64,000 nucleotides of DNA. Source: Sipunculus nudus. Its lineage: Eukaryota; Annelida; Sipuncula; Golfingiida; Sipunculidae. Below the pieces are notes generated by a model that saw only the letters and a list, made by a program, of their open reading frames with translations, did no database searches and had not been told where the DNA came from. Both the position numbers and the translations under genes were made by a program. Below are positions 1 through 64,000 of the stretch, piece after piece. The first letter of the stretch is position 1, and every line of letters begins with the position of its first letter. The DNA lies in the NCBI GenBank assembly GCA_026874595.1, contig CM049310.1, forward strand, positions 86,589,056 to 86,653,055, in the 5' to 3' direction.

Positions 1-50
1 ATTCAATTTAGCGAAACTGCGTCATATGACTATATTTGTTTTGGAGGGAC

Positions 51-90
51 AGTTATATCACGTGGCTGCCGCACTACGAGTCAGGGCGTG
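51..90 (+). promoter_or_regulatory. Core promoter of first Ig-FN3 gene
   Basis: A TATA-like stretch (TTATATCA, TATA starting at 54) is followed 29 bases later by TCAG with its A at 83. The downstream paralogue has the same TATA and TCAG pair 28 bases apart, so the spacing is conserved while the surrounding bases are not. A CACGTG E-box (59-64) lies just after the TATA. Transcription is inferred to begin near 83, giving a 5' leader of about 62 bases. Confidence 0.5.
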
Positions 91-144
91 CAATGCGGGA
101 CGCTTGTGAGCAGCAAACGTACGAATAACGCGCTTTCGGCAAAG

Positions 145-972
145 ATGACACCGCTGCTGCCGATGTTGCATCTGTTCACACTGTTGGCAGGCTGCCTTTA
201 TGTGATTGAAGGCAGTCGCACAGTCACTTTCCATGACTACGCGTCTTACACATCGGATACAAAGATGTGCTCCGACCCTTACCAGTATCGAATCGAGGCG
301 TACGACAACAAGACACTGGAGTTCGGCGATGGTGACACGATCACTGTGCGGTGCCGTTTGGGATGCAACGTTCACAAGGAAGACCCTTGCCCTTCGGTTA
401 TGACCATGGGGTTCGGACTGTCTACAGGAGTACTCGAGCTGTTCAATATGTCGTCGCCGAGAGTGTTCGTAGAAAATTCCACCTCTGGACGGTCGAATGC
501 CTTGTTCAACATATCCGCCGACGAACTGCCCAACGGATTCTCTGCCGTGTATTGCGGCTGTGGATGTTTTGTTTGCTCCGCCCTGAGAAGCAGCGCCCTC
601 TATTTGAAGGTGGTGGACACGGGCGCTCCAAAGAAACCTTCGCAGCCACCGAAGCAGGTCACGAAAACTCTCAAAACTAATTCTGTGACATGGAACCGCC
701 CTGCCGCTCCTGGAACATACCGGTACAAAGTGATCTACCAAAAGGTCCCTGACACAGTAAATCCACCGGGCAGCTCGGTTTACGATCCAACCTACAGGTG
801 GGTTCCTCAGGTAGAGACCCACGTCCACACCGTTACCACCACATCTGCGAAGCTCGTCCATGCCGAGCCGTCCACCAAGTATCTCGTGTACGTGTCCGCA
901 GAAGTGAACGGCACGAACCGTTGGTCCGCGATATCGCGAGGTGGTTTCATAACTCCCGAACCATGTACTTAA
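145..972 (+). CDS. Secreted Ig-like plus fibronectin type III protein, copy 1
   Basis: Single-exon gene for a 275-residue secreted protein. Residues 1-22 are a hydrophobic signal peptide ending near IEG. Residues of about 23-165 form a cysteine-rich Ig-like domain with VRCRLGC, an EDPC loop and the F-strand-like segment SAVYCGCGC. From about 170 an FN3 domain follows, with VTWNRP, YRYKVIY, a YLVYVSAEVNG strand and a closing ISRGGF..TPEP. There are N-glycosylation sequons (NMS, NST, NIS, NGT) and no membrane segment. An in-frame ATG exists at 88, but it is only 5 bases after the predicted start of transcription and is not conserved in the paralogue, whose start aligns with 145. Base composition is clearly richer in GC than the flanks. 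The second copy lies 580 bases downstream. The specific function is unknown; a humoral recognition role is only a guess. It could also be a processed retro-copy that was later duplicated, since introns are absent. Confidence 0.8.
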   Translation: MTPLLPMLHLFTLLAGCLYVIEGSRTVTFHDYASYTSDTKMCSDPYQYRIEAYDNKTLEFGDGDTITVRCRLGCNVHKEDPCPSVMTMGFGLSTGVLELFNMSSPRVFVENSTSGRSNALFNISADELPNGFSAVYCGCGCFVCSALRSSALYLKVVDTGAPKKPSQPPKQVTKTLKTNSVTWNRPAAPGTYRYKVIYQKVPDTVNPPGSSVYDPTYRWVPQVETHVHTVTTTSAKLVHAEPSTKYLVYVSAEVNGTNRWSAISRGGFITPEPCT

Positions 973-1399
973 CACTATCTGAATGTCAAACGCGATTTCA
1001 TATTTTGAGCGTGGATCTTAAAATATTTACCTTACGCTGTTTACGTTTTGAATAGTATCAAAAGACAATCTTTGGTTTTAATGTACATAAACGTTTGCAT
1101 ATAAGAGTCAATTAATGTTTTATTGTATGATGGCCAATAACATGTTTTCTGTTCTTTTGTATGTACCGTGTTTCACGTACATCTGTGTTTACATTTAACC
1201 TATGCCGAACACATTTTATTGTTTCTCGCATGTGTATCTTTTTTTGTTGTGTCGTTTGTATTTATACTGGAATGTACCCTAATGCCCATATTGTTACGTC
1301 GCTTGCACCAGGAACATCATAAGATAATATGAATCAGCAAGAACACGTCGGGTGATTATTTGTTGTGTTTTATGGGGGGGGGGGTTCATGTTTCCGATG
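973..1399. other. Intergenic spacer between the two Ig-FN3 genes
   Basis: AT-rich 3' flank of the first gene, with no convincing reading frame. It ends in an 11-base G run (1374-1384) just upstream of the promoter of the second gene. I saw no clear AATAAA close to the stop codon of the first gene. Confidence 0.5.
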
Positions 1400-1454
1400 T
1401 CACGTGACGGTACTCGCATGTTATATATGTGGTCGCAGCACGTCGACTCAGATC
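1400..1454 (+). promoter_or_regulatory. Core promoter of second Ig-FN3 gene
   Basis: TTATATAT (TATA starting at 1422) precedes TCAG (A at 1450) by 28 bases, matching the layout of the first gene. The sequence just after it (ACGGGACGCTGGTGAG) also matches the leader of copy 1, so the duplication included promoter and leader. A palindromic TCACGTGA (1400-1407) lies about 20 bases upstream of the TATA. Confidence 0.55.
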
Positions 1455-1551
1455 ATTTTAAACGGGACGCTGGTGAGAAGCAAGCGTGCAGCAAACGGCC
1501 TCCAGCCCTTACCGTTGACTGTACGTAAGACAAACCAGGAACGGAGACAAT

Positions 1552-2388
1552 ATGAGACCGCTACTGCCGTTGTTGCAACTGTTCACACTGTTTTTCTGCT
1601 TATATCTGGTTGAGGGCCGCCGCACCGTCACGTTTTATGATTACGGCTTTTATGGCTCGGAGGACAGAATATGCTCCGACCGTTACCAGTATTTGATAGA
1701 GCCGTACGACAACGCAAATCAGGTGTTCGGTGATGGTGACACGATCACTGTGCGGTGCCGTTTGGGATGCAAGGAAAACGCTGTTCACAAGGAAGACCCT
1801 TGCCCTTCGGTTACGACCATGGGGTTCGGACTGTCAACAGGAGTACTCGACCTGTACAATATGTCGTCGCCCAGAGTGTTCGTTGAAAATTCCACCTCTG
1901 GGCGGGTGAATGCCTTGTTCAACATATCCGCCGACGAATTGCCCAACGGGATATCGGCCGTTTATTGCGGCTGTGGCTGTTTTGCATGTTCGAAGTTGAG
2001 AAGCCGCGCCCTCTATTTAAAAGTGAAAGACTCGGCCGCTCCAACCAAGCCCTCGCGCCCGGTGCAAGGTACGAAAACCGTCAAAACAAATTATGTGACA
2101 TGGAAACGTCCCGCCACCCCTGGAAGATACCGGTACAAAGTGATCTACACAAGGGTCCCTGTCAGTGCCAATTCACGAGGCAGCAGCTCTGTCTACGATC
2201 CAACCTACAGGTGGGTGCCTCAGATCAAGAGACATGTCCACATCGTATACACCAATTCTGCGGCCCTCGTCCATGCCGTGCCGGCTACAATGTACGTGGT
2301 GTCCGTGTATGCAGAGGTTAACGGCACCAATCGCTGGTCCCGTATATCGCGACCCGGTTTCTTCAAAACACCAGACCCTCGCCAATAA
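1552..2388 (+). CDS. Secreted Ig-like plus fibronectin type III protein, copy 2
   Basis: Single-exon, 278-residue paralogue of the gene at 145-972, similar along its whole length. Residues 1-22 form the signal peptide, ending near VEG. The Ig-like domain keeps VRCRLGC, EDPC and AVYCGCGC and has a 3-residue insertion after RLGC (KENAVHKE against NVHKE). The FN3 domain keeps VTWKRP, YRYKVIY and VYAEVNGTNRWS. The first ATG of the frame is used and agrees with the signal peptide. Most differences between the copies are substitutions that keep the frame, with no stops, which suggests that both are under constraint. The substrate or binding partner cannot be read from the sequence. Being secreted and next to a cluster of Ig-type surface receptors, it may work with them, but that is inference. 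Confidence 0.82.
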   Translation: MRPLLPLLQLFTLFFCLYLVEGRRTVTFYDYGFYGSEDRICSDRYQYLIEPYDNANQVFGDGDTITVRCRLGCKENAVHKEDPCPSVTTMGFGLSTGVLDLYNMSSPRVFVENSTSGRVNALFNISADELPNGISAVYCGCGCFACSKLRSRALYLKVKDSAAPTKPSRPVQGTKTVKTNYVTWKRPATPGRYRYKVIYTRVPVSANSRGSSSVYDPTYRWVPQIKRHVHIVYTNSAALVHAVPATMYVVSVYAEVNGTNRWSRISRPGFFKTPDPRQ

Positions 2389-2389
2389 A
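2384..2389 (+). terminator. Polyadenylation signal overlapping the stop codon
   Basis: AATAAA overlaps the stop codon TAA (2386-2388) of the second Ig-FN3 gene. If it is used, the 3' untranslated region would be only about 10-30 bases long, which is unusually compact for an animal gene. Confidence 0.45.
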
Positions 2390-2985
2390 TCTGGTTGAAT
2401 GTCGGAGTCGTTTTCATAATATTCCGTGCAAGGATGTTTTTCATGGACATTACGTGGTTTGGCTTTTGATTACCTTTCACTACATGTGCTTTTGTTCTTG
2501 TTGTATTTAGTTTTTTTTCATATCAGGCCATACAATAATGTGTTTGTCCAGTGGCGTTTTAAAGTATGCGCCTATATCAATCAATATATTTGTTTTCCAC
2601 ATTAAAAGATGTGCTGATTATATCTACTTGTCTTCGTGGTTTTTCTTTCGGTTATGGTACACGTTTGTATGTGTGCGTGTATGTGGACTTGTATGTCGTC
2701 CGCTTAATATGATACTGGAATATCACCATCGCCTGTATGGTTACTGTACGTAGGACAACGCCCCACACGCCTCAAAACCTTTTTGCCCTAACCTCCCACC
2801 AGCGTACATATGCAGTTATTTAATGACGGTAAGCGAAGCCGATATATGAGCTTTGGACGACATAACAAAAGTAGTGCCGTAGAGCTACCAGTATTTTAGA
2901 TATACATGTGATCGTAAAAAAAACTATCATATTGCCGGGAAAGGATAATAACTGGCATGATATATATCAGTGTTGCGCGTGGACG
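2390..2985. other. Intergenic, nothing recognised
   Basis: AT-rich spacer with short chance reading frames only. The 'gttactgtacgtaggacaa' at about 2740-2757 resembles the 'gactgtacgtaagacaa' leader segment of the second Ig-FN3 gene (about 1517-1533), so a small relic of a further tandem copy is possible. Confidence 0.3.
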
Positions 2986-3305
2986 ATATGTCCCTGTGGA
3001 CGAAAAGGCACCACAGACGTTGATCACAACCGCATCACATTTCACAATGCTGCGGATGAACCTTTAGACAAAGATCACCATGATGCATTAAAACAGCCAG
3101 CACATTAACTTGTTTAGCACATCCGACTGCCTGGTCAGTCGTGCAATATTTTATACTGGACACAGAGCGCGTGAATCTGCGGTGGACGAAAAGAACTGTG
3201 GACGAAACGTCCGTTACAATATTCCTGTGGGCGAACCGGACCTGTGGAGAAACAGGTGGTTGGACAAAGAGGCGAGCACAAAAAGATCTGGGGACGAAAC
3301 ATCTA
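2986..3305 (+). repeat. Degenerate minisatellite of GTGGACGAAA units
   Basis: At least seven imperfect copies of a core close to TGTGGACGAAA recur: GTGGACGATAT, TGTGGACGAAAAG, GGTGGACGAAAAG, TGTGGACGAAACG, TGTGGGCGAACCG, TGTGGAGAAACAG and GGGGACGAAACA, with variable spacers. The block ends just before the duplicated segment that starts near 3314. No coding function is apparent, and the short overlapping frames look incidental. Confidence 0.5.
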
Positions 3306-3313
3306 TAACCCAT

Positions 3314-4088
3314 TTCTTCTGTTGAATATTCATTGCCACATTTTCAGGGATTTAAAATGGAGTACGTGGATAATGTTTTAAGCCGCATGAGGGTGTAGAG
3401 CTGCAACATTAACTCAACTTCACCATTGTATTTCGTGAGTAGTCTGAAACAAGGCGTTAGTGTTGCATGTTGAATTTACGAGTAGGTCTAAATTTGCTGG
3501 TATCATTCATGGGTAAACTCATACATATGGATCTTTCTTCAATAATCAAGCCAATAATCACTGGGCAAACAACTAATGAAACTGCAACTATAACACTTTT
3601 ATAAAATGGAATAATATAAGATAAACACTTATGTAGTAGGCATGTTTGATATATATGCAGCTCTTAACACAGTGGTAAAAATAAAATATTATCAGTTCTA
3701 TATTTTTAAAGGAATATGACTTTTTCAAACAGATTGGTATAAAATATATAAAAAAAAATTAAAATTCCGACTTCAGATTTAGAGACATTTATTTCAAGTG
3801 AAGTGCAGGCTCTACTCTTCCAGTTGTGTTATTTTGCTAATCACTTTAATGATCGAATTATTAAAAACACAATTAGTTAATCATCAAGCTATTAGCGGTT
3901 GGTTAGAGACGGTCTATTTTCGTATCGGTTTTGCATTGGTAACACGGTACCAGTGTACACCAATGGGAAAATGTTCAAACTGTTTTATAACAGGGGGTCA
4001 AAATATGTTAATTACCAAGTATCATTTTTAAATAAATAAGTTCCTAAGTACAAACAACCTGACAGATATGGAAACTATATATAGTTTC
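3314..4088 (+). repeat. Upstream duplicon segment, inverted at the B locus
   Basis: This segment matches the reverse complement of 24755-25532 nearly throughout (for example the stretch around 'ttttcagggatttaaaatgg' and the end around 'caaacaacctgacagatatgg'). It ends at a perfect 18-base palindrome (GAAACTATATATAGTTTC, 4071-4088), beyond which similarity to the B locus continues in direct orientation. No gene is evident inside. Confidence 0.75.
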
Positions 4089-7000
4089 AAGCGTGATCTC
4101 ACTACTGTATATTAGTCCTTCATCAGACAGCGAAGGTGGCTGAGTTGATGGCGTGGTTTATTTGCATGTTTGACTGTAGAAGCAATATCTTCGAAAGTTC
4201 TCAGTGACATTTGTTTCAATATACTTTTTGGACGGAGTGCCCTGTCAGTATGGGGGCAACCATATTGGATTACATGCACTGGCCGCCACTAGTGTAATGG
4301 ATCTGGCTCAGCTCAGCTTCACTCACTCATAGTTAGTCTAGTTGTTCAACTGTTGTGTCGTTTATAAATGTACATAGCAAAGATGTTGTGGCTAACCTTA
4401 CCTTCATCTGATGCAACAACAACAGGCAAAAAATATGCAAATGATTATTCAGTGATTTGAATGACAAAAATGCACTTAAATATCAGGTTCTACTGACACG
4501 TATTCACCGGAGACCAGACTTTCAGTTTGCATGTTTCTCAAGGACTTGCTTCCTAATGCTAAAGTTAATTAGCAAGGCAGCTATGCCAGTTACCTGGCCG
4601 GCAAAATGTTATAAGTAATTCCAGTGACCCCGGGTGTCAAAAAATAATACCTGTTATTATTACATTTATAATTATTACCAGTTACTATATCACATGAACA
4701 TTTTAGAGTACCAAGTTCAAACTTCTATCTCATGTTTTAATTATACAGAAGTAATTGGTTTGCACTATTGCCACCATATCTCTTTCTATACTGGAAAGTC
4801 TAGCATAAAGAATGCGTCTGTCCATGTTTGGCAGCATGGTTAAGTGAATAAACAACATGGCTTCTTATCCAAGTGGTCTTGTGTTTTGCGTGTGCTTATC
4901 AAGCATTAGTGATGGCTACAGGCATATTTAAACAAAATAGATGGATTTTTGTGGAAGGACAAGATTCATAGCTTTCATTTTGATCAGTATAATAGAAATG
5001 TGAATCTGGTATTGTCGAATTAATCAAATTCAGTCTAAACTCCACTTTTTGTTTGTTTTTCTGTTAAAACGTGTCGATACATCTGTAAAAAAGTTCCTGT
5101 TACCAACCCGCTCCAAAAATTCAGAAATTCATTAGAATTAATAAAAACTTTTTAATATATTTCGTATATTAGCAAGGTACATTAAAACTGTCGGGCTCTG
5201 CAAAAAAGTTATAATGATCCACTCATTATGAGTCATGAAAGACATATATAACTGCAGCCATGACGTCAACACGATCACGCCTTAATAATCAAGGATAAAA
5301 AGAACTACGTTCACCGGACGGTGTTTCAGTTTCCAGTATCTATAAAGTATCTATAAGCTCGTAGAGATTTTAATGTGTGATATCTATGGTGAATCTGTAT
5401 CTTTATGCACATTAGGTTACAGTGAATAGATCATGTCCGTTAACAGATGTTATGGGACAAGGTTTTTGAGTATCTAGATGCATACGCTATTTTAAAATTT
5501 GTTTAGGTAAAGCCAGTTTTTCTTAGACTGGTTGTAATGCAAAATACTTGCTTATTGTTTGTGAGTTTGTATGATCTGTGTTTCGTAAACGTAAAGTATT
5601 ATTATCGACTATATTGTCATTCTGATTCTTTTATAACGTTAACCGTTTCCTTATGTAATATGCACATTTTGTATCACCTAAAGCTTGATAGAGCTCTTCA
5701 TTATAGAGGAAAAGAAAGATCAATAAATCAATCAATGTTTTACATATGTTCTACAGGTTGTATTACCCTTTTTATAGACTCATTTTGTCAGCTTTAACCT
5801 TTATCTATAACAAACAAAAGGATTTTCTATTGTTGTGTTTACAGAATCATGCTGAAAAGTTTGGAGTACAAACGTGAGATTAAACTGGTGGTTTGTGTGG
5901 TGGCCATTCTGAGCATAGTTAACCCATCGACTCATGCGCAACCTCAACTGAATGACCAGGTCTCAAATACCATCAGTGAAACCAAAGGTAAAAGGCTTAT
6001 GCTTAAAATGATATAATTGTTGTATAAAATTGTATTGAAAAGCTTGAAAGAAACTTTTTGTATACTAGTATTTGGGTATGATTGGCTTTGAATGTTCTAT
6101 GTGAAAATGAATGCACCAATCCAACACTCTTTGCGACCTCATAAAATGTTTAATATCAATGCAGAGATTTTAGCAACGTTCTACTTTAATAGGGTAGAGT
6201 TATTGTTCCTAGTTTTAAAATGGGAGATTTCCTGGGTCGCCTAGGCACGAGATTCTCCTTTTCCTTTTTACCTGCACAAATTAAAAGAGATCGTTTGTAC
6301 ACCTAATAAGCAAAACACAAGGATGTAAACTGCTATTTAGTTGTATAATATCTTAATAAAAACAAGTCATTTTTATCAAATTTGTAAGTTTAACCTTTAT
6401 TTTCCAACCTTTCAGTGACTGATTACTGGGGGAGGAACACGTCACTTTATAACAACTCAGAGGAGTTGATTCTCAAATGGTTGATCAAACCAAAGAACGC
6501 CACGTTATTCTTTATCAAGTGTTTTCATGGATACCAAACAACACAAGAAAACTACTTCTTCACCTATGCGTCCACCAAAGACCGTGTAGATCGACAAGCA
6601 GAACTAGGCAATCGAACAAGCCACGATTTATTCTATGAAGGCGACAAAGCTGTCTTTCTAGCTGAACATTTCACAACCTCGAAGTTCAGATGTCGGTGTT
6701 TACACATGTGTGATGCATGCGGCAGGAACACCGCAGGAGAGAACCGCTCGACTCTGTGTCAAAAGTAAAGAACAAATCCTTAACATATTTTGTCACAGGC
6801 AATTACATTTTGAAATATGAATACATTGCGGGACATCTCAATCTCTCTTCTTTCTCTCTCTCTCTCTCTCTCTAATTGTCCATTTAATAATCACAGGTAT
6901 TTTCAACGGATACCATTCCTAATTTTATGAAATATAGTTACATATGAAAAAGTTAATCATCTTTGCTCGGTTGACTGAAAGTCATCTGAGCTAAAGCAAT

Positions 7001-7940
7001 CACTATTTGTCCGTCGTCCGTCCGGCAGTCCTTCCGCCCATTTGCTATTATCCGGTTGTCCGTTAACACGGCACAAATTGTAACCGCCGAACCCTAGAGA
7101 CTAACTTTTTTTCAAATGGAGGTCCATTAAAAATGTCCCTTGAAACCAGAAGTTAGGTCACTTCAACCTATATTCCCCGAGCTATTTGGCTTGTTAGTAT
7201 CCCAAGAATAATTAAATAACTTGATACATTATCTTCAGTATCTAAATAACGAATGTATTAAAAGCACATTGATCGTGGAGGCTGAGGCATGATTGTGCAA
7301 AGATTTCTGTAACTCACAGAATGATTTTTAAAAGTATAGGTAACATTTAGTATAGTATGCGAAGCTAGTCCTTGAAGTCCTGCACAAAACATTGTGTCTA
7401 TAATTTATCATATTTCCTACTAGTCAAATGGTCTTATGCTAATTCAACTAATTCTGACTGATGACTTTTCACCTCATGTTCCTTTTATTATGCTCAGAGA
7501 CTATAACTATGTCAGATTTTGCTTTCTGTGGATGATTAAATTTCTTTAATGTTTTAACATTTGGGCATCTCATGAATCCATATAGTCGTAATACAGATCA
7601 TGGTTCACTATATGAAAATTATTTTTTCTAGTGGTCATCCCTTGTGGCAGTAACCCCTGTGTCAATGGTGGACAGTGTATTGAGAGTGGAATTTCTTACA
7701 CATGCCAGTGCATGAACGGTTTTACAGGGACAAACTGTAAGACAGGTGAGATCAGGTTTTCTTTTCTTACCAGAAATTGTGCATTTTCATTACCCGCATC
7801 ATGTGGCTAAACTTTTGTCCATTGAAAGAACGTGAGTCACTCCATGTAAGGTCCTATACTTTCAGCATTTAGATTGAAACATTTCCTACAAATTTATCAC
7901 TGCTCATTTGAGTTTCCAATAATAGTTAGGATTGAATATT
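4089..7940 (+). repeat. Segmental duplication carrying gene A upstream DNA and exons 1-3
   Basis: Direct duplicate of 26448-31025. Similarity covers upstream DNA, exons 1-3 and the introns between them, so the duplication is recent. It fades soon after exon 3, near 'ccaataatagtta' in both copies. The B copy has two extra blocks, about 26975-27530 and 28061-28431. The second contains the TATA box of B. Intron 2 carries a CT microsatellite in both copies, short here (6841-6873) and about 50 bases in B. Confidence 0.8.
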
Positions 7941-10273
7941 TATATATTTCTATTTACATATCCCGAAATCTTCTGCATCCCTGACAGACACCTTCTTTGT
8001 AGGAGTGAAAGGAGTACACATTACCACCAAGGTGGCTTTTCTGACTTCACCAAGTGGGCACCAATCCTATGATCCAAACTATGGAGTTACCCACAAGGGT
8101 AAGACTTTTCATCTTTACTTTTAGAAGTCCTATTACTCCTTAAAGTGTTTGTCAAGCTGTTAACATAGAATGTTAGAGCGTTCTCTTTTATGTCTTAATA
8201 AATGATGTGCTTCATCTTCCATATTTTATAACTGGTCATCTGCCTAACTATGCTCTGGTTAGTCGGGCGAGTTGCGCAATTCAAATCCAATAGAAATACA
8301 ATATAATGTGCAGTTGGACATGGATGAATTGGAAACAACATTATGGAGATCCATTTACTAAGATAACCTTAGGATCTACTTGAAAAAGAACGTATGTTGG
8401 TTTTATACATGTATGTTTCTTTACGTTTCTTTAAGGTCCAGGTGAAGATAATTCTTCCCAGGGGCTTAAACTGGCCTTAAGTGTCGTCTCCGTGATCTTC
8501 GTCTTGGTGTTGGCTGTTGCCATCCCAGCATTGATTCAGTTCTGAAGGAAACATGGCACGGGAAATAGTCTCGAGTCTTCCGCTGAAAGGTATGTTAGAT
8601 ACTCGCAAGTACAGTCTGCTTCTGATAAAGCCAAAAGGCAATATTCTGTCTAAATATAAATATATAAGCTCCATTTTAAAAATATCAGAAACAGAAAGCG
8701 AACAATTACAAAGGCTCTTTAAAATCTGTAAAATTGTAGACTCTGTACCAAAATACTTGACTGCAATGTTGTAATAAATCAAACATTTATAATGTATGTG
8801 TGAATAAGTCTGATGCGACTTACCAAGAGAAAAGTATATGGTTACAATTAATTTTCGCCGTTTCTCGATTGTATGAAAGAGGAAATCCAGTTCGGACTCC
8901 CAATATTTGAAGGAAATAGAGAGCTTGTGTGTGTCACTCGTAAGATGTATGCTAATTATGATTCAGAGAAAGTCGGTACCCACCCATCCTAATAGCACAC
9001 ATTCGAAACTGGATGGGGGAAGATATCTACATGATATGGGTGATAATAATAAGTGTACCTTAGTCTAAATCTCAGAACATAAATATTGTCAAGTAATCCA
9101 CGTGAAGTATTCTTTTATTTAAGGAGTTTTACAAAAATTGCGTAGTTTTCACTTACACCACTTCTTCAAAACAAGGCCCAACTCATTTGAAAATGAGTTT
9201 CGCCCATAATGACTCTTACTTTCTTACCCTCTCAATCCTTAAACCCGACAATACATGTGCACGTACATACATAGTTTTGTTTCACATCCTATTCGATGGT
9301 TTCGTTGTTTTGGTGAACAGTTTTGTTTAAAATTTAAAGGGATGTATTCACATACTATGCAGGAGTTATATATATATATATATATAGGAAGTATATTTTT
9401 CTCCTTTACCTGTTATGATATATGTTAATATTTTGTTCTAAATCTATATGCCTACTCCAGTACATAAGTAGAAATACACTTTGATGATTTCCCTGGGAAA
9501 CCATTGTATTCAGTTAAATGAACTAATAAGAAGAGATAATACGTAACTAATAAAGAGAAATAATGCATATAAAATTATTATGTTTACAGTTTAAACAAAG
9601 AAAAAGCAGGAGAGGGTTCAGGAACCCAGGTGACTGATTGTGTAAAAATTCCTCTGTGTCACAGGTAAGGTTGAAACAACTAATTCTTCGTTTATTAACC
9701 AAGCAAATAAGGGGTAATGATAAAGTAGATGCATGTTGGGATTAATGATAAAGTAAATTAAGGTTCAAATTAATGATAATGTAAATGCACGTTTATATAT
9801 TTGTCGAAAAATATCAAAGTGTGAAACTACTTATTGAATCAGAAGGGGGTTTCAATATCTGATACATAAAATAATACAAACAAAAAACACAGTAAAGTTA
9901 AATATTTACTGATCACCGAAACATTGTGATTATTTGCCAATCCATAAAGGCCTATACTTATTAATTGATAAAGACAAATGCATTTTAGGTATTGATGACA
10001 TATTTAAAATTCATGTCCTGAACATTTGATAATAATTTGATATATAATTATTATTAACTTTTTTATGTTTCTATAGTTTCTTATTTAAAAAGGCCAACAA
10101 GAGGATGTGTAATTAGATGAAGAAGAACAGAAGTGACCATAATATATTTTAAAAAATGCAACACGTGTTCATGTTCATATATTTTACTTCTAAATCCTCA
10201 ATTCAAAGGTAACATTTTTAGGAGTGAAGATTCAGACATCCCCAGTGAGGACATGAGCGATACCATCACTTGA
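5849..10273 (+). pseudogene. Gene A: disrupted Ig-EGF transmembrane receptor
   Basis: Seven exons with consistent phases: 5849-5987 (signal peptide ending STHA), 6416-6764 (Ig domain), 7632-7745 (EGF, C-x4-C-x5-C-x8-C-x-C-x8-C), 8003-8098 (Ser/Thr-containing stalk), 8436-8589 (transmembrane helix), 9590-9664 and 10222-10273 (acidic tail ending DTIT, TGA). Two lesions break it. Exon 2 has one extra base near 6659 compared with B, shifting the Ig frame just before its F strand and bringing a TAA at 7651-7653 after splicing. In exon 5 the codon after the helix is TGA (8543-8545), where a CGA would open a basic stop-transfer sequence that continues in frame into exons 6 and 7. A splice acceptor (…tttacag, 5844) precedes the ATG, implying an upstream leader exon, but the promoter block seen at B is missing. 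Exons 4-7 resemble neither B nor C. A sequencing error could explain one lesion but hardly all three. Confidence 0.78.
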
Positions 10274-10534
10274 AATGCCTAATGATTGTACAAATATGAA
10301 GATCTCCTGATTAGAGGACTTTTTTTATCTCGACACCAATAGCTCCTGGTTGTTTTGTTTGTTTTCTCTTTTTGCTCTCCTTCAAGGACCACATCTCACA
10401 TCTTTTCAATTTCAATTTTCATTTTTGTTTATATTTTATATATATTTTGTTCAGCACTGTTTGTATTTAAAAGCACTTCCGCAATATTCTCGTGATTGAA
10501 TCTAGGGTACACCACTTATTGCTTGATACGTAAC
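10274..10534. other. 3' flank of gene A
   Basis: AT-rich sequence following the stop codon at 10271-10273, probably the start of the 3' untranslated region. No frames of interest. Confidence 0.4.
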
Positions 10535-10690
10535 CGGCTTCTGTTGACTAGTGCTAGGGCACGGGCCCTGAAGCCGAAAGATCATGAGTTTTATTCTCAG
10601 CCGAATAGAGAGATTTTCCACGGTCGCATTCTCCCAAGGCGACTGCTTTATTGGAAGGTTGTGCCTCTGCCCTCCCCCACACTAGCAGGT
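10535..10690 (+). mobile_element. tRNA-derived SINE remnant
   Basis: The stretch 'ctagtgctagggcacgggcc' followed by 'gaagccgaaagatc' and 'gagttttattctcagccg' resembles the A-box and a decayed B-box half of a tRNA head (GGTTCGATTCCCAGCCG in intact relatives). It is followed by the body 'agagattttccacggtcgca' typical of V-SINE-like invertebrate SINEs. It ends near a CA/TA microsatellite. Family assignment is from memory of such elements. Confidence 0.5.
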
Positions 10691-10884
10691 GTACACACAC
10701 ACACACATATATATAGATATATTCGCCAGCATTTTTTTAATGGAGGTGAATACTTTAAAACAATTATAAAAATGCTGTTAATAATTCTAGTTCTAATTAT
10801 ATTATTTGTAAATTATATTTTGTACATAGTACTTATTACGTACCTCACTGCCAAATTTAGCAGGAAGCTATCTATGACTGTCTC

Positions 10885-10890
10885 AATAAA
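10885..10890 (+). terminator. Candidate polyadenylation signal downstream of gene A
   Basis: The first clean AATAAA after the gene A stop lies about 610 bases downstream, beyond the SINE remnant. If used, the 3' untranslated region would include the SINE. Not certain. Confidence 0.25.
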
Positions 10891-10899
10891 ATAGCTGTA

Positions 10900-11202
10900 A
10901 GATATCATGTTTTCGTTTAATTGTTAAACTTTGTATGCATATTTGCTGTCGTTTTTATTGGAATGCCTCCATCTTATGTAATACCATTTCGCCCCGTTAT
11001 ACAAAGGGCAAAATAGTATTATCAAACCAGGCCAGACAACATTTGTTATTCTCTTTTGGGTAGCGATACTCAAGTCCAAAAAACTTCAAAGTGGCGTTTT
11101 ATGGGATCCAAATAGCTATATAAGGGTCGTTTGTACTATTTATTTGTATTATTTTTTTTTTGTAAAAAAAATTCTTGTGTATCAAGATTTTATATAAGAG
11201 AC

Positions 11203-11258
<56 letters not shown>

Positions 11259-11823
11259 CTATCAATATACAATGTTGCATTCAGTATGACTTTGACAGAG
11301 TATACAATGGATTTATTATGCTCTAAACAATGTCAGATTTGCAATATTCCTGAATTCTTCAAAATCCAATGATTTAAATTAACTTGACATACAGAAAACA
11401 TTGCTATGTATCAGTTGCTAATGTGTTGAATAATCTGAGAAATTATGACTATATGAGTATTCTATTTTATATAAGATATGACGTTAAATGTTTTTGATTT
11501 AAACTTCCTGCATGTCAAATTGTAAAGTTCGCCTACACAGTGTGTGGCTCGAGTTGTATGTTGAATTTTCGTTTTCATGGTCCATTATATATATATATAT
11601 ATATATATATATAATGCGTTACATATATGTCAAGTTATCATTGGGGAGTGTCAGTATATTTTCATGTATAGATGCTTCAATTATGACCATTTGGCCTTTT
11701 AAAACCAAATTGCTGCTGGAGTTATGTCAACCAGAGTCTCACCTGCATGCCAAGGGGGAAGATAAAATAATCTTATCTCATTTGTGCCTGACCAGCAGAA
11801 TATTTTTAATTTGTTCTGGTGCC
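10900..11823. repeat. AT-rich spacer with two TA microsatellites
   Basis: Contains (TA)n at 11206-11257 and 11586-11612. The remaining sequence shows no gene; the frame crossing the second TA tract is an artefact of the repeat. Confidence 0.6.
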
Positions 11824-12282
11824 TGTTAGATTATAACTCCAGGTGCAGATTAGTGTAAGTAAGCAAACTCAGGGTGAAATATTGAACCCTGAGGGAGTAT
11901 CAATAACAGGCCATTTGTGAGCGACAGGCCGAGTGAGCCAATAGCTGTCTGAGATGATCGAAGCATAGATCTTTTAGGGGGAAAACTAGTAAGGGAAGGG
12001 GATTTTAAGAAGAGGTCGGGTTGAGACACAGAGGGATGTGAGTTGACTCCCAGCCAGTCAGCACGGATCTCGCGACCTGGTCGGGGGAGGAGGGGTTCCG
12101 TTTGCTTGGTGGTGGGACTCCGAGAACAACAAGCTTATGGTAACGGTGAACTGTAACAAGCTATAACTGATAGTAAATGTAACCTGTAAAGCCATACAAT
12201 CTAGCTCCAATTAAACAATCAATTTTCTATCAAGTGTTCAGTGTTCTGTGTGTGTGACCGGACAGCCTGAGAGAGCTTTACA
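11824..12282 (+). mobile_element. Possible solo LTR
   Basis: A block of distinctly higher GC begins TGTTAG and ends CTTTACA. Its 3' part ('caattaaacaatcaattttc' then 'gtgttctgtgtgtgtgaccg') resembles the R-U5 end of Gypsy-type LTRs. No second LTR, primer-binding site or coding remnant is adjacent, and no clear target duplication was seen (flanks differ), so the call is tentative. Confidence 0.3.
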
Positions 12283-12740
12283 AATGTATTTGTATATTTT
12301 TATTTGTTATGCGTATTTCAATGTTTGTTTGGCCGAATAAATCGTATTGATTATAAGTACAAGAATATCGTTGTCTGTCAATTTTGGGATGTAGATGAGA
12401 ATGAAAGAATATATGAATACGCGAACATTAATTACATCGGCTTTCATGTAAATAAAAAGCATAAGTGTTTTACTCACTACTGCAGTTTTATTCACCAATA
12501 TATAGGGACTTTCCTTAACCACCTGATCTAACCAACATTGATTAATATACTTTTTGCACCATTGTTAATTTTTTCATTATTTCGTCCTGCTGACGTTAGG
12601 AATATCCTTTTCGAATATAAGTATAATGGATATAAATTATTTTGATAGACTCAGAATAATACATTCCATTACTTTCGTACACTTGTACTTTAATACTTGA
12701 AAGAGTTAGAAACCTATCTAAAATGTTTTTTAATCAACAA
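12283..12740. other. Spacer, nothing recognised
   Basis: AT-rich. Opposed 70-residue frames overlap on both strands at 12304-12531 with no recognisable motif; probably chance. Confidence 0.4.
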
Positions 12741-12749
12741 ATGGCACCA

Positions 12750-13385
12750 ATCCTTAACACAGGTGGCTACCGCTTAACTCACACGTTATTGCAGCCAAAT
12801 CTAACGAGGAGTGACATCTGGTGGGTATCATCAGAGTCACTGTCTTAAACATCCCCCAGGAATCCCCCGGTGTCAGCTAACCCATACATTGACCTCTTCT
12901 GATAACGAGACTATATAAAATGGCTAGGGTAAAATGATCAACGTAAGAATAACTGAGGTGGTAATTGATGATATTAAATTGTTAAATTTAATTCAAAATA
13001 ACATATAACAGAAAGTTTATATTACGAAATCGAAATAAAACCACAATCCAACAATACATTACACAGATTATGGGTCAAGGATTATTGTAATCATTCTGAT
13101 TGCTATGTTAGAGTGTTCACGGTTTTTTTATTATAAATAAAAATACAAGCCGCAACGGTGTTTAGTTAATAAATTGACTCTCAATACTGTCAGGGGTATT
13201 CATCTGTTCTGCATATTAATACATGTATATGTAATAGTGCACCTTTGGGTGAGTATGATTGATTTTTTTTACTACAAAACAGTCCTCATTGACATGCATG
13301 TACCAATGAGTTTTATATTAAATACTAAGTACAAATAACTGATAAATAGCCTTAAGGTTAGGATCTTAATTTCGGATCTTTATTA
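12750..13385 (+). repeat. Repeat family R1, copy a
   Basis: Diverged copy of a roughly 0.6 kb repeat recognisable by 'aacatcccccaggaatccc', the 'ctatataaaatggctagggt' region, 'cacaatccaacaatacatta' and the end near 'gccttaaggttaggatctt'. Other copies lie at 14517-15150, 40694-41027 and 41569-43260 (split). No coding capacity. Class unknown. Confidence 0.7.
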
Positions 13386-13389
13386 CCTA

Positions 13390-14179
13390 CAGTGGAAAAC
13401 ATATGTGACAACAGAAAAAAAAACAGATGTAACACCTAGTGTCTGAGATTCATGAATCATCTGGTGTCTGAGATCCATGACACGGGCTGGACTAGCAGCT
13501 ACAAACCTCCATGTATCATTCTTTCAGATAATATACAAAATATTATGAAGAAAGGGGATATAATATCTCTAAGTAAACAAAGTAAGGTAAACAAACATGT
13601 CAATTAATACTGTATCAACTAATTATGATTAGCATTGTTAACTGACCATATAATCTAATCATAACATATCTATATATACATACAGAGAGAGGGAGAGACA
13701 GAGAGAGCCTAAGCGAGAGAGACAGACATACAGAGAGAGGTGTTTTCACTTTGAGCGGGTCTTTTCTGTGTATTCACGTCCCAGCTCTCTTTACATTTAA
13801 ACCTTCTTGTCAATATGTATACAGTGGCCTGTGCACCACGTGACAAAGATGATAAATTTACCGAATGATGGCAAAGTCACATTTTAAATTAGATCTTCTG
13901 TGTTGTGATTTATTTCTCAATGAAGATATAAATAGGTATAAATAATGTCTATATTAACTAGTAAATCACTCTTATTATACATAGGCAGTTGGAAAGGCAA
14001 ATTGATAATAGGTCCCTTACATGTATCCCTGTTTTAAATTAGCAGCTTATAGGTCGACACTTCATATGATTTCACTTTTTCCTATTATGTTGTTGTCAAA
14101 AGCTTAATTAACAAAGCAATTGTCACTGCTAAATCCACATCGACCGATTCAGAAAAAGAGTTGACCACATCGTCTTCTA

Positions 14180-14185
<6 letters not shown>
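13390..14185. other. Spacer with GA-rich tract
   Basis: Contains an imperfect duplication ('gtgtctgagattcatga' and 'gtgtctgagatccatga', 13439-13480) and a GAGA-rich tract (13682-13740). The 'acagtggcctgtgcaccacg' at 13823 recurs as 'acagtggcctatacaccatg' at 43442, so the R1-associated similarity extends past the core repeat. Confidence 0.5.
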
Positions 14186-14246
<61 letters not shown>

Positions 14247-14296
14247 ACTGGCAGTGAACCACTTATCTGTGTATACCCTTTCCATCTATCTATCTA

Positions 14297-14338
<42 letters not shown>

Positions 14339-14343
14339 ATATA
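14186..14343. repeat. TA microsatellite pair
   Basis: Two (TA)n blocks separated by a short unique piece and (CTAT)n. The reading frame across them is repeat-derived. Confidence 0.9.
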
Positions 14344-14516
14344 CATTCAATGGTGCAATATCAGACACGTGTGTATCGGAAATCCTTTTATATCATTATT
14401 CATATATATCATGAGTCATCATTCCTTATACATGTGTGGCGGGTTAAAGGTGCCGAAGGACTTAAAGATTAGGGATTAGGTGTAAACAGAAAAGACGGAC
14501 GAAGGAGGAAGGTTTA

Positions 14517-15150
14517 CACTAGCGGTTGCGGGTTCTGGTGGTAAAATACCTTAACATGTTATTGAAGCAAAAACATGAAGCGGAGTCACCTCTGGTGAAC
14601 CCTCTCGGTATCACTGTGATAACCAAAGACACAAAAAACATCCCCCTGGTATTCCCTGGTGTAAGCCAACCTATATATTGATCTCCTCTGACACCAGGAC
14701 CATATAAACATGACTAAGGTAAAATGACCGATGTAAAAATATCTAAGATTCGAATGAAATATGTAAAATAAATTTATTTCAAAATATGTTACAATAGGTT
14801 TAAAGTTTAAATTGCAAAATCCAACATTCCCAATAACACATTGCACAGAAAATAAGTAAAGGATAATTGTAATCATTTTTATGGCTACATAATTTTTTAT
14901 TGTACATAAACATATAAGCCACAAGTGTTTTTATTTGATAAATTGCCTCTTCTTACTGCCAGGGGTATTAATCCTTTTTGCATATCGATACATGTTAATA
15001 GTGCAAATGCTGTTGGTAAGAGTGATTGGTTGTTTAACAATAGAGTCCCCTTTGATGTACATGTACCTATGAGTTTTATGTAAAACGCTGAGGTAAAAAT
15101 TACTACTAAAAATGGCCTTGAGGTTCGGATCTTTATGATTTAAATATCCA
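14517..15150 (+). repeat. Repeat family R1, copy b
   Basis: Begins 'acactagcggttgcgggttc', as does copy d at about 41569. It then carries 'aacatccccctggtattccc', the 'accatataaacatgactaag' region, 'gattggttgtttaacaatag' (also at 43193) and ends near 'ggccttgaggttcggatctt'. Confidence 0.75.
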
Positions 15151-15279
15151 TATTTTAATCCAAGTTTAGTTACTGTCATTAACTACTTTCAATGACTGGC
15201 AGGACTTTACTATTGAAAACAAAAGCATAAAATCTGTGTTGTTCCATTTATTATTATATTAACGTTTCTAGTCCACATT

Positions 15280-15324
15280 CTAGTCAATTCAAATCCCCCT
15301 TCCTATATCCTGGATCCACCCCTG
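15280..15324 (-). mobile_element. Terminus of a hAT-like repeat
   Basis: On the minus strand it reads CAGGGGTGGATCCAGGATAT followed by AGGAAGGGGG, nearly identical to the element starting at 63747. The CAGGGGCGGATCCAGG end is, to my knowledge, common on non-autonomous hAT-type elements. The other end was not found. Confidence 0.5.
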
Positions 15325-15469
15325 ACGCGTCTACCGTCAGTGTTTAATCAAAATGTGATAATGCTGGCCCTAGCAACCTGTGTACTTGGGGAACATTCTA
15401 CGTCACAGTGAACCCGGGGTGGTTACAATAGAATTGTCAGGATGTCATAATTGGTCGATATTGTGGGAA

Positions 15470-15600
15470 CACATGAGTAGTGGAAAAGGAATACGAACAA
15501 TTGTTTAATAAGAAAACTTTGTATGTAGATGGCTTTCAGTCCCACAGACACCTGCTGGTAATTATGACGTGGTGTCGAGTGGTCAACCAAAATACCAAGG
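15470..15600 (+). mobile_element. tRNA-head SINE fragment, copy 1
   Basis: Shares 'agtggaaaagga' and 'acgtggtgtcgagtggt' with 18545-18660. The latter resembles the A-box of a tRNA-like head (GTGTCGAGTGGTTAA). The two copies are similar over about 120 bases, with gaps. Confidence 0.4.
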
Positions 15601-15865
15601 GGCTTTTCTCCTGTAATCTTTATAGGACATGAGTTGGGAAGTGAACGCATGTGTTTTGCTTCATTTATGCCGAATCATAGCTTGTGCTGTCGACCGTGTG
15701 ATCCGTTATGCTTTACCCCTCACAATCTGTTTTTATAAGGTTAAAAATCCACCAACATCTATTCTGAAAAGCAGTTCCACATTTTACAACCGTACAACCG
15801 CCAAATGTTGGTATTACGAATTCAACCTTATATCAGATAATATTCTTTCCTCAATAAAATAATAA

Positions 15866-16960
15866 AATAAGACAGGTGATTTCAATATAAATCTACTAAA
15901 TGCACATAACCCTACACCTACTGTAGATTTCTTACATTATATGTATTCATATGGGTACCGACCTCTCATTAGCAAACCTGCAAGAGTAACTAAGGACACA
16001 GCAACTATTATTGAGAATATATGTGATATCTGTTTAGCGGAATTCATTTGACTGACATACATGTTTATCTACCAAATTTCTGTATACATTATAATATATT
16101 ATGTAAAAAATTCTAATGTATCAGTCAAAAAAAATACACAGACACAAATAAAAATAATTTTTACATAACAACTTGAGAATATCAACTGTCTTTAAGCTCT
16201 GTCCTTAATAGTACTGATTATCAGGCTACTCACTTCCAATTTCACACCATTATCTGTAAATACTATAAAAATGTTTTCCTCTGAAACGTATAAAAAATAG
16301 GATATATATAAAGAAAATCATGGTAAACACCAGGACTTAGTGAATCAGTAAAAGTAAAAAATAAGTTTTATGTTTAATCATTAAAAATCCTTACATTATT
16401 AAATATAAATACATATGAAAAAATATAGAAACAAATCGCACCACCTGGGGAGAAAGGCAGATTCAACAATTAGTAAGTATGTCATATATGGTGAAATAAT
16501 TACAATTCAAAAGAATACAACGGACAGTTGTAATGATTTTTAAGTTTAAGTGGGAGCTAATTTTGCCGAATTTATTCTTAAACTGCAGGGTATCCTGCAT
16601 GCCTCATATATCAAAGAGGAAAATCCACATTCAATGTACATTAAATCCAGATATGATGGGAGTAACACATGAATTTTTTTATATTTATTTACAAAACATA
16701 GTTCAGTATGTTCCTTTTATAAAGATTGGCACAGTCCTTAAGGAAAATTACTTGTGGTGTCCCTCAAGGTTTAATACTGAGACCTATGCCTTTTTTGTTG
16801 TATGTAAATGATATGGTTAATATTTCAACTAAATTTTTTAATATTATTTGCAGATGATGCAAATATATTTGTCAATGGAAAAAGCTTAACTGGCCTAGAA
16901 AACATAATATAAATATTAATAATGAATTAACTAAATTTCTACTATTTTATGATAAACTCA
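15866..16960 (+). mobile_element. Fossil CR1-like non-LTR retrotransposon
   Basis: Decayed coding pieces in changing frames. From 15874 the conceptual TGDFNINLLN, then SYGYRPLISKPARVT and ATIIENICDIC, match the catalytic GDFN and following segments of an apurinic endonuclease domain. Near 16213 STDYQATHFQFHTIICKYY fits the linker before the reverse transcriptase. From 16745 KITCGVPQG and PFLLYVNDMV, then (in another frame, 16849) LFADDANIFVNGKSL, correspond to reverse-transcriptase motifs, including the FADD catalytic aspartates. Stops, frameshifts and large internal deletions make it inactive. The order EN then RT and the motif wording suggest a CR1/L2-type element; the exact clade is not resolved. 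Confidence 0.8.
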
Positions 16961-18059
16961 GGGAACTTATAATGTGTGACATCACGTAAGTAGCACGAGT
17001 GGTGTGGAGGAACAGAAAATATATTGTCTGATTATTTGGCCCAGTGAGTAACGTTAAATACAGCGAGCACGTGATACCGGTAAAGCGGTAAGATCTTCAT
17101 AAGTCGTAAGCACACAAGGCTAACAATTAAGTCACACAACTGCAAGGCCTAATTCTGACACAAATTTCTCAGGGGCACTACCCGTGAGGAAACATTGCAT
17201 ATATATAATATTTTTAAAGAGAGAGAGAGCGAGAGAGAGAGAGAGTGAGAAAAGGCTAATGTCCCCTGGCCACATTTCGGAGGGGGTCTTAAAATATGTA
17301 GTCCAAATAAAGAATTCAGGCTAAATAAGGATATTGAGAAGTCAGCAACGCCTCCTATTCAGAAATGAATTGGATTAACGACAATTGCCGGGTTCATTTA
17401 TTAGTGATCCTGTAACTACTGTGACTCCGTGACCCCAATCGTCCGCCATATTGTAAATATTTCCAAGTAGCGTACCCTGCGTGCGGACAATTTGCATAAT
17501 TTTCCTAAAATAAGCATGAAACCTCGGATATGGTGTCATTCCAAACCAGATACCTTTGAATTTACATTTATGTATGTTATTGTTCACGTACCTGTATTAA
17601 ATTCCGTTTAAATACTATATGCTTTCCGCCAGACTGTAAACATTCCTAGTTGCTTACCGTTCGTTAGGGCAAGGTTGGATTGGACGTGGAAATCTTATAT
17701 AACCCTAAACCTCAACCTACGTTGTACTGAAAACTAAACCAAATGTCTAGGACAATTACATTTCCGAAGATATACTTGCCCTTTGATTGATTCAAACTTT
17801 TCTTTTAAATAAGCGATATACTTTACTTTCAGGAAATACACTTCAGACACCAGAAGCCTGGACTCAAGGTGTGAAAAGATCGCCATAGACTCTAAAACAT
17901 GATCTCTCATTAAATGTATCTTACTCAGTTGTGTAAATGATCTGTACCTCAAGGTTACCCTCTCATATATAATTTCGTCCCCTCTTTAGTTTTGCTCCAT
18001 GTGTTCAAATACCTCATATTTTATGTCGTCTAAATGGTTAGTCAATATTGATAAAACAC
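16961..18059. other. Spacer with GA microsatellite
   Basis: Holds an imperfect GAGA tract (17217-17246). The segment at 17448-17480 ('gccatattgtaaatatttcc', 'aagtagcgtaccctgcgtgc') is loosely echoed at 17638-17670, hinting at an old tandem repeat. The minus-strand frame 17375-17587 has no family that I recognise. Confidence 0.4.
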
Positions 18060-18180
18060 GTGTCTCTCGTAATTATTACCTATAGAAGTGTCGAACATGG
18101 CAGGTCAAGGTGAGGTCACGGCTTACTCCAGCCACCCCACATCGAATCTGTCATTTTCCATGTTCATTATTTGCATACCG
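18060..18180 (+). repeat. Dispersed repeat shared with 44860-45010
   Basis: The stretch 'aattattacctatagaagtg' with 'cccacatcgaatctgtcatt' and 'ttccatgttcattatt' recurs with substitutions at 44860-45010. No coding capacity. Confidence 0.5.
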
Positions 18181-18544
18181 GCACCACTATTTCTGTTTAA
18201 ATTTAGCATCACATTTTACGTGTATATTGATATGTTCTTTAGGATAATGATTTACTAAATTATGGTTTGACCTCCATGGAAAACTTGCATAACAGGAGCA
18301 TACGATTTGTATTTCCTTTCTCAGTATGAATTAAACATAAAATCCATATCAACTTATAAATTGCTCCAATTAAAAATATATATCAGTGCACATGTTCCGT
18401 CAGTGATTAGACAAAATGTAACAGCCCTTGTATACTGAAAACAGGGCTTGTGAGTGAATGATATTCATCCCCGTGATTCCGGAGAGTGGTTGCAAAAAAA
18501 TAAACAGAACATACCCGAAAGATCAAGATAGGTCTTTGAAGTGA
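18181..18544. other. Spacer, nothing recognised
   Basis: AT-rich sequence with no repeat or gene that I can name. Confidence 0.4.
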
Positions 18545-18660
18545 CAGCGCGCTAGTGGTGGAAAAGGAGAGTGTTTTAATAAGAATACTTGTATGAATAT
18601 TACCTTCCGCTACACGAACTGCTGGGTGATATAACGTGGTGTCGAGTGGTTAAAGAGCAT
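18545..18660 (+). mobile_element. tRNA-head SINE fragment, copy 2
   Basis: Matches 15470-15600, including 'acgtggtgtcgagtggttaa' (18636). The A-box-like part is intact while a B-box is not evident, so it is a truncated relic. Confidence 0.4.
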
Positions 18661-19849
18661 GGGACCTTTCCCCTTATGCATATACATATACATATAGCAG
18701 TATTTGATTTCGGCTTATTTATTGTAATAAATAACTATAAAAAAGTTAAAACTACTAAAGGCAGAACGTATTACTAAAACATGATTACATTATTTTCAGT
18801 TAAAGTGTTTGTGTAATTATTATTCTTAGATGGTGCTTATAAATACAATGCAAATGTGAGAACTTCATATATATATGCATTTGCATTTTACAAACGGCTG
18901 GTTCAAACAAAACATGCATCAAGAACTAGAATGTCTTCTCCATAAACCTTGATATTCTTTATGAACTAAGCAATAATTCAGTGGCTAATCCATATAAACT
19001 GTAGATGCGTATTGTTATATTATATAGTTGGTATAAACATAAATGCACCGAAGTCTCAATTAAAGTTTGAATAAAATTATTAAAAATTACGAATCATAGT
19101 AAATTATATAACAATATAGAGAAACTGAACAATGATTAATATCTCCTTTCAAATATACACAGTCACCAAGAAATGCTACATAATACATAATAAATACTAG
19201 AGTAAGCATATAATTTCACTAAAATGTTAAGTTAGCATGATGTCTGGTAAGTAGGGGAAGGACGTAAAAGTCCTAAAGGCCCCCGATTCGTTCCCCGCGC
19301 GGGCAGCGCAGAAGTGAAATAGTTAAATCTATAGAGAAACCTTAAATATATATTAATTAATGATTGAAATGCAACTTGCGGCTCCTTACATATATACATA
19401 AATACACAAACTCAACAGGTCTTTGTAAAAGCACCACCATTCACCATGAAACCAAAAACATAGCCAACAGCAAAATGTCATTTAATAATGATAGGTAAGT
19501 TGCTTTATATAAACTATATGCTATCTGTTAGAAGAAATAGTCTGAGAAAAATATTTCAATCTACTATTACAAATCTATTATATAAGACAGCAGATGAGTC
19601 ATTTACAAAAACACTTTTTAATCGAACCAACATCGTCACTCAGGACAACAAAACGGCCAGTCGCTGGCACATGGTTCAAATAAACATTACGGATGATATG
19701 AAATGAGAGATTCACATCAAGGTTTAGGCAAGGACACTGCCTAGCTGACTCCCACATCAACTTGCACTCTTGTAATTTCCAATTAACTTTTTTGCCATTG
19801 ACACAACACAAGAATAGTTGCATTCTTGCTGTTTAGGCGTATGGTTCTT
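18661..19849. other. Spacer, nothing recognised
   Basis: AT-rich. The 'gattcgttccccgcgcgggc' at 19286 resembles a tRNA-like B-box and may be a SINE scrap. No supported gene. Confidence 0.35.
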
Positions 19850-21700
19850 TTTCAGATGGGACAACTAAAGTGAGGTCGCCATTACGTGTGGCATGGTTGC
19901 AAGCCAATCTCCGCACACAAATATGGAAAATGGGTTGTCCGCCTTCGCACGCGCAAGCGGACCTTTCGTGTATTGGCTCCTCTGATTGGTCTCCCTCGTG
20001 TTTATAAACATTCGTGTGGCCTCACGTGGTCAGTCGTAAATGAAACACCCACGCAGTCTCGTACGAAAGATCTAGAGGGTTCTATAGTGTCCTGGTATTT
20101 GACTGCTAGTCGCTTTACTATGTCGTATATTATAATCAGATAATAGTCGAATTACCCAGTAGCCTCTCCAAGTTCCTCGCAACACTATCAGTGACTCTCC
20201 TAACACCAGCTGCGCAATCACCAGAGGCAACTCAGTCAAGACGAGCACAGAAGTTACGCATAACAAATTGTGATCGCAATTAACCGGTACTGAAGATAAA
20301 ACCTAGAGTGGTCATTGTATGCATACTCCTTCTGACCAGATGAGGTAAGAAAATTTAAACTGATATATTTTGTCACGCGTCTTAGGCAGTTCACAGGGGG
20401 AATAGGGCAACAAGAAATATAATTCGGTAGTTAACGTGCCATCACTGCTGAATGTCAATTGGGACACTCATGTAAGCCTTTAAGTATATATTCTGGCAGC
20501 CGTCCTCACCACAATGCCAGACGTATATCTTAACAATTGATATACATGGTGAGATAGATGCGCTGATAAAGAGCACCTAATAATTACGTTTGTCTTGGAA
20601 TTTTCAGGCTTATTTTGCATGAGTGACCCCGTTGATTTACAACAGTGATTCATACGTGTGCCTGATAGATTTCAATAACAAACAAACCTTGCTCAGATGT
20701 AATAAATACAGTATGTGTGTGTGCGTGCGTGTGTGTGTGAGTGAGGGTATGTGTGTGGCACTTTCTAGAATCCTTGGGGAACTATGTGTACCACGAGTGC
20801 ATGCAGCATGGTAGCCATGAATGAGTGACCCAGACTCACGGGATCTCCTCTTAACCAATCAAAGCATGCGTTGCTAGTACGCTACTATGAACAGGCGTAG
20901 ACCGCTTATATCAGGGCAGTTGCGGGAGATCAGTTTGCGGGAAGGAATACCCAAGGAAAAACCTCCAAAAATCTTTCTTTATATACAGGGGCTTTTAACA
21001 GTGGTGCTGCACCATACTGAGGATAAACACAGTGATCAGGCTTGATATTGTGACGCTGAGGTAGGTTAATTGTATGGCCACTCGCCTTCTCCTACAAAAA
21101 TACGTCTCAACCAGTTTACATTTAGTATATAGCTACTTATACATGTTGTACTATATAGCTAAGCTGTAGAATACTGTTTATTTTGATCCCGTATCGCTAT
21201 CTTTACTCTTTAGTTAAGTCTAGACACCAAGGCCAGTGCGCCTTTGACCCCTGCCATGTCAAAATGTGCGTTAATGTGTTTTGAGAGCAAAGCAAATCTG
21301 GTCCAGGCATTATCAGAAGTGCTTAAGTTATAGATACAAAGTAACTGTCAACGCCTGTTGTGGCGTAACCACATGTTCAGTGACTGTCACTGGTCAAGTT
21401 CACTCGGTGCAATCCACACAACAACAGGCGTTTGCAGCGGTTTAAGGGTATGCGGTATTTACCAGATTATACATATAATACCTGGATAGATGCTAATGAC
21501 ACATTACACAGTGTTAGCAGAACTGAGGCACTAAGATCGCCTGACATGTGTTGCATGGTCTATGCTTCTGACATTTGCTGTCATGGCGGCATTTACCAAA
21601 TATGGAAACATCCCATAATACTCTTCTGCTTGCGCAGATCTGGGCTCCTCTGATTGGACATTCGAGGTCCACCCTTCTGTTTACAAACAGTCACGCGACC
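19850..21700 (+). repeat. Diverged tandem duplication R2, unit 1
   Basis: Parts of this block recur in the same order downstream. The 'gggacactcatgtaagcc' (20461) matches 22475; 'gactcacgggatctcct' (20834) matches 23389; 'gagagcaaagcaaatctgg' (21284) matches 23769; 'ggtcaagttcactcggtgca' (21392) matches 23876. Within the unit, 'ggctcctctgattgg' occurs twice (19975, 21642). The units are old and interrupted by microsatellites. No coding sequence is conserved between them. Confidence 0.6.
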
Positions 21701-22407
21701 AACAAAAGCCATGCAGTGAAATCTTGAATGAAACAGCCACGTCACTCGAACAAGGATCAACATGAATGAAACAAAAAACTAGAATTTCGCAGCTAACTAC
21801 ATACAGAAGATGTAACATCTATACGAATCGACTGGTAAAATAGCTTCCCTCTAACGCAAAAGCGCCTACGTTTATCCGGTTGCGTAATCAACAGAAAACC
21901 AGTAAGTAAGTCAGTCCAGACGTGTGAGGCGCAGAGCCAGAAAGCGGATGTAAGGACCCTATTTTAAAGTTTTAACAATTGTGAACACATAAACATTACT
22001 GAAGACTAATACCAGAGTGTTCTCTATATTTCTTGGTAAGGTAAGATAACAAAAATCTTTTGCAGTTAATTTTTCATGACTTGGAGGATGTCACGAATTT
22101 CAAATTGCAATCACATCAGAACAGGGCGAAAGGATAACTTAATTAATCTCTTATGAAAGCGGCGCAAAAGTTACTGGCATTCTAGCAAAAATATACTTCT
22201 GCGGTAGTGCACTAAATTAAGTTGACATTTGTTCAATCTTTATTTTAAAATTTATTTTATTAAAAAAATATAAGAAAATAAAATACAATTCCCAATTCTC
22301 TCTTACTTGTGTGCATAATCTGCGCTATATCTGAGAAATAACTTTTTAAACTTTAGTTTACTAATTAACTTTAGGTTTCTGGTCATTTGTGAAAGATTGC
22401 ACTGCAA

Positions 22408-22413
<6 letters not shown>
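21701..22413. other. Spacer between R2 units
   Basis: No gene. AT-rich, ending at a TA microsatellite. Confidence 0.4.

Positions 22414-22471
<58 letters not shown>
22414..22471. repeat. TA microsatellite
   Basis: Uninterrupted (TA)n directly before the second R2 unit. Confidence 0.95.
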
Positions 22472-22474
<3 letters not shown>

Positions 22475-23221
22475 GGACACTCACGTAAGCCTATGAGTAT
22501 ATATACAGGCAGTCGCGGTTAACGCGGATGTGATAGTATATACGACTAATTTATGCTAAGTCATTCCGTCGTCACCACATGCCAGACATATGTTTAACAG
22601 TAAAAAAACATGCTTAGATATACACGCTGATAAAAGAAAACACCTAACAATTACGTTTTTCTTAGAATAATTGAGCCGATTTAGCATGGGTTCATAAAAA
22701 TGCATCAATGCATTAATGTTACCAATTGCAGACTTGTATAGTGTGTGTGTATATATATATAGTGTGTGGGTGTGTGTGCAACGCATCTGGAAAAGGGCAC
22801 TGTCTAGAATCCTTAAGATTGGATTATCTCTATTCATAATCATGGACTTGCACAACCAGATCGCCACCACATTAGTCGTCAATCATCATCAACATTGAGC
22901 CGATGAGCATAATGAACTTTAAACCTTTATTATGTCAAGGACATGAACTCAACATAACCCGGACAGTCATAACCTAGCATTATGGGTAAATAACAATGAC
23001 ACACTCGGAACCTGGGTCAACACGATACAGATTCAGAGTAGCCAATCACAGATCCATTACACTATACCATGCATTATGGTCATTAGAAATTGTTTATCTA
23101 ACATATATATATACAGCCGATTTCTATACCTTTCCACTTGACACCTGATGAAGAAGCTATAAGCTTCGAAAGCTCGTGGTTGAATTAAACAGGTAGTCAA
23201 CACTAAGGCGTCTTCATTCTG

Positions 23222-23272
<51 letters not shown>

Positions 23273-23910
23273 ACACATGAATGGATGCCAATGACACAAA
23301 AAACCGGGTCCAAACTCCTTGAGAACCCTATGTAGCACGTGTGATGTTCCTGCATACAGCAATGGAGATATATGAATGAGTCACTCAGACTCACGGGATT
23401 TCCTGTTAACCAGTCACAGCTTGTGGTGGTCCTAAGCCACTACCAACCGCTTTAAACTGGTCAGTTGTACAGATAGTTTTGGAGGAGAGAGGACCCAAGG
23501 AAAGGCCTCCAGATTTATTCATAGCACATATGGCTGCTAAGAGTGGTGTTAAGCATACTGCAGATTAAGTGAGGCTTGTCACGATGAAGTAGGTTTTTTC
23601 AAGCCAGTCCCCTTCCCAATATTACGTCTAAAGTTGTTCACATTAAGCATAGCATGATATGGATAGTAAACATATAGATGGCAAAGTTGCAGAGAGATAC
23701 TGCATATATTGACCTCGTATCGTTGTATTTACTCCAAGTGAGAATGTATGTTAATTTAAAGTGTTATGAGAGCAAAGCAAATCTGATCCAGCCATTATTA
23801 GGTATGCTAGCGTTAGCATGCTATCCACAACATCCAGGCCTGTGGCCTTGCCACATATCTAGTCAATGTCAAATGTCAAGTTTACTCGGTGCAAGCCACT
23901 TACATCATGG
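22472..23910 (+). repeat. Diverged tandem duplication R2, unit 2
   Basis: Counterpart of 20455-21440, enlarged by about 0.4 kb of inserted sequence (22900-23290) that includes the repeat at 23140-23215 and a TA microsatellite at 23223-23269. Short scraps of the same family appear near 48000 and 48250 ('aggtcaaggttcactcg', 'aggtcaaagttcactta'). Confidence 0.6.
23140..23215 (+). repeat. Hairpin repeat with hammerhead-like core, copy 1
   Basis: CTGATGA is followed by a 5-bp stem GAAGC/GCTTC with loop TATAA and then GAAA, the spacing of the conserved hammerhead core. It continues GCTCGTGG and ends near AAGGCGTC at the TA microsatellite. The same layout is at 43586-43720. The third helix and cleavage site were not located, so ribozyme activity is unproven. 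Confidence 0.45.
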
Positions 23911-24652
23911 GGTTGGGGTTTGTATAGTTAATGATATAAAAAGTTGGCTGAGACTTTTTCAGTACATTTATTTACAAAGTCCTTTCCCTGAACCCTAAAA
24001 TTGTATAGTGCCGGTAGCCTGTATGTATCTAAAGAACCAAAAACGGCTGGAATGTTCGCGCGATAGGCTGCCTGTATCCATGCTTTGAATACTGTGTTGT
24101 ATGTACAGTAAGTCACTGCGATATACTTATTCGCCAGCTTGATCAGCTATGGTATCTACCAAGCAAAATATGCCACCACAATACCAAAGTGAGTGAAACT
24201 GAGGGTAGTGATTGCCAGATAACTTAAGCAACAATTTTACAGCTTTATAACCTTAAAAGCCAACTCACATACATTATTCCTTAATTTGTCTTGGACATAC
24301 CTAAATAATTTAGAAAGACTCAAACAAATAGTTTACATTTTAATCAATTTTCTATTTCTTTTTTTGCAACTGGATGACTACTGTTCAGAGATGTTTCTTA
24401 ACAGGATAATCTGGATAAAGCCTTCCCATTAATATTGCCTTATATTTATATTAATTAGTCTGACGGAATATCGAGCGAAAAGGTGGTACTTGCACAGTTC
24501 TATGTACAAAACTTTTATTGTTGATATTTCTTCTTTCGATCACTGATAATGAAACCGGGATGATAGCATTAGGCTTATTGTTATTATATAGGCTTACAGT
24601 CCCTTTATTACTTCTGTTGAAGTAATTAAGCACTTGTCTTTAAATGATATTG

Positions 24653-24719
<67 letters not shown>

Positions 24720-24754
24720 CTAATATCCCGGATTATAAGGGTCATAGGCTTATA
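23911..24754. other. Spacer with interrupted TA microsatellite
   Basis: No gene. (TA)n at 24654-24714 has a central GT interruption. Confidence 0.5.
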
Positions 24755-25532
24755 TTTTATATAGTTTCCATATCAGTAAGGTTGTTTGTACTCAGGAACT
24801 TATTTATTTTAAAATGATACTTGGTAATTAACATATTTTGACCCCCTGTTATAAAACAGTTGGAACATCTTTCTCGTTGATGTACACTTATACCGTTTTA
24901 CCAATGCAAAACCGATACGAAAATAAACCTCTAACCAACCGCTAATAGCTTGATAATTAACTAATTGTGTTGCTAATAATTCGATCATTTAAGTGATTAG
25001 TAACATAACACACCTGAAAGAGTAGAGCCTGCACTTTACTTGAAATAAATGTCTCTAAATCTGTAGTCGACATTTTAAATGTTTTTCATATATTTTATAT
25101 CAATCCGTTTGAAAAAGTCATATTCCTGTAAAAATATAGAACTGATAATATTTTATTTTTACCACTGTGTTAGGAGCTGCTTATATATCAAACATGCCTA
25201 CATAGTGTTTATTTTATATTATTCCATTTTATAATGGAAATTCAGAGTTAAAAGTGTTATAGTTGCAGTTTCATTAGTTGTTTGCCCAGTGATTTTTGGC
25301 ATGATTATTGAAGAAAGATCCTTATGTATGACAGTTTACCCATGAATGATACTAGCAAATTTAGACCTACTCGTATATTCAACAAGTAACACTAACGTAT
25401 TGTTTCAGACTACTCACGAAATACAATGACGCAGTTGAGTTAATGTTGCAGCTTTACACCCTCCTGCGGCTTAATACTTTATCCACGTACTCCATTTTAA
25501 ATCCCTGAAAATGTGGCAAAGAATATTCAACA
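24755..25532 (-). repeat. Inverted duplicon segment upstream of gene B
   Basis: Reverse-complement copy of 3314-4088. At locus A the segment joins the rest of the duplicated block directly; here it is flipped and separated from it by about 915 bases. Confidence 0.75.
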
Positions 25533-26447
25533 GAAGAAACTTAACAGCCGGCAGCATACAGGAAGCAGGGACATTGACCCCATTAAGATATGTGAACTGC
25601 GCACGCGTATGGCGCCACGTGGGCCAGAAAAGAGCTTCCTTGCACTGTGGCTCGGGACCAAGCTTAGCCTGTGTTTCGTTCTACATTATGATATATGGCC
25701 CATATTGTCTAATTACTACGAGAAGGGAGACCTCGGCTCGATATAGGCCACATCCAAACAACAATATGCACATAGAGGGTTTAAGAATTAGGATAGGCCT
25801 ATAAAATATAAAATATGTAATTTGCTAAGCGATGGATTCAAGTGGGGGAAAATGCCCGAGAGAGGAAGCTATGAGAGGGGGTTATTCCCATTTTGAAAAT
25901 CGACATATGTATTTGCTGTATAGGTGTATTGACAATTTGTGGGACAGTTCTTTGTGCTGAGTGTTTTTTCGACGCTACCCCCCCCCCCCCCAATCAGCCC
26001 ATGAAAACAGTTGCTGTATAGGCCTACGGAAATTTAAAGCTGCAATTTTTTTTATCTTTTAATTGCATAGTAATGTCGCTTACAAGTATATTTTGTATTC
26101 TTCCTGCAAGCTGACATACAGCTACCACTCCAGGGAAGTGAAAGAATTAGATTGCGAGCTCTCCTTTGTTAGCGATGTATAAAGTCCATACAACAATTTA
26201 ATATCTTGGTGTGGCCTGAAGGAGTTCGAGTAACATAAAGTGTTATTTGATCCTCTGTGTGTAGCCTGTTTTATACAGACACACTACACAGACAACTCAA
26301 TTGAATCTATCGTAGCTACCCAGATATATAGGTCTGATAGTAGGCCTATATTTAAGTCACTGGCCCATGAATTTGACCGTGACAATAAACCCCACACGAA
26401 AGTATTTTTGAAAAGTTCTTTTAAAGAAGGGAACACGTAATAATAAC
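25533..26447. other. B-locus-specific insert
   Basis: About 915 bases with no counterpart at locus A, lying between the inverted and direct parts of the duplication. It contains an 11- to 12-base C run (25979-25990). The overlapping frames at 25511-25804 show no recognisable domain. Confidence 0.5.
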
Positions 26448-28064
26448 GCATGATCTCACTACTGTATATTAGTCCTACATCAGACAGCGAAGGTGGCTAA
26501 GGTGATGTGCACATGCATTATCGGCGTAGTTTATTTGTATGTTTGACTAAGCAATATCTTCGAAAGTTCTCAGTGAATTTCGATTCAATAAACTGTATGG
26601 ACGGGGTACCCTGTCAGCATGGGGGCAACCATATGAATTACATGCACTGACCGCCATTAGTGTAATGGATCTGGCTCAGCTCAGCTTCACTCACTCATAG
26701 TTAATCTGGTTGTTAAACTGTTGTGTCGTTTATAAATGTACATTGCAAAGATGGTGTGACCAGCTATACCTTTAACTGTTGCAACAACAACAGGCAAAAA
26801 GTATGCAAATGATTATTCAGTGATTTGAATGACCAAAAAAAGCACTTAAAGATCAGGTTCTACTGACACTTATTCACTGGAGACCAGACTTTCAGTTTGA
26901 TATTCTGGCAAGGATGTTTCATGTTACTCAAGGACTTGATTAAGTAAATAAGCAGCCATGCCAGTTAACTGCATGATTGCTAAGAGAAACGATGCAAGCT
27001 TGTGTATCCTCAAAATCCATTAAAGCTGTATATGAAAAAAAACAACTTATAAATTGATTGTCTAATGTGCTAAAGTGATTCATATATAGACTTGACAATT
27101 TTAACACAAGAGGAGACACACAGCAGTTATAATCGCATAACACTTTAAAATACCTTGTTAGAATCGCATCACAGGGACACATCATGTTCATTTCAAAAGC
27201 AGATGGAGGATGTGTTAGTGGAATTTTCATTGCTGACAATTCAGAATTGTTTTATTAACTTGGGCTCATTGATGAAATATTGACATATCATGGATTACCA
27301 TTGAGAACCCACTCTATCCCATGCAGGAGAGTAAGCTAAGCAATACAGGTGTACAAAAGGCTGTGATCAAATGAAAGGGACGTTACTGTTCATTGAGAGA
27401 TTGTCAGTGTGCTCATTTTCATAGAATATCTGTTATTAGGAAACCAGGTTTATTAAACATACCGTCTGTGTTAACTTTGAAGAATGCAGTGATTAGAATT
27501 CTTTTTAGTATGTATTCTATTTGTTAAAATATGGCCGAAAAAATGTTATAAGTAATTCCAGTGACCCCGGGAAAATCAAGAAATAATACATGTTATTATT
27601 ACAGTTATAATTATTACCAGTTATTATAATAAATAAACAATTAGGAGACCAAGTTTAAACTTCTGTCTCATGTTTTATTCAAACAGAAGTAATTGGTTTA
27701 CACTATTGCCACCATATCTCTCTCTATACTGGAAAGTCTAGCATATAGAATGCGTCTGTCCCTGGGTGGCAGCATGGTTAAGTGAATAAACAACATGGCT
27801 TCTTAACCAAGTGGTCTTGTGTTTTGCGTGTGCTTATCAAGCTTTAGTGATGGTTACAGGCATATTTAAACAAAATAGATGGATTTTTGTGGAAGGGCAA
27901 GATTCATAGTTTTCATTTTGATAAGTACAATAGAAATGTGAATCTGGTATTGTCGAATGAATCAAATTCAGTCCATCGTCAACACGATCACGCAATAATA
28001 ATCAAGGATAAAAAGAACTACGTTCACCGGACGGATTTTCCAGTTTCTAGTATCTATAAACGCG

Positions 28065-28072
28065 TATAAAAG
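28065..28072 (+). promoter_or_regulatory. TATA box upstream of gene B
   Basis: TATAAAAG in the context CGCGTATAAAAGCAAGG is the best core promoter upstream of gene B. A start near 28095 would give a leader that must be spliced to the acceptor at about 28915 just before the ATG. Locus A lacks this block (similarity jumps from about 5352 to 5370). Confidence 0.45.
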
Positions 28073-28919
28073 CAAGGCCAGCCATTCGGCAAACTGAACT
28101 ATTGAGAAAAAAATCAATGCGATATACCAAAGGTTAACAAAATGTTTAAAGTGTTGAAGGGATGGGTCTGTGTTTACCGCAGTCTACACCGCTTTCCAAA
28201 GCCTAGGATGTATTATTGCTCGCTTGGATTACTATATTTACTAGCCGACACTTTACTAAACATCAAGGATTATTTGACTTAAAATAATTTTCTTAATGTC
28301 AAGCACTCAATTAAGAGATTGGCAATAGTACGCTTTTAAACACTTGCTGCGGGAGCTGGACCTGCGAGAGTTTACCGAGGCCTCTGCATCCTTACGGGAA
28401 AGCATATTCCTAATATTATATATGCCAGAGTTCGTAGAGATTATAATGTGTGATATATATGCTGAATCTTTATCCTTGTGCACATTAGGTTACAGAGAAA
28501 AGATTATGTCCGTTAAGAGGTGTTATGGGACAAGTTTTTTGAGTATCTAGATGCAGACACTATTTTCAAATTTGTTTAGGTAAAGCCAGTTTCTCTTAGA
28601 CTGGGCGTAAAGTAAAATACTTGCTTATTGTTTGTGAATTTGTATGATCTGAGTTTCGTAAACATAGTATTATTATTGACTATTTTGTCATTTTGATTCT
28701 TTAATAACGTTTACCGTTTCCTTTCTTAATATGCATATTTTGTATTCCCTACAGCTTGATTGAGCTTTTCATTATAGAGGAAAATTAAGATCAATAAATC
28801 AATCAATGTTTTTCTTATGTTCTATAGGTTGTATTACCCTTTTAATAGACTAATTTTGTCAGCTTTAATCTTTTTCTATAACAAACAAAAGGACAGTCTA
28901 TTGTTGTGTTTACAGAATC

Positions 28920-29058
28920 ATGCTGAAAAGTTTGGACTTCAAACGTGGGATGAATAGGGTGGTTTGTGTAGCGGCCATTATCAGCATAGTTAACCCATCG
29001 ACTCATGCCCAACCTCAACTGAATAACAAGGTCTCAAATACCATCAGTGAAACCCAAG
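28920..29058 (+). CDS. Gene B exon 1, signal peptide
   Basis: Encodes the start Met, a short charged stretch, a hydrophobic core ([11 protein letters not shown]) and the cleavage motif STHA/Q. It ends in phase 1 at a GTAAAA donor. A polypyrimidine tract and CAG four bases before the ATG mark an acceptor, so at least one untranslated exon lies upstream. Confidence 0.8.
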
Positions 29059-29910
29059 GTAAAAGGCTTACGCTTAAAATGATATAAATGTATAAAATTT
29101 TATTGAATGTTTGAGAGAAACTTTTTGTATACTAGTATTGTGGAATGATGAAACTTGGCTTTGAATGTTCTATGTGAAAATTAATGCACCAATCCAACAC
29201 ATTTTGCAATCTCAGATTAATTTCAAATTAATGCAGAGGTTTTAGCAACGTTCTACTTTCATAGAGTTGAGTTATTTTCCCAGGTAATAAGATGCGAGAT
29301 TTTCTAGGTCGCCTAGGCGTGAGATTCTACTTTTCCTTTTACCTGCCCAAATAAAAAGAGATAGTTTGTACACCTAATAAGGAAAACACCAGGACGTAAA
29401 CTGTTATTTATTTGTATAATATCTTTTAAAAAAAACAAGTCATTATTGTCATATTTGTAAGTTTAACCTTTATTTTCCGACATTTCAGTGAGTGATTACT
29501 GGGGGAGGAACACGTCACTTTATAACAACTCAGAGGAGTTGATTCTCCAATGGTTGATAAAACCAACGAAGGCCACTTTATTCTTTATCAAGTGTTTTCA
29601 TGGATACGAAACTACACAAGAGAATTACTTCTTCACCTATGCGTCCACCATAGACCGTGTAGACCGACAAGCAGATCTAGGCAATCGAACAAGCCACGAT
29701 TTATTCTATGAAGGAGACAAAGCTGTCTTCCAGCTGAACATTTCACAGCCTCGAAGTTCAGATGTCGGTTGTTACACATGTGTGATGCATGCGGCAGGAA
29801 CGCTACAGGAGAGAACCGCTCGACTCTGGGTCAAAAGTAAAGAACAAATCCTTAACATATTTTATCACAGGAAATTACATTTTGAAATATGAATACATTG
29901 AGGGACATCT

Positions 29911-29963
<53 letters not shown>

Positions 29964-32900
29964 ATTGTCCATTTAATAATCACAGGTATTTTCAATGCTT
30001 ACCATTCCTAATTTTATGAAATATAGTTACATATGAAAAAGTTATTCATCTTTGCTCGGTTGACTGAAAGTCATCTGAGCTAAAGCGATCACTATTTGTC
30101 CGTCGTCCGTCCGGCAGTCTTTCCGCCCATTTGCTATCATCCGGTTGTCCGTTAACACGGCACAAATTGTAACCGCCGAACCCTAGAGACTATTTTCAAA
30201 TGGAGGTCCATTAAAAATGTCCCTTGAAACCAGAAGTAAGGTCACTTCAACCTATATTCCCCGAGCTATTTGGCTTGTTAGTATCCCAAGAATAATTAAA
30301 TAACTTGATACAAAATCTCTAGTATCTGAATAACGAATGTATTAAAAGCACATTGATCGTGGAGGCTGAGGCATGAATGTGCAAAGATTTCTGTAACTCA
30401 CAGAATGATTTGTCAAAAGTATAGGTAACATTTAGTATACTATGCAAATTTAGTCCTTGAAGTCCTGCACAAAACATTGTGTCTATAATTTATCATATTT
30501 CCTACTAGCCAAATGGTCTTATGCTAATTCAGCTAATTCTGACTGATGACTTTTCACCTCATGTTCCTTTTATTATGCTCAGAGACTATAAGTATGTCAG
30601 ATTTTGCTTTCTGTAGATGATTAAATTTCTTTAATGTATTAACATTTGGGCATCTCATGAATCCATATAGTCGTAATACAGATCATGGTTCACTATATGA
30701 AAATTATTTTTCCTAGTGGACACCCCTTGTGGCAGTAACCCCTGTGTCAATGGTGGACAGTGTGTTGAGATTGGAATTTCTTACACATGCCAGTGCGTGA
30801 ACGGTTTTACAGGGACAAACTGTGAGACAGGTGAGATCAGGTTTTCTTTTCTTACCAGAAATTGTGCATTTTCATTACCCGCATCATGTGGCTAAACTTT
30901 TATCCATTGAAAGAACGTGAGTCACTCCATGTAAGGTCCTATACTTTCAGCATTTAGATTGAAACATATCCTACAAATTTATCACTGCTCATTGGTGTTT
31001 CCAATAATAGTTATGATTGAATATTTATTGTTATAATTATTCCTTTTATAGCTTTGTCCATGAAACTGACACAGTCATTCAAGTGCAGCCATCCAAACCA
31101 ATTAAATAGACCTGTTGGAAGCTGCTTGAATGATGAAAAATAACATTTTCTTTAAATGTTTGGCTGAAAATCCCTAAAGTCTCACATATGTTTTGTCCGA
31201 GGTCCATCTATAACAATCCTATATTTCTTCAGGGATCTAGTGGGAGCCTTAAATCAAATAAATCCAAAGTAATTTGACTTTCGTTCATAAATGCTTACAG
31301 ACCTATGTTTGCACCAAAACTGCATTGCTGCATGGGAACGTTAAGGCCGCAGTGGTCGGGTAAACGGGTGGATGTTCATAACTTTAAAGATGCAAGGTTA
31401 CTTTTAGAGTAGATAACAATATATACCATCAACATGTTATTTGTGTTAAGCACGTGTGTGGTATTTGTTTATTTCACGTTTTATATATTAATTTCAGAGG
31501 CTGGATTCAACATCAAAGCCCTAGTCATAAGCTTGGTAATTGTGGTTGCAGTAGCATTACTTATAGTCATCCCCATCGCGGTTAAAAAGTACAAGAAAAA
31601 AAGAGCTGATATACACCAGGAGAACAGACGAGATTCTGAGGAAACCAACAGGTTTGTAACCTTTACTCAGTGTAATCATGTGTTCATATGGTAGGAATTG
31701 TGATATCTTTCCCTCGGGATATTATCTACTAACATGTGAATATATTCTTGACTTAATCAAACATTTTTTTTAGAAATTTGGAATTAAAAGATTCCTGGTA
31801 TCTTCTGCCAACACACCCAAATATTAGACAGGTGTGTCGTATGCCCTTTGCCAAAGTAAACTTGGTTTTAAATGTTTATTCATGGGTAAACAATTTAATA
31901 ACTGATTTACAATTAAGAAGGTGCACAGGTAATAAACACATGGCAGTTAATTTTAATGGCAATCCATTGTTTAAATGGAAAATGGGATTTTAGTTAAATT
32001 AATGATGTTGTCAAAATAGAAAATATTATTATATAGTATATTGCGTTTTCTCAAATATAGCTTGCAGAAGCCTGGTGAAGAAGAGCAGTCTGCTGCCAAA
32101 TTTGAATGGAGGCGATATCTATGTTGCACCAGGGCTCCCACTGATGGCAGGAAAACAGAAGATATGGGTATGTATAAAACGCATAATATTACAACATTTA
32201 AGACTGCACAGTTACATTCAGGGTTGTGTTTTAGGCTGCCCAAAGCCTGTTTTCAGCAGGTCAGAGCCCAAAACATGCCTTTAACTGCCTGAAAAAGGTT
32301 GTAACTTGCCTAACACCTTACATACCCTCACCTATGACTTGCAGTTAAACTATGCTTTATTGTTACACAGCTGAATACATTAAAGAAATATGCTCAACAA
32401 ATTAAAAGTGAGGAACACTTTATTCAAACTAAATAAATTAAACCATGATACAAAAAAAACAACAAATTAATACAACACTACTTCAGGTTTTCCATATGAA
32501 CACAGTTCTCTGACAGTTTTAGCTTGTATCCCGGAATCATGTTCGGAGAACACCATCTCCATTACTGCTTTTTTTATATAAGAATGCTCACAACTTAAGC
32601 TTATAAACGGAACTTTGATTGGCTTTTAGATCTCAAGGGATTATTTTTTTATATATGCAAAAGGTTTCCTGAATTTAAAAAGTTGTACCATTTACACTGA
32701 TGAAAAGTCCTTTATATTTAAGTCTCACTAACATATCATGTATTTTTTGTATGCCTGCAGCTTCAAATGGCAAAAAGCAAAAGATTGATTTTTTTAATTA
32801 TAAGAAATCTTTTATGCTTGCCGAAATAAAAATATGATAATATTTTTCATATTATCTTATAATGAACAAGAATAAACCACTGGTTGTTTATTCTCTCAGC

Positions 32901-33914
32901 TAGGTCATCCTGTGAAATTTTAAGATTTTTGTGCACATACTTACAGTCTATATAATGGTGAATATGCTCTGTTAATTGTATGATGAGATTGTGAAAATGG
33001 AACCCTCATGGAACACTGAAATTAGTTTAAAACTGAAAAATGCGAAAATATATTGCAGTGAATATTTTGCAAACCACAGAATATTCATAATCACGTTTGG
33101 GCCGTGTTCAACATATAGGCCTTAGAAACCTACGTGTCATGGTCAGGGGTACTGACTGCATCACTCAGTAAAAAAAATATTGACTAAAGAACAGTTTTCA
33201 GGGCATGGGCTTTGATTGCATCATCCTAGTCATCTATGAAAGTTAACACGAACATCTACTAGCAGTGGGACTTATGGCCATCGAGTCTTATGACCCCATT
33301 ACCCGGATAAATAGTAATTTCTAGTATAATCAAACATGGCCTTCCCCCTCTGACACCCTGCCTTACTAGAGGCATACTGGAGGCTCTATTACATCATTCC
33401 AGGTAGCAGGGCACTCATCAGCAAACCAAAAGGATCCTGATAATGACATTACCTTCGCCACTGAAATTAAGTACCACTACCTGAAACCTTCAAAAAGCCA
33501 AGCAAAGCCTTGTGACTGCATCACCCAAGCCAGTTTGGTTGTTTTATAGATCTTCAAGCCAAAAAAGAAATAATTGGTTCCCAAAAACTGCCAAAAACTT
33601 ATTTATGGCGGGGCAGTTTTAACCAGGTTATAACCTATGGACTTTTCGTATTCAAATAACAGACAGCAAGGACTGGTAATCTCGGACAATTTTTTTAGCT
33701 TAAGTAGTAAATATCATGATGTCACAGAGATAGTTCCACAGACATTACTAAATGCATAGAACTGCAGTTTCTTTTATTGTTTTAATCAACATATTTCAAA
33801 CGTCTTTACATTCTGTTATTATTGTCTTATATATACAGACTGCGCAGCTTTTACTTTTCTCTACTTTGGTTATTAAAGGTCCGCTGCAAAAATACTTGAC
33901 TTATCTTTTAATTC

Positions 33915-33975
<61 letters not shown>

Positions 33976-34267
33976 ATGGGTATGTACATATGTACATGTA
34001 ATAATAACACAATCGTTAACACACAATAATTTGTAATGTTTCAGAATTTTGTAGCTGTAAAATCATGTATTAAAGGTTCAAGCACCCGTGACACTATTGC
34101 CTTTTTAAGTTTTTATGATAATTATCCATAATCAATAATAAAAATACCTTAATGTTTCTGTGGTGCATAAAGATGATTACATTACCTGAACTAAATATGT
34201 ATCTTTCTGTGTAGGTGATAAAGAAGATGTCCTTATATTGAAAGGAGGAGTTGCCGCCAGCATCTGA
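28920..34267 (+). CDS. Gene B: Ig-EGF single-pass transmembrane receptor
   Basis: Reads intact over exons 28920-29058, 29489-29836, 30717-30830, 31498-31651, 31774-31831, 32068-32167 and 34215-34267 (321 residues, TGA at 34265-34267). All junctions are GT/AG with matching phases. Residues 1-30 are the signal peptide (cleavage after STHA), about 47-162 the Ig domain, 163-200 an EGF domain, and about 207-228 the membrane helix followed by KKYKKKR. The product is expected at the cell surface, extracellular N-terminus out. The tail has no ITIM or ITAM that I can see. The tail exons are less certain: skipping 31774-31831 also keeps an open frame and ends at TGA 34239-34241 (293 residues). Exons 1-3 match gene A and exon 4 onward matches gene C, so B is a mosaic. 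Ligand and pathway are unknown; a recognition role is inferred from architecture. Confidence 0.78.
29489..29836 (+). CDS. Gene B exon 2, unusual Ig V-like domain
   Basis: A symmetrical phase 1 exon of 116 codons. The F-strand signature S-D-V-G-C-Y-T-C (residues 137-144) and a G-strand ending RLWVK support an Ig fold. The canonical B-strand Cys position is Trp68 (LILQW). An additional Cys82 sits in the C strand (FIKCFHG). Four N-glycosylation sequons (NTS, NNS, NRT, NIS) suggest an extracellular face. Confidence 0.8.
30717..30830 (+). CDS. Gene B exon 3, EGF-like domain
   Basis: A symmetrical phase 1 exon of 38 codons encoding one complete EGF module with six cysteines spaced C-x4-C-x5-C-x8-C-x-C-x8-C and the consensus G-F-T-G before the last Cys. 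There is no obvious calcium-binding start (D-x-D/N-E). Gene A has the same exon; gene C has none. Confidence 0.9.
31498..31651 (+). CDS. Gene B exon 4, transmembrane helix
   Basis: Starts phase 1 with E-A-G, then a hydrophobic helix ([22 protein letters not shown]), a basic stop-transfer KKYKKKR, and an acidic run RRDSEETN. It ends in phase 2 at GTTTGT. It aligns with exon 4 of gene C (E/K-A-G-I-S-I start, same phases) and not with exon 5 of gene A. Confidence 0.8.
31832..34214 (+). other. Gene B 3' introns
   Basis: Two introns around exon 32068-32167. The larger one (32168-34214) contains loosely repeated 'gactgcatcac' motifs (33150-33530) and a TA microsatellite (33917-33968). No additional gene was seen. 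Confidence 0.55.
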
Positions 34268-34545
34268 TCCAAGCTCAAGTTACTAGGGAATGTTCAACTT
34301 TTCTATTGTGGTTGTTATATTATCAAAATATGCTACAGTCATCTCACAATCACTGTCTGAAGTTTTGTATTATCGCAGACCACTGTTGTATTATTTTGTT
34401 GGATGACTGACGTGTTTTCTGTAAGTCATTCGGTGCAATGTAAATATAAAGAACTACTGAGAAATTTCCGGGCTGCATGGCCTGATTAATTGCGGTTGTC
34501 GAGTGGTTACACTAAATTGTTTTGGACCAGACTTTCTCTTTTTTT

Positions 34546-34803
34546 AATAAACAGGGTCCTGTTTTGACAGCAAGGTAAAATCTTGGTTGCCTGTTCTGAA
34601 AGGATGAGCTGCTTAGCTGGAATATTCTCGGGAAGAGAGTTAAACAAAACCTGCAAGGACTGAAGAAAACATTGCGCTATAAGGAATAATAAGTTAATAG
34701 TATGTTGAAGTATATTTCTTATTTGATAATGTGTAGGTTCTTTGCATTTTCCTAGTTGTTAGAAAGTTGTTGAAATTGCCTCGGTTAACAGACCACTAAT
34801 AAA
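34546..34803 (+). terminator. Candidate polyadenylation signals of gene B
   Basis: AATAAA occurs at 34546-34551 and 34798-34803, about 280 and 530 bases after the stop codon. Which one is used cannot be decided from sequence. Confidence 0.45.
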
Positions 34804-36564
34804 AGTGTCTGGATTAATTGAAATGACAGGGCAAATACAAACCACTGGACTAGTATTGCTGTTATACAGGATAGACTAATGCAAATGGGGATTACCTTTT
34901 ATTTTGTCTACATTTTGTGGGGCTGATGTCTTAACTGCATTGTAATGTAATGTTCATGTTAGGAAAATTTCATATTACTTAAATCATTCCCAACAGAGCT
35001 TTCCATGTACATACTAAAAGTATTCATCGTGTAATACAATTTCTTATAATATGTACTTAAATGTTCTTACATATCCTGCATACTAAAAAAGTTTCCAAAG
35101 ATTGTCTGAAGGTATTTGTTGGTATTTTAGGCTGGTTCCTTTCTATGGATGTTAGAAATAATATTTTTATGACAATCCTGAAGGGTTTAAAACAAACATA
35201 TAAAATTATTGTATTGCATCAGATCTGATCTAGATTACTAAGATAATTGTTTATTATACATACATATATGCTATACTATGATCCTGAAAATCCAGAATAA
35301 TTAGTCAAGAATGCTGAGGCTTCAATTCTAAGCACATTCAGACACTAATATTGTTTTTGTATGCATATATTTGTTATTTATCTATTTATTTTTTAATATT
35401 ATTTATATCGACAAAGTATCTGGTCAGCTGGGTATTTTCCAACACGTGTCAGTATTTAATCAGACGAGGGACATCTCATGAGCCTGTGTAAATTTTGTTG
35501 AATAATCTCCTTTATGTTCTATATACTACTGCGTTTGTACCCCTCAGCATAAACATTATTAAAGCTTAAACTGTTATGTACAATTTGGTGTATGGAACTT
35601 TTGATCTTCTCATAATGTTTGACATTATATAGATTTGATTTCGTTCTAATGCATTTCATTTAAAAGTCATTTAACCCAATTTTCCTACTGAAGAAACAGA
35701 ATTTCTCTTGGAATAACAGTAATCTGTAAGAAAGTTATTTCATATGGGTTATTCATTTTAAAAATATAGTTTTATGGACTATTATAAACTGAAACGTGAA
35801 TATATTTTTTTCAAATGTTCTTCACAAAAAGCTTAATCATTTTTCAAAACTCCAGGGACAGATCTGAGACCTTGATAATCATAAAACTGTTACAAGATTA
35901 TTGATTATTCAGTTGCAATGCATAATTATGTACTAAAAATATAAATTAATCAGCCATAATAAATGCACACATTACATATTGAATGTTCTGAAGGACACTT
36001 AACATTTTTTTTACTATATCTGTTTCCCTGTTTGCAATGTTTTCAATATAATTTATTACTTTAATGTATTCTCACATATATTTAACTGTTCCTAATGATT
36101 CCATAACCTAGGTCAACTCAGGGACTAAATTTTTGTAGATGTTTCTTTGGACTGTATGTCATGGTCATTGTGAGCACTCAGTCAGAAGACACTGCTATAA
36201 AAATATAAGTTCCTGAATTGAGAGTTATGAGTGATCAGGAAAACTTTTTATGGTGAACGTTGTTTCTTTTCCTCAAAGGTGGGTTTGAACCCTAACGTTC
36301 AGTAGTTGTTGTACAATGTGCTCAAAATACCTGACAAAGAGATCTACTTTTATGAGACTATATATAGATTTTTAAATAATATTTTTGAGCACAAATTTAA
36401 CATGTGTATATCATCCTTAATGGCCATTTATGCATAAAATGTACATTTATTCCGTATGACTATATAATGCAATAGTAGAGTATAATAGCACTTGATAGTT
36501 AAATGCATTTCATGTTATATATATATATAAATATATTATAGTTTTAGTTATATATATATTATAG

Positions 36565-36606
<42 letters not shown>

Positions 36607-37085
36607 TCAATGATGCTTAGTTGAGTCCGGGATTAATAATTATTTATGATATTCAGCACTGGTGATAAAAGAGGTCAAGTCTCAGTATTACCTTAACCAA
36701 TTGGTTAAATATGCTTAAGGGCTTAACTTAAGATTATCGAAGGTATTGGTGCTGAAAAGGTTAATGTCGCAGTGTTACCTTAACTCATTGATAGGTTTTT
36801 CCAGGACTTTACTCAAGGTTATGCATGGTGCTCAACATCGGTGCTAATTGAGCACCAACTCAGTGCAGATTTGATATAAAAAAAATTGTAAAGTGTAATA
36901 TATGGTTTTATTTTTTCATATTTTACTATCTCCTATATATAGGTTTTTCCAGGACTTTACTCTAAGATATGCATGGTGCTCAACATCGGTGCTAATTGAG
37001 CACCAATTCAGTGCAGTTTGATATAAAAAAATTCTAAAGGGTAATATATGGTTTTTTTTTTTTCATATTTTCCTATCTCCTATAT
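34790..37085 (+). repeat. 3' flank of gene B, homologous to 3' flank of gene C
   Basis: Diverged but collinear with 58140-60500. 'ataaaagtgtctggatt' (34799) matches 58167; 'ttttgtggggctgatgtc' (34913) matches 58224; 'gttcagtagttgttgt' (36297) matches 59766; 'gagatctac' with 'ataatagcacttgatag' matches 59810-60027. The right end contains two tandem units of about 148 bases (from 36791 and 36939), each holding the hairpin GGTGCT-AATTG-AGCACC. A TA microsatellite lies at 36510-36604. Confidence 0.7.
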
Positions 37086-37337
37086 ACACTACTGTTTATA
37101 TAGTCACTGTGTTTGTTTGTCCCCATGAACCAGCAGAAACAGGCCATGACATTGGGGCACTTTGGAATAATAAACAGAATAAAAAGAAAGATGAAAAAGC
37201 AGCCCCTGGATTATGCTCCTCAGGTAGGGTTTATACATTGCAGTCATCCCAGACATCTTTCCTGTGAACACTGCTTGGTATAGCAAGGTTTCTCTGGGCT
37301 GGAACATCAGGGTGCGCACATAATTGTAATAAGACCA

Positions 37338-37512
37338 CTAAAAGCGTGGTATTGCATTGTGCATCAAGCTAATATTTGAAACATGTGAGACCCACTCTTA
37401 TTGGTTTGATAACAACGGGACACAATCTCTCATTGGTCTGATTCTTGATCAGACCACTAGAGCGAGTGTTGTATGTTTAAAATATGGGCTGGATGCACAA
37501 TGCAATACCAAA
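37338..37512. mobile_element. Foldback (MITE-like) element
   Basis: 'tggtattgcattgtgcatc' (37351) recurs inverted at about 37487-37506, with similarity continuing inward as 'agctaatatttgaaacat' and more weakly to the middle. The arms are therefore about 40 bases strong and 80 bases in all. No TSD identified. Confidence 0.5.
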
Positions 37513-40463
37513 CCTTAAGTTGGCTGAGTACAATTCTGTAATCCGTGCAGACCCTGGTTTTCCTGCTCAGGGAACCTTGCCTTACCCGAACAGCGGTTAC
37601 ACGAAAAATGTCTGGGACACCTGTAGAGTATATGCGTTGTGAGAAGAACTTAACCCTGGCTTATGTACAATAATTTTACTGCAGCATATACAGTGACGCC
37701 GTGGTATCCTCTCAAATGGTTGCTGCACAGAATACCTGTTGTCTAGTGATATTTATGAGCATGTCAATTTGAGTAGACAGAAGAAAATGAGAACTTAGTT
37801 CACATCTTGGTCTTATGTTTTAAAAAATTGCTATTGGTCTGGCAAGATATATCACAGAAAGTGGAATATCAAAATTTATATGTAGCAGAAATTTCTTCGC
37901 TTTGACAGTTCGCCAGAGTATCACAAATCATGAGGTAAAACAAAGCTGTTAGAATTAAGTTAAATGCTTCCAATGTTCCAGTTTATATGAAATTTTATCC
38001 ATGGTATATCATGTGTTTTTAAAATAATCCATTTTGTATGTATTACACTATTATGAATTAAACTGTTAAATTGAAATAAGCGTTATGTACCTGAATCAAT
38101 TGTCAGATGAAAAAGTCAAGTTAAATCATAATGAGATTTCAGACCCATTGATAATCCTCACTGATTCCTTATGTGTCTCTTCCATATGGCTAATGCACTT
38201 TATTTTAATGTTTCCTGACAAGATAAACCTTGAAACTTGAAAAGGCAACATTCAAAGCATCACTTGATAACCCAAATATTACGTATTTTTCCCTGTTTGT
38301 GAACCCTTCAAATCATTATTTTCAATTAATATATATATATATGTGTGTGTGTGTGTGACGGAGAGAGAGAGAGAGAGAGTAAAAAGACGAACTAGCCCCC
38401 TGATAGGTGAGGGTGTGAGATGGGGACAAACCCTGTCAAATTGTTGGGGAAGCTTTAAAATATGCACTATTCCTGGTATGTATCATGAATTTCAACAATT
38501 TTACACTAACCTTGAAATCTTTAGTTCTGTACTGCATGAATTCCCACTGTGTCTGTTGAAACACAGCTGCTTATATTCTTGGGTGTTAATATAGCCTGAT
38601 CATTTTCTAAAGAATTAATTACAATTCTTACCTATTTAGAGATTTACTCATGAATTTAAAACGTGTGAAGCTCAAAAAAAATATTTTTTTATTGATTCTA
38701 TAATTTACTAAAGAGAAATCAATTTTATTGTCCACTTAATCCAAAAGTTTTACTTTTATTCTTAAACTCTGGGGGGGGGGGGCGCTTCCCCCTTTAGCAT
38801 ACAGAGCTGGTAGTGGAATTGCCCGGGGAAAGCCTTCAAAATAAATTATGGTACATACCAAAGAGCTCTTTTAAAGTTTCAAAAAGGTGACTCAAAATAT
38901 TGAAAATGTGTTTTGTGCCGGTGTTCTCTGTCACATAGCTAGGCCTAATCACATATAAAGCCTGTTGATGAACATGAAAAAAGCGTCTTCGATTTCAAAT
39001 ATATTGTTACCTGCCAAAATATTGTTTGAAACTGTTGGCTTACACCTGTACACAAGTGTCCAAAACGGAGGACCGGGCACCATCACAGGTGTCAACATAA
39101 ACACAGCGCATTGCACGCGGTGCACTGCCTGGGCCACAATACCTGTCAATCAGGAGATGCCCTTTCTGACTTGGCCCCTAAAATGGAATACATGTTCCCA
39201 CTGGCTTAAACATTACAGCTTGCAGTGACTCGAGCCTGGGACCCGATACATGACCTGTGCTAGCGGTCATTTCCGCTAAGGCCCCTGAATCTATTGTACA
39301 AATCTGTTGTGACAGGTTCTACAATGAATTTACATATGGCACATGCACCGTAATGTCTATCCAGTAGAAATATACCGGAGGACATGAAGGTCTATGTATG
39401 GACCAATTTGGACTACTCTTTGATTGGGACCTGTCGCACATGCACAAAATCGGGCGTCCAGTCATGCAGCCTTGTTATTGTAACAAGGCCTACAGGCAAA
39501 ATGCAAACCTGTGCAATAGGATATACATCAAGTAAATGCTTCCATGATAACACTCTCGACTATTAATGGAAAAGTACCTGATTACTTTTCAAGTTCACAT
39601 ATGACACGTACATGTACAAAGCAAGTACTAAAAATGTTGAGCCCGAGAACAAGAAGCATTTACACAAATGCACTCCCAAATACTGGCACTAATGTACACA
39701 ACAAATAAATTATTGTTCATGGCACCACAAGTTCTGTGTAAGAGAATGTTATCAAAGTTGCAATTACATGCAAAGCTTAAGGCACATACTTCAAACCACA
39801 CACTTGAACTCTTAGCACAGATCCATGAAACCCAAAACAATTGTAGGTACATCCATAAAACGTATATATGAAGAAACTATTCGAGATATGAATAATTTCA
39901 GACTGATATATCAAATCACCGCCCCATCCCTACCCCACCCCTCCCGAAATATAAATAGGGACACACACTTTGCAAAAATCATTGTAAGCAGCAACACCAA
40001 CCTTGTGTACGATAAAGCCATCATATATGCAAAGACATGCCAAAATGTCAGGCCATTCCATCAAACTTCTCATAAGATGGGTCCACTCAGCTTACTAAGT
40101 TCAGCTGAGGAAGGCAGTTGACCCCTAAGACAAGAGTGGCTTAATGCCAGGTATAACTAGCTACTGCACTGGGTGAACTCTTGACCTGCATCTGGCTGCA
40201 CTGACTGAACTCTTGACCTGTTGCCTAATGTGATCCTGCTGGCAGTCTGTCAAAGCTATGAATAGATACAGACAAAAACCTGGCCTGTTGTCAAATCATA
40301 AACAGTTGGCAGTCTGTACAGCTATTTATAGATACAGACAAAATCTTGGCATGTTACCAAGCTGTTTAAACATCCTGAAAGACTTTGACTACAATACTTT
40401 TTCCATGTTGATATCTACATAAGGGGTTTTATCAATAATGTTTAGAATAACAACAGATGCCTA
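37513..40463. other. Gene-poor spacer
   Basis: Contains short TA/TG and GA tracts (38332-38380), an 11-base G run (38771-38781) and, at 39225-39290, a minus-strand tRNA-like scrap ('gggtcccaggctcgagtcac'). 'gaactcttgacctg' and 'gctatgaatagatacagaca' repeat locally near 40168-40350. No convincing gene. Confidence 0.45.
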
Positions 40464-40683
40464 TTGAAAGCAAATCATAATAAAGATATATTTTATTCGT
40501 GGATTTGTCTTACACATAAGCTGGATATGGACTCCAGTTATTTATGTTGCCTGTACAGCTCTGCTTTTTTACCCTCATAGCTCAGTCCGTTACTACAATA
40601 AATCTACCAGCTTTGTTAACCAAAAAGTATCTCACGATCCTTTCATTGTTAAAGGTCCAATAATTTAGTCAAATATCAAATAT
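40464..40683 (+). repeat. Flanking direct repeat, left copy
   Basis: About 220 bases that recur at 41028-41247 with a few per cent differences ('gatatattttattcgtggat', 'tggatatggactccagttat', 'tatctcacgatcctttcatt'). They bracket R1 copy c. They look like either LTR-like termini or a tandem duplication of a 565-base unit; no LTR hallmarks stand out. Confidence 0.7.
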
Positions 40684-40693
40684 CTGATGAATA

Positions 40694-41027
40694 ATTTCGG
40701 TTTGACTGTCATAACCCTGACCGAAAAACATCCCCCTGGAATTCCCTGGTGTTAGCCATTCCATATATTGACCTCTTGTTACAGCGGGCTATATAAAAAT
40801 GACTAAGGCAAAATGACCGATGCAAACAGATATGAGATACAAATGAACAATGTAAAATTAATTCCTTTTAAAATAACAGATAACAGAATAAATACATATA
40901 TTACGAAACCAAAACATCACAATCCAACAATATATTGCATATAATATATGAATAAATGATATAGTTCTGATGGCCACGTCAATGTGTGTACTTTTAATTA
41001 TACTGTATGTAATACATTGTACATTAA
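40694..41027 (+). repeat. Repeat family R1, copy c
   Basis: Contains 'aacatccccctggaattccc', 'gggctatataaaaatgacta' and 'caatccaacaatatattgca'. The last segment is the uninterrupted version of the site at which copy d carries a 1.1 kb insertion. The repeat breaks off near 41027, where the right direct repeat starts. Confidence 0.75.
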
Positions 41028-41247
41028 TATTGAAAGCAAAATCATAATACAGATATATTTTATTCGTGGATTTATCTTACACGTAAGTTGGATATGGACT
41101 CCAGTTATTTATGTTGCCTGTACAGCTCTGCCTATTTACCCTCATAGCTCAGCCTGTTACTACAATAAATCTACCCGTTTTTGTTAACCAAAGAGTATCT
41201 CACGATCCTTTCATTGTTAAAGGTCCAATAATTTAGTCAAATATCAT
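41028..41247 (+). repeat. Flanking direct repeat, right copy
   Basis: Second copy of 40464-40683 in the same orientation. Confidence 0.7.
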
Positions 41248-41878
41248 TTCAGTAAACTTGAACTGAGGCCACCCAAGAATCATTTTTGTGAAATGTTGCA
41301 GCATTTGAGAAACAGTTTTGCAGAAGAAGAGTATTGCAGCCTAAAGCTCTCATTGAACTCGATATATTTGATGTAGGTGGCGCCACAAAAAGAACCTGTG
41401 ACCAACATTTGCACATAACTAGCTCCTGTCGTTTCTGAGAATGTTCTGTTAGTTTGCCCACTTGGCCAAATGACTAAGTTCAAGGTCCTGTAACTGGGCC
41501 AAAATTAACCGCAAATCATTTATACAAACTTGAAAGAGCTCATCTCTGGGATCTCTGGGGCGCTAGCGGTTGCGGGTGCTGATGGTAAAATACCTAAAAA
41601 GATTTTGCAGCAAATTCGCAGTGCCCTCTGGTGACCAATTTCAGTTTGAATGTCTTAACCCTAACCGAAAAACATCCCCCTGGAATTCCCTGTTATAAGC
41701 CATTCAATATATTGACCTCTTGTGACAGCGGGCTATATAAAAATGACTAAGGCAGAATGACCGATGCAAACAGATATGAGATATAAATGAATAATGTAGA
41801 ATTAATTCCTTTTAAAATAACAGATAACAGAATGAATACATATATTACGAAACCGAAAAACATCACAATCCAACAATA

Positions 41879-43006
41879 CAGTCGAGCCCGCTTATTGTCA
41901 TGTAGGTGGTACATGCTTATACTATGATGATAACCGGGATGTGCTATTATGCGGGCTTCAACATCGATGCCCTTTTGAGTCATAGACTATGCGTTATGTC
42001 CCACATGATATTAAATAAATCGCCAATAAAAAGGAAACAAACGTTAATTGATATTTTTATTGCACAACGGCATATCAAATTACGTTTATGTGCACCTGAC
42101 AATTTATTTCCTGTAATTTTTGTGCCGCATGTAACAATAACTGACCAAAATCCGAATTGCCCACAGAAAGTGACGTAGCGCCTGGGTCACGAGATCAAAT
42201 GTCTGGAAATGTGCGGCACAGTTATAACATTATGCGAAGGCAAACTGTTTTCTAGATAATGCATGCTATTTTTCGACTCTTGTATCTTATTTTCCGGATG
42301 TTTTAATAATAACCGGAACTTCCATGATCGTGTTTATGATAGGACTCCATGTTCGGGCAGCGGGCATCGTCAAAACCACAAGCTTTTCGTAAACCTTAAA
42401 GGGGATTTCCAGCCGTAAACACCGTTAACAGCTCGTGCTTCATATCACCTCGGCGAAACGTCACTGAGACGTAAACTTCGGCCTTGCAAAGGTCAGGAGT
42501 TCATCATGTGTGGCATGTGATCGCAAACATCGCCCTTGTAAACGAACGAAGAAACGCAATGATCTGGATTAACGTGGTTTCTTGAGACATTATTTAGCTA
42601 AGTGCCGGTGAGTGAGCCGCATGCATCATAGCCCGATTGAATCGGACTCTAAGATAAAAACTCTTTATAAAGAGTTTTTATCTTAGAGTCCGATTCAATC
42701 GGGCTACATGCATCACTGCACTTGCCTGCTGCGCACAGGAGGGAGATGAACTTGTTTTATACGCCTGACCGCTTACAGGCACTTGGCCTCATAGATCTTC
42801 GTGTCTTCGATGTGATATTAACTGCGAACTGGTATCACTGCCAAGGGTTCAAAGCATTACAATAAACGGGATTATGACAATATTCCGTGATATTAAACGG
42901 TCATATTTACCATTGCATATAAAGGAAATGGTTTGGGATTTTCCAATTTATGTGACAATAAACAGGATTTTCTATTAACCAATATGACACAAAGAGGGCT
43001 TGACTG
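41879..43006. mobile_element. Pogo-like non-autonomous DNA transposon
   Basis: 1,128 bases bounded by inverted termini: the left reads CAGTCGAGCCCGCTTATTGT and the right, on the other strand, CAGTCAAGCCCTCTTTGTGT. They agree at about 17 of the first 23 bases. A TA dinucleotide flanks both sides (41877-41878, 43007-43008). R1 copy c has 'caacaaTATATTGC', exactly the sequence expected before insertion. CAGTC ends and TA duplication fit the pogo/Tigger branch of Tc1-mariner. No transposase is encoded; the 90-codon frame at 41906-42178 has no recognisable domain. A palindromic element is nested inside. Confidence 0.85.
42629..42706. mobile_element. Perfect 78-bp palindrome with 9-bp flanking duplication
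   Basis: Two 39-base arms, starting TAGCCCGATTGAATCGG and meeting at CTCTTTA/TAAAGAG, are exact reverse complements with no spacer. CATGCATCA occurs immediately on both sides (42620-42628 and 42707-42715). An exact palindrome bracketed by a direct repeat is what a tiny foldback transposon with a target-site duplication looks like. The 9-base length would fit Mutator-like elements. Unmutated arms suggest a recent origin. Confidence 0.75.
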
Positions 43007-43299
43007 TATATTGCAAATAATATAAGGATAAATGATATAGTTCTGATGGCCATGTAAATGTGTGTACTTTTTTATTATACTGTATGTAATACATTATACA
43101 TTAATATACAAACATGTTGCCTGTCCTTACAGGTGTATTGGTCTGTCCTGCATGTAAATACATATCAATTGTGCACATGCCATTGACTAGTGTGATCGGT
43201 TGTTTAACAATACAGTCCCCTTTGTTGCACATGTACCTATGGGTTTATTGGAAAGAGACAGACAGACAGAGAAGTCAGTTCGCTCTAAATGGCTCTTTC

Positions 43300-43306
<7 letters not shown>

Positions 43307-43368
<62 letters not shown>
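43307..43368. repeat. TA microsatellite
   Basis: Long (TA)n after a GACA-rich tract (43256-43270). All reading frames through it are repeat artefacts. Confidence 0.95.
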
Positions 43369-43372
<4 letters not shown>

Positions 43373-43547
43373 CTTATATATTGTATATGTAAGAATGTTC
43401 ATGAATGAATACATCGTGTTAAGGTTCAGATACTGGGCAGAACAGTGGCCTATACACCATGTTACCATGGGACAAAGATAGTAATTTAATGAATGATAGC
43501 ATAACTTCATTAAAAATTGTTTTATATAATGTATGTATGTATGTATG

Positions 43548-43550
<3 letters not shown>

Positions 43551-43596
<46 letters not shown>

Positions 43597-43720
43597 CCGT
43601 CAGATGGCGAAGAAGCATGTGTGCTTCAAAAGCTCATGAGATAACATCAATTTAGAAGGCGTCACTCTTACTCTTTACCTACACTATGACTACACGCCAA
43701 CACCGCTATACCATATATAT
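43551..43720 (+). repeat. TA microsatellite and hairpin repeat, copy 2
   Basis: After (TATG)n and (TA)n the sequence TCAGATGGCGAAGAAGCATG and then TGTGCTTCAAAAGCTCATGA repeats the layout of 23140-23215 with substitutions in the core. It continues GGCGTCACTCTTACTC then TTTACCTAC and ends CCGCTATACC at another TA tract. The segment from GCGTCACTCTT onward also recurs inverted at 58436-58480. Confidence 0.55.
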
Positions 43721-43744
43721 ATATATATTTATATATATAAATAT

Positions 43745-44859
43745 ATATATTCCTGTGACATGATTTTTTTACAGTGCAGACTGCAGATAATGCATTGATC
43801 AATAGACTGATCCTCATATAGACTTAATTATCTCAATAATAAATTGATCACATAATAGCAAGCGACCACAAGGGACCTGTCTCTAGTAAGGCGCATGTGA
43901 CAGGTGTTGAAAAAAAAAACATTTTTGGGTTATTCTAAAATTCAACCGAGTCATAGCTTGTGATTTAGACCATGCGGCCGGTTTAGGGATCACCAATAAG
44001 AAAATGTTTTATAAGAAGACGTATTATCCGCAAACAGCTTTATTAAAATGCATCTATGCTAACATTTATGCTAAACCTCAGCCTCAGATGGTGACCTACA
44101 AACATTTTAGAAAGCACTACGCCTCTTACTTTTTGAAAACGTTTATATAATGAAAGTTATTTTACAATTAAGCTAAAGGTCTGATTTGAATAAAAAAAAT
44201 CATCCAACATATGATGTGACTAAGTAGCACAGTGAGTATTTTACGTCAAGCGGAGGTATTTTAAGAGAGGGCGTGAATGGCATGGAGATCAGTTGTTGGC
44301 ACTTTGCCAACGTCGACAACAGTCATTGAAATATAATCAATTCTGGCCATTTTTAAGATACTATTATAAAAACAAAGCAATTTTACAATTCTGGAAGAAA
44401 TACGGAGTACCGTTGTCGCAATGTTCAATTTCTGGATGAGTTCCCTACAATACTTTTGTCTGGGAGTTTGTATGGTTATTTAAGCATAAAACACACACTG
44501 AGAGAGAGGCAGATCTCACGCAAACAGGAAAAACTATAAAAAAGGAATTTATTAAAACAAGTGTTTAGAATCTTTCAAATCCTGGCCACGCAAAGAATAT
44601 ATTAATTAATACACCGTGAACCCAACGGATCAAAGATTTATAATTTAAAGACCATGACATTCACACTACAAATTTCATAGCAAAGATTTGTTTGTATAAT
44701 ATCTGCGGCATCTGTAGGAAGAAGCAGTCTGCCGGAAATGTCTCATCCTGCTTGTATTGTATTTAAACCAGCAACAGGGGAGTCATTATTGCACCAACTA
44801 GGTGATATATAGGAGCGAAACCCACAACCAGTCGTGGACACGTGGTTCAAGAAATTATT
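43745..44859. other. Spacer, nothing recognised
   Basis: AT-rich sequence without a supported gene or named repeat. Confidence 0.4.
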
Positions 44860-45010
44860 ACCTACAGAGGTTTCGAACACGACAAAGCTAACTTGAGGTC
44901 AGGATAAATTAGCACTAGCTAGACACAATATCAATATATGTTCCCTGAGAGGCTTACTGCTCACTTACAGTCTGTTTACTCGGCTCAGCCCACATCGAAC
45001 CTGTAATTTT
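44860..45010 (+). repeat. Dispersed repeat shared with 18060-18180
   Basis: 'aattattacctacagaggtt', 'cccacatcgaacctgtaatt' and 'ttccattttcatttctta' correspond to the copy near 18.1 kb. Confidence 0.5.
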
Positions 45011-46164
45011 CCATTTTCATTTCTTACAGACCTGTTTACAAACTCGATGGATGCCAAAGGGAATAATACCTATCATCATGGTATTGAGCGGGTTAAAAAC
45101 GTTGTTTGTGTCTTTTAGTAGGTCTCTCAAATGATAGTTTGGCTGTCGCGTGCCATCAGTTCACCATTGACTGGACGCCAACCAACAATATTGCTGTACT
45201 ACTTCAGTCATCTGATTGGCAGCTCATGCAGAGCCAAACATACCCATGTTGGTAAATATTCCCAGACCAGAGACTCACTTAACTATATAAACGATACGAA
45301 AACATACTTGTTAACTGATGGGACATCAAAGATGGTGTTTTGTGAAAACCTCTGGTAAGTTAATGATTTCAATAATTTGTGCCACATAGCAGGGTATTTC
45401 GGGCGGGAAATATCCAGCCAGTGGGTCCCTACATCCGATCGAGCCTGTATATTTAAACATGGCGAGGGCCGACACCCCCAACCGAACAAGAATTTGGCAG
45501 CCGGCCAAGAAACTGCTCTATCAAGACTGTATAGTCCAGGAGCACGTGTACGATCAACCCAGAAACCAACCAGATCAGACATACCAGTCGAACAGAGAGG
45601 ACGTAAAGAAGAGAACTGTTATAACAAGTTCAGATCGACAACTTATAGCAAGCTTTTGAATAATCGCAATCACTGACGATCGAGACCACATAACGTGCAC
45701 GTCTGCAATCTTGGCCTTGAGAAGGTAAGAAAGTCGCACTGAATTTTTCTCTGTTGCGTGTGAGGAGTTTCTAGAAAAGGGCAGTCGAGAGGCCCAATCA
45801 TATCATTTGATCGGTCACTAGTCGTGAATACACGACGTGGTAAACAGTGGGTAATCTCAACATATATACATGAGTTGACAAATCACAGTTTAAATCTATC
45901 CCTATGTAAACAGGTTGATTTATGTGTAGCGTACAAGTTCGCTATCGCTCAATAATCCGTATGGGACACGTTGTCTTCTCTCGGTCAGAAATTCAACAAG
46001 CATGTAGTTGAATTTACCAATATGCCAAATTATTGGTTTACGAGTTCACACAATACTAAGCACAATGTGATAATGTAAGCGTAAACCGCATCCACTTTTT
46101 TGCAATCTTGTCACCTTCATGTTTCAAAGATCATGACGAAACTTTACACACAACTAGAATAAAA
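45011..46164. other. Spacer with overlapping chance frames
   Basis: Frames of 60-99 codons overlap on both strands at 45283-45676, where base composition is more balanced. They show no domain, no splice context and no paralogue in the window, so I do not call a gene. A small exon cannot be excluded. Confidence 0.35.
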
Positions 46165-46721
46165 CCAAAACACACTGGCGCGGGCGGCAAGCGGGGGGCA
46201 AGCCTTCACGCTGCAGGTACGCGGCATTTTCACAACAGACAGGCGCTGACGGCACTCGGCAAATTTTGAGGAATAGCTTTGGAATACCAAGACTTTTTTA
46301 TGGCATTTTATATGTTTGTATAAAAAACATACCCCTGTATAGCATAAATTTCATGAAATAGTAATGATATCTCTTGGTAAACAATAATTAGGATTTATTA
46401 TATATGAAACAATATGTTCTATATAAATATATATGCCTGTAATTTACATATCAAGAAATAATGTATAAACATGCATATTTCTATATGTATACTTGTTATA
46501 TATGTTATATTCACTCATACCCTTAACTTTATATTGAAGTATACAAATATAAGGTGTTAATTAAATGCCTTTCACTTGAATTTCAATCGACACAATATAT
46601 ATTCACATGAAATCCGCAAGCGGGCGGCAAGCGGCAAAAATCGCTCCAGGAGCGATCGCAGAAACTCGCCTCGTGGCCGCCCGCGTAACGCACGCGTGCC
46701 GCATGCCTTAGTGTGTTTTGG
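46165..46721. mobile_element. GC-rich terminal-inverted-repeat element
   Basis: CCAAAACACACT at 46165-46176 and AGTGTGTTTTGG at 46710-46721 are exact inverted ends. Similarity continues inward as GCGGGCGGCAAGCG against GCATGCGGCACGCG. The terminal regions are strikingly GC-rich in an AT-rich surround. A subterminal hairpin (ATCGCTCC/GGAGCGAT, 46639-46656) is present. No transposase frame and no certain target duplication; superfamily not assigned. Confidence 0.6.
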
Positions 46722-49041
46722 CCTTAATTTGAGAACTACATCAACAATTTGACATTTTGTTTATCAATAAATTTCCCTGTACTTGTGAAACACGAAAACA
46801 TCATCCCGCATTAATCAATATATAAATTGCACATAAGTGATGTTTACATCAAACAGAGATTTTCTGTTTATGTACGAGGTAAAATTTATAGGATATTTTC
46901 TTGTTATTCATCCATCCTAACAAATGCCTATATTAACCATGTATAGGGTGAGTCTAGTACACTGAAAAGACAACCATATAAATACTACATTTTTTATATT
47001 AACCCTAACATCAAAAGTTGGAATAACCGTCAGTAATTAAAGTGATGTACATAAAATAAGGCTGTACACATATAAAAAATCTGTTTTTGCAATTTACTAA
47101 TATGCTCTAGTATAAGAGAAAAACAAATGGGGTTAAAACTCCCATACCTATCATATGTTGAAAGAAAATAGTTTGACATGCTGTTTGCTGTTCTATTTAC
47201 TTCCTGTTTAGTCATGTTATAATTTCGAATATTTATTTAGACGCCAGAAGATGAGCTCGAAATTAGGCTCTCGGTGTATATTAAGGTGTTGATAAGTGCA
47301 TAACACACGACTCGAGTACAATATACTCTTATGGTTCAAGATATCAGTGTTTGATTCGATTATGAATCAAGCTAATCGCGATATATAAAACAGTTGTATA
47401 TACACACTTACCCTCTGAAACCACACTTCTGCCTCTGAAGTATAACTTGGCACAGGTACCGTTATAGACCACACATTGTAAGACCGATATATATCATCGT
47501 CAATGCGGGTCTTACGCCAGTTTCAACTGGAGTTGAACTGTCCTAAGCCAGATCAGTTATACACAGCCATGCAGTTTGTGGATGAGAGAACGTCATAGTA
47601 GACATCCATTTTTTGTAAGCAAAATTGAAAAGAATCATCATATATAATTGGGACAAAATTAAGTGTTTTTTTTTACAGAAGTTTAAGTTTAGTGTGACAG
47701 GGTGTGTTTGTGTTTGCTCAAGTAAGTCATTTTCATGCCATTCAATATCCTGCGCAAGTTGTGTACACACGTAAACGTGATAATTTTTACATTGTTCGCA
47801 TCCAGTGAAGTAGCACATGGTGTTTTGTACGGCGTATTTTTGTCATTTTCGTCATTAGCCGCTTAAGGTCATACTATCACACCAGTCTGCATTTTACAAT
47901 TGGTTTGGTGCAAGGAAGTTGGATCTAGCCGCTGTATCGGACAAGTATCGCAACTTTAAAACCGCAAGCAACACACAACAAATGGCTATTTTTACAGTCA
48001 CTGTCACAGGTCAAGGTTCACTCGCTGAAGTCAGGGTGTGTTTTTTGTCTTACAGTCAGGTCAGTAATTTCATGGACGACAATCCTATATCAATAAGTTG
48101 TTTACACACGTAACACCTGATGTTTAAAATGCAAGTCACATGCAGGGGAGTGACACAGCATGTTTTGCCCACAACTTAAATCAATCATCAATTCATCAGA
48201 TATATCTACAGAGCCACATGCAAACATCGAAAGACCATGGCTGTGTTTACAGTCACAGTCATAGGTCAAAGTTCACTTATTGCAAGTATTTCGCTATAAT
48301 CACTGATGGGCATGTTACGCAGCGACTGATGAAATAATACAAGTATTGTTTAAATTGTGATTAAGTACGGATTATCTAAATTTCATCGCGTGTATGCATG
48401 AACTGTGTTTCAGGTATCATCGCTGTTTTATGAATGAATGACTCATTACAGCGTGAACACATGTAACGACGATACAGTGTAGATACAACCGCAAGGTCAG
48501 TTAAAACCCAGTTGCAGAAGACACAGGACGTCCAGATCTGTGGCCGCAAGTTCAAATTTATTACACGTTTATGTCAACAGGCGATTGTAGGTGTGATACT
48601 TCTTATCGTACATTTTAGCACATTGCTTCGGGAATTTTTTTACTTCTTGCAGAGGTGAGTTTGATTAACAATTGAACTTCTAGATGGCAACTTAAACTTT
48701 GTGTACATACAAGCTATACCTACATGATAGAGAGCCGATAAACCAACAGCCATTAAGCCAATTCCTCGTTAGTCACTAAATGCCGTGCTCTGATGTGGGT
48801 TACCACATGATGGTGAAAAAAAAATACTAGTCTAGTATCAAGAGTACTGTTGTCAGATACAGACGTGTGCCACCATTTTGTTAGGCTGTGTTTAAATATA
48901 GCTATGTGCACTACGTCCTGTACTGTATGACAAAACGGCATCTACTTCCCCTAATTTTTATGAGCAAATCAGGGATCCGATCGGAATAAATCACATTTAA
49001 AGAGTGTAACTGTGCCTAGAAGATTTGTTTCGAGACAGCAC
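46722..49041. other. Spacer with scraps of the R2 family
   Basis: Two related scraps (47985-48030 and 48240-48290) repeat 'ttacagtcac' and 'aggtcaa.gttcact', as in R2. A small hairpin GTAAGACC/GGTCTTAC lies at 47479-47515. No gene supported. Confidence 0.4.
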
Positions 49042-49338
49042 CAGGGGCGTCAATATGGCGTGGGGGGTATATATACCCCCCCCCCACACACACACTTTTT
49101 TGCAATCGGGGATGATCTATGTTATCACCCCCGTTCCCCCTAAAATTCAGGGATAATATTTATATATTGGAAATGAAATATATCATAATAAGAATTATGA
49201 ACTTAATTTCTGAGTTTAAGGTGAAATATTTTATATCTGAACCTGATTTAGAATTAGCATAAACTGGAAACAAAATACCTTATTTTATAAAACCTTATAC
49301 TTCATTGTAATATACTTAAATGTTTCACACAGACTTTT

Positions 49339-49381
<43 letters not shown>

Positions 49382-49473
49382 AGTGTGTTTGTATGTGTGT
49401 GTGTTTGAAAAAAGGTGCGAGTCCACAGCCCCCCTCCCCCCCCCCCCCCCATGAAGACAATTTGACGCCAATG
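49042..49473. mobile_element. Possible MITE with C/G-run termini
   Basis: The left end CAGGGGCGTCAATATGGCGT followed by a G run, and the right end, which on the other strand reads GGCGTCAAATTGTCTTCATG followed by a G run, are imperfect inverted repeats. It contains a TA microsatellite (49340-49378). The CAGGGGCG start resembles the hAT-like terminus at 63747. Confidence 0.35.
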
Positions 49474-49821
49474 GATAGCACTTTATCTTGTCCGGCCTCT
49501 ATCAGCATTTGTTTAAAAATGCCTACATCAGTGCACCTTTTATTAACCCAAGGCTCATGCACACTAATTTTAACTCAGTCCCTGCATATGTGTTATGTTA
49601 TACAGTTCCATCCATTTCTAAACAAGGTATTTGCTGAAAATACCTCAATTTGAAACCGATGATACAATTACCAATAATAACTGCATAATAATTATAGAAG
49701 TTGCCTCGACATTCGATATAAGGTTGGTGAAGTTCCTCGGTTTTGCAAGGCCGTTGGTACCACTTTCTTTTACATTACATGCATTTTTCTGTGTATATAC
49801 TAGTGAATATATTTAGATATG

Positions 49822-49874
<53 letters not shown>

Positions 49875-52800
49875 CTGATATTATACCATCAGACATACGA
49901 ATTTCCCATTTAAACATAAACAGATCTTCGGTACCAGTTATGAATTATGATTACTTTCGTTTTATTCTTGGGATCCATTCCTTTCAGGTGCTTTGCTCTC
50001 AGTGCTAATTGAGCCTAATTCTAATGACATTTAACTTTAAAGAATACCAGTAAAATTTACTTTAAAACACATTTTCATTTCCATTTATAAACAGGGTTTG
50101 ACGGTTTCCACAATATGCATTAACTGAATTGACTATTACTATAACAAAGGCGATAATTTAGAACATATATGACACCGCTGTACTGGGAATATCTATATTT
50201 GTAGGCCGAAGTCCAAACTGTTTTTTGTTTTCCATAATTTTGTTTAAAAATATAGTTGATATTTTAAAAATATGTAGGTACGTGTGAAATAGATATCTCC
50301 TTTTTAAATGAAAGAGTATAGGAACTCGTTTACATGCACTAGAATCTATAGAATGGTATGGCTGAAGAGAATAAAACATAAGATTTATTGGTTTTACCTT
50401 TTGGACCTCAAACAGGTTATAATTTACATGTTCATATATTATTACTGGTGCAAAAATGGTCTGAAATTTCGGTTACTTTAATGGTTGACATGTAGAAGTT
50501 GTGGCGCTATGGATATTTTACGGATTATAAAAACTAGCGGTATTAATATGATTTATGTCCATGAAGCATGATGCAGAAAGACGGTTAATAATTTTTTAAA
50601 TATATGCTAATATATATTTAGCATATATAAAATAAATGGGATTTCAGATTTATTGTATTTCGAGAAATTATATGATTTTTTTCAGTTTTGGAATCAGTTT
50701 GGAGAGACAAAATACTGTTAAACATTACTCATGTTATTCGTTCTACTTTAAGCTTATACCCATGTTTAAAATATAACTTTTAAACTAAGGAACAATCCAA
50801 TTAATAAAAGTTATATCCAGAAATTACTTGTTCTTATATTTGAGTGTAATTCAATTATTAGTTGTTACTCTAGCCATCCATACTTTTTTCTAATTTTGAT
50901 ACAGAAGTATAAACAAATATAGAACGTGGTCTCCTAATGTACAAAAGAAGACGGTGTAAACAAATTTTAATTTACGGGTATGATAAATGCTGGAGACCAA
51001 TTTTTATTCAAACTACTCAAGCAGCGTTACGGTCAACGAACCTTTACAATTAGGAGGGGGGGGGGGGTGTTATATGCATTTCTTATCTACACTTTTTTCA
51101 TGATTCTAAGATTGATATTGAAAAGGAAACCCTTTCAGTGTGACGTTACAATAAGCTGTCTGCCTGGTACTTGTTTGATAAATTAAGGAAGTGACCCATT
51201 GGAAAATTTGTTTACAGCACGACCTTGATATCATTCACATTATAAATACATGTAAATGCTAATAACGTGCCTTTAATGTTGTATACCAAATCGTATTGGT
51301 GTGTACTCCCGAAATATGTGGACACAAACTGTATTGCTATTTGAGTAAATGTTATAGTTGTGGTGAAACCTCTCGTTTAAATATTGCAAGATTAACAAAG
51401 TACCAATGTTTAGTACCGTCATTCAAAACTTTTCATACAACAAGTATTCCGGATTAACAATCGCTGGCATGAGAGGCGGGGCGAATGACCTGATAAAAAA
51501 TGCAATCTGCGCAAGCGCATTGCGCTATGTAGGCCATATTGTACCATATACTGTATTGGTCTACTCACGGATACGTTCAAGTTGACACAAAATGCATCCT
51601 TTGCCAAGTTAATGTTATAGTTGCACTTTCTCCTTTTGTTTAAATCTCTCAAGATTACACACGTACTCCATTTTAACATTGAATACAGCTGGTAATCGGC
51701 TGTAAAACCAACGGCATGAGAGGTGGAGACTATAACCTGATAATAAATCTCAAGTTGCGCAGGCGCGTCAGGCCTGAGGTTACATGTTCCATGGATACCA
51801 AGCTGAACTTTTCCCCTGTGACCCATATAATTCTATCTTCCATGCGTACTTTGCAAAGCAATAACCTTTACACAGATACCCTTTTCACACAACTGTGGTG
51901 TGTATCATTCACTTGGAAGCCCGTGTAGTATTTAGATTGAGATCACGTACAGACGTGGATCCATATTATATTTTCAGTACAGTTGGCTTTATTTCACCCC
52001 AAGAGTTCAAATTCGAGATTTTTGGGGTTAAATCATTAATCCAATAGCTGCATTTATTCTCTTTCCCATGTTGACAGGCGATTTTCCCTTCATCTGCGAC
52101 ATTTTTTTAATCGATTGCTGTCTAACTTAAGTTCATTTTCGCCCCGGAGGTACTCTGGTCATCTATCAACTTTCTATGTAAATTAGTACAAGTATTAAAT
52201 CGTAATCATATTTACGATTACATTCTATTCTTATTGTTTAAATTTTTAGTGGGGCTGCGAAATAAAACTTAGTAAAATAGTTACATTTTACCCTGTATGG
52301 CTAACTGTCAGGTAGCCTATAAGCGTTTGTTTCCAGGGTACGTTACATTTTGATGCTGAAATAATTTCACCAAAACACGACATAGGCTACGTAGGCTATA
52401 GTGAAAATACCACTGATCGGACTTCAATAATGCAGACTATAACATGGACAGAGCTGAAAACTATACGGGCCTCTTTATAATGTATGCTAAAGGACCCTCA
52501 GTAGCTTTTTCGGTCACCGACCTGATTGTAGAAATGCATGTTTGCATACCTGTTGATAAATATGTGTATATGTTGGAAATATGCGTGTCATTAAGTAGTA
52601 GTAGGCCTAATATATGTAAAAGTCAGCTGAGTCTCGTTGCCTATGAGCCACATACGAGCTGTATCACTCTTATTATCATTTTTGATATTCCTTTCATTTA
52701 GTTATTGATATTGTATTATTAAATAAAGGGGAAATGAAGTTACAGGTTATATATTTTTTCCAGATCTGACATATAAACAGATATTTAGACGCTACAGCGG

Positions 52801-52886
52801 CGCGGACTTCCAGCAGATAGAGGGGCTTCGATCTGAGCGTTTCCTGGGAGATTCACAGGAATCCTAAGTCTTCATTGACACCAAGA
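49474..52886. other. Spacer upstream of gene C
   Basis: Includes (TA)n at 49829-49871, a G run at 51055-51067, a hairpin TATATGCTAA..TTAGCATATA (50601-50628), and two related segments (51468-51520 and 51714-51766: 'gcatgagaggcgggg' and 'gcatgagaggtgga', both followed by 'acctgataa' and a 'gcgca.gcgc' motif). The last 130 bases before gene C are more GC-balanced and probably contain its leader; two candidate acceptors (52762, 52847) precede the ATG. Confidence 0.45.
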
Positions 52887-52983
52887 ATGCGTGCACGTGG
52901 AGCGTTGTTGTTGCTGTTGATAGCCAAATTTGCCATATCATCACCTACTTTTTGGTCCAATGTGGCGGAAGGCGAAACACCAG
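52887..52983 (+). CDS. Gene C exon 1, signal peptide
   Basis: MRARGALLLLLIAKFAIS with likely cleavage before or after SSP. Ends in phase 1 at GTAGAT, the same phase as exon 1 of A and B. Confidence 0.75.
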
Positions 52984-55018
52984 GTAGATTTATAGTCATG
53001 TTAAAACTCTCTCTAAAGGAAACCAATTTCAGTTTTTAAGCATTGAATATGCGGAGCTTATATTTTATTATCAGTGGGTGATTTTAGCTAAGCTGACTGT
53101 AAGTCAACTGAGCTAAAGTGATCGGTTAGTCCTCTGTCTGTCTCTCCGTCCGTCCAGCTGTCTGTCTGTACAATAGATCGGCACGTTTTTACATCGTTGA
53201 ACCAAGAAACCTGTAATTAGGTCACTTTGACCTATATCCTCCGAGCTATGTTGCTTGTAAGTACCCCCCCCCCCCCCCCACACACACACCAAGAATAATT
53301 TAAAATTTGATACAAAACCTTCAGTATCTTGATAATTCCTGAAACCTTGTGTGTTATTAGGGCCCCGATTAAATAAGCCGATGCCCTCTCACCCTCTCCG
53401 TCAATCTGTCCATGTGTTCGTCTCTCTTTATGTCCGTTAAAATTGTTTCCTGGTGATAGCTCCAGTTTGAATTGACAAATCGATTTGGAGGATTTTACAC
53501 TTGAACTATATAAGGCCCACCTCTTAAGCAAGAACTCTACTGATTTTTTGGTCATGAGGACAAAGGTCAAGGACAGTTAGAAATGTTTAGAAAGATTATG
53601 GATACATTTTGAGCCAAACCTTTTATCACAATTCTTCCATCTTGCAAATATAGTTGACCTGCAAATAGAAGATCAACCCGACTGATTGGGGGTCATGAGG
53701 TCAAAGGTTAAGGTCACAGGGGTCATCTTTTCACATATTTGGTTCCAACTTGACTATTATATGGCCTATCACTAAAGTAAGAACCCTCTTGATTTTTGGG
53801 TCCTAAGGTCAAAGGTCAAGGTCACAGAAGGCCACTTCTTTTAAAAGATTGTGGCTGCATTTTAAGCCAAAGTTTATTCCAAACCATCCATCTTCTACAT
53901 TTTGCTCACCTGCCAATAGCTGAAGAAAATTATGGATTTCTGGGGTCAAAGGTCAAGGTCACTGAGTCCGTCTGTCCACATATTTGTTTCCAAATGATAA
54001 CTCCAGTAGGAATCACAAATGGATATCAAACCTGTTCTGATTTGAAAAATTGACAATTTTATTATTTTTTAAAGCCGTCTGATTTTAATTAATAAATTCA
54101 ATGTGTATTATTATACTTTGATCAACTTATCTCCACTTTCTTCCTTTATTTATAATTTACATGCATATTAGTCATTTAGTTCACAAATCAAAGCTAAAAT
54201 GTAATCATGGGATAGTTCTGACATCCTAATTCCTTGTTTATATATACATATGTGTGTGTGTGTGTGCGTGAGGGTGAGGGTGTGTGTGTGTGTGTGTGTG
54301 AAACATAATTGTGATACATGGCATCTGGTCAATTATGTTTCCAGTGACGGGATTCACAGGGGTTCCATCAAAGATGTACGACCGATCAACATCTGTTAAT
54401 CTGACCTGGTTCATACATCCAGCGAATGCCACAGTCATATGGATAAAGATTTTCCATGGTAACAACACAGTTGACGAAAACCATGTCTACTCCTTCAGTT
54501 ACCAGAATGCCTGGGCATCACCAGAATTCCATGGACGTCTTACCCATAATCTATACCTTCAAGACAATGCAACTGTATTTCAGCTGACATTGACTCATCC
54601 CAAGTCTTCAGACACGGGTGTGTATGTAGGCGTGTTGTACGGGGCTGGTTCTGGTGAACTACTGGTGGAAAGGCTCACCTTAACAGGTAAGGATAAAGTA
54701 CTGAATAAAAATAAAATCTTCTGTGAAAGTGAAATTTAGAAAATATGCCACGATGCATTGGAAAGCAACAAGTGTAAAAGCAAAATTTTAGGCTAATATA
54801 CATGTACTTAAATTTACTTTAGATAATATGCTTGAAGTGGGTTACTTATCTACCTGTATAGAATAAATATTTTATGTTCGTGCTATTCTTTCTCATAATT
54901 TATAGTGCATCAATTAACCCAAACAACATTTATAAATAGCAATATATATCTTCCTATATTTATCATTCTGATGAGTACAATGCTTTTCCTCACAAAATCA
55001 TAAAAATACGATGCATCA

Positions 55019-55073
<55 letters not shown>

Positions 55074-57695
55074 TGATTCTGTTCCAGATGAAAATGCAAC
55101 GCAAGCCTCCGTTTCTAATCAAACAGATGGAGATTCCGAAAAAAGTAAATATTTATGATAATTCAATTTTATCTTAGCAGTTTCTAGTGAATGCAGTTTT
55201 CATTAAAACTTGTGAGTATAGTTATAAGAAATAATTCATATACATGAATAATTCGTATTAATTAATAATATATGTTTAAAAGTTACTCCATCGTTCGATT
55301 TATCCCATTGGTTAGATATTGTGTCGTTTTTTTCATCTTTTTTTGTTTCCTTCTTTTATCTTTAATTTTGTTTATAAATGGATCTAGATATGCAGTAACA
55401 CATAGCGTTCACACTTTTCTTGTCTTTGATTAGATAAAGGCTCATTAAAGTTGGTTTTTAAGGCACTTCTTATAAATCAGTGCGGCGGGGATTGCAATCC
55501 TTTGCAACTTTTTCTTTTAAGTCTTAAAAAATAGATGACCAGGGAATAGCAAGCTAGTAACAGAATTGTTTTGCTATTATTGGTAGAGGCACAACATAAA
55601 AAAAACGAAATTTTATAGAAATATTATTTTCTTGAAAGCTGGAGCTCAAAATCGGCGAAGTTCTACTTAAATCATATAAAATGCCTTATCAAGAATGACG
55701 TGCAGGGTAACTGAGAAACAAACGTTTCTCCCCAATACATATATATTTTTCTGAATTTGCATTGTTGTCGATACAATATTTAAGAATCAGGGTATATAAG
55801 AAACATTTATAAAGCCTTAGAGCATGGTTACCGTTCAGTAATCTAAAATAGTCTTCACAGCAGACAATGCAATCTACTTATATAATATCTACTTTAAAGG
55901 TCATAGATATTGTTTAGTTATATAAAAGGTTAAATTATAATGTTGTTTTATAATCGTTTCAGAGGCTGGCATCAGCATTACCGCTGCAGTTCTGGGCGCA
56001 ATCGGAGGTCTAATCGTTGTGGCCTTGTTGGTCATGGCAGCAAGAAAGGTCATGAATCAAAGAGCCGAAGTTCAGCAGAAAAAGAAGGAAAATGACTCTG
56101 AGGAGGGCATCGGGTAAGCAACGCAAATCCGTTCAAATTATTTTAATTTATAGTATATAAAAGATGTCAAAATAATATTGCGGCAACACAAACAGGAGGT
56201 CACTTGGTTTAAGAAAAACGATTATGTAACCAGTGAATATATGTATTAATATTGAGATTGTAAAATCTTGTAATCGTAAAACTATTTCAGTTGCTAAAGA
56301 CTAGCGAGCCGCTTGTTATCAATTAAACACAGTAACTTTAATGCAGTTATACTTACACAATGTACCTGGCAACTCGTGTAAATATCTTAAATTCGAAGAG
56401 AGCATAGACTAATAAATAAAACTTAGATCCGAGCTATAACAAGCATGGCATTACGTAAACACTATATGTTTATAACAACAAGTAGCCTGAAGACCGTGCC
56501 GGCAGATGAAGAGAGGAAGGAGGATGAGTGTGTTGAGGATACACAACCATATGTGACAGGTAAGCGTACTGTTTTAAGATTTGTATGTCGACAGATTTTC
56601 TGGAGGTATATATACTCATGACGTAGCCTCATATCATGTTCAAAGACTCATATATATATATTATATGTACATGCAATTAAACAAAAATTCAGGTCTGCCA
56701 AATTACTCTTTTATAAAAAGAGTGACTCTTTTTTGAGGAATTACGAAAAATGACGCTAATTACTCTTTTTCACTCTTTTTGCAGCACCTCTTTTATCCCT
56801 CTTCTGTTTCAGTGTTAGAATTCCGATATGTATCTGTATATATTATTTCTCTCCTGCCATAACAGTCCATTCAGAACAAGAATAGGACACTTCAGAATTC
56901 TTGTGTGCAAATGTCCAGAATGTGTGACAACATATGGAAAATACCTGTAATCTTTATGCAGGGAATGTGCACCATGTATATTTCTTTTTTATATATACGT
57001 GGTATGCTAAGCACATCTTTATTCAGTTTGTGATAAGAATGGGTAATGTTGCTAATTTTTTCACTCTTTATTTCAAAGAAGAGTTTTTTTCAGTAATTTA
57101 TCCTTTGCAGGCCTGAAAATAGCCATTGGATTGAATCAAGTTTGGAATTTAATTTCGGTCCGGCTAATGTACACGATGACGGCTATCAATATGTCATTAT
57201 TTTGTATTTTTCATTTATTTGATACCCCGAATAATGTGCTACTTAGTAGGTATTACAAGTATCACAGAGCACATTTTAAGCTTTTTTTTCTGTATACGCA
57301 GATTATCCATGAGGTACACATTTAATCATGTATGAACTGCACATACTGCATTAAAGTATATTTTTCATTAGAAACATACCATAACTAATAAAAGATCAGA
57401 AATATCATGGGGTTATTTGCAGGTTTTTGCATGTATAAAGTAATTTGTGTATTCAAGTTTACAAAAGGTACAATTACAGTAGAATGCCATTGAAACATAT
57501 TTGTTGATAATGCAAAATTATATTCACATGTGAACTATGGGCCTGAGACATTTTATTTTCTGGTAAAAAAAAATTATGTGTAATATTTGTTATTCAATTA
57601 TAAATATATGTATGTGTGTGTGTCTGGAAGAGGAAAATGTTTCATTATGTATGAAATTAATGATTGATCCGTCTGCAGGTGATAACGGAAGATGA
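52887..57695 (+). CDS. Gene C: Ig single-pass transmembrane receptor
   Basis: Six exons with GT/AG junctions and matching phases: 52887-52983, 54345-54686, 55088-55144, 55963-56113, 56483-56559 and 57679-57695 (246 residues, TGA at 57693-57695). Residues 1-19 are a leucine-rich signal peptide, about 33-146 the Ig domain, then a 19-residue stalk rich in Asn, Ser and Asp in place of an EGF domain, a membrane helix (AAVLGAIGGLIVVALLVMAA), and an acidic tail with EERKEDE. The helix exon and final exon correspond to those of gene B. The tail lacks an obvious ITIM or ITAM; TQPYVT has the only tyrosine. The acceptor of exon 5 is a tandem AAG/TAG, so one residue (Ser) may be optional. Expected on the cell surface. 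Function is unknown beyond receptor-like architecture. Confidence 0.78.
53085..53980 (+). repeat. Intronic dispersed repeats with nuclear-receptor-like half sites
   Basis: The left part ('gtcaactgagctaaagtgat', then CCGT-rich) is the same repeat found in intron 2 of A (6964-7250) and B (30054-30340). The right part consists of three or four units ending in AGGTCAAAGGTCAAGGTCAC-like blocks (53700-53725, 53805-53824, 53943-53960), which read as DR1 arrays of AGGTCA. A C run and CA tract lie at 53266-53288. It is repeat-derived; regulatory use is untested. Confidence 0.6.
54345..54686 (+). CDS. Gene C exon 2, Ig domain without the canonical cysteines
   Basis: A symmetrical phase 1 exon of 114 codons that aligns with the Ig exon of A and B: VNLTWFI against LILQWLI, ATVIWIKIFHG against [28 protein letters not shown] against [17 protein letters not shown]. 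The B-strand position is Trp, the C-strand Cys is Ile, and both F-strand cysteines are lost (VYVGVLYG). Five N-glycosylation sequons remain (NLT, NAT, NNT region, NAT). Confidence 0.8.
54687..57678 (+). other. Gene C introns 2-5
   Basis: Contains a TA microsatellite immediately before exon 3 (55020-55070), a hairpin ACTCTTTT-ATA-AAAAGAGT (56705-56723) within a stretch of repeated 'actctttt', and otherwise unremarkable AT-rich DNA. Confidence 0.5.
55963..56113 (+). CDS. Gene C exon 4, transmembrane helix
   Basis: Starts phase 1 and ends phase 2 like exon 4 of gene B. It encodes A-G-I-S-I, a Gly/Ala/Val-rich helix, a basic stop-transfer RKVMNQR, and then KKKENDSEEG. The G-A-I-G-G motif could favour helix packing, which is speculation. 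Confidence 0.8.
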
Positions 57696-57710
57696 GGACT
57701 GATGCAGGCA

Positions 57711-57716
57711 AATAAA
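57711..57716 (+). terminator. Candidate polyadenylation signal of gene C
   Basis: AATAAA lies 15 bases after the stop codon, and another is at 57850-57856. Use of the first would give a very short 3' untranslated region. Confidence 0.4.
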
Positions 57717-58139
57717 AGCATTCGTCTGTGAAGAAGGCCACTCAGTCCGCAAACTGCTGTCACTGCCACCTTGAAACCCAAGCTCAAGATCTCGGGACTG
57801 TTTGATCTCATCGCCACAAATGATTTTGTGTCATCCAAGTTGAGGCATGTAAATAAAAAAACAAAAACAATGCAAAAATTCTGCAAATGCAGGAACTGAA
57901 GAATACCTGGTGATGTGATATTTTGTGTACAAACCTCTCGGTCAGGTGAGAGGATCCAGGATCATGGATTCTTAATTCGTTGCCCCTTTGATATAAAATA
58001 GATTGTTGACTGTTTTCCATTTAGATCTTTGTCATGAAAACACGATTTAAAAACCATACCAATTGGTCTTTAGAGGTTGATTTTGTTAGGCTTTTGTTTT
58101 CAAAACTACAAGCAGTTTGTTGTTACAGTTGACAAACCA

Positions 58140-58330
58140 CCTTAAAGTGTTAACAGCTTACTTATAAAAGTGTCTGGATTAACAGTTTTGTGCACATGAT
58201 TCATATATTTTTGTTGCCTGCATTTTGTGGGGCTGATGTCAAATCTGCACTGTCACGTGAGTTCATGTCAGGGAAAATTTATATCATTCCAGAAAGAGCA
58301 TTCCATTACCATATCTCTTCAATGGATGAT

Positions 58331-58408
<78 letters not shown>

Positions 58409-60500
58409 AGACATATATAATAATCTGTAAAGCCATGTTAGTCGGACGTAGAAACGTAGGTAAAGAGAAAGAGTGACGCATTATTTGCATAAAATGTCAA
58501 CAGTTTGTGTGAAGGTATATATAGGCAGTTTAATTATTTTTGTTATTTCATGAAATGTTGAAAATATTTATTTACATTAAAAAAAATCAATTATGAAAGC
58601 TTTAAAACAAACATATAAATCTTTATTGAATTGTATAAGTTATTAGTGAGATTATTTGGAGCTGTATTTGTTTACCAGTTCTATGTATTTATTTTCTATA
58701 TTTGTTTCAGTGTAGGCAATATTTATCTTCTTATTTATTACTGTGAAGTATTTAAAATATATGTAGACTTACAGTAGGGATAAACACCCCTTTTTCACAT
58801 ACAGATATTAGTGTATGAAAAAAAAATTCTTAACATGATGTCAATGATATCATTACACCTTCACAAACATTGAAAGGTTGAGCACACACATGTACAGTGT
58901 ATTCGTTAATATTTATTGTGGTCATTTTACTTTGCGTCCACATTTATTAAAGCATGACGGGATATAGATTAATTAACTGTAGGTTTGTTGGATCAAAGGG
59001 TCTGTCGAAAAGCCACAAGACTGTTACATGGCACAAATGTTGACTACTGTTTTATTGGTAGCTGGAGTCCCATCATGTTATTTACAATGTTGAGACTCTT
59101 AATACTTCTCTGACTCTGATTACAGAGGAACACAGTCTCACATTATGAATGTAAAGCTGGTTTTAATATATATTTATATGGGACACTCGGGCCAGTTTTT
59201 AGTGCGTAATTAGCAATATGGCAATAATCTGCATATTATTTTTAATTTTACCTACTTTCATGTCATAACTTTATCGGATATTGCGTCAATATATGACAGT
59301 CTTTATACTATACCGAGGTATACTATATCTGAGGTATTCTGCAATGGTCAGTGACTGCCACAAGAGCCAGTTTTGATACTCTCGTTCGAACCGCCAGAAT
59401 GTTTGCACATCCAGCTGGATTCAGAAATGTGCGTCAAAGTGAGATTTTACGCGTCATTTACTGTTACCCCTGTGTACTTGAAAGACGTTAAGGTGTTCAG
59501 TCCAGTCAGCCAGAGCATAGGATTTGGTTAAATGAAACAAAGTGTATGCAAGAGACTCTTTCTTTGTTAATGAAATAGGTCCAAATACTTAGTATAAGTC
59601 AGCGCCAACAGATGTCACCAGTGTGATGGACACAACCTTTTAGAACATCAAATGGTCTGAACGAATTAATTGTTGACTACACTCAACATCTGTTACCATA
59701 GAAATGGCATCACTAAATAATAGCTGCTGCTTCTTAATATCCTACAAAACGATGTTTCTACATGGATGTTCAGTGGTTGCTGTGCAATGCACTAATAATA
59801 TACTATATAGAGATCTACATTTGTATAAGACTACTCATATTTTTTTTTAAATATACAATTGCCAGCTCCTTTTTAACATCTTTGTGATTGACATATACTC
59901 TCCTTATCGGTTATTCATAGTTTTCAACACACAAAAAAATTGAGAAAATCTGTATTCTGCATGAGTATATATGATACAAACACTGGAGTTCATAATAACA
60001 TCATAATAACATTGTTTAGCACTTGATGGTTGTATATTTTTTGTCTGATTATAGGATCATGTGTGGTACTAACCATTGGGAATAAAAGAGTTAAAGTCAC
60101 ATTGATGGTTCACTTGATGGTTGACTTTTTTATCTGATTATAGGATAATGTTTGGTGCTAACCATTAGGGATGAAAGGGTTAAATTCTAAGTAATGGTTG
60201 ACGGTTCACTTGATGGTTGTCCATTTTATCTTGTTATATGATGTGTGGTGCCAAGCATTAGAGATGAAAGGGTTAAATTCACAGTATTACCTTTAACCAC
60301 TACTCATTTGTGTACAGGGCTTATGATTATGTACAGTAGTCAACATTGGAGCTGAAAGGGTCAAAATCACAGTATTACCTATAACCATGCATTTCCAACT
60401 TGTGTGAAGGACTTAACTCATCATTATGTATGGTGCTATGCACTGGAGCTGAAAGGGTTAAATTCACAGTATTACCATAACCCACTGCTGAGTAAGCTGA
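58140..60500 (+). repeat. 3' flank of gene C, homologous to 3' flank of gene B
   Basis: Collinear with 34790-37085. It contains a CT/CA microsatellite (58337-58408), an inverted scrap of the 43651-43720 repeat (58436-58480), and a tandem array at about 60020-60490 with units around 'cacttgatggttg', 'attataggat.atg', 'tggtgctaaccatt' and 'gaaagggttaaattcacagt', repeated about five times with decay. Confidence 0.65.
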
Positions 60501-61146
60501 AGTCAGAAAAAAAACCACCAAATAAGCACCAATTCAGGAATCTGGGACAAAAGTAGTCTACATATATGGAAATGGATGTATACTTATTTATGATGTTTCA
60601 TTTATCACATTTGACTTCTCTTTGTGTTCACATTTTCGTTATTTATACTTAGGATAACACTCTCCTGTTGAGATATCATATCAAAAGGTTTCATAATCAA
60701 CCATCTTTTAATAAGATCTTTATCTAGTTTATTAATTTATTAGTACCGTGGTGGCATTTAAGTTTTAGTTTTGCTCTGCATGGAGCCATGAATCTTAAAT
60801 TCCATAGGTACCAGGTGGTTTGGATTCCTCTGAATTCTGGGTGTGACTTATATTATGGAGTTTTCCAAAAACAAAACTTGAACAGCTATTCCCAAGGTTT
60901 TACCTAAAAGTCAGGATGTGACTTATAATAAGGATGCGACTTCTTTTAGGGATTTTACCATATATAATGTATTCACAACCATGTACATTAGATTAGAGAG
61001 ATATATCATGCACATATCAGCATGGTCTATTGGTCTCCAGTTTGATACATTTTCTATTATTTTGCAAAATGTAAAAATCTGGAATATTTGCACGAGGTTC
61101 TTCATATTGACAGTTTATCTGACCATCACAAAGCATGATGTATGAC
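60501..61146. other. Spacer, nothing recognised
   Basis: AT-rich; opposed short frames at 60918-61145 have no recognisable motif. Confidence 0.4.
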
Positions 61147-61558
61147 AAGACCACCTTCATACTACCAAGTCTGTGGTAGCTATGCTTTCACAGACCTTGA
61201 TTCAGTGAGCCTCTCTTACATCTGTTTCATGAATAATGAACAAAACTGCAAGTTTTTGGACTGAAATCAAAACTGATGATCAAATCTCCTAAACAAAACC
61301 TAAACATTATACTCTTCACACACCATTTAAACAAAAATATCCCAAATGGGATGGGTTTATAAGGGTTTATTTAATTGATGAAACTCTCAATGCTCTCCAA
61401 CCAATGCTAAATGATTGGTCTAAAACTAGCACACCAGTTCAATCATTAAACTCAATCGCCTTGTCCATTATTCATGAAAAAGACACCAGATCGGTTCACT
61501 GAATCAAGGTCTGTGGAAGTGTAGATGCAACAGACTTGGTAGAGTGGATATAAACACA
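61147..61558. mobile_element. Long-armed inverted-repeat element
   Basis: 'ctaccaagtctg' and 'cacagaccttgattcagtga' (61155-61207) recur inverted as 'tcactgaatcaaggtctgtg' and 'cagacttggtag' (61497-61545). The similarity extends inward to 'ttcatgaataatg'. The arms are about 100 bases each around a 200-base centre. No coding capacity; target duplication not resolved. Confidence 0.6.
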
Positions 61559-62213
61559 GCTATTCTTGGTGCTAGCATCATCTAATAGGAAATAGTGTAC
61601 ATGATATACCAGGTCTCTTGCCAAATAGTTCTTTCTGTATGTATTTTTACCATTATAAGTACAGTAAACGTGCTGATAAACTTTGCAGAGCAGGATTTCT
61701 GGGCAATAAACTCTAAAGCAAATAGATCTCTTACATTTCAGCATTAATGCTGATGTGATAAAGGTTCCTTCTCCTTTGATATATGCAGGGTCTATTGATA
61801 ATTTGTTACAAAAAGGACCTTTTAAACCCAAAGTGTGTATGTACACCTAAGAAATGGAGGCTGATTACCAAGAGGTGGATCTTTTTAAGGTACTGGTATT
61901 GCATTTTTAAGTATGTTTGGACACTAAATCTAGACTGTTTCAGTACAAAATACATTACAATTGCATGCTTATTTAATTATCATTAGTTGCATAAATGGAA
62001 AAAATTACAGACTCCAGTTTCTGTACTTTTTGGTAAAGAGATTTTTTTTTTGTATTTTTAAGAGGTAAAGCAGCTGCACTGTGAATTTGAGATTTTGTGT
62101 AAAGAGAAAAAAAATTTAATACTGAAAAAAAGTTTATTAAGTTCTGTATGGCATCTTAAATTCATCTGATTTGAGTATTTAAATCATTTTATTGGTAAAA
62201 CAGTATATATATT

Positions 62214-62269
<56 letters not shown>

Positions 62270-62814
62270 AGAAATAACCAGTTTGGTCTATCACTATCAC
62301 AGGCATATTTCCATGTTTGGAAATATGATAGATCAGAATTTAAAACTAAAAAATAACAAGATTACTATATTTAATGACAGCTCAATCAAACTTATCAGAT
62401 TAATTAAGGGTTGTGAATGTGCATATATATATAACAGTGAGGATCATATTTATTTAATCTAACCATGAATGTTATATCCATTGTATGTTAAACACATGTA
62501 TTTTACACTACATGGCACTGAATCTTTGTACTACTTTTTTTTTGTTAAATAAACATTCGAAAAAGTTTTGTGCAAATTAAGTTGGTCTTTGTTTCATGTT
62601 TAAAACTAGATATTTCTTGGCATCACAGGTGCCATCATATCACAAGACAATTAATCTCCCCCCCCCCTTTAGAATAGTCCCCCCCCCCCCCCCCCCCCCA
62701 ATCTTCAGCAGCATATACTGACATTTGGCAAGCGACTATTGTTTCTTCCATCTTTCAACTTGAGGAACAATATTTTTCACCAAATATGGGGGCCAATAAA
62801 GAGAATCATTCTTA
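61559..62814. other. Spacer with TA and C-run repeats
   Basis: Holds (TA)n at 62205-62267 and long C runs at 62659-62699. No gene supported. Confidence 0.5.
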
Positions 62815-63160
62815 TGAAAAGGGGATGAATTTATACTATAAAAATGGTAAGGTAGGTGGCGCCACCTGTCCAGTTGACAAGAAAACTCTCCAAGATGGAT
62901 GTATATGCCAAATTGGAGACCAACACATTGAAGGACTCCTCAGATATGAGCAATTTTCATCTAAAACAAATATACAGGTGGAAGTCATGGCAAAACAATT
63001 GCAGATGGTGCCACCAGTCTTGCGTACAAGATGAAGGAGTCCCAGATCTATAGATGTGCACAATTTCAGGCCAATAGGCCAAATCACTCCTGAGAAAAGG
63101 GGATGAATTTATACTATAAAATGGTAAGGTAGGTGGCGCCACCTGTCTGTTTTATAAGGT
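62815..63160 (+). repeat. Tandem repeat with GGTGGCGCCACC palindrome
   Basis: A segment of about 55 bases ('gaaaaggggatgaatttata' to 'ggtggcgccacctgtc') occurs at 62816 and again at 63093, a period near 277. Between the copies, degraded versions 'gatggtgccacca' (63004) and 'aggtggcgccatca' (63158) appear. GTAGGTGGCGCCAC also occurs at 41373. Confidence 0.6.
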
Positions 63161-63746
63161 GGCGCCATCAGTTTCCAGTACAAGACAACACTATCTAAGA
63201 TCTTTGGTGAAACTGATTTTTTGATCAATCCATGCAAGATTTCTTGAGATATTTAGGAATTTGTGTGATTTTCCCCCAAAATGGACCTATTCAAGGTCAA
63301 GGTCACTCTCCTAGTAAAGGTCATGACCCCAATTTAAATAGCCTTCATCCTCTCATCCATATCTATGCACATGTTAAGTTTGCTAGAGATCCGTAAAACA
63401 TTTTTTGAGTTATCATGTCCAAATGAAATCTCTGCGGCGGTGGCGGCAGTGGAGACGGCACAACTGTGCCTAAACCATAGTATCTCAAGACTTTGTCTGG
63501 CGATACAAGGGACCAATGGGTCACAGCTCTCAGATGAAGTATGATCTCACCCAGGTCAATCACAACAAATTGTCAGAACCACTGATAATCCCATTCATTT
63601 GTTATACTAGTATCCCTTTCATAAAAAGCAAATGCAACATACTTCTTTTAAATGTTTGCAATCAATATAAATTAAAATATTTTGAAACTCATTTAGGGGC
63701 TTTCAAAACATCCCATGATAAACTAAATGTTATGTAATTGCCCATG
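63161..63746. other. Spacer with AGGTCA-type repeat scrap
   Basis: 'caaggtcaaggtcactc' (63292-63308) and 'aaaggtcatgacccc' (63317-63331) are the same repeat type as in intron 1 of gene C. No gene supported. Confidence 0.45.
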
Positions 63747-64000
63747 CAGGGGCGGATCCAGGATTTAGGAAAAGGGGGAGTCCAACCAAGGGGGACTAAT
63801 GAAAAACCAAAAAAACAGTCCCCAGGTCCAAAAAAGGGGGTCCAGACCGCAAAATTTTGTCTGAAACCCTTAAAAATAGGATGCTTAGCATGAGAAAAAA
63901 AGGGGGGGGGGGGGAACTGAACCCCCTTGGATTCACTTTTGCCATGGAAACCCTTCAGAACATTTATTAGTACACATCACATGCACAGCTCTTTTTAACA
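63747..64000 (+). mobile_element. hAT-like element, left end, running off the window
   Basis: Starts CAGGGGCGGATCCAGGATTT then a G-rich stretch, as does the minus-strand copy ending at 15324. G runs recur (63901-63914). The right end is outside the window. Confidence 0.5.

Follow-up and report, generated by a model that had tools for sequence, protein, structure and literature searches.

The window considered here, that is, the whole 64-kb stretch of DNA analysed (GC content 36%, from base counts), contains three receptor genes, termed A, B and C, all found on the + strand and suggesting by their anatomy an animal source. The first exons of these genes are separated by 23.07 kb (A to B) and 23.97 kb (B to C). 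Exon models were drawn up manually on the basis of open frames and splice sites, and splicing by script was then used to test them. The models of B and C were found to be intact from ATG to stop, corresponding to proteins of 304 and 246 amino acids, respectively, with all introns being of the GT-AG type. The intron phases of the two genes are identical (0-1, 1-1, 1-1, 1-2, 2-1 and 1-stop), as is the order of their parts, namely, a signal peptide, a V-like Ig domain, an EGF domain (B) or a short stalk (C), a membrane exon and two tail exons. Symmetry of the ectodomain exons, as claimed in the first-pass annotation made from the letters of this DNA, was confirmed, with exon 2, exon 3 and the stalk exons all being of phase 1-1. 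The membrane exon is of phase 1-2 and the following exon of phase 2-1, such that these two are not symmetrical.

In the case of B, the signal peptide is encoded by exon 1 (28920-29058; spliced model), the V-like Ig domain by exon 2 (29489-29836; profile search, Pfam below cut-off), the EGF domain by exon 3 (30717-30830; PF00008, E 6.5e-9), the membrane span by exon 4 (31498-31651; tblastn to C, shuffles and exon scan) and the tail by exon 5 (32061-32167; intact ORF) and exon 6, which includes the stop codon (34215-34267; spliced model). In C, the spliced model provides the signal peptide exon (52887-52983), the stalk exon (55088-55144), the tail exon (56483-56559) and the last exon with its stop codon (57679-57695). 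The Ig-like exon 2 of C (54345-54686), which encodes no cysteine, is 31% identical to that of B at the amino acid level, and the membrane exon (55963-56113) was recognized by tblastn, shuffles and exon scan.

Exon 3 passed the EGF profile PF00008 in both A (33.1 bits) and B (36.3 bits; cut-off 21.5). When the Ig exons were considered, Pfam matched B at E 0.0015, i.e., below its cut-off, and gave no match for C, and a profile combining the B and C Ig exons retrieved Ig chains from the PDB at E 3e-5. Sequence searches of the PDB returned generic Ig chains with B alone and a single chance hit with C alone. The fold predicted for the B Ig domain comprises nine strands, at low confidence (pLDDT 59.2). 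With this low-confidence model, Foldseek yielded no match at E 0.001 or better; among the 50 matches listed, the best was a CD8 chain (E 0.0088), accompanied by many antibody, nanobody, CD8 and MPZL1 structures and also by unrelated folds. The F-strand signature D-x-G-x-Y-x-C is present in B and, in another frame past an extra base, in A; C retains D-x-G-x-Y but not the cysteine. In the same low-confidence model, the canonical disulphide between the B and F strands is absent from gene B, which has no cysteine in the modelled B strand, and Cys82 (C strand) and Cys144 (F strand) form a candidate pair. The ectodomain of gene C is cysteine-free throughout, with all of the cysteines modelled in the C and F strands of gene B being replaced.

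A single-pass topology is supported for both B and C. The tails of the two proteins, of 75 and 54 residues, respectively, contain no ITIM or YxxL/I pattern, so that any signalling by B or C would use another route. Judging from their sequences, B and C look functional, and their anatomy suggests that each would be anchored in the membrane, with its single Ig domain as the site of binding to a partner.

Gene A opens with a signal peptide exon (5849-5987) that is 89% identical at the nucleotide level to exon 1 of B and ends with a GT donor. This is followed by an Ig exon with a broken frame (6416-6764), which at 349 nt carries one extra base relative to the 348-nt exon 2 of B, an EGF exon (7632-7745; PF00008, E 6.7e-8), a 111-nt stalk exon for which no counterpart was found in B (7988-8098) and a 154-nt membrane exon (8436-8589) in which an in-frame TGA appears immediately after the hydrophobic stretch. 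A candidate tail exon (9590-9664) shows marginal or non-significant likeness to B or C, and a candidate last exon (10209-10273) shows no significant likeness. With the splice sites chosen, the tail exons of A are joined in a phase that differs from that of B and C. Given the extra base in exon 2, the TGA in the membrane exon and the phase mismatch of the tail exons, A has most likely decayed, with a sequencing or assembly error being possible. A GPI-type A is a less likely reading, kept because GPI-anchored CEACAMs are proposed to have originated through stop codons in membrane exons (PMC2832619).

Self-comparison of the masked window gave 54 self-hits in total, local tandem repeats included; in a shuffled-window control, 14 of 15 shuffles gave no self-hit and one gave a single self-hit. 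Elsewhere in the window, 145-963 and 1552-2385 (+ strand) encode tandem, intact, single-exon proteins with signal-like starts that are 75% identical at the amino acid level (dN 0.16, dS 0.48). This pair presents FN3 matches below the Pfam cut-off and an N-terminal part that is Ig-like by eye only; a scan of prokaryote genomes with the FN3 pair gave 11 pattern matches and no relatives. A Pfam search of five other ORFs found no family in four and a sub-threshold chance hit in one (COX2_TM, E 0.057). Neither Rfam, at gathering scores, nor ARAGORN returned anything from the window.

Comparison of A with B revealed that the ectodomain halves of the two genes are far more alike than are their membrane and tail halves. 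Exons 1-3 of B, together with their introns and upstream DNA, had been described as a recent copy of A, and they are indeed a near-copy, with A 5356-7943 and B 28429-31028 being 91.7% identical. The match ends abruptly inside intron 3, 198 bp past exon 3. Across this main tract, identity is 89-97% by exon and intron, and no DNA hits were obtained when A 7944-13000 was compared with B 31029-39000. Additional matching pieces, 84-93% identical by piece, extend upstream to position 3313 of A, the outermost (A 3313-4081) being inverted in B. The recent tract thus spans 3313-7943 on the A side and 24748-31028 on the B side, the latter including stretches absent from A (25539-26448, 26971-27532 and 28073-28429). 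These may be insertions; no clear target-site duplication was seen by eye at any of the three. An element at the upstream end (3313-4092, 24748-25626 and 51454-51676) shows likeness in all three units, with the A copy inverted relative to that of B. The possibility that A and B are haplotigs of one locus was rejected, as a distance of 23 kb separates the two within the window and their 3' halves differ. Short likenesses of intron 2 of A and B to C 53081-53335 were set aside, since these look like a shared repeat.

Divergence along the tract is uneven. A change-point was located at position 6420, with 111 of 1,052 sites differing before it and 64 of 1,518 after it, and none of 300 permutations gave a break as strong. 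When noncoding sites alone were considered, a subset assessed without permutation, the break fell at 6911 (105 of 1,055 sites as compared to 27 of 914). There were probably, therefore, two exchange episodes, one older and the other younger, shorter and running from intron 2 to intron 3; a rival source of the drop in divergence is local constraint in intron 2. Between A and B, dN/dS is 1.15 for exon 1 (3 synonymous and 12 nonsynonymous changes in 46 codons) and 0.31 for exon 2 (dN 0.045, dS 0.146), with exon 3 showing no synonymous and six nonsynonymous changes in 38 codons. The exon 2 value fits constraint on the Ig domain during part of that time. At the 22 positions at which exon 2 differs between A and B, C is like A at 11, like B at five and like neither, or gapped, at six, a distribution that gives no direction of exchange.

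The 3' exons of A had been said to match neither of the other genes. In terms of plain similarity this stands, since A 7944-13000, with no DNA hit to B, gave only one weak DNA hit to C, and tblastx of the A 3' exon region returned no convincing match to B or C. In terms of anatomy it does not, as A 8436-8589 has exactly the length (154 nt) and phases of the membrane exon of B. When both strands of the window were scanned for phase 1-to-2 membrane exons that span 140-170 nt and encode a hydrophobic core, four candidates were obtained in three places, namely, A (two overlapping candidates), B and C, with none on the minus strand and no fourth place in the window; the scan, having used criteria chosen with the exons already known, demonstrates rarity rather than independent discovery. 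Together, the phases of B and C, the anatomy of the A membrane exon and the regular spacing point to the three genes being tandem paralogues of one receptor architecture.

At the protein level, the membrane exons of B and C are 37% identical (tblastn E 4e-4), a likeness reached by none of 2,000 shuffles. The corresponding likeness of A to B is weak, being equalled by 70 of 2,000 shuffles, and that of A to C is not significant (737 of 2,000). For tail exon 5, shuffles did as well in 277 (A-B), 21 (A-C) and 89 (B-C) of 500 trials, so that even the B-C likeness is not significant; for the last exon, the respective numbers were 56, 226 and 5 of 500. The membrane exon, the sole part of the 3' half that can be compared in all three genes, hence favours grouping B with C, with A appearing decayed there. 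Three sequences allow only one unrooted tree, and grouping of the 3' halves by tree requires an outgroup. As the 3' exons of A are not clearly alike to those of B or C in the shuffle tests, the 3' half of A could be unrelated.

The flanking DNA was considered in the same manner. Comparison of B 31029-39000 with C 54700-64000 gave 12 hits, all forward and roughly collinear, at 58-88% identity. Chance was rejected as the source of this likeness, given that 29 of 30 shuffles gave no hit and one gave a single hit. The earlier assertion that both the membrane exon and 3' flank of B resemble C accordingly holds, and the flank match, previously taken to end at 37085, continues to B 38295 and C 63746, pairing B 34784-38295 with C 58149-63746. 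Within these matching flanks, short tandem repeats occupy matching places (36791-37086 in B, with a shift of 148 bp, and 60020-60489 in C, with shifts of 91, 187 and 270 bp). The proximal B-C likeness is absent from A, in which the far flank match begins just 2.5 kb past the last exon; A may, at a guess, have undergone a deletion here. Farther downstream, A 12775-21414 and B 40683-48032 share 11 forward and no reverse hits at 62-84% identity, seven of which fall in a repeat cluster in mixed order and four of which lie beyond the cluster and are collinear. One reverse A-B hit was found elsewhere (24202-24405). Several copies of a repeat family are present in the downstream flanks of both A (12781-15136) and B (40427-43254). 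In the 5' flanks, B and C share two short hits in swapped order. Judged by identity, the B-C likeness is far older than the A/B tract, and the A-B far-flank likeness is about equally old as that of B-C; the C counterpart of the far flank lies outside the window, such that the B-C and A-B flanks were compared over different stretches.

These comparisons give good support for exchange, or for partial copying, between paralogues, since the 5' halves of A and B are 89-97% identical, as opposed to 62-84% identical or unalignable for the rest of the units. The simplest account of the far-flank hits and of the first-exon spacing is an old array of tandem units, somewhat weakened by the location of seven of the 11 A-B flank hits within a repeat cluster. 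Because the B-C and A-B far-flank likenesses are similarly old, B may simply retain its own inherited tail. The first-pass annotation had gone further, describing B as the ectodomain of A combined with the membrane and tail part of C. The exchange between paralogues stands, but a tail derived from C is more than the old B-C likeness can bear, given that A itself possesses a membrane exon with the length and phases of that of B and downstream flank matches to B.

The explanation favoured here, to which a probability of roughly two in three is assigned, is that the three genes form an old tandem array and that a bounded exchange resembling gene conversion later homogenised A and B over their 5' halves, with B keeping its own tail and A having decayed. 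The gene models, the regular spacing, the A/B tract with its abrupt 3' limit and the difference in age are read directly from the genomic sequence of one haplotype, on which the favoured account rests. From these, exchange is inferred as the mechanism. Accounting for the locus in this manner, A, B and C would be three old tandem copies of a single small gene for a type I receptor, each unit being about 23-24 kb long. The layout of this gene comprises a signal peptide, a single V-like Ig domain, an EGF domain and/or stalk, a single membrane span and a short tail. Once these copies had diverged, a bounded exchange would have made A and B alike over some 4.6 kb, from the upstream DNA up to and including the EGF exon, with a second, later and shorter exchange probably reaching from intron 2 to intron 3. 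With the tract ending in a phase-1 intron, B would have remained readable, its A-type ectodomain being joined to the membrane and tail portion that it had itself inherited. A may have either donated its ectodomain to B or received that of B. In general terms, conversion in a tandem array that ends in a phase-1 intron can change the binding half of a receptor and leave the frame undamaged.

Of the other explanations, an unlikely one holds that B is a true mosaic, with B and C being sister genes and the 5' half of A having replaced the original ectodomain of B, thereby joining two lineages. The membrane exon, near to C and not clearly to A in the shuffles, the proximal 3' flank common to B and C only, and a 5' half in which A is close to B and C distant are all as this would predict. 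At the same time, decay of the 3' half of A would itself lower its likeness to the others, matches exist between the far flanks of A and B, the far flank of C lies beyond the window, precluding comparison over the same stretch, and the sequence gives no direction for the A/B exchange. A further, improbable reading is that of an undescribed cluster whose tandem genes pass a V-like Ig plus EGF ectodomain among themselves and differ in their anchoring, B being a tailed type I receptor, A its tail-less GPI-like twin or relic and C a cysteine-free relative. Repeated conversion would then keep the ligand of A and B shared, in the manner of vertebrate paired receptors, with no ITIM or ITAM being involved. 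It is very doubtful that A is instead a 3'-truncated copy of B, comprising upstream DNA and the 5' half placed beside unrelated membrane- and tail-like sequence. Such partial duplication would be in keeping with the lack of DNA similarity past the tract, the broken frame of A and the non-significant tail-exon likeness, but not with a membrane exon of B length and phases, of a kind that the scan finds only in A, B and C, nor with the regular unit spacing of A and the match of its far flank to that of B. Finally, that the 5' exons of A serve as an alternative head for the downstream exons of B is barely credible, for despite all exons lying on the same strand and a phase-1 junction following exon 3 in both genes, B and C each possess a complete gene structure, first and last exons included, and the sequence gives no call for splicing across 23 kb.

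The homogenisation proposed for A and B has precedents. The closest is the primate SIGLEC11/SIGLEC16(P) pair, the ectodomains of which are described as having become extremely similar by repeated gene conversion in which a nonfunctional partner allele was involved (PMC5701461). A and B are alike to this pair in both ectodomain similarity and the probably nonfunctional partner. By contrast, SIGLEC11 and SIGLEC16 are lectins for sialic acid whose inhibitory and activating signalling is known, and B offers one Ig domain, an EGF domain and no recognised motif; opposite signalling tails, a trait of paired receptors in which an ITIM is set against an ITAM or a charged membrane residue, were not found at the level of tail motifs, the tails of B and C containing no ITIM or YxxL/I. 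CEACAM1-related activating and inhibitory genes, which differ in their tails, are described as having undergone conversion or recombination involving the N-terminal Ig exons (PMC2832619), and A resembles this case in both the proposed conversion at such exons and the membrane-exon stop codon. That account describes tails with ITIM or ITAM and, as excerpted, does not mention an EGF exon, such as A and B possess.

Among invertebrates, Hydractinia Alr genes are described as clustered single-pass receptors with V-like Ig domains and many pseudogenes, for which exchange between loci has been suggested (PMC3276163, PMC11067881). A, B and C are alike to these in clustering, in a probably decayed member (A) and in the proposed exchange, with a V-like Ig ectodomain on a single-pass protein being a candidate likeness. 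Signalling-like tail motifs are reported for Alr proteins; no ITIM/ITAM-like motifs of the Alr type were found in the tails of B and C. The Botryllus fuhc locus holds clustered receptor families, among them fuhc-sec (Ig and EGF), fester and FcoR (PMC12065747, PMC3691228). Like B, fuhc-sec combines Ig and EGF in one protein, but is secreted and has two EGF domains (PMC12065747). FcoR tails bear an ITIM or hemITAM, unlike the ITIM-free tails of B and C, and the other fuhc architectures described there differ (PMC12065747, PMC3691228). An allorecognition or immune role, as suggested in the first-pass annotation, is a candidate reading for A, B and C by likeness to such complexes. General literature searches, of a kind that cannot show absence, found no description of this cluster.

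The locus illustrates a known process well and is not a new kind of system. Bounded exchange of the outer half is a known route by which receptor families trade binding domains, a principle already established for vertebrate paired receptors and suggested for Hydractinia. What merits attention here are the two apparent episodes, the boundary within a phase-1 intron and the decayed partner. If confirmed in other individuals, the A/B tract would offer a compact example, with clear limits, of receptor paralogues sharing an ectodomain, in which it would be testable whether conversion keeps ligand binding shared as anchors and tails drift.
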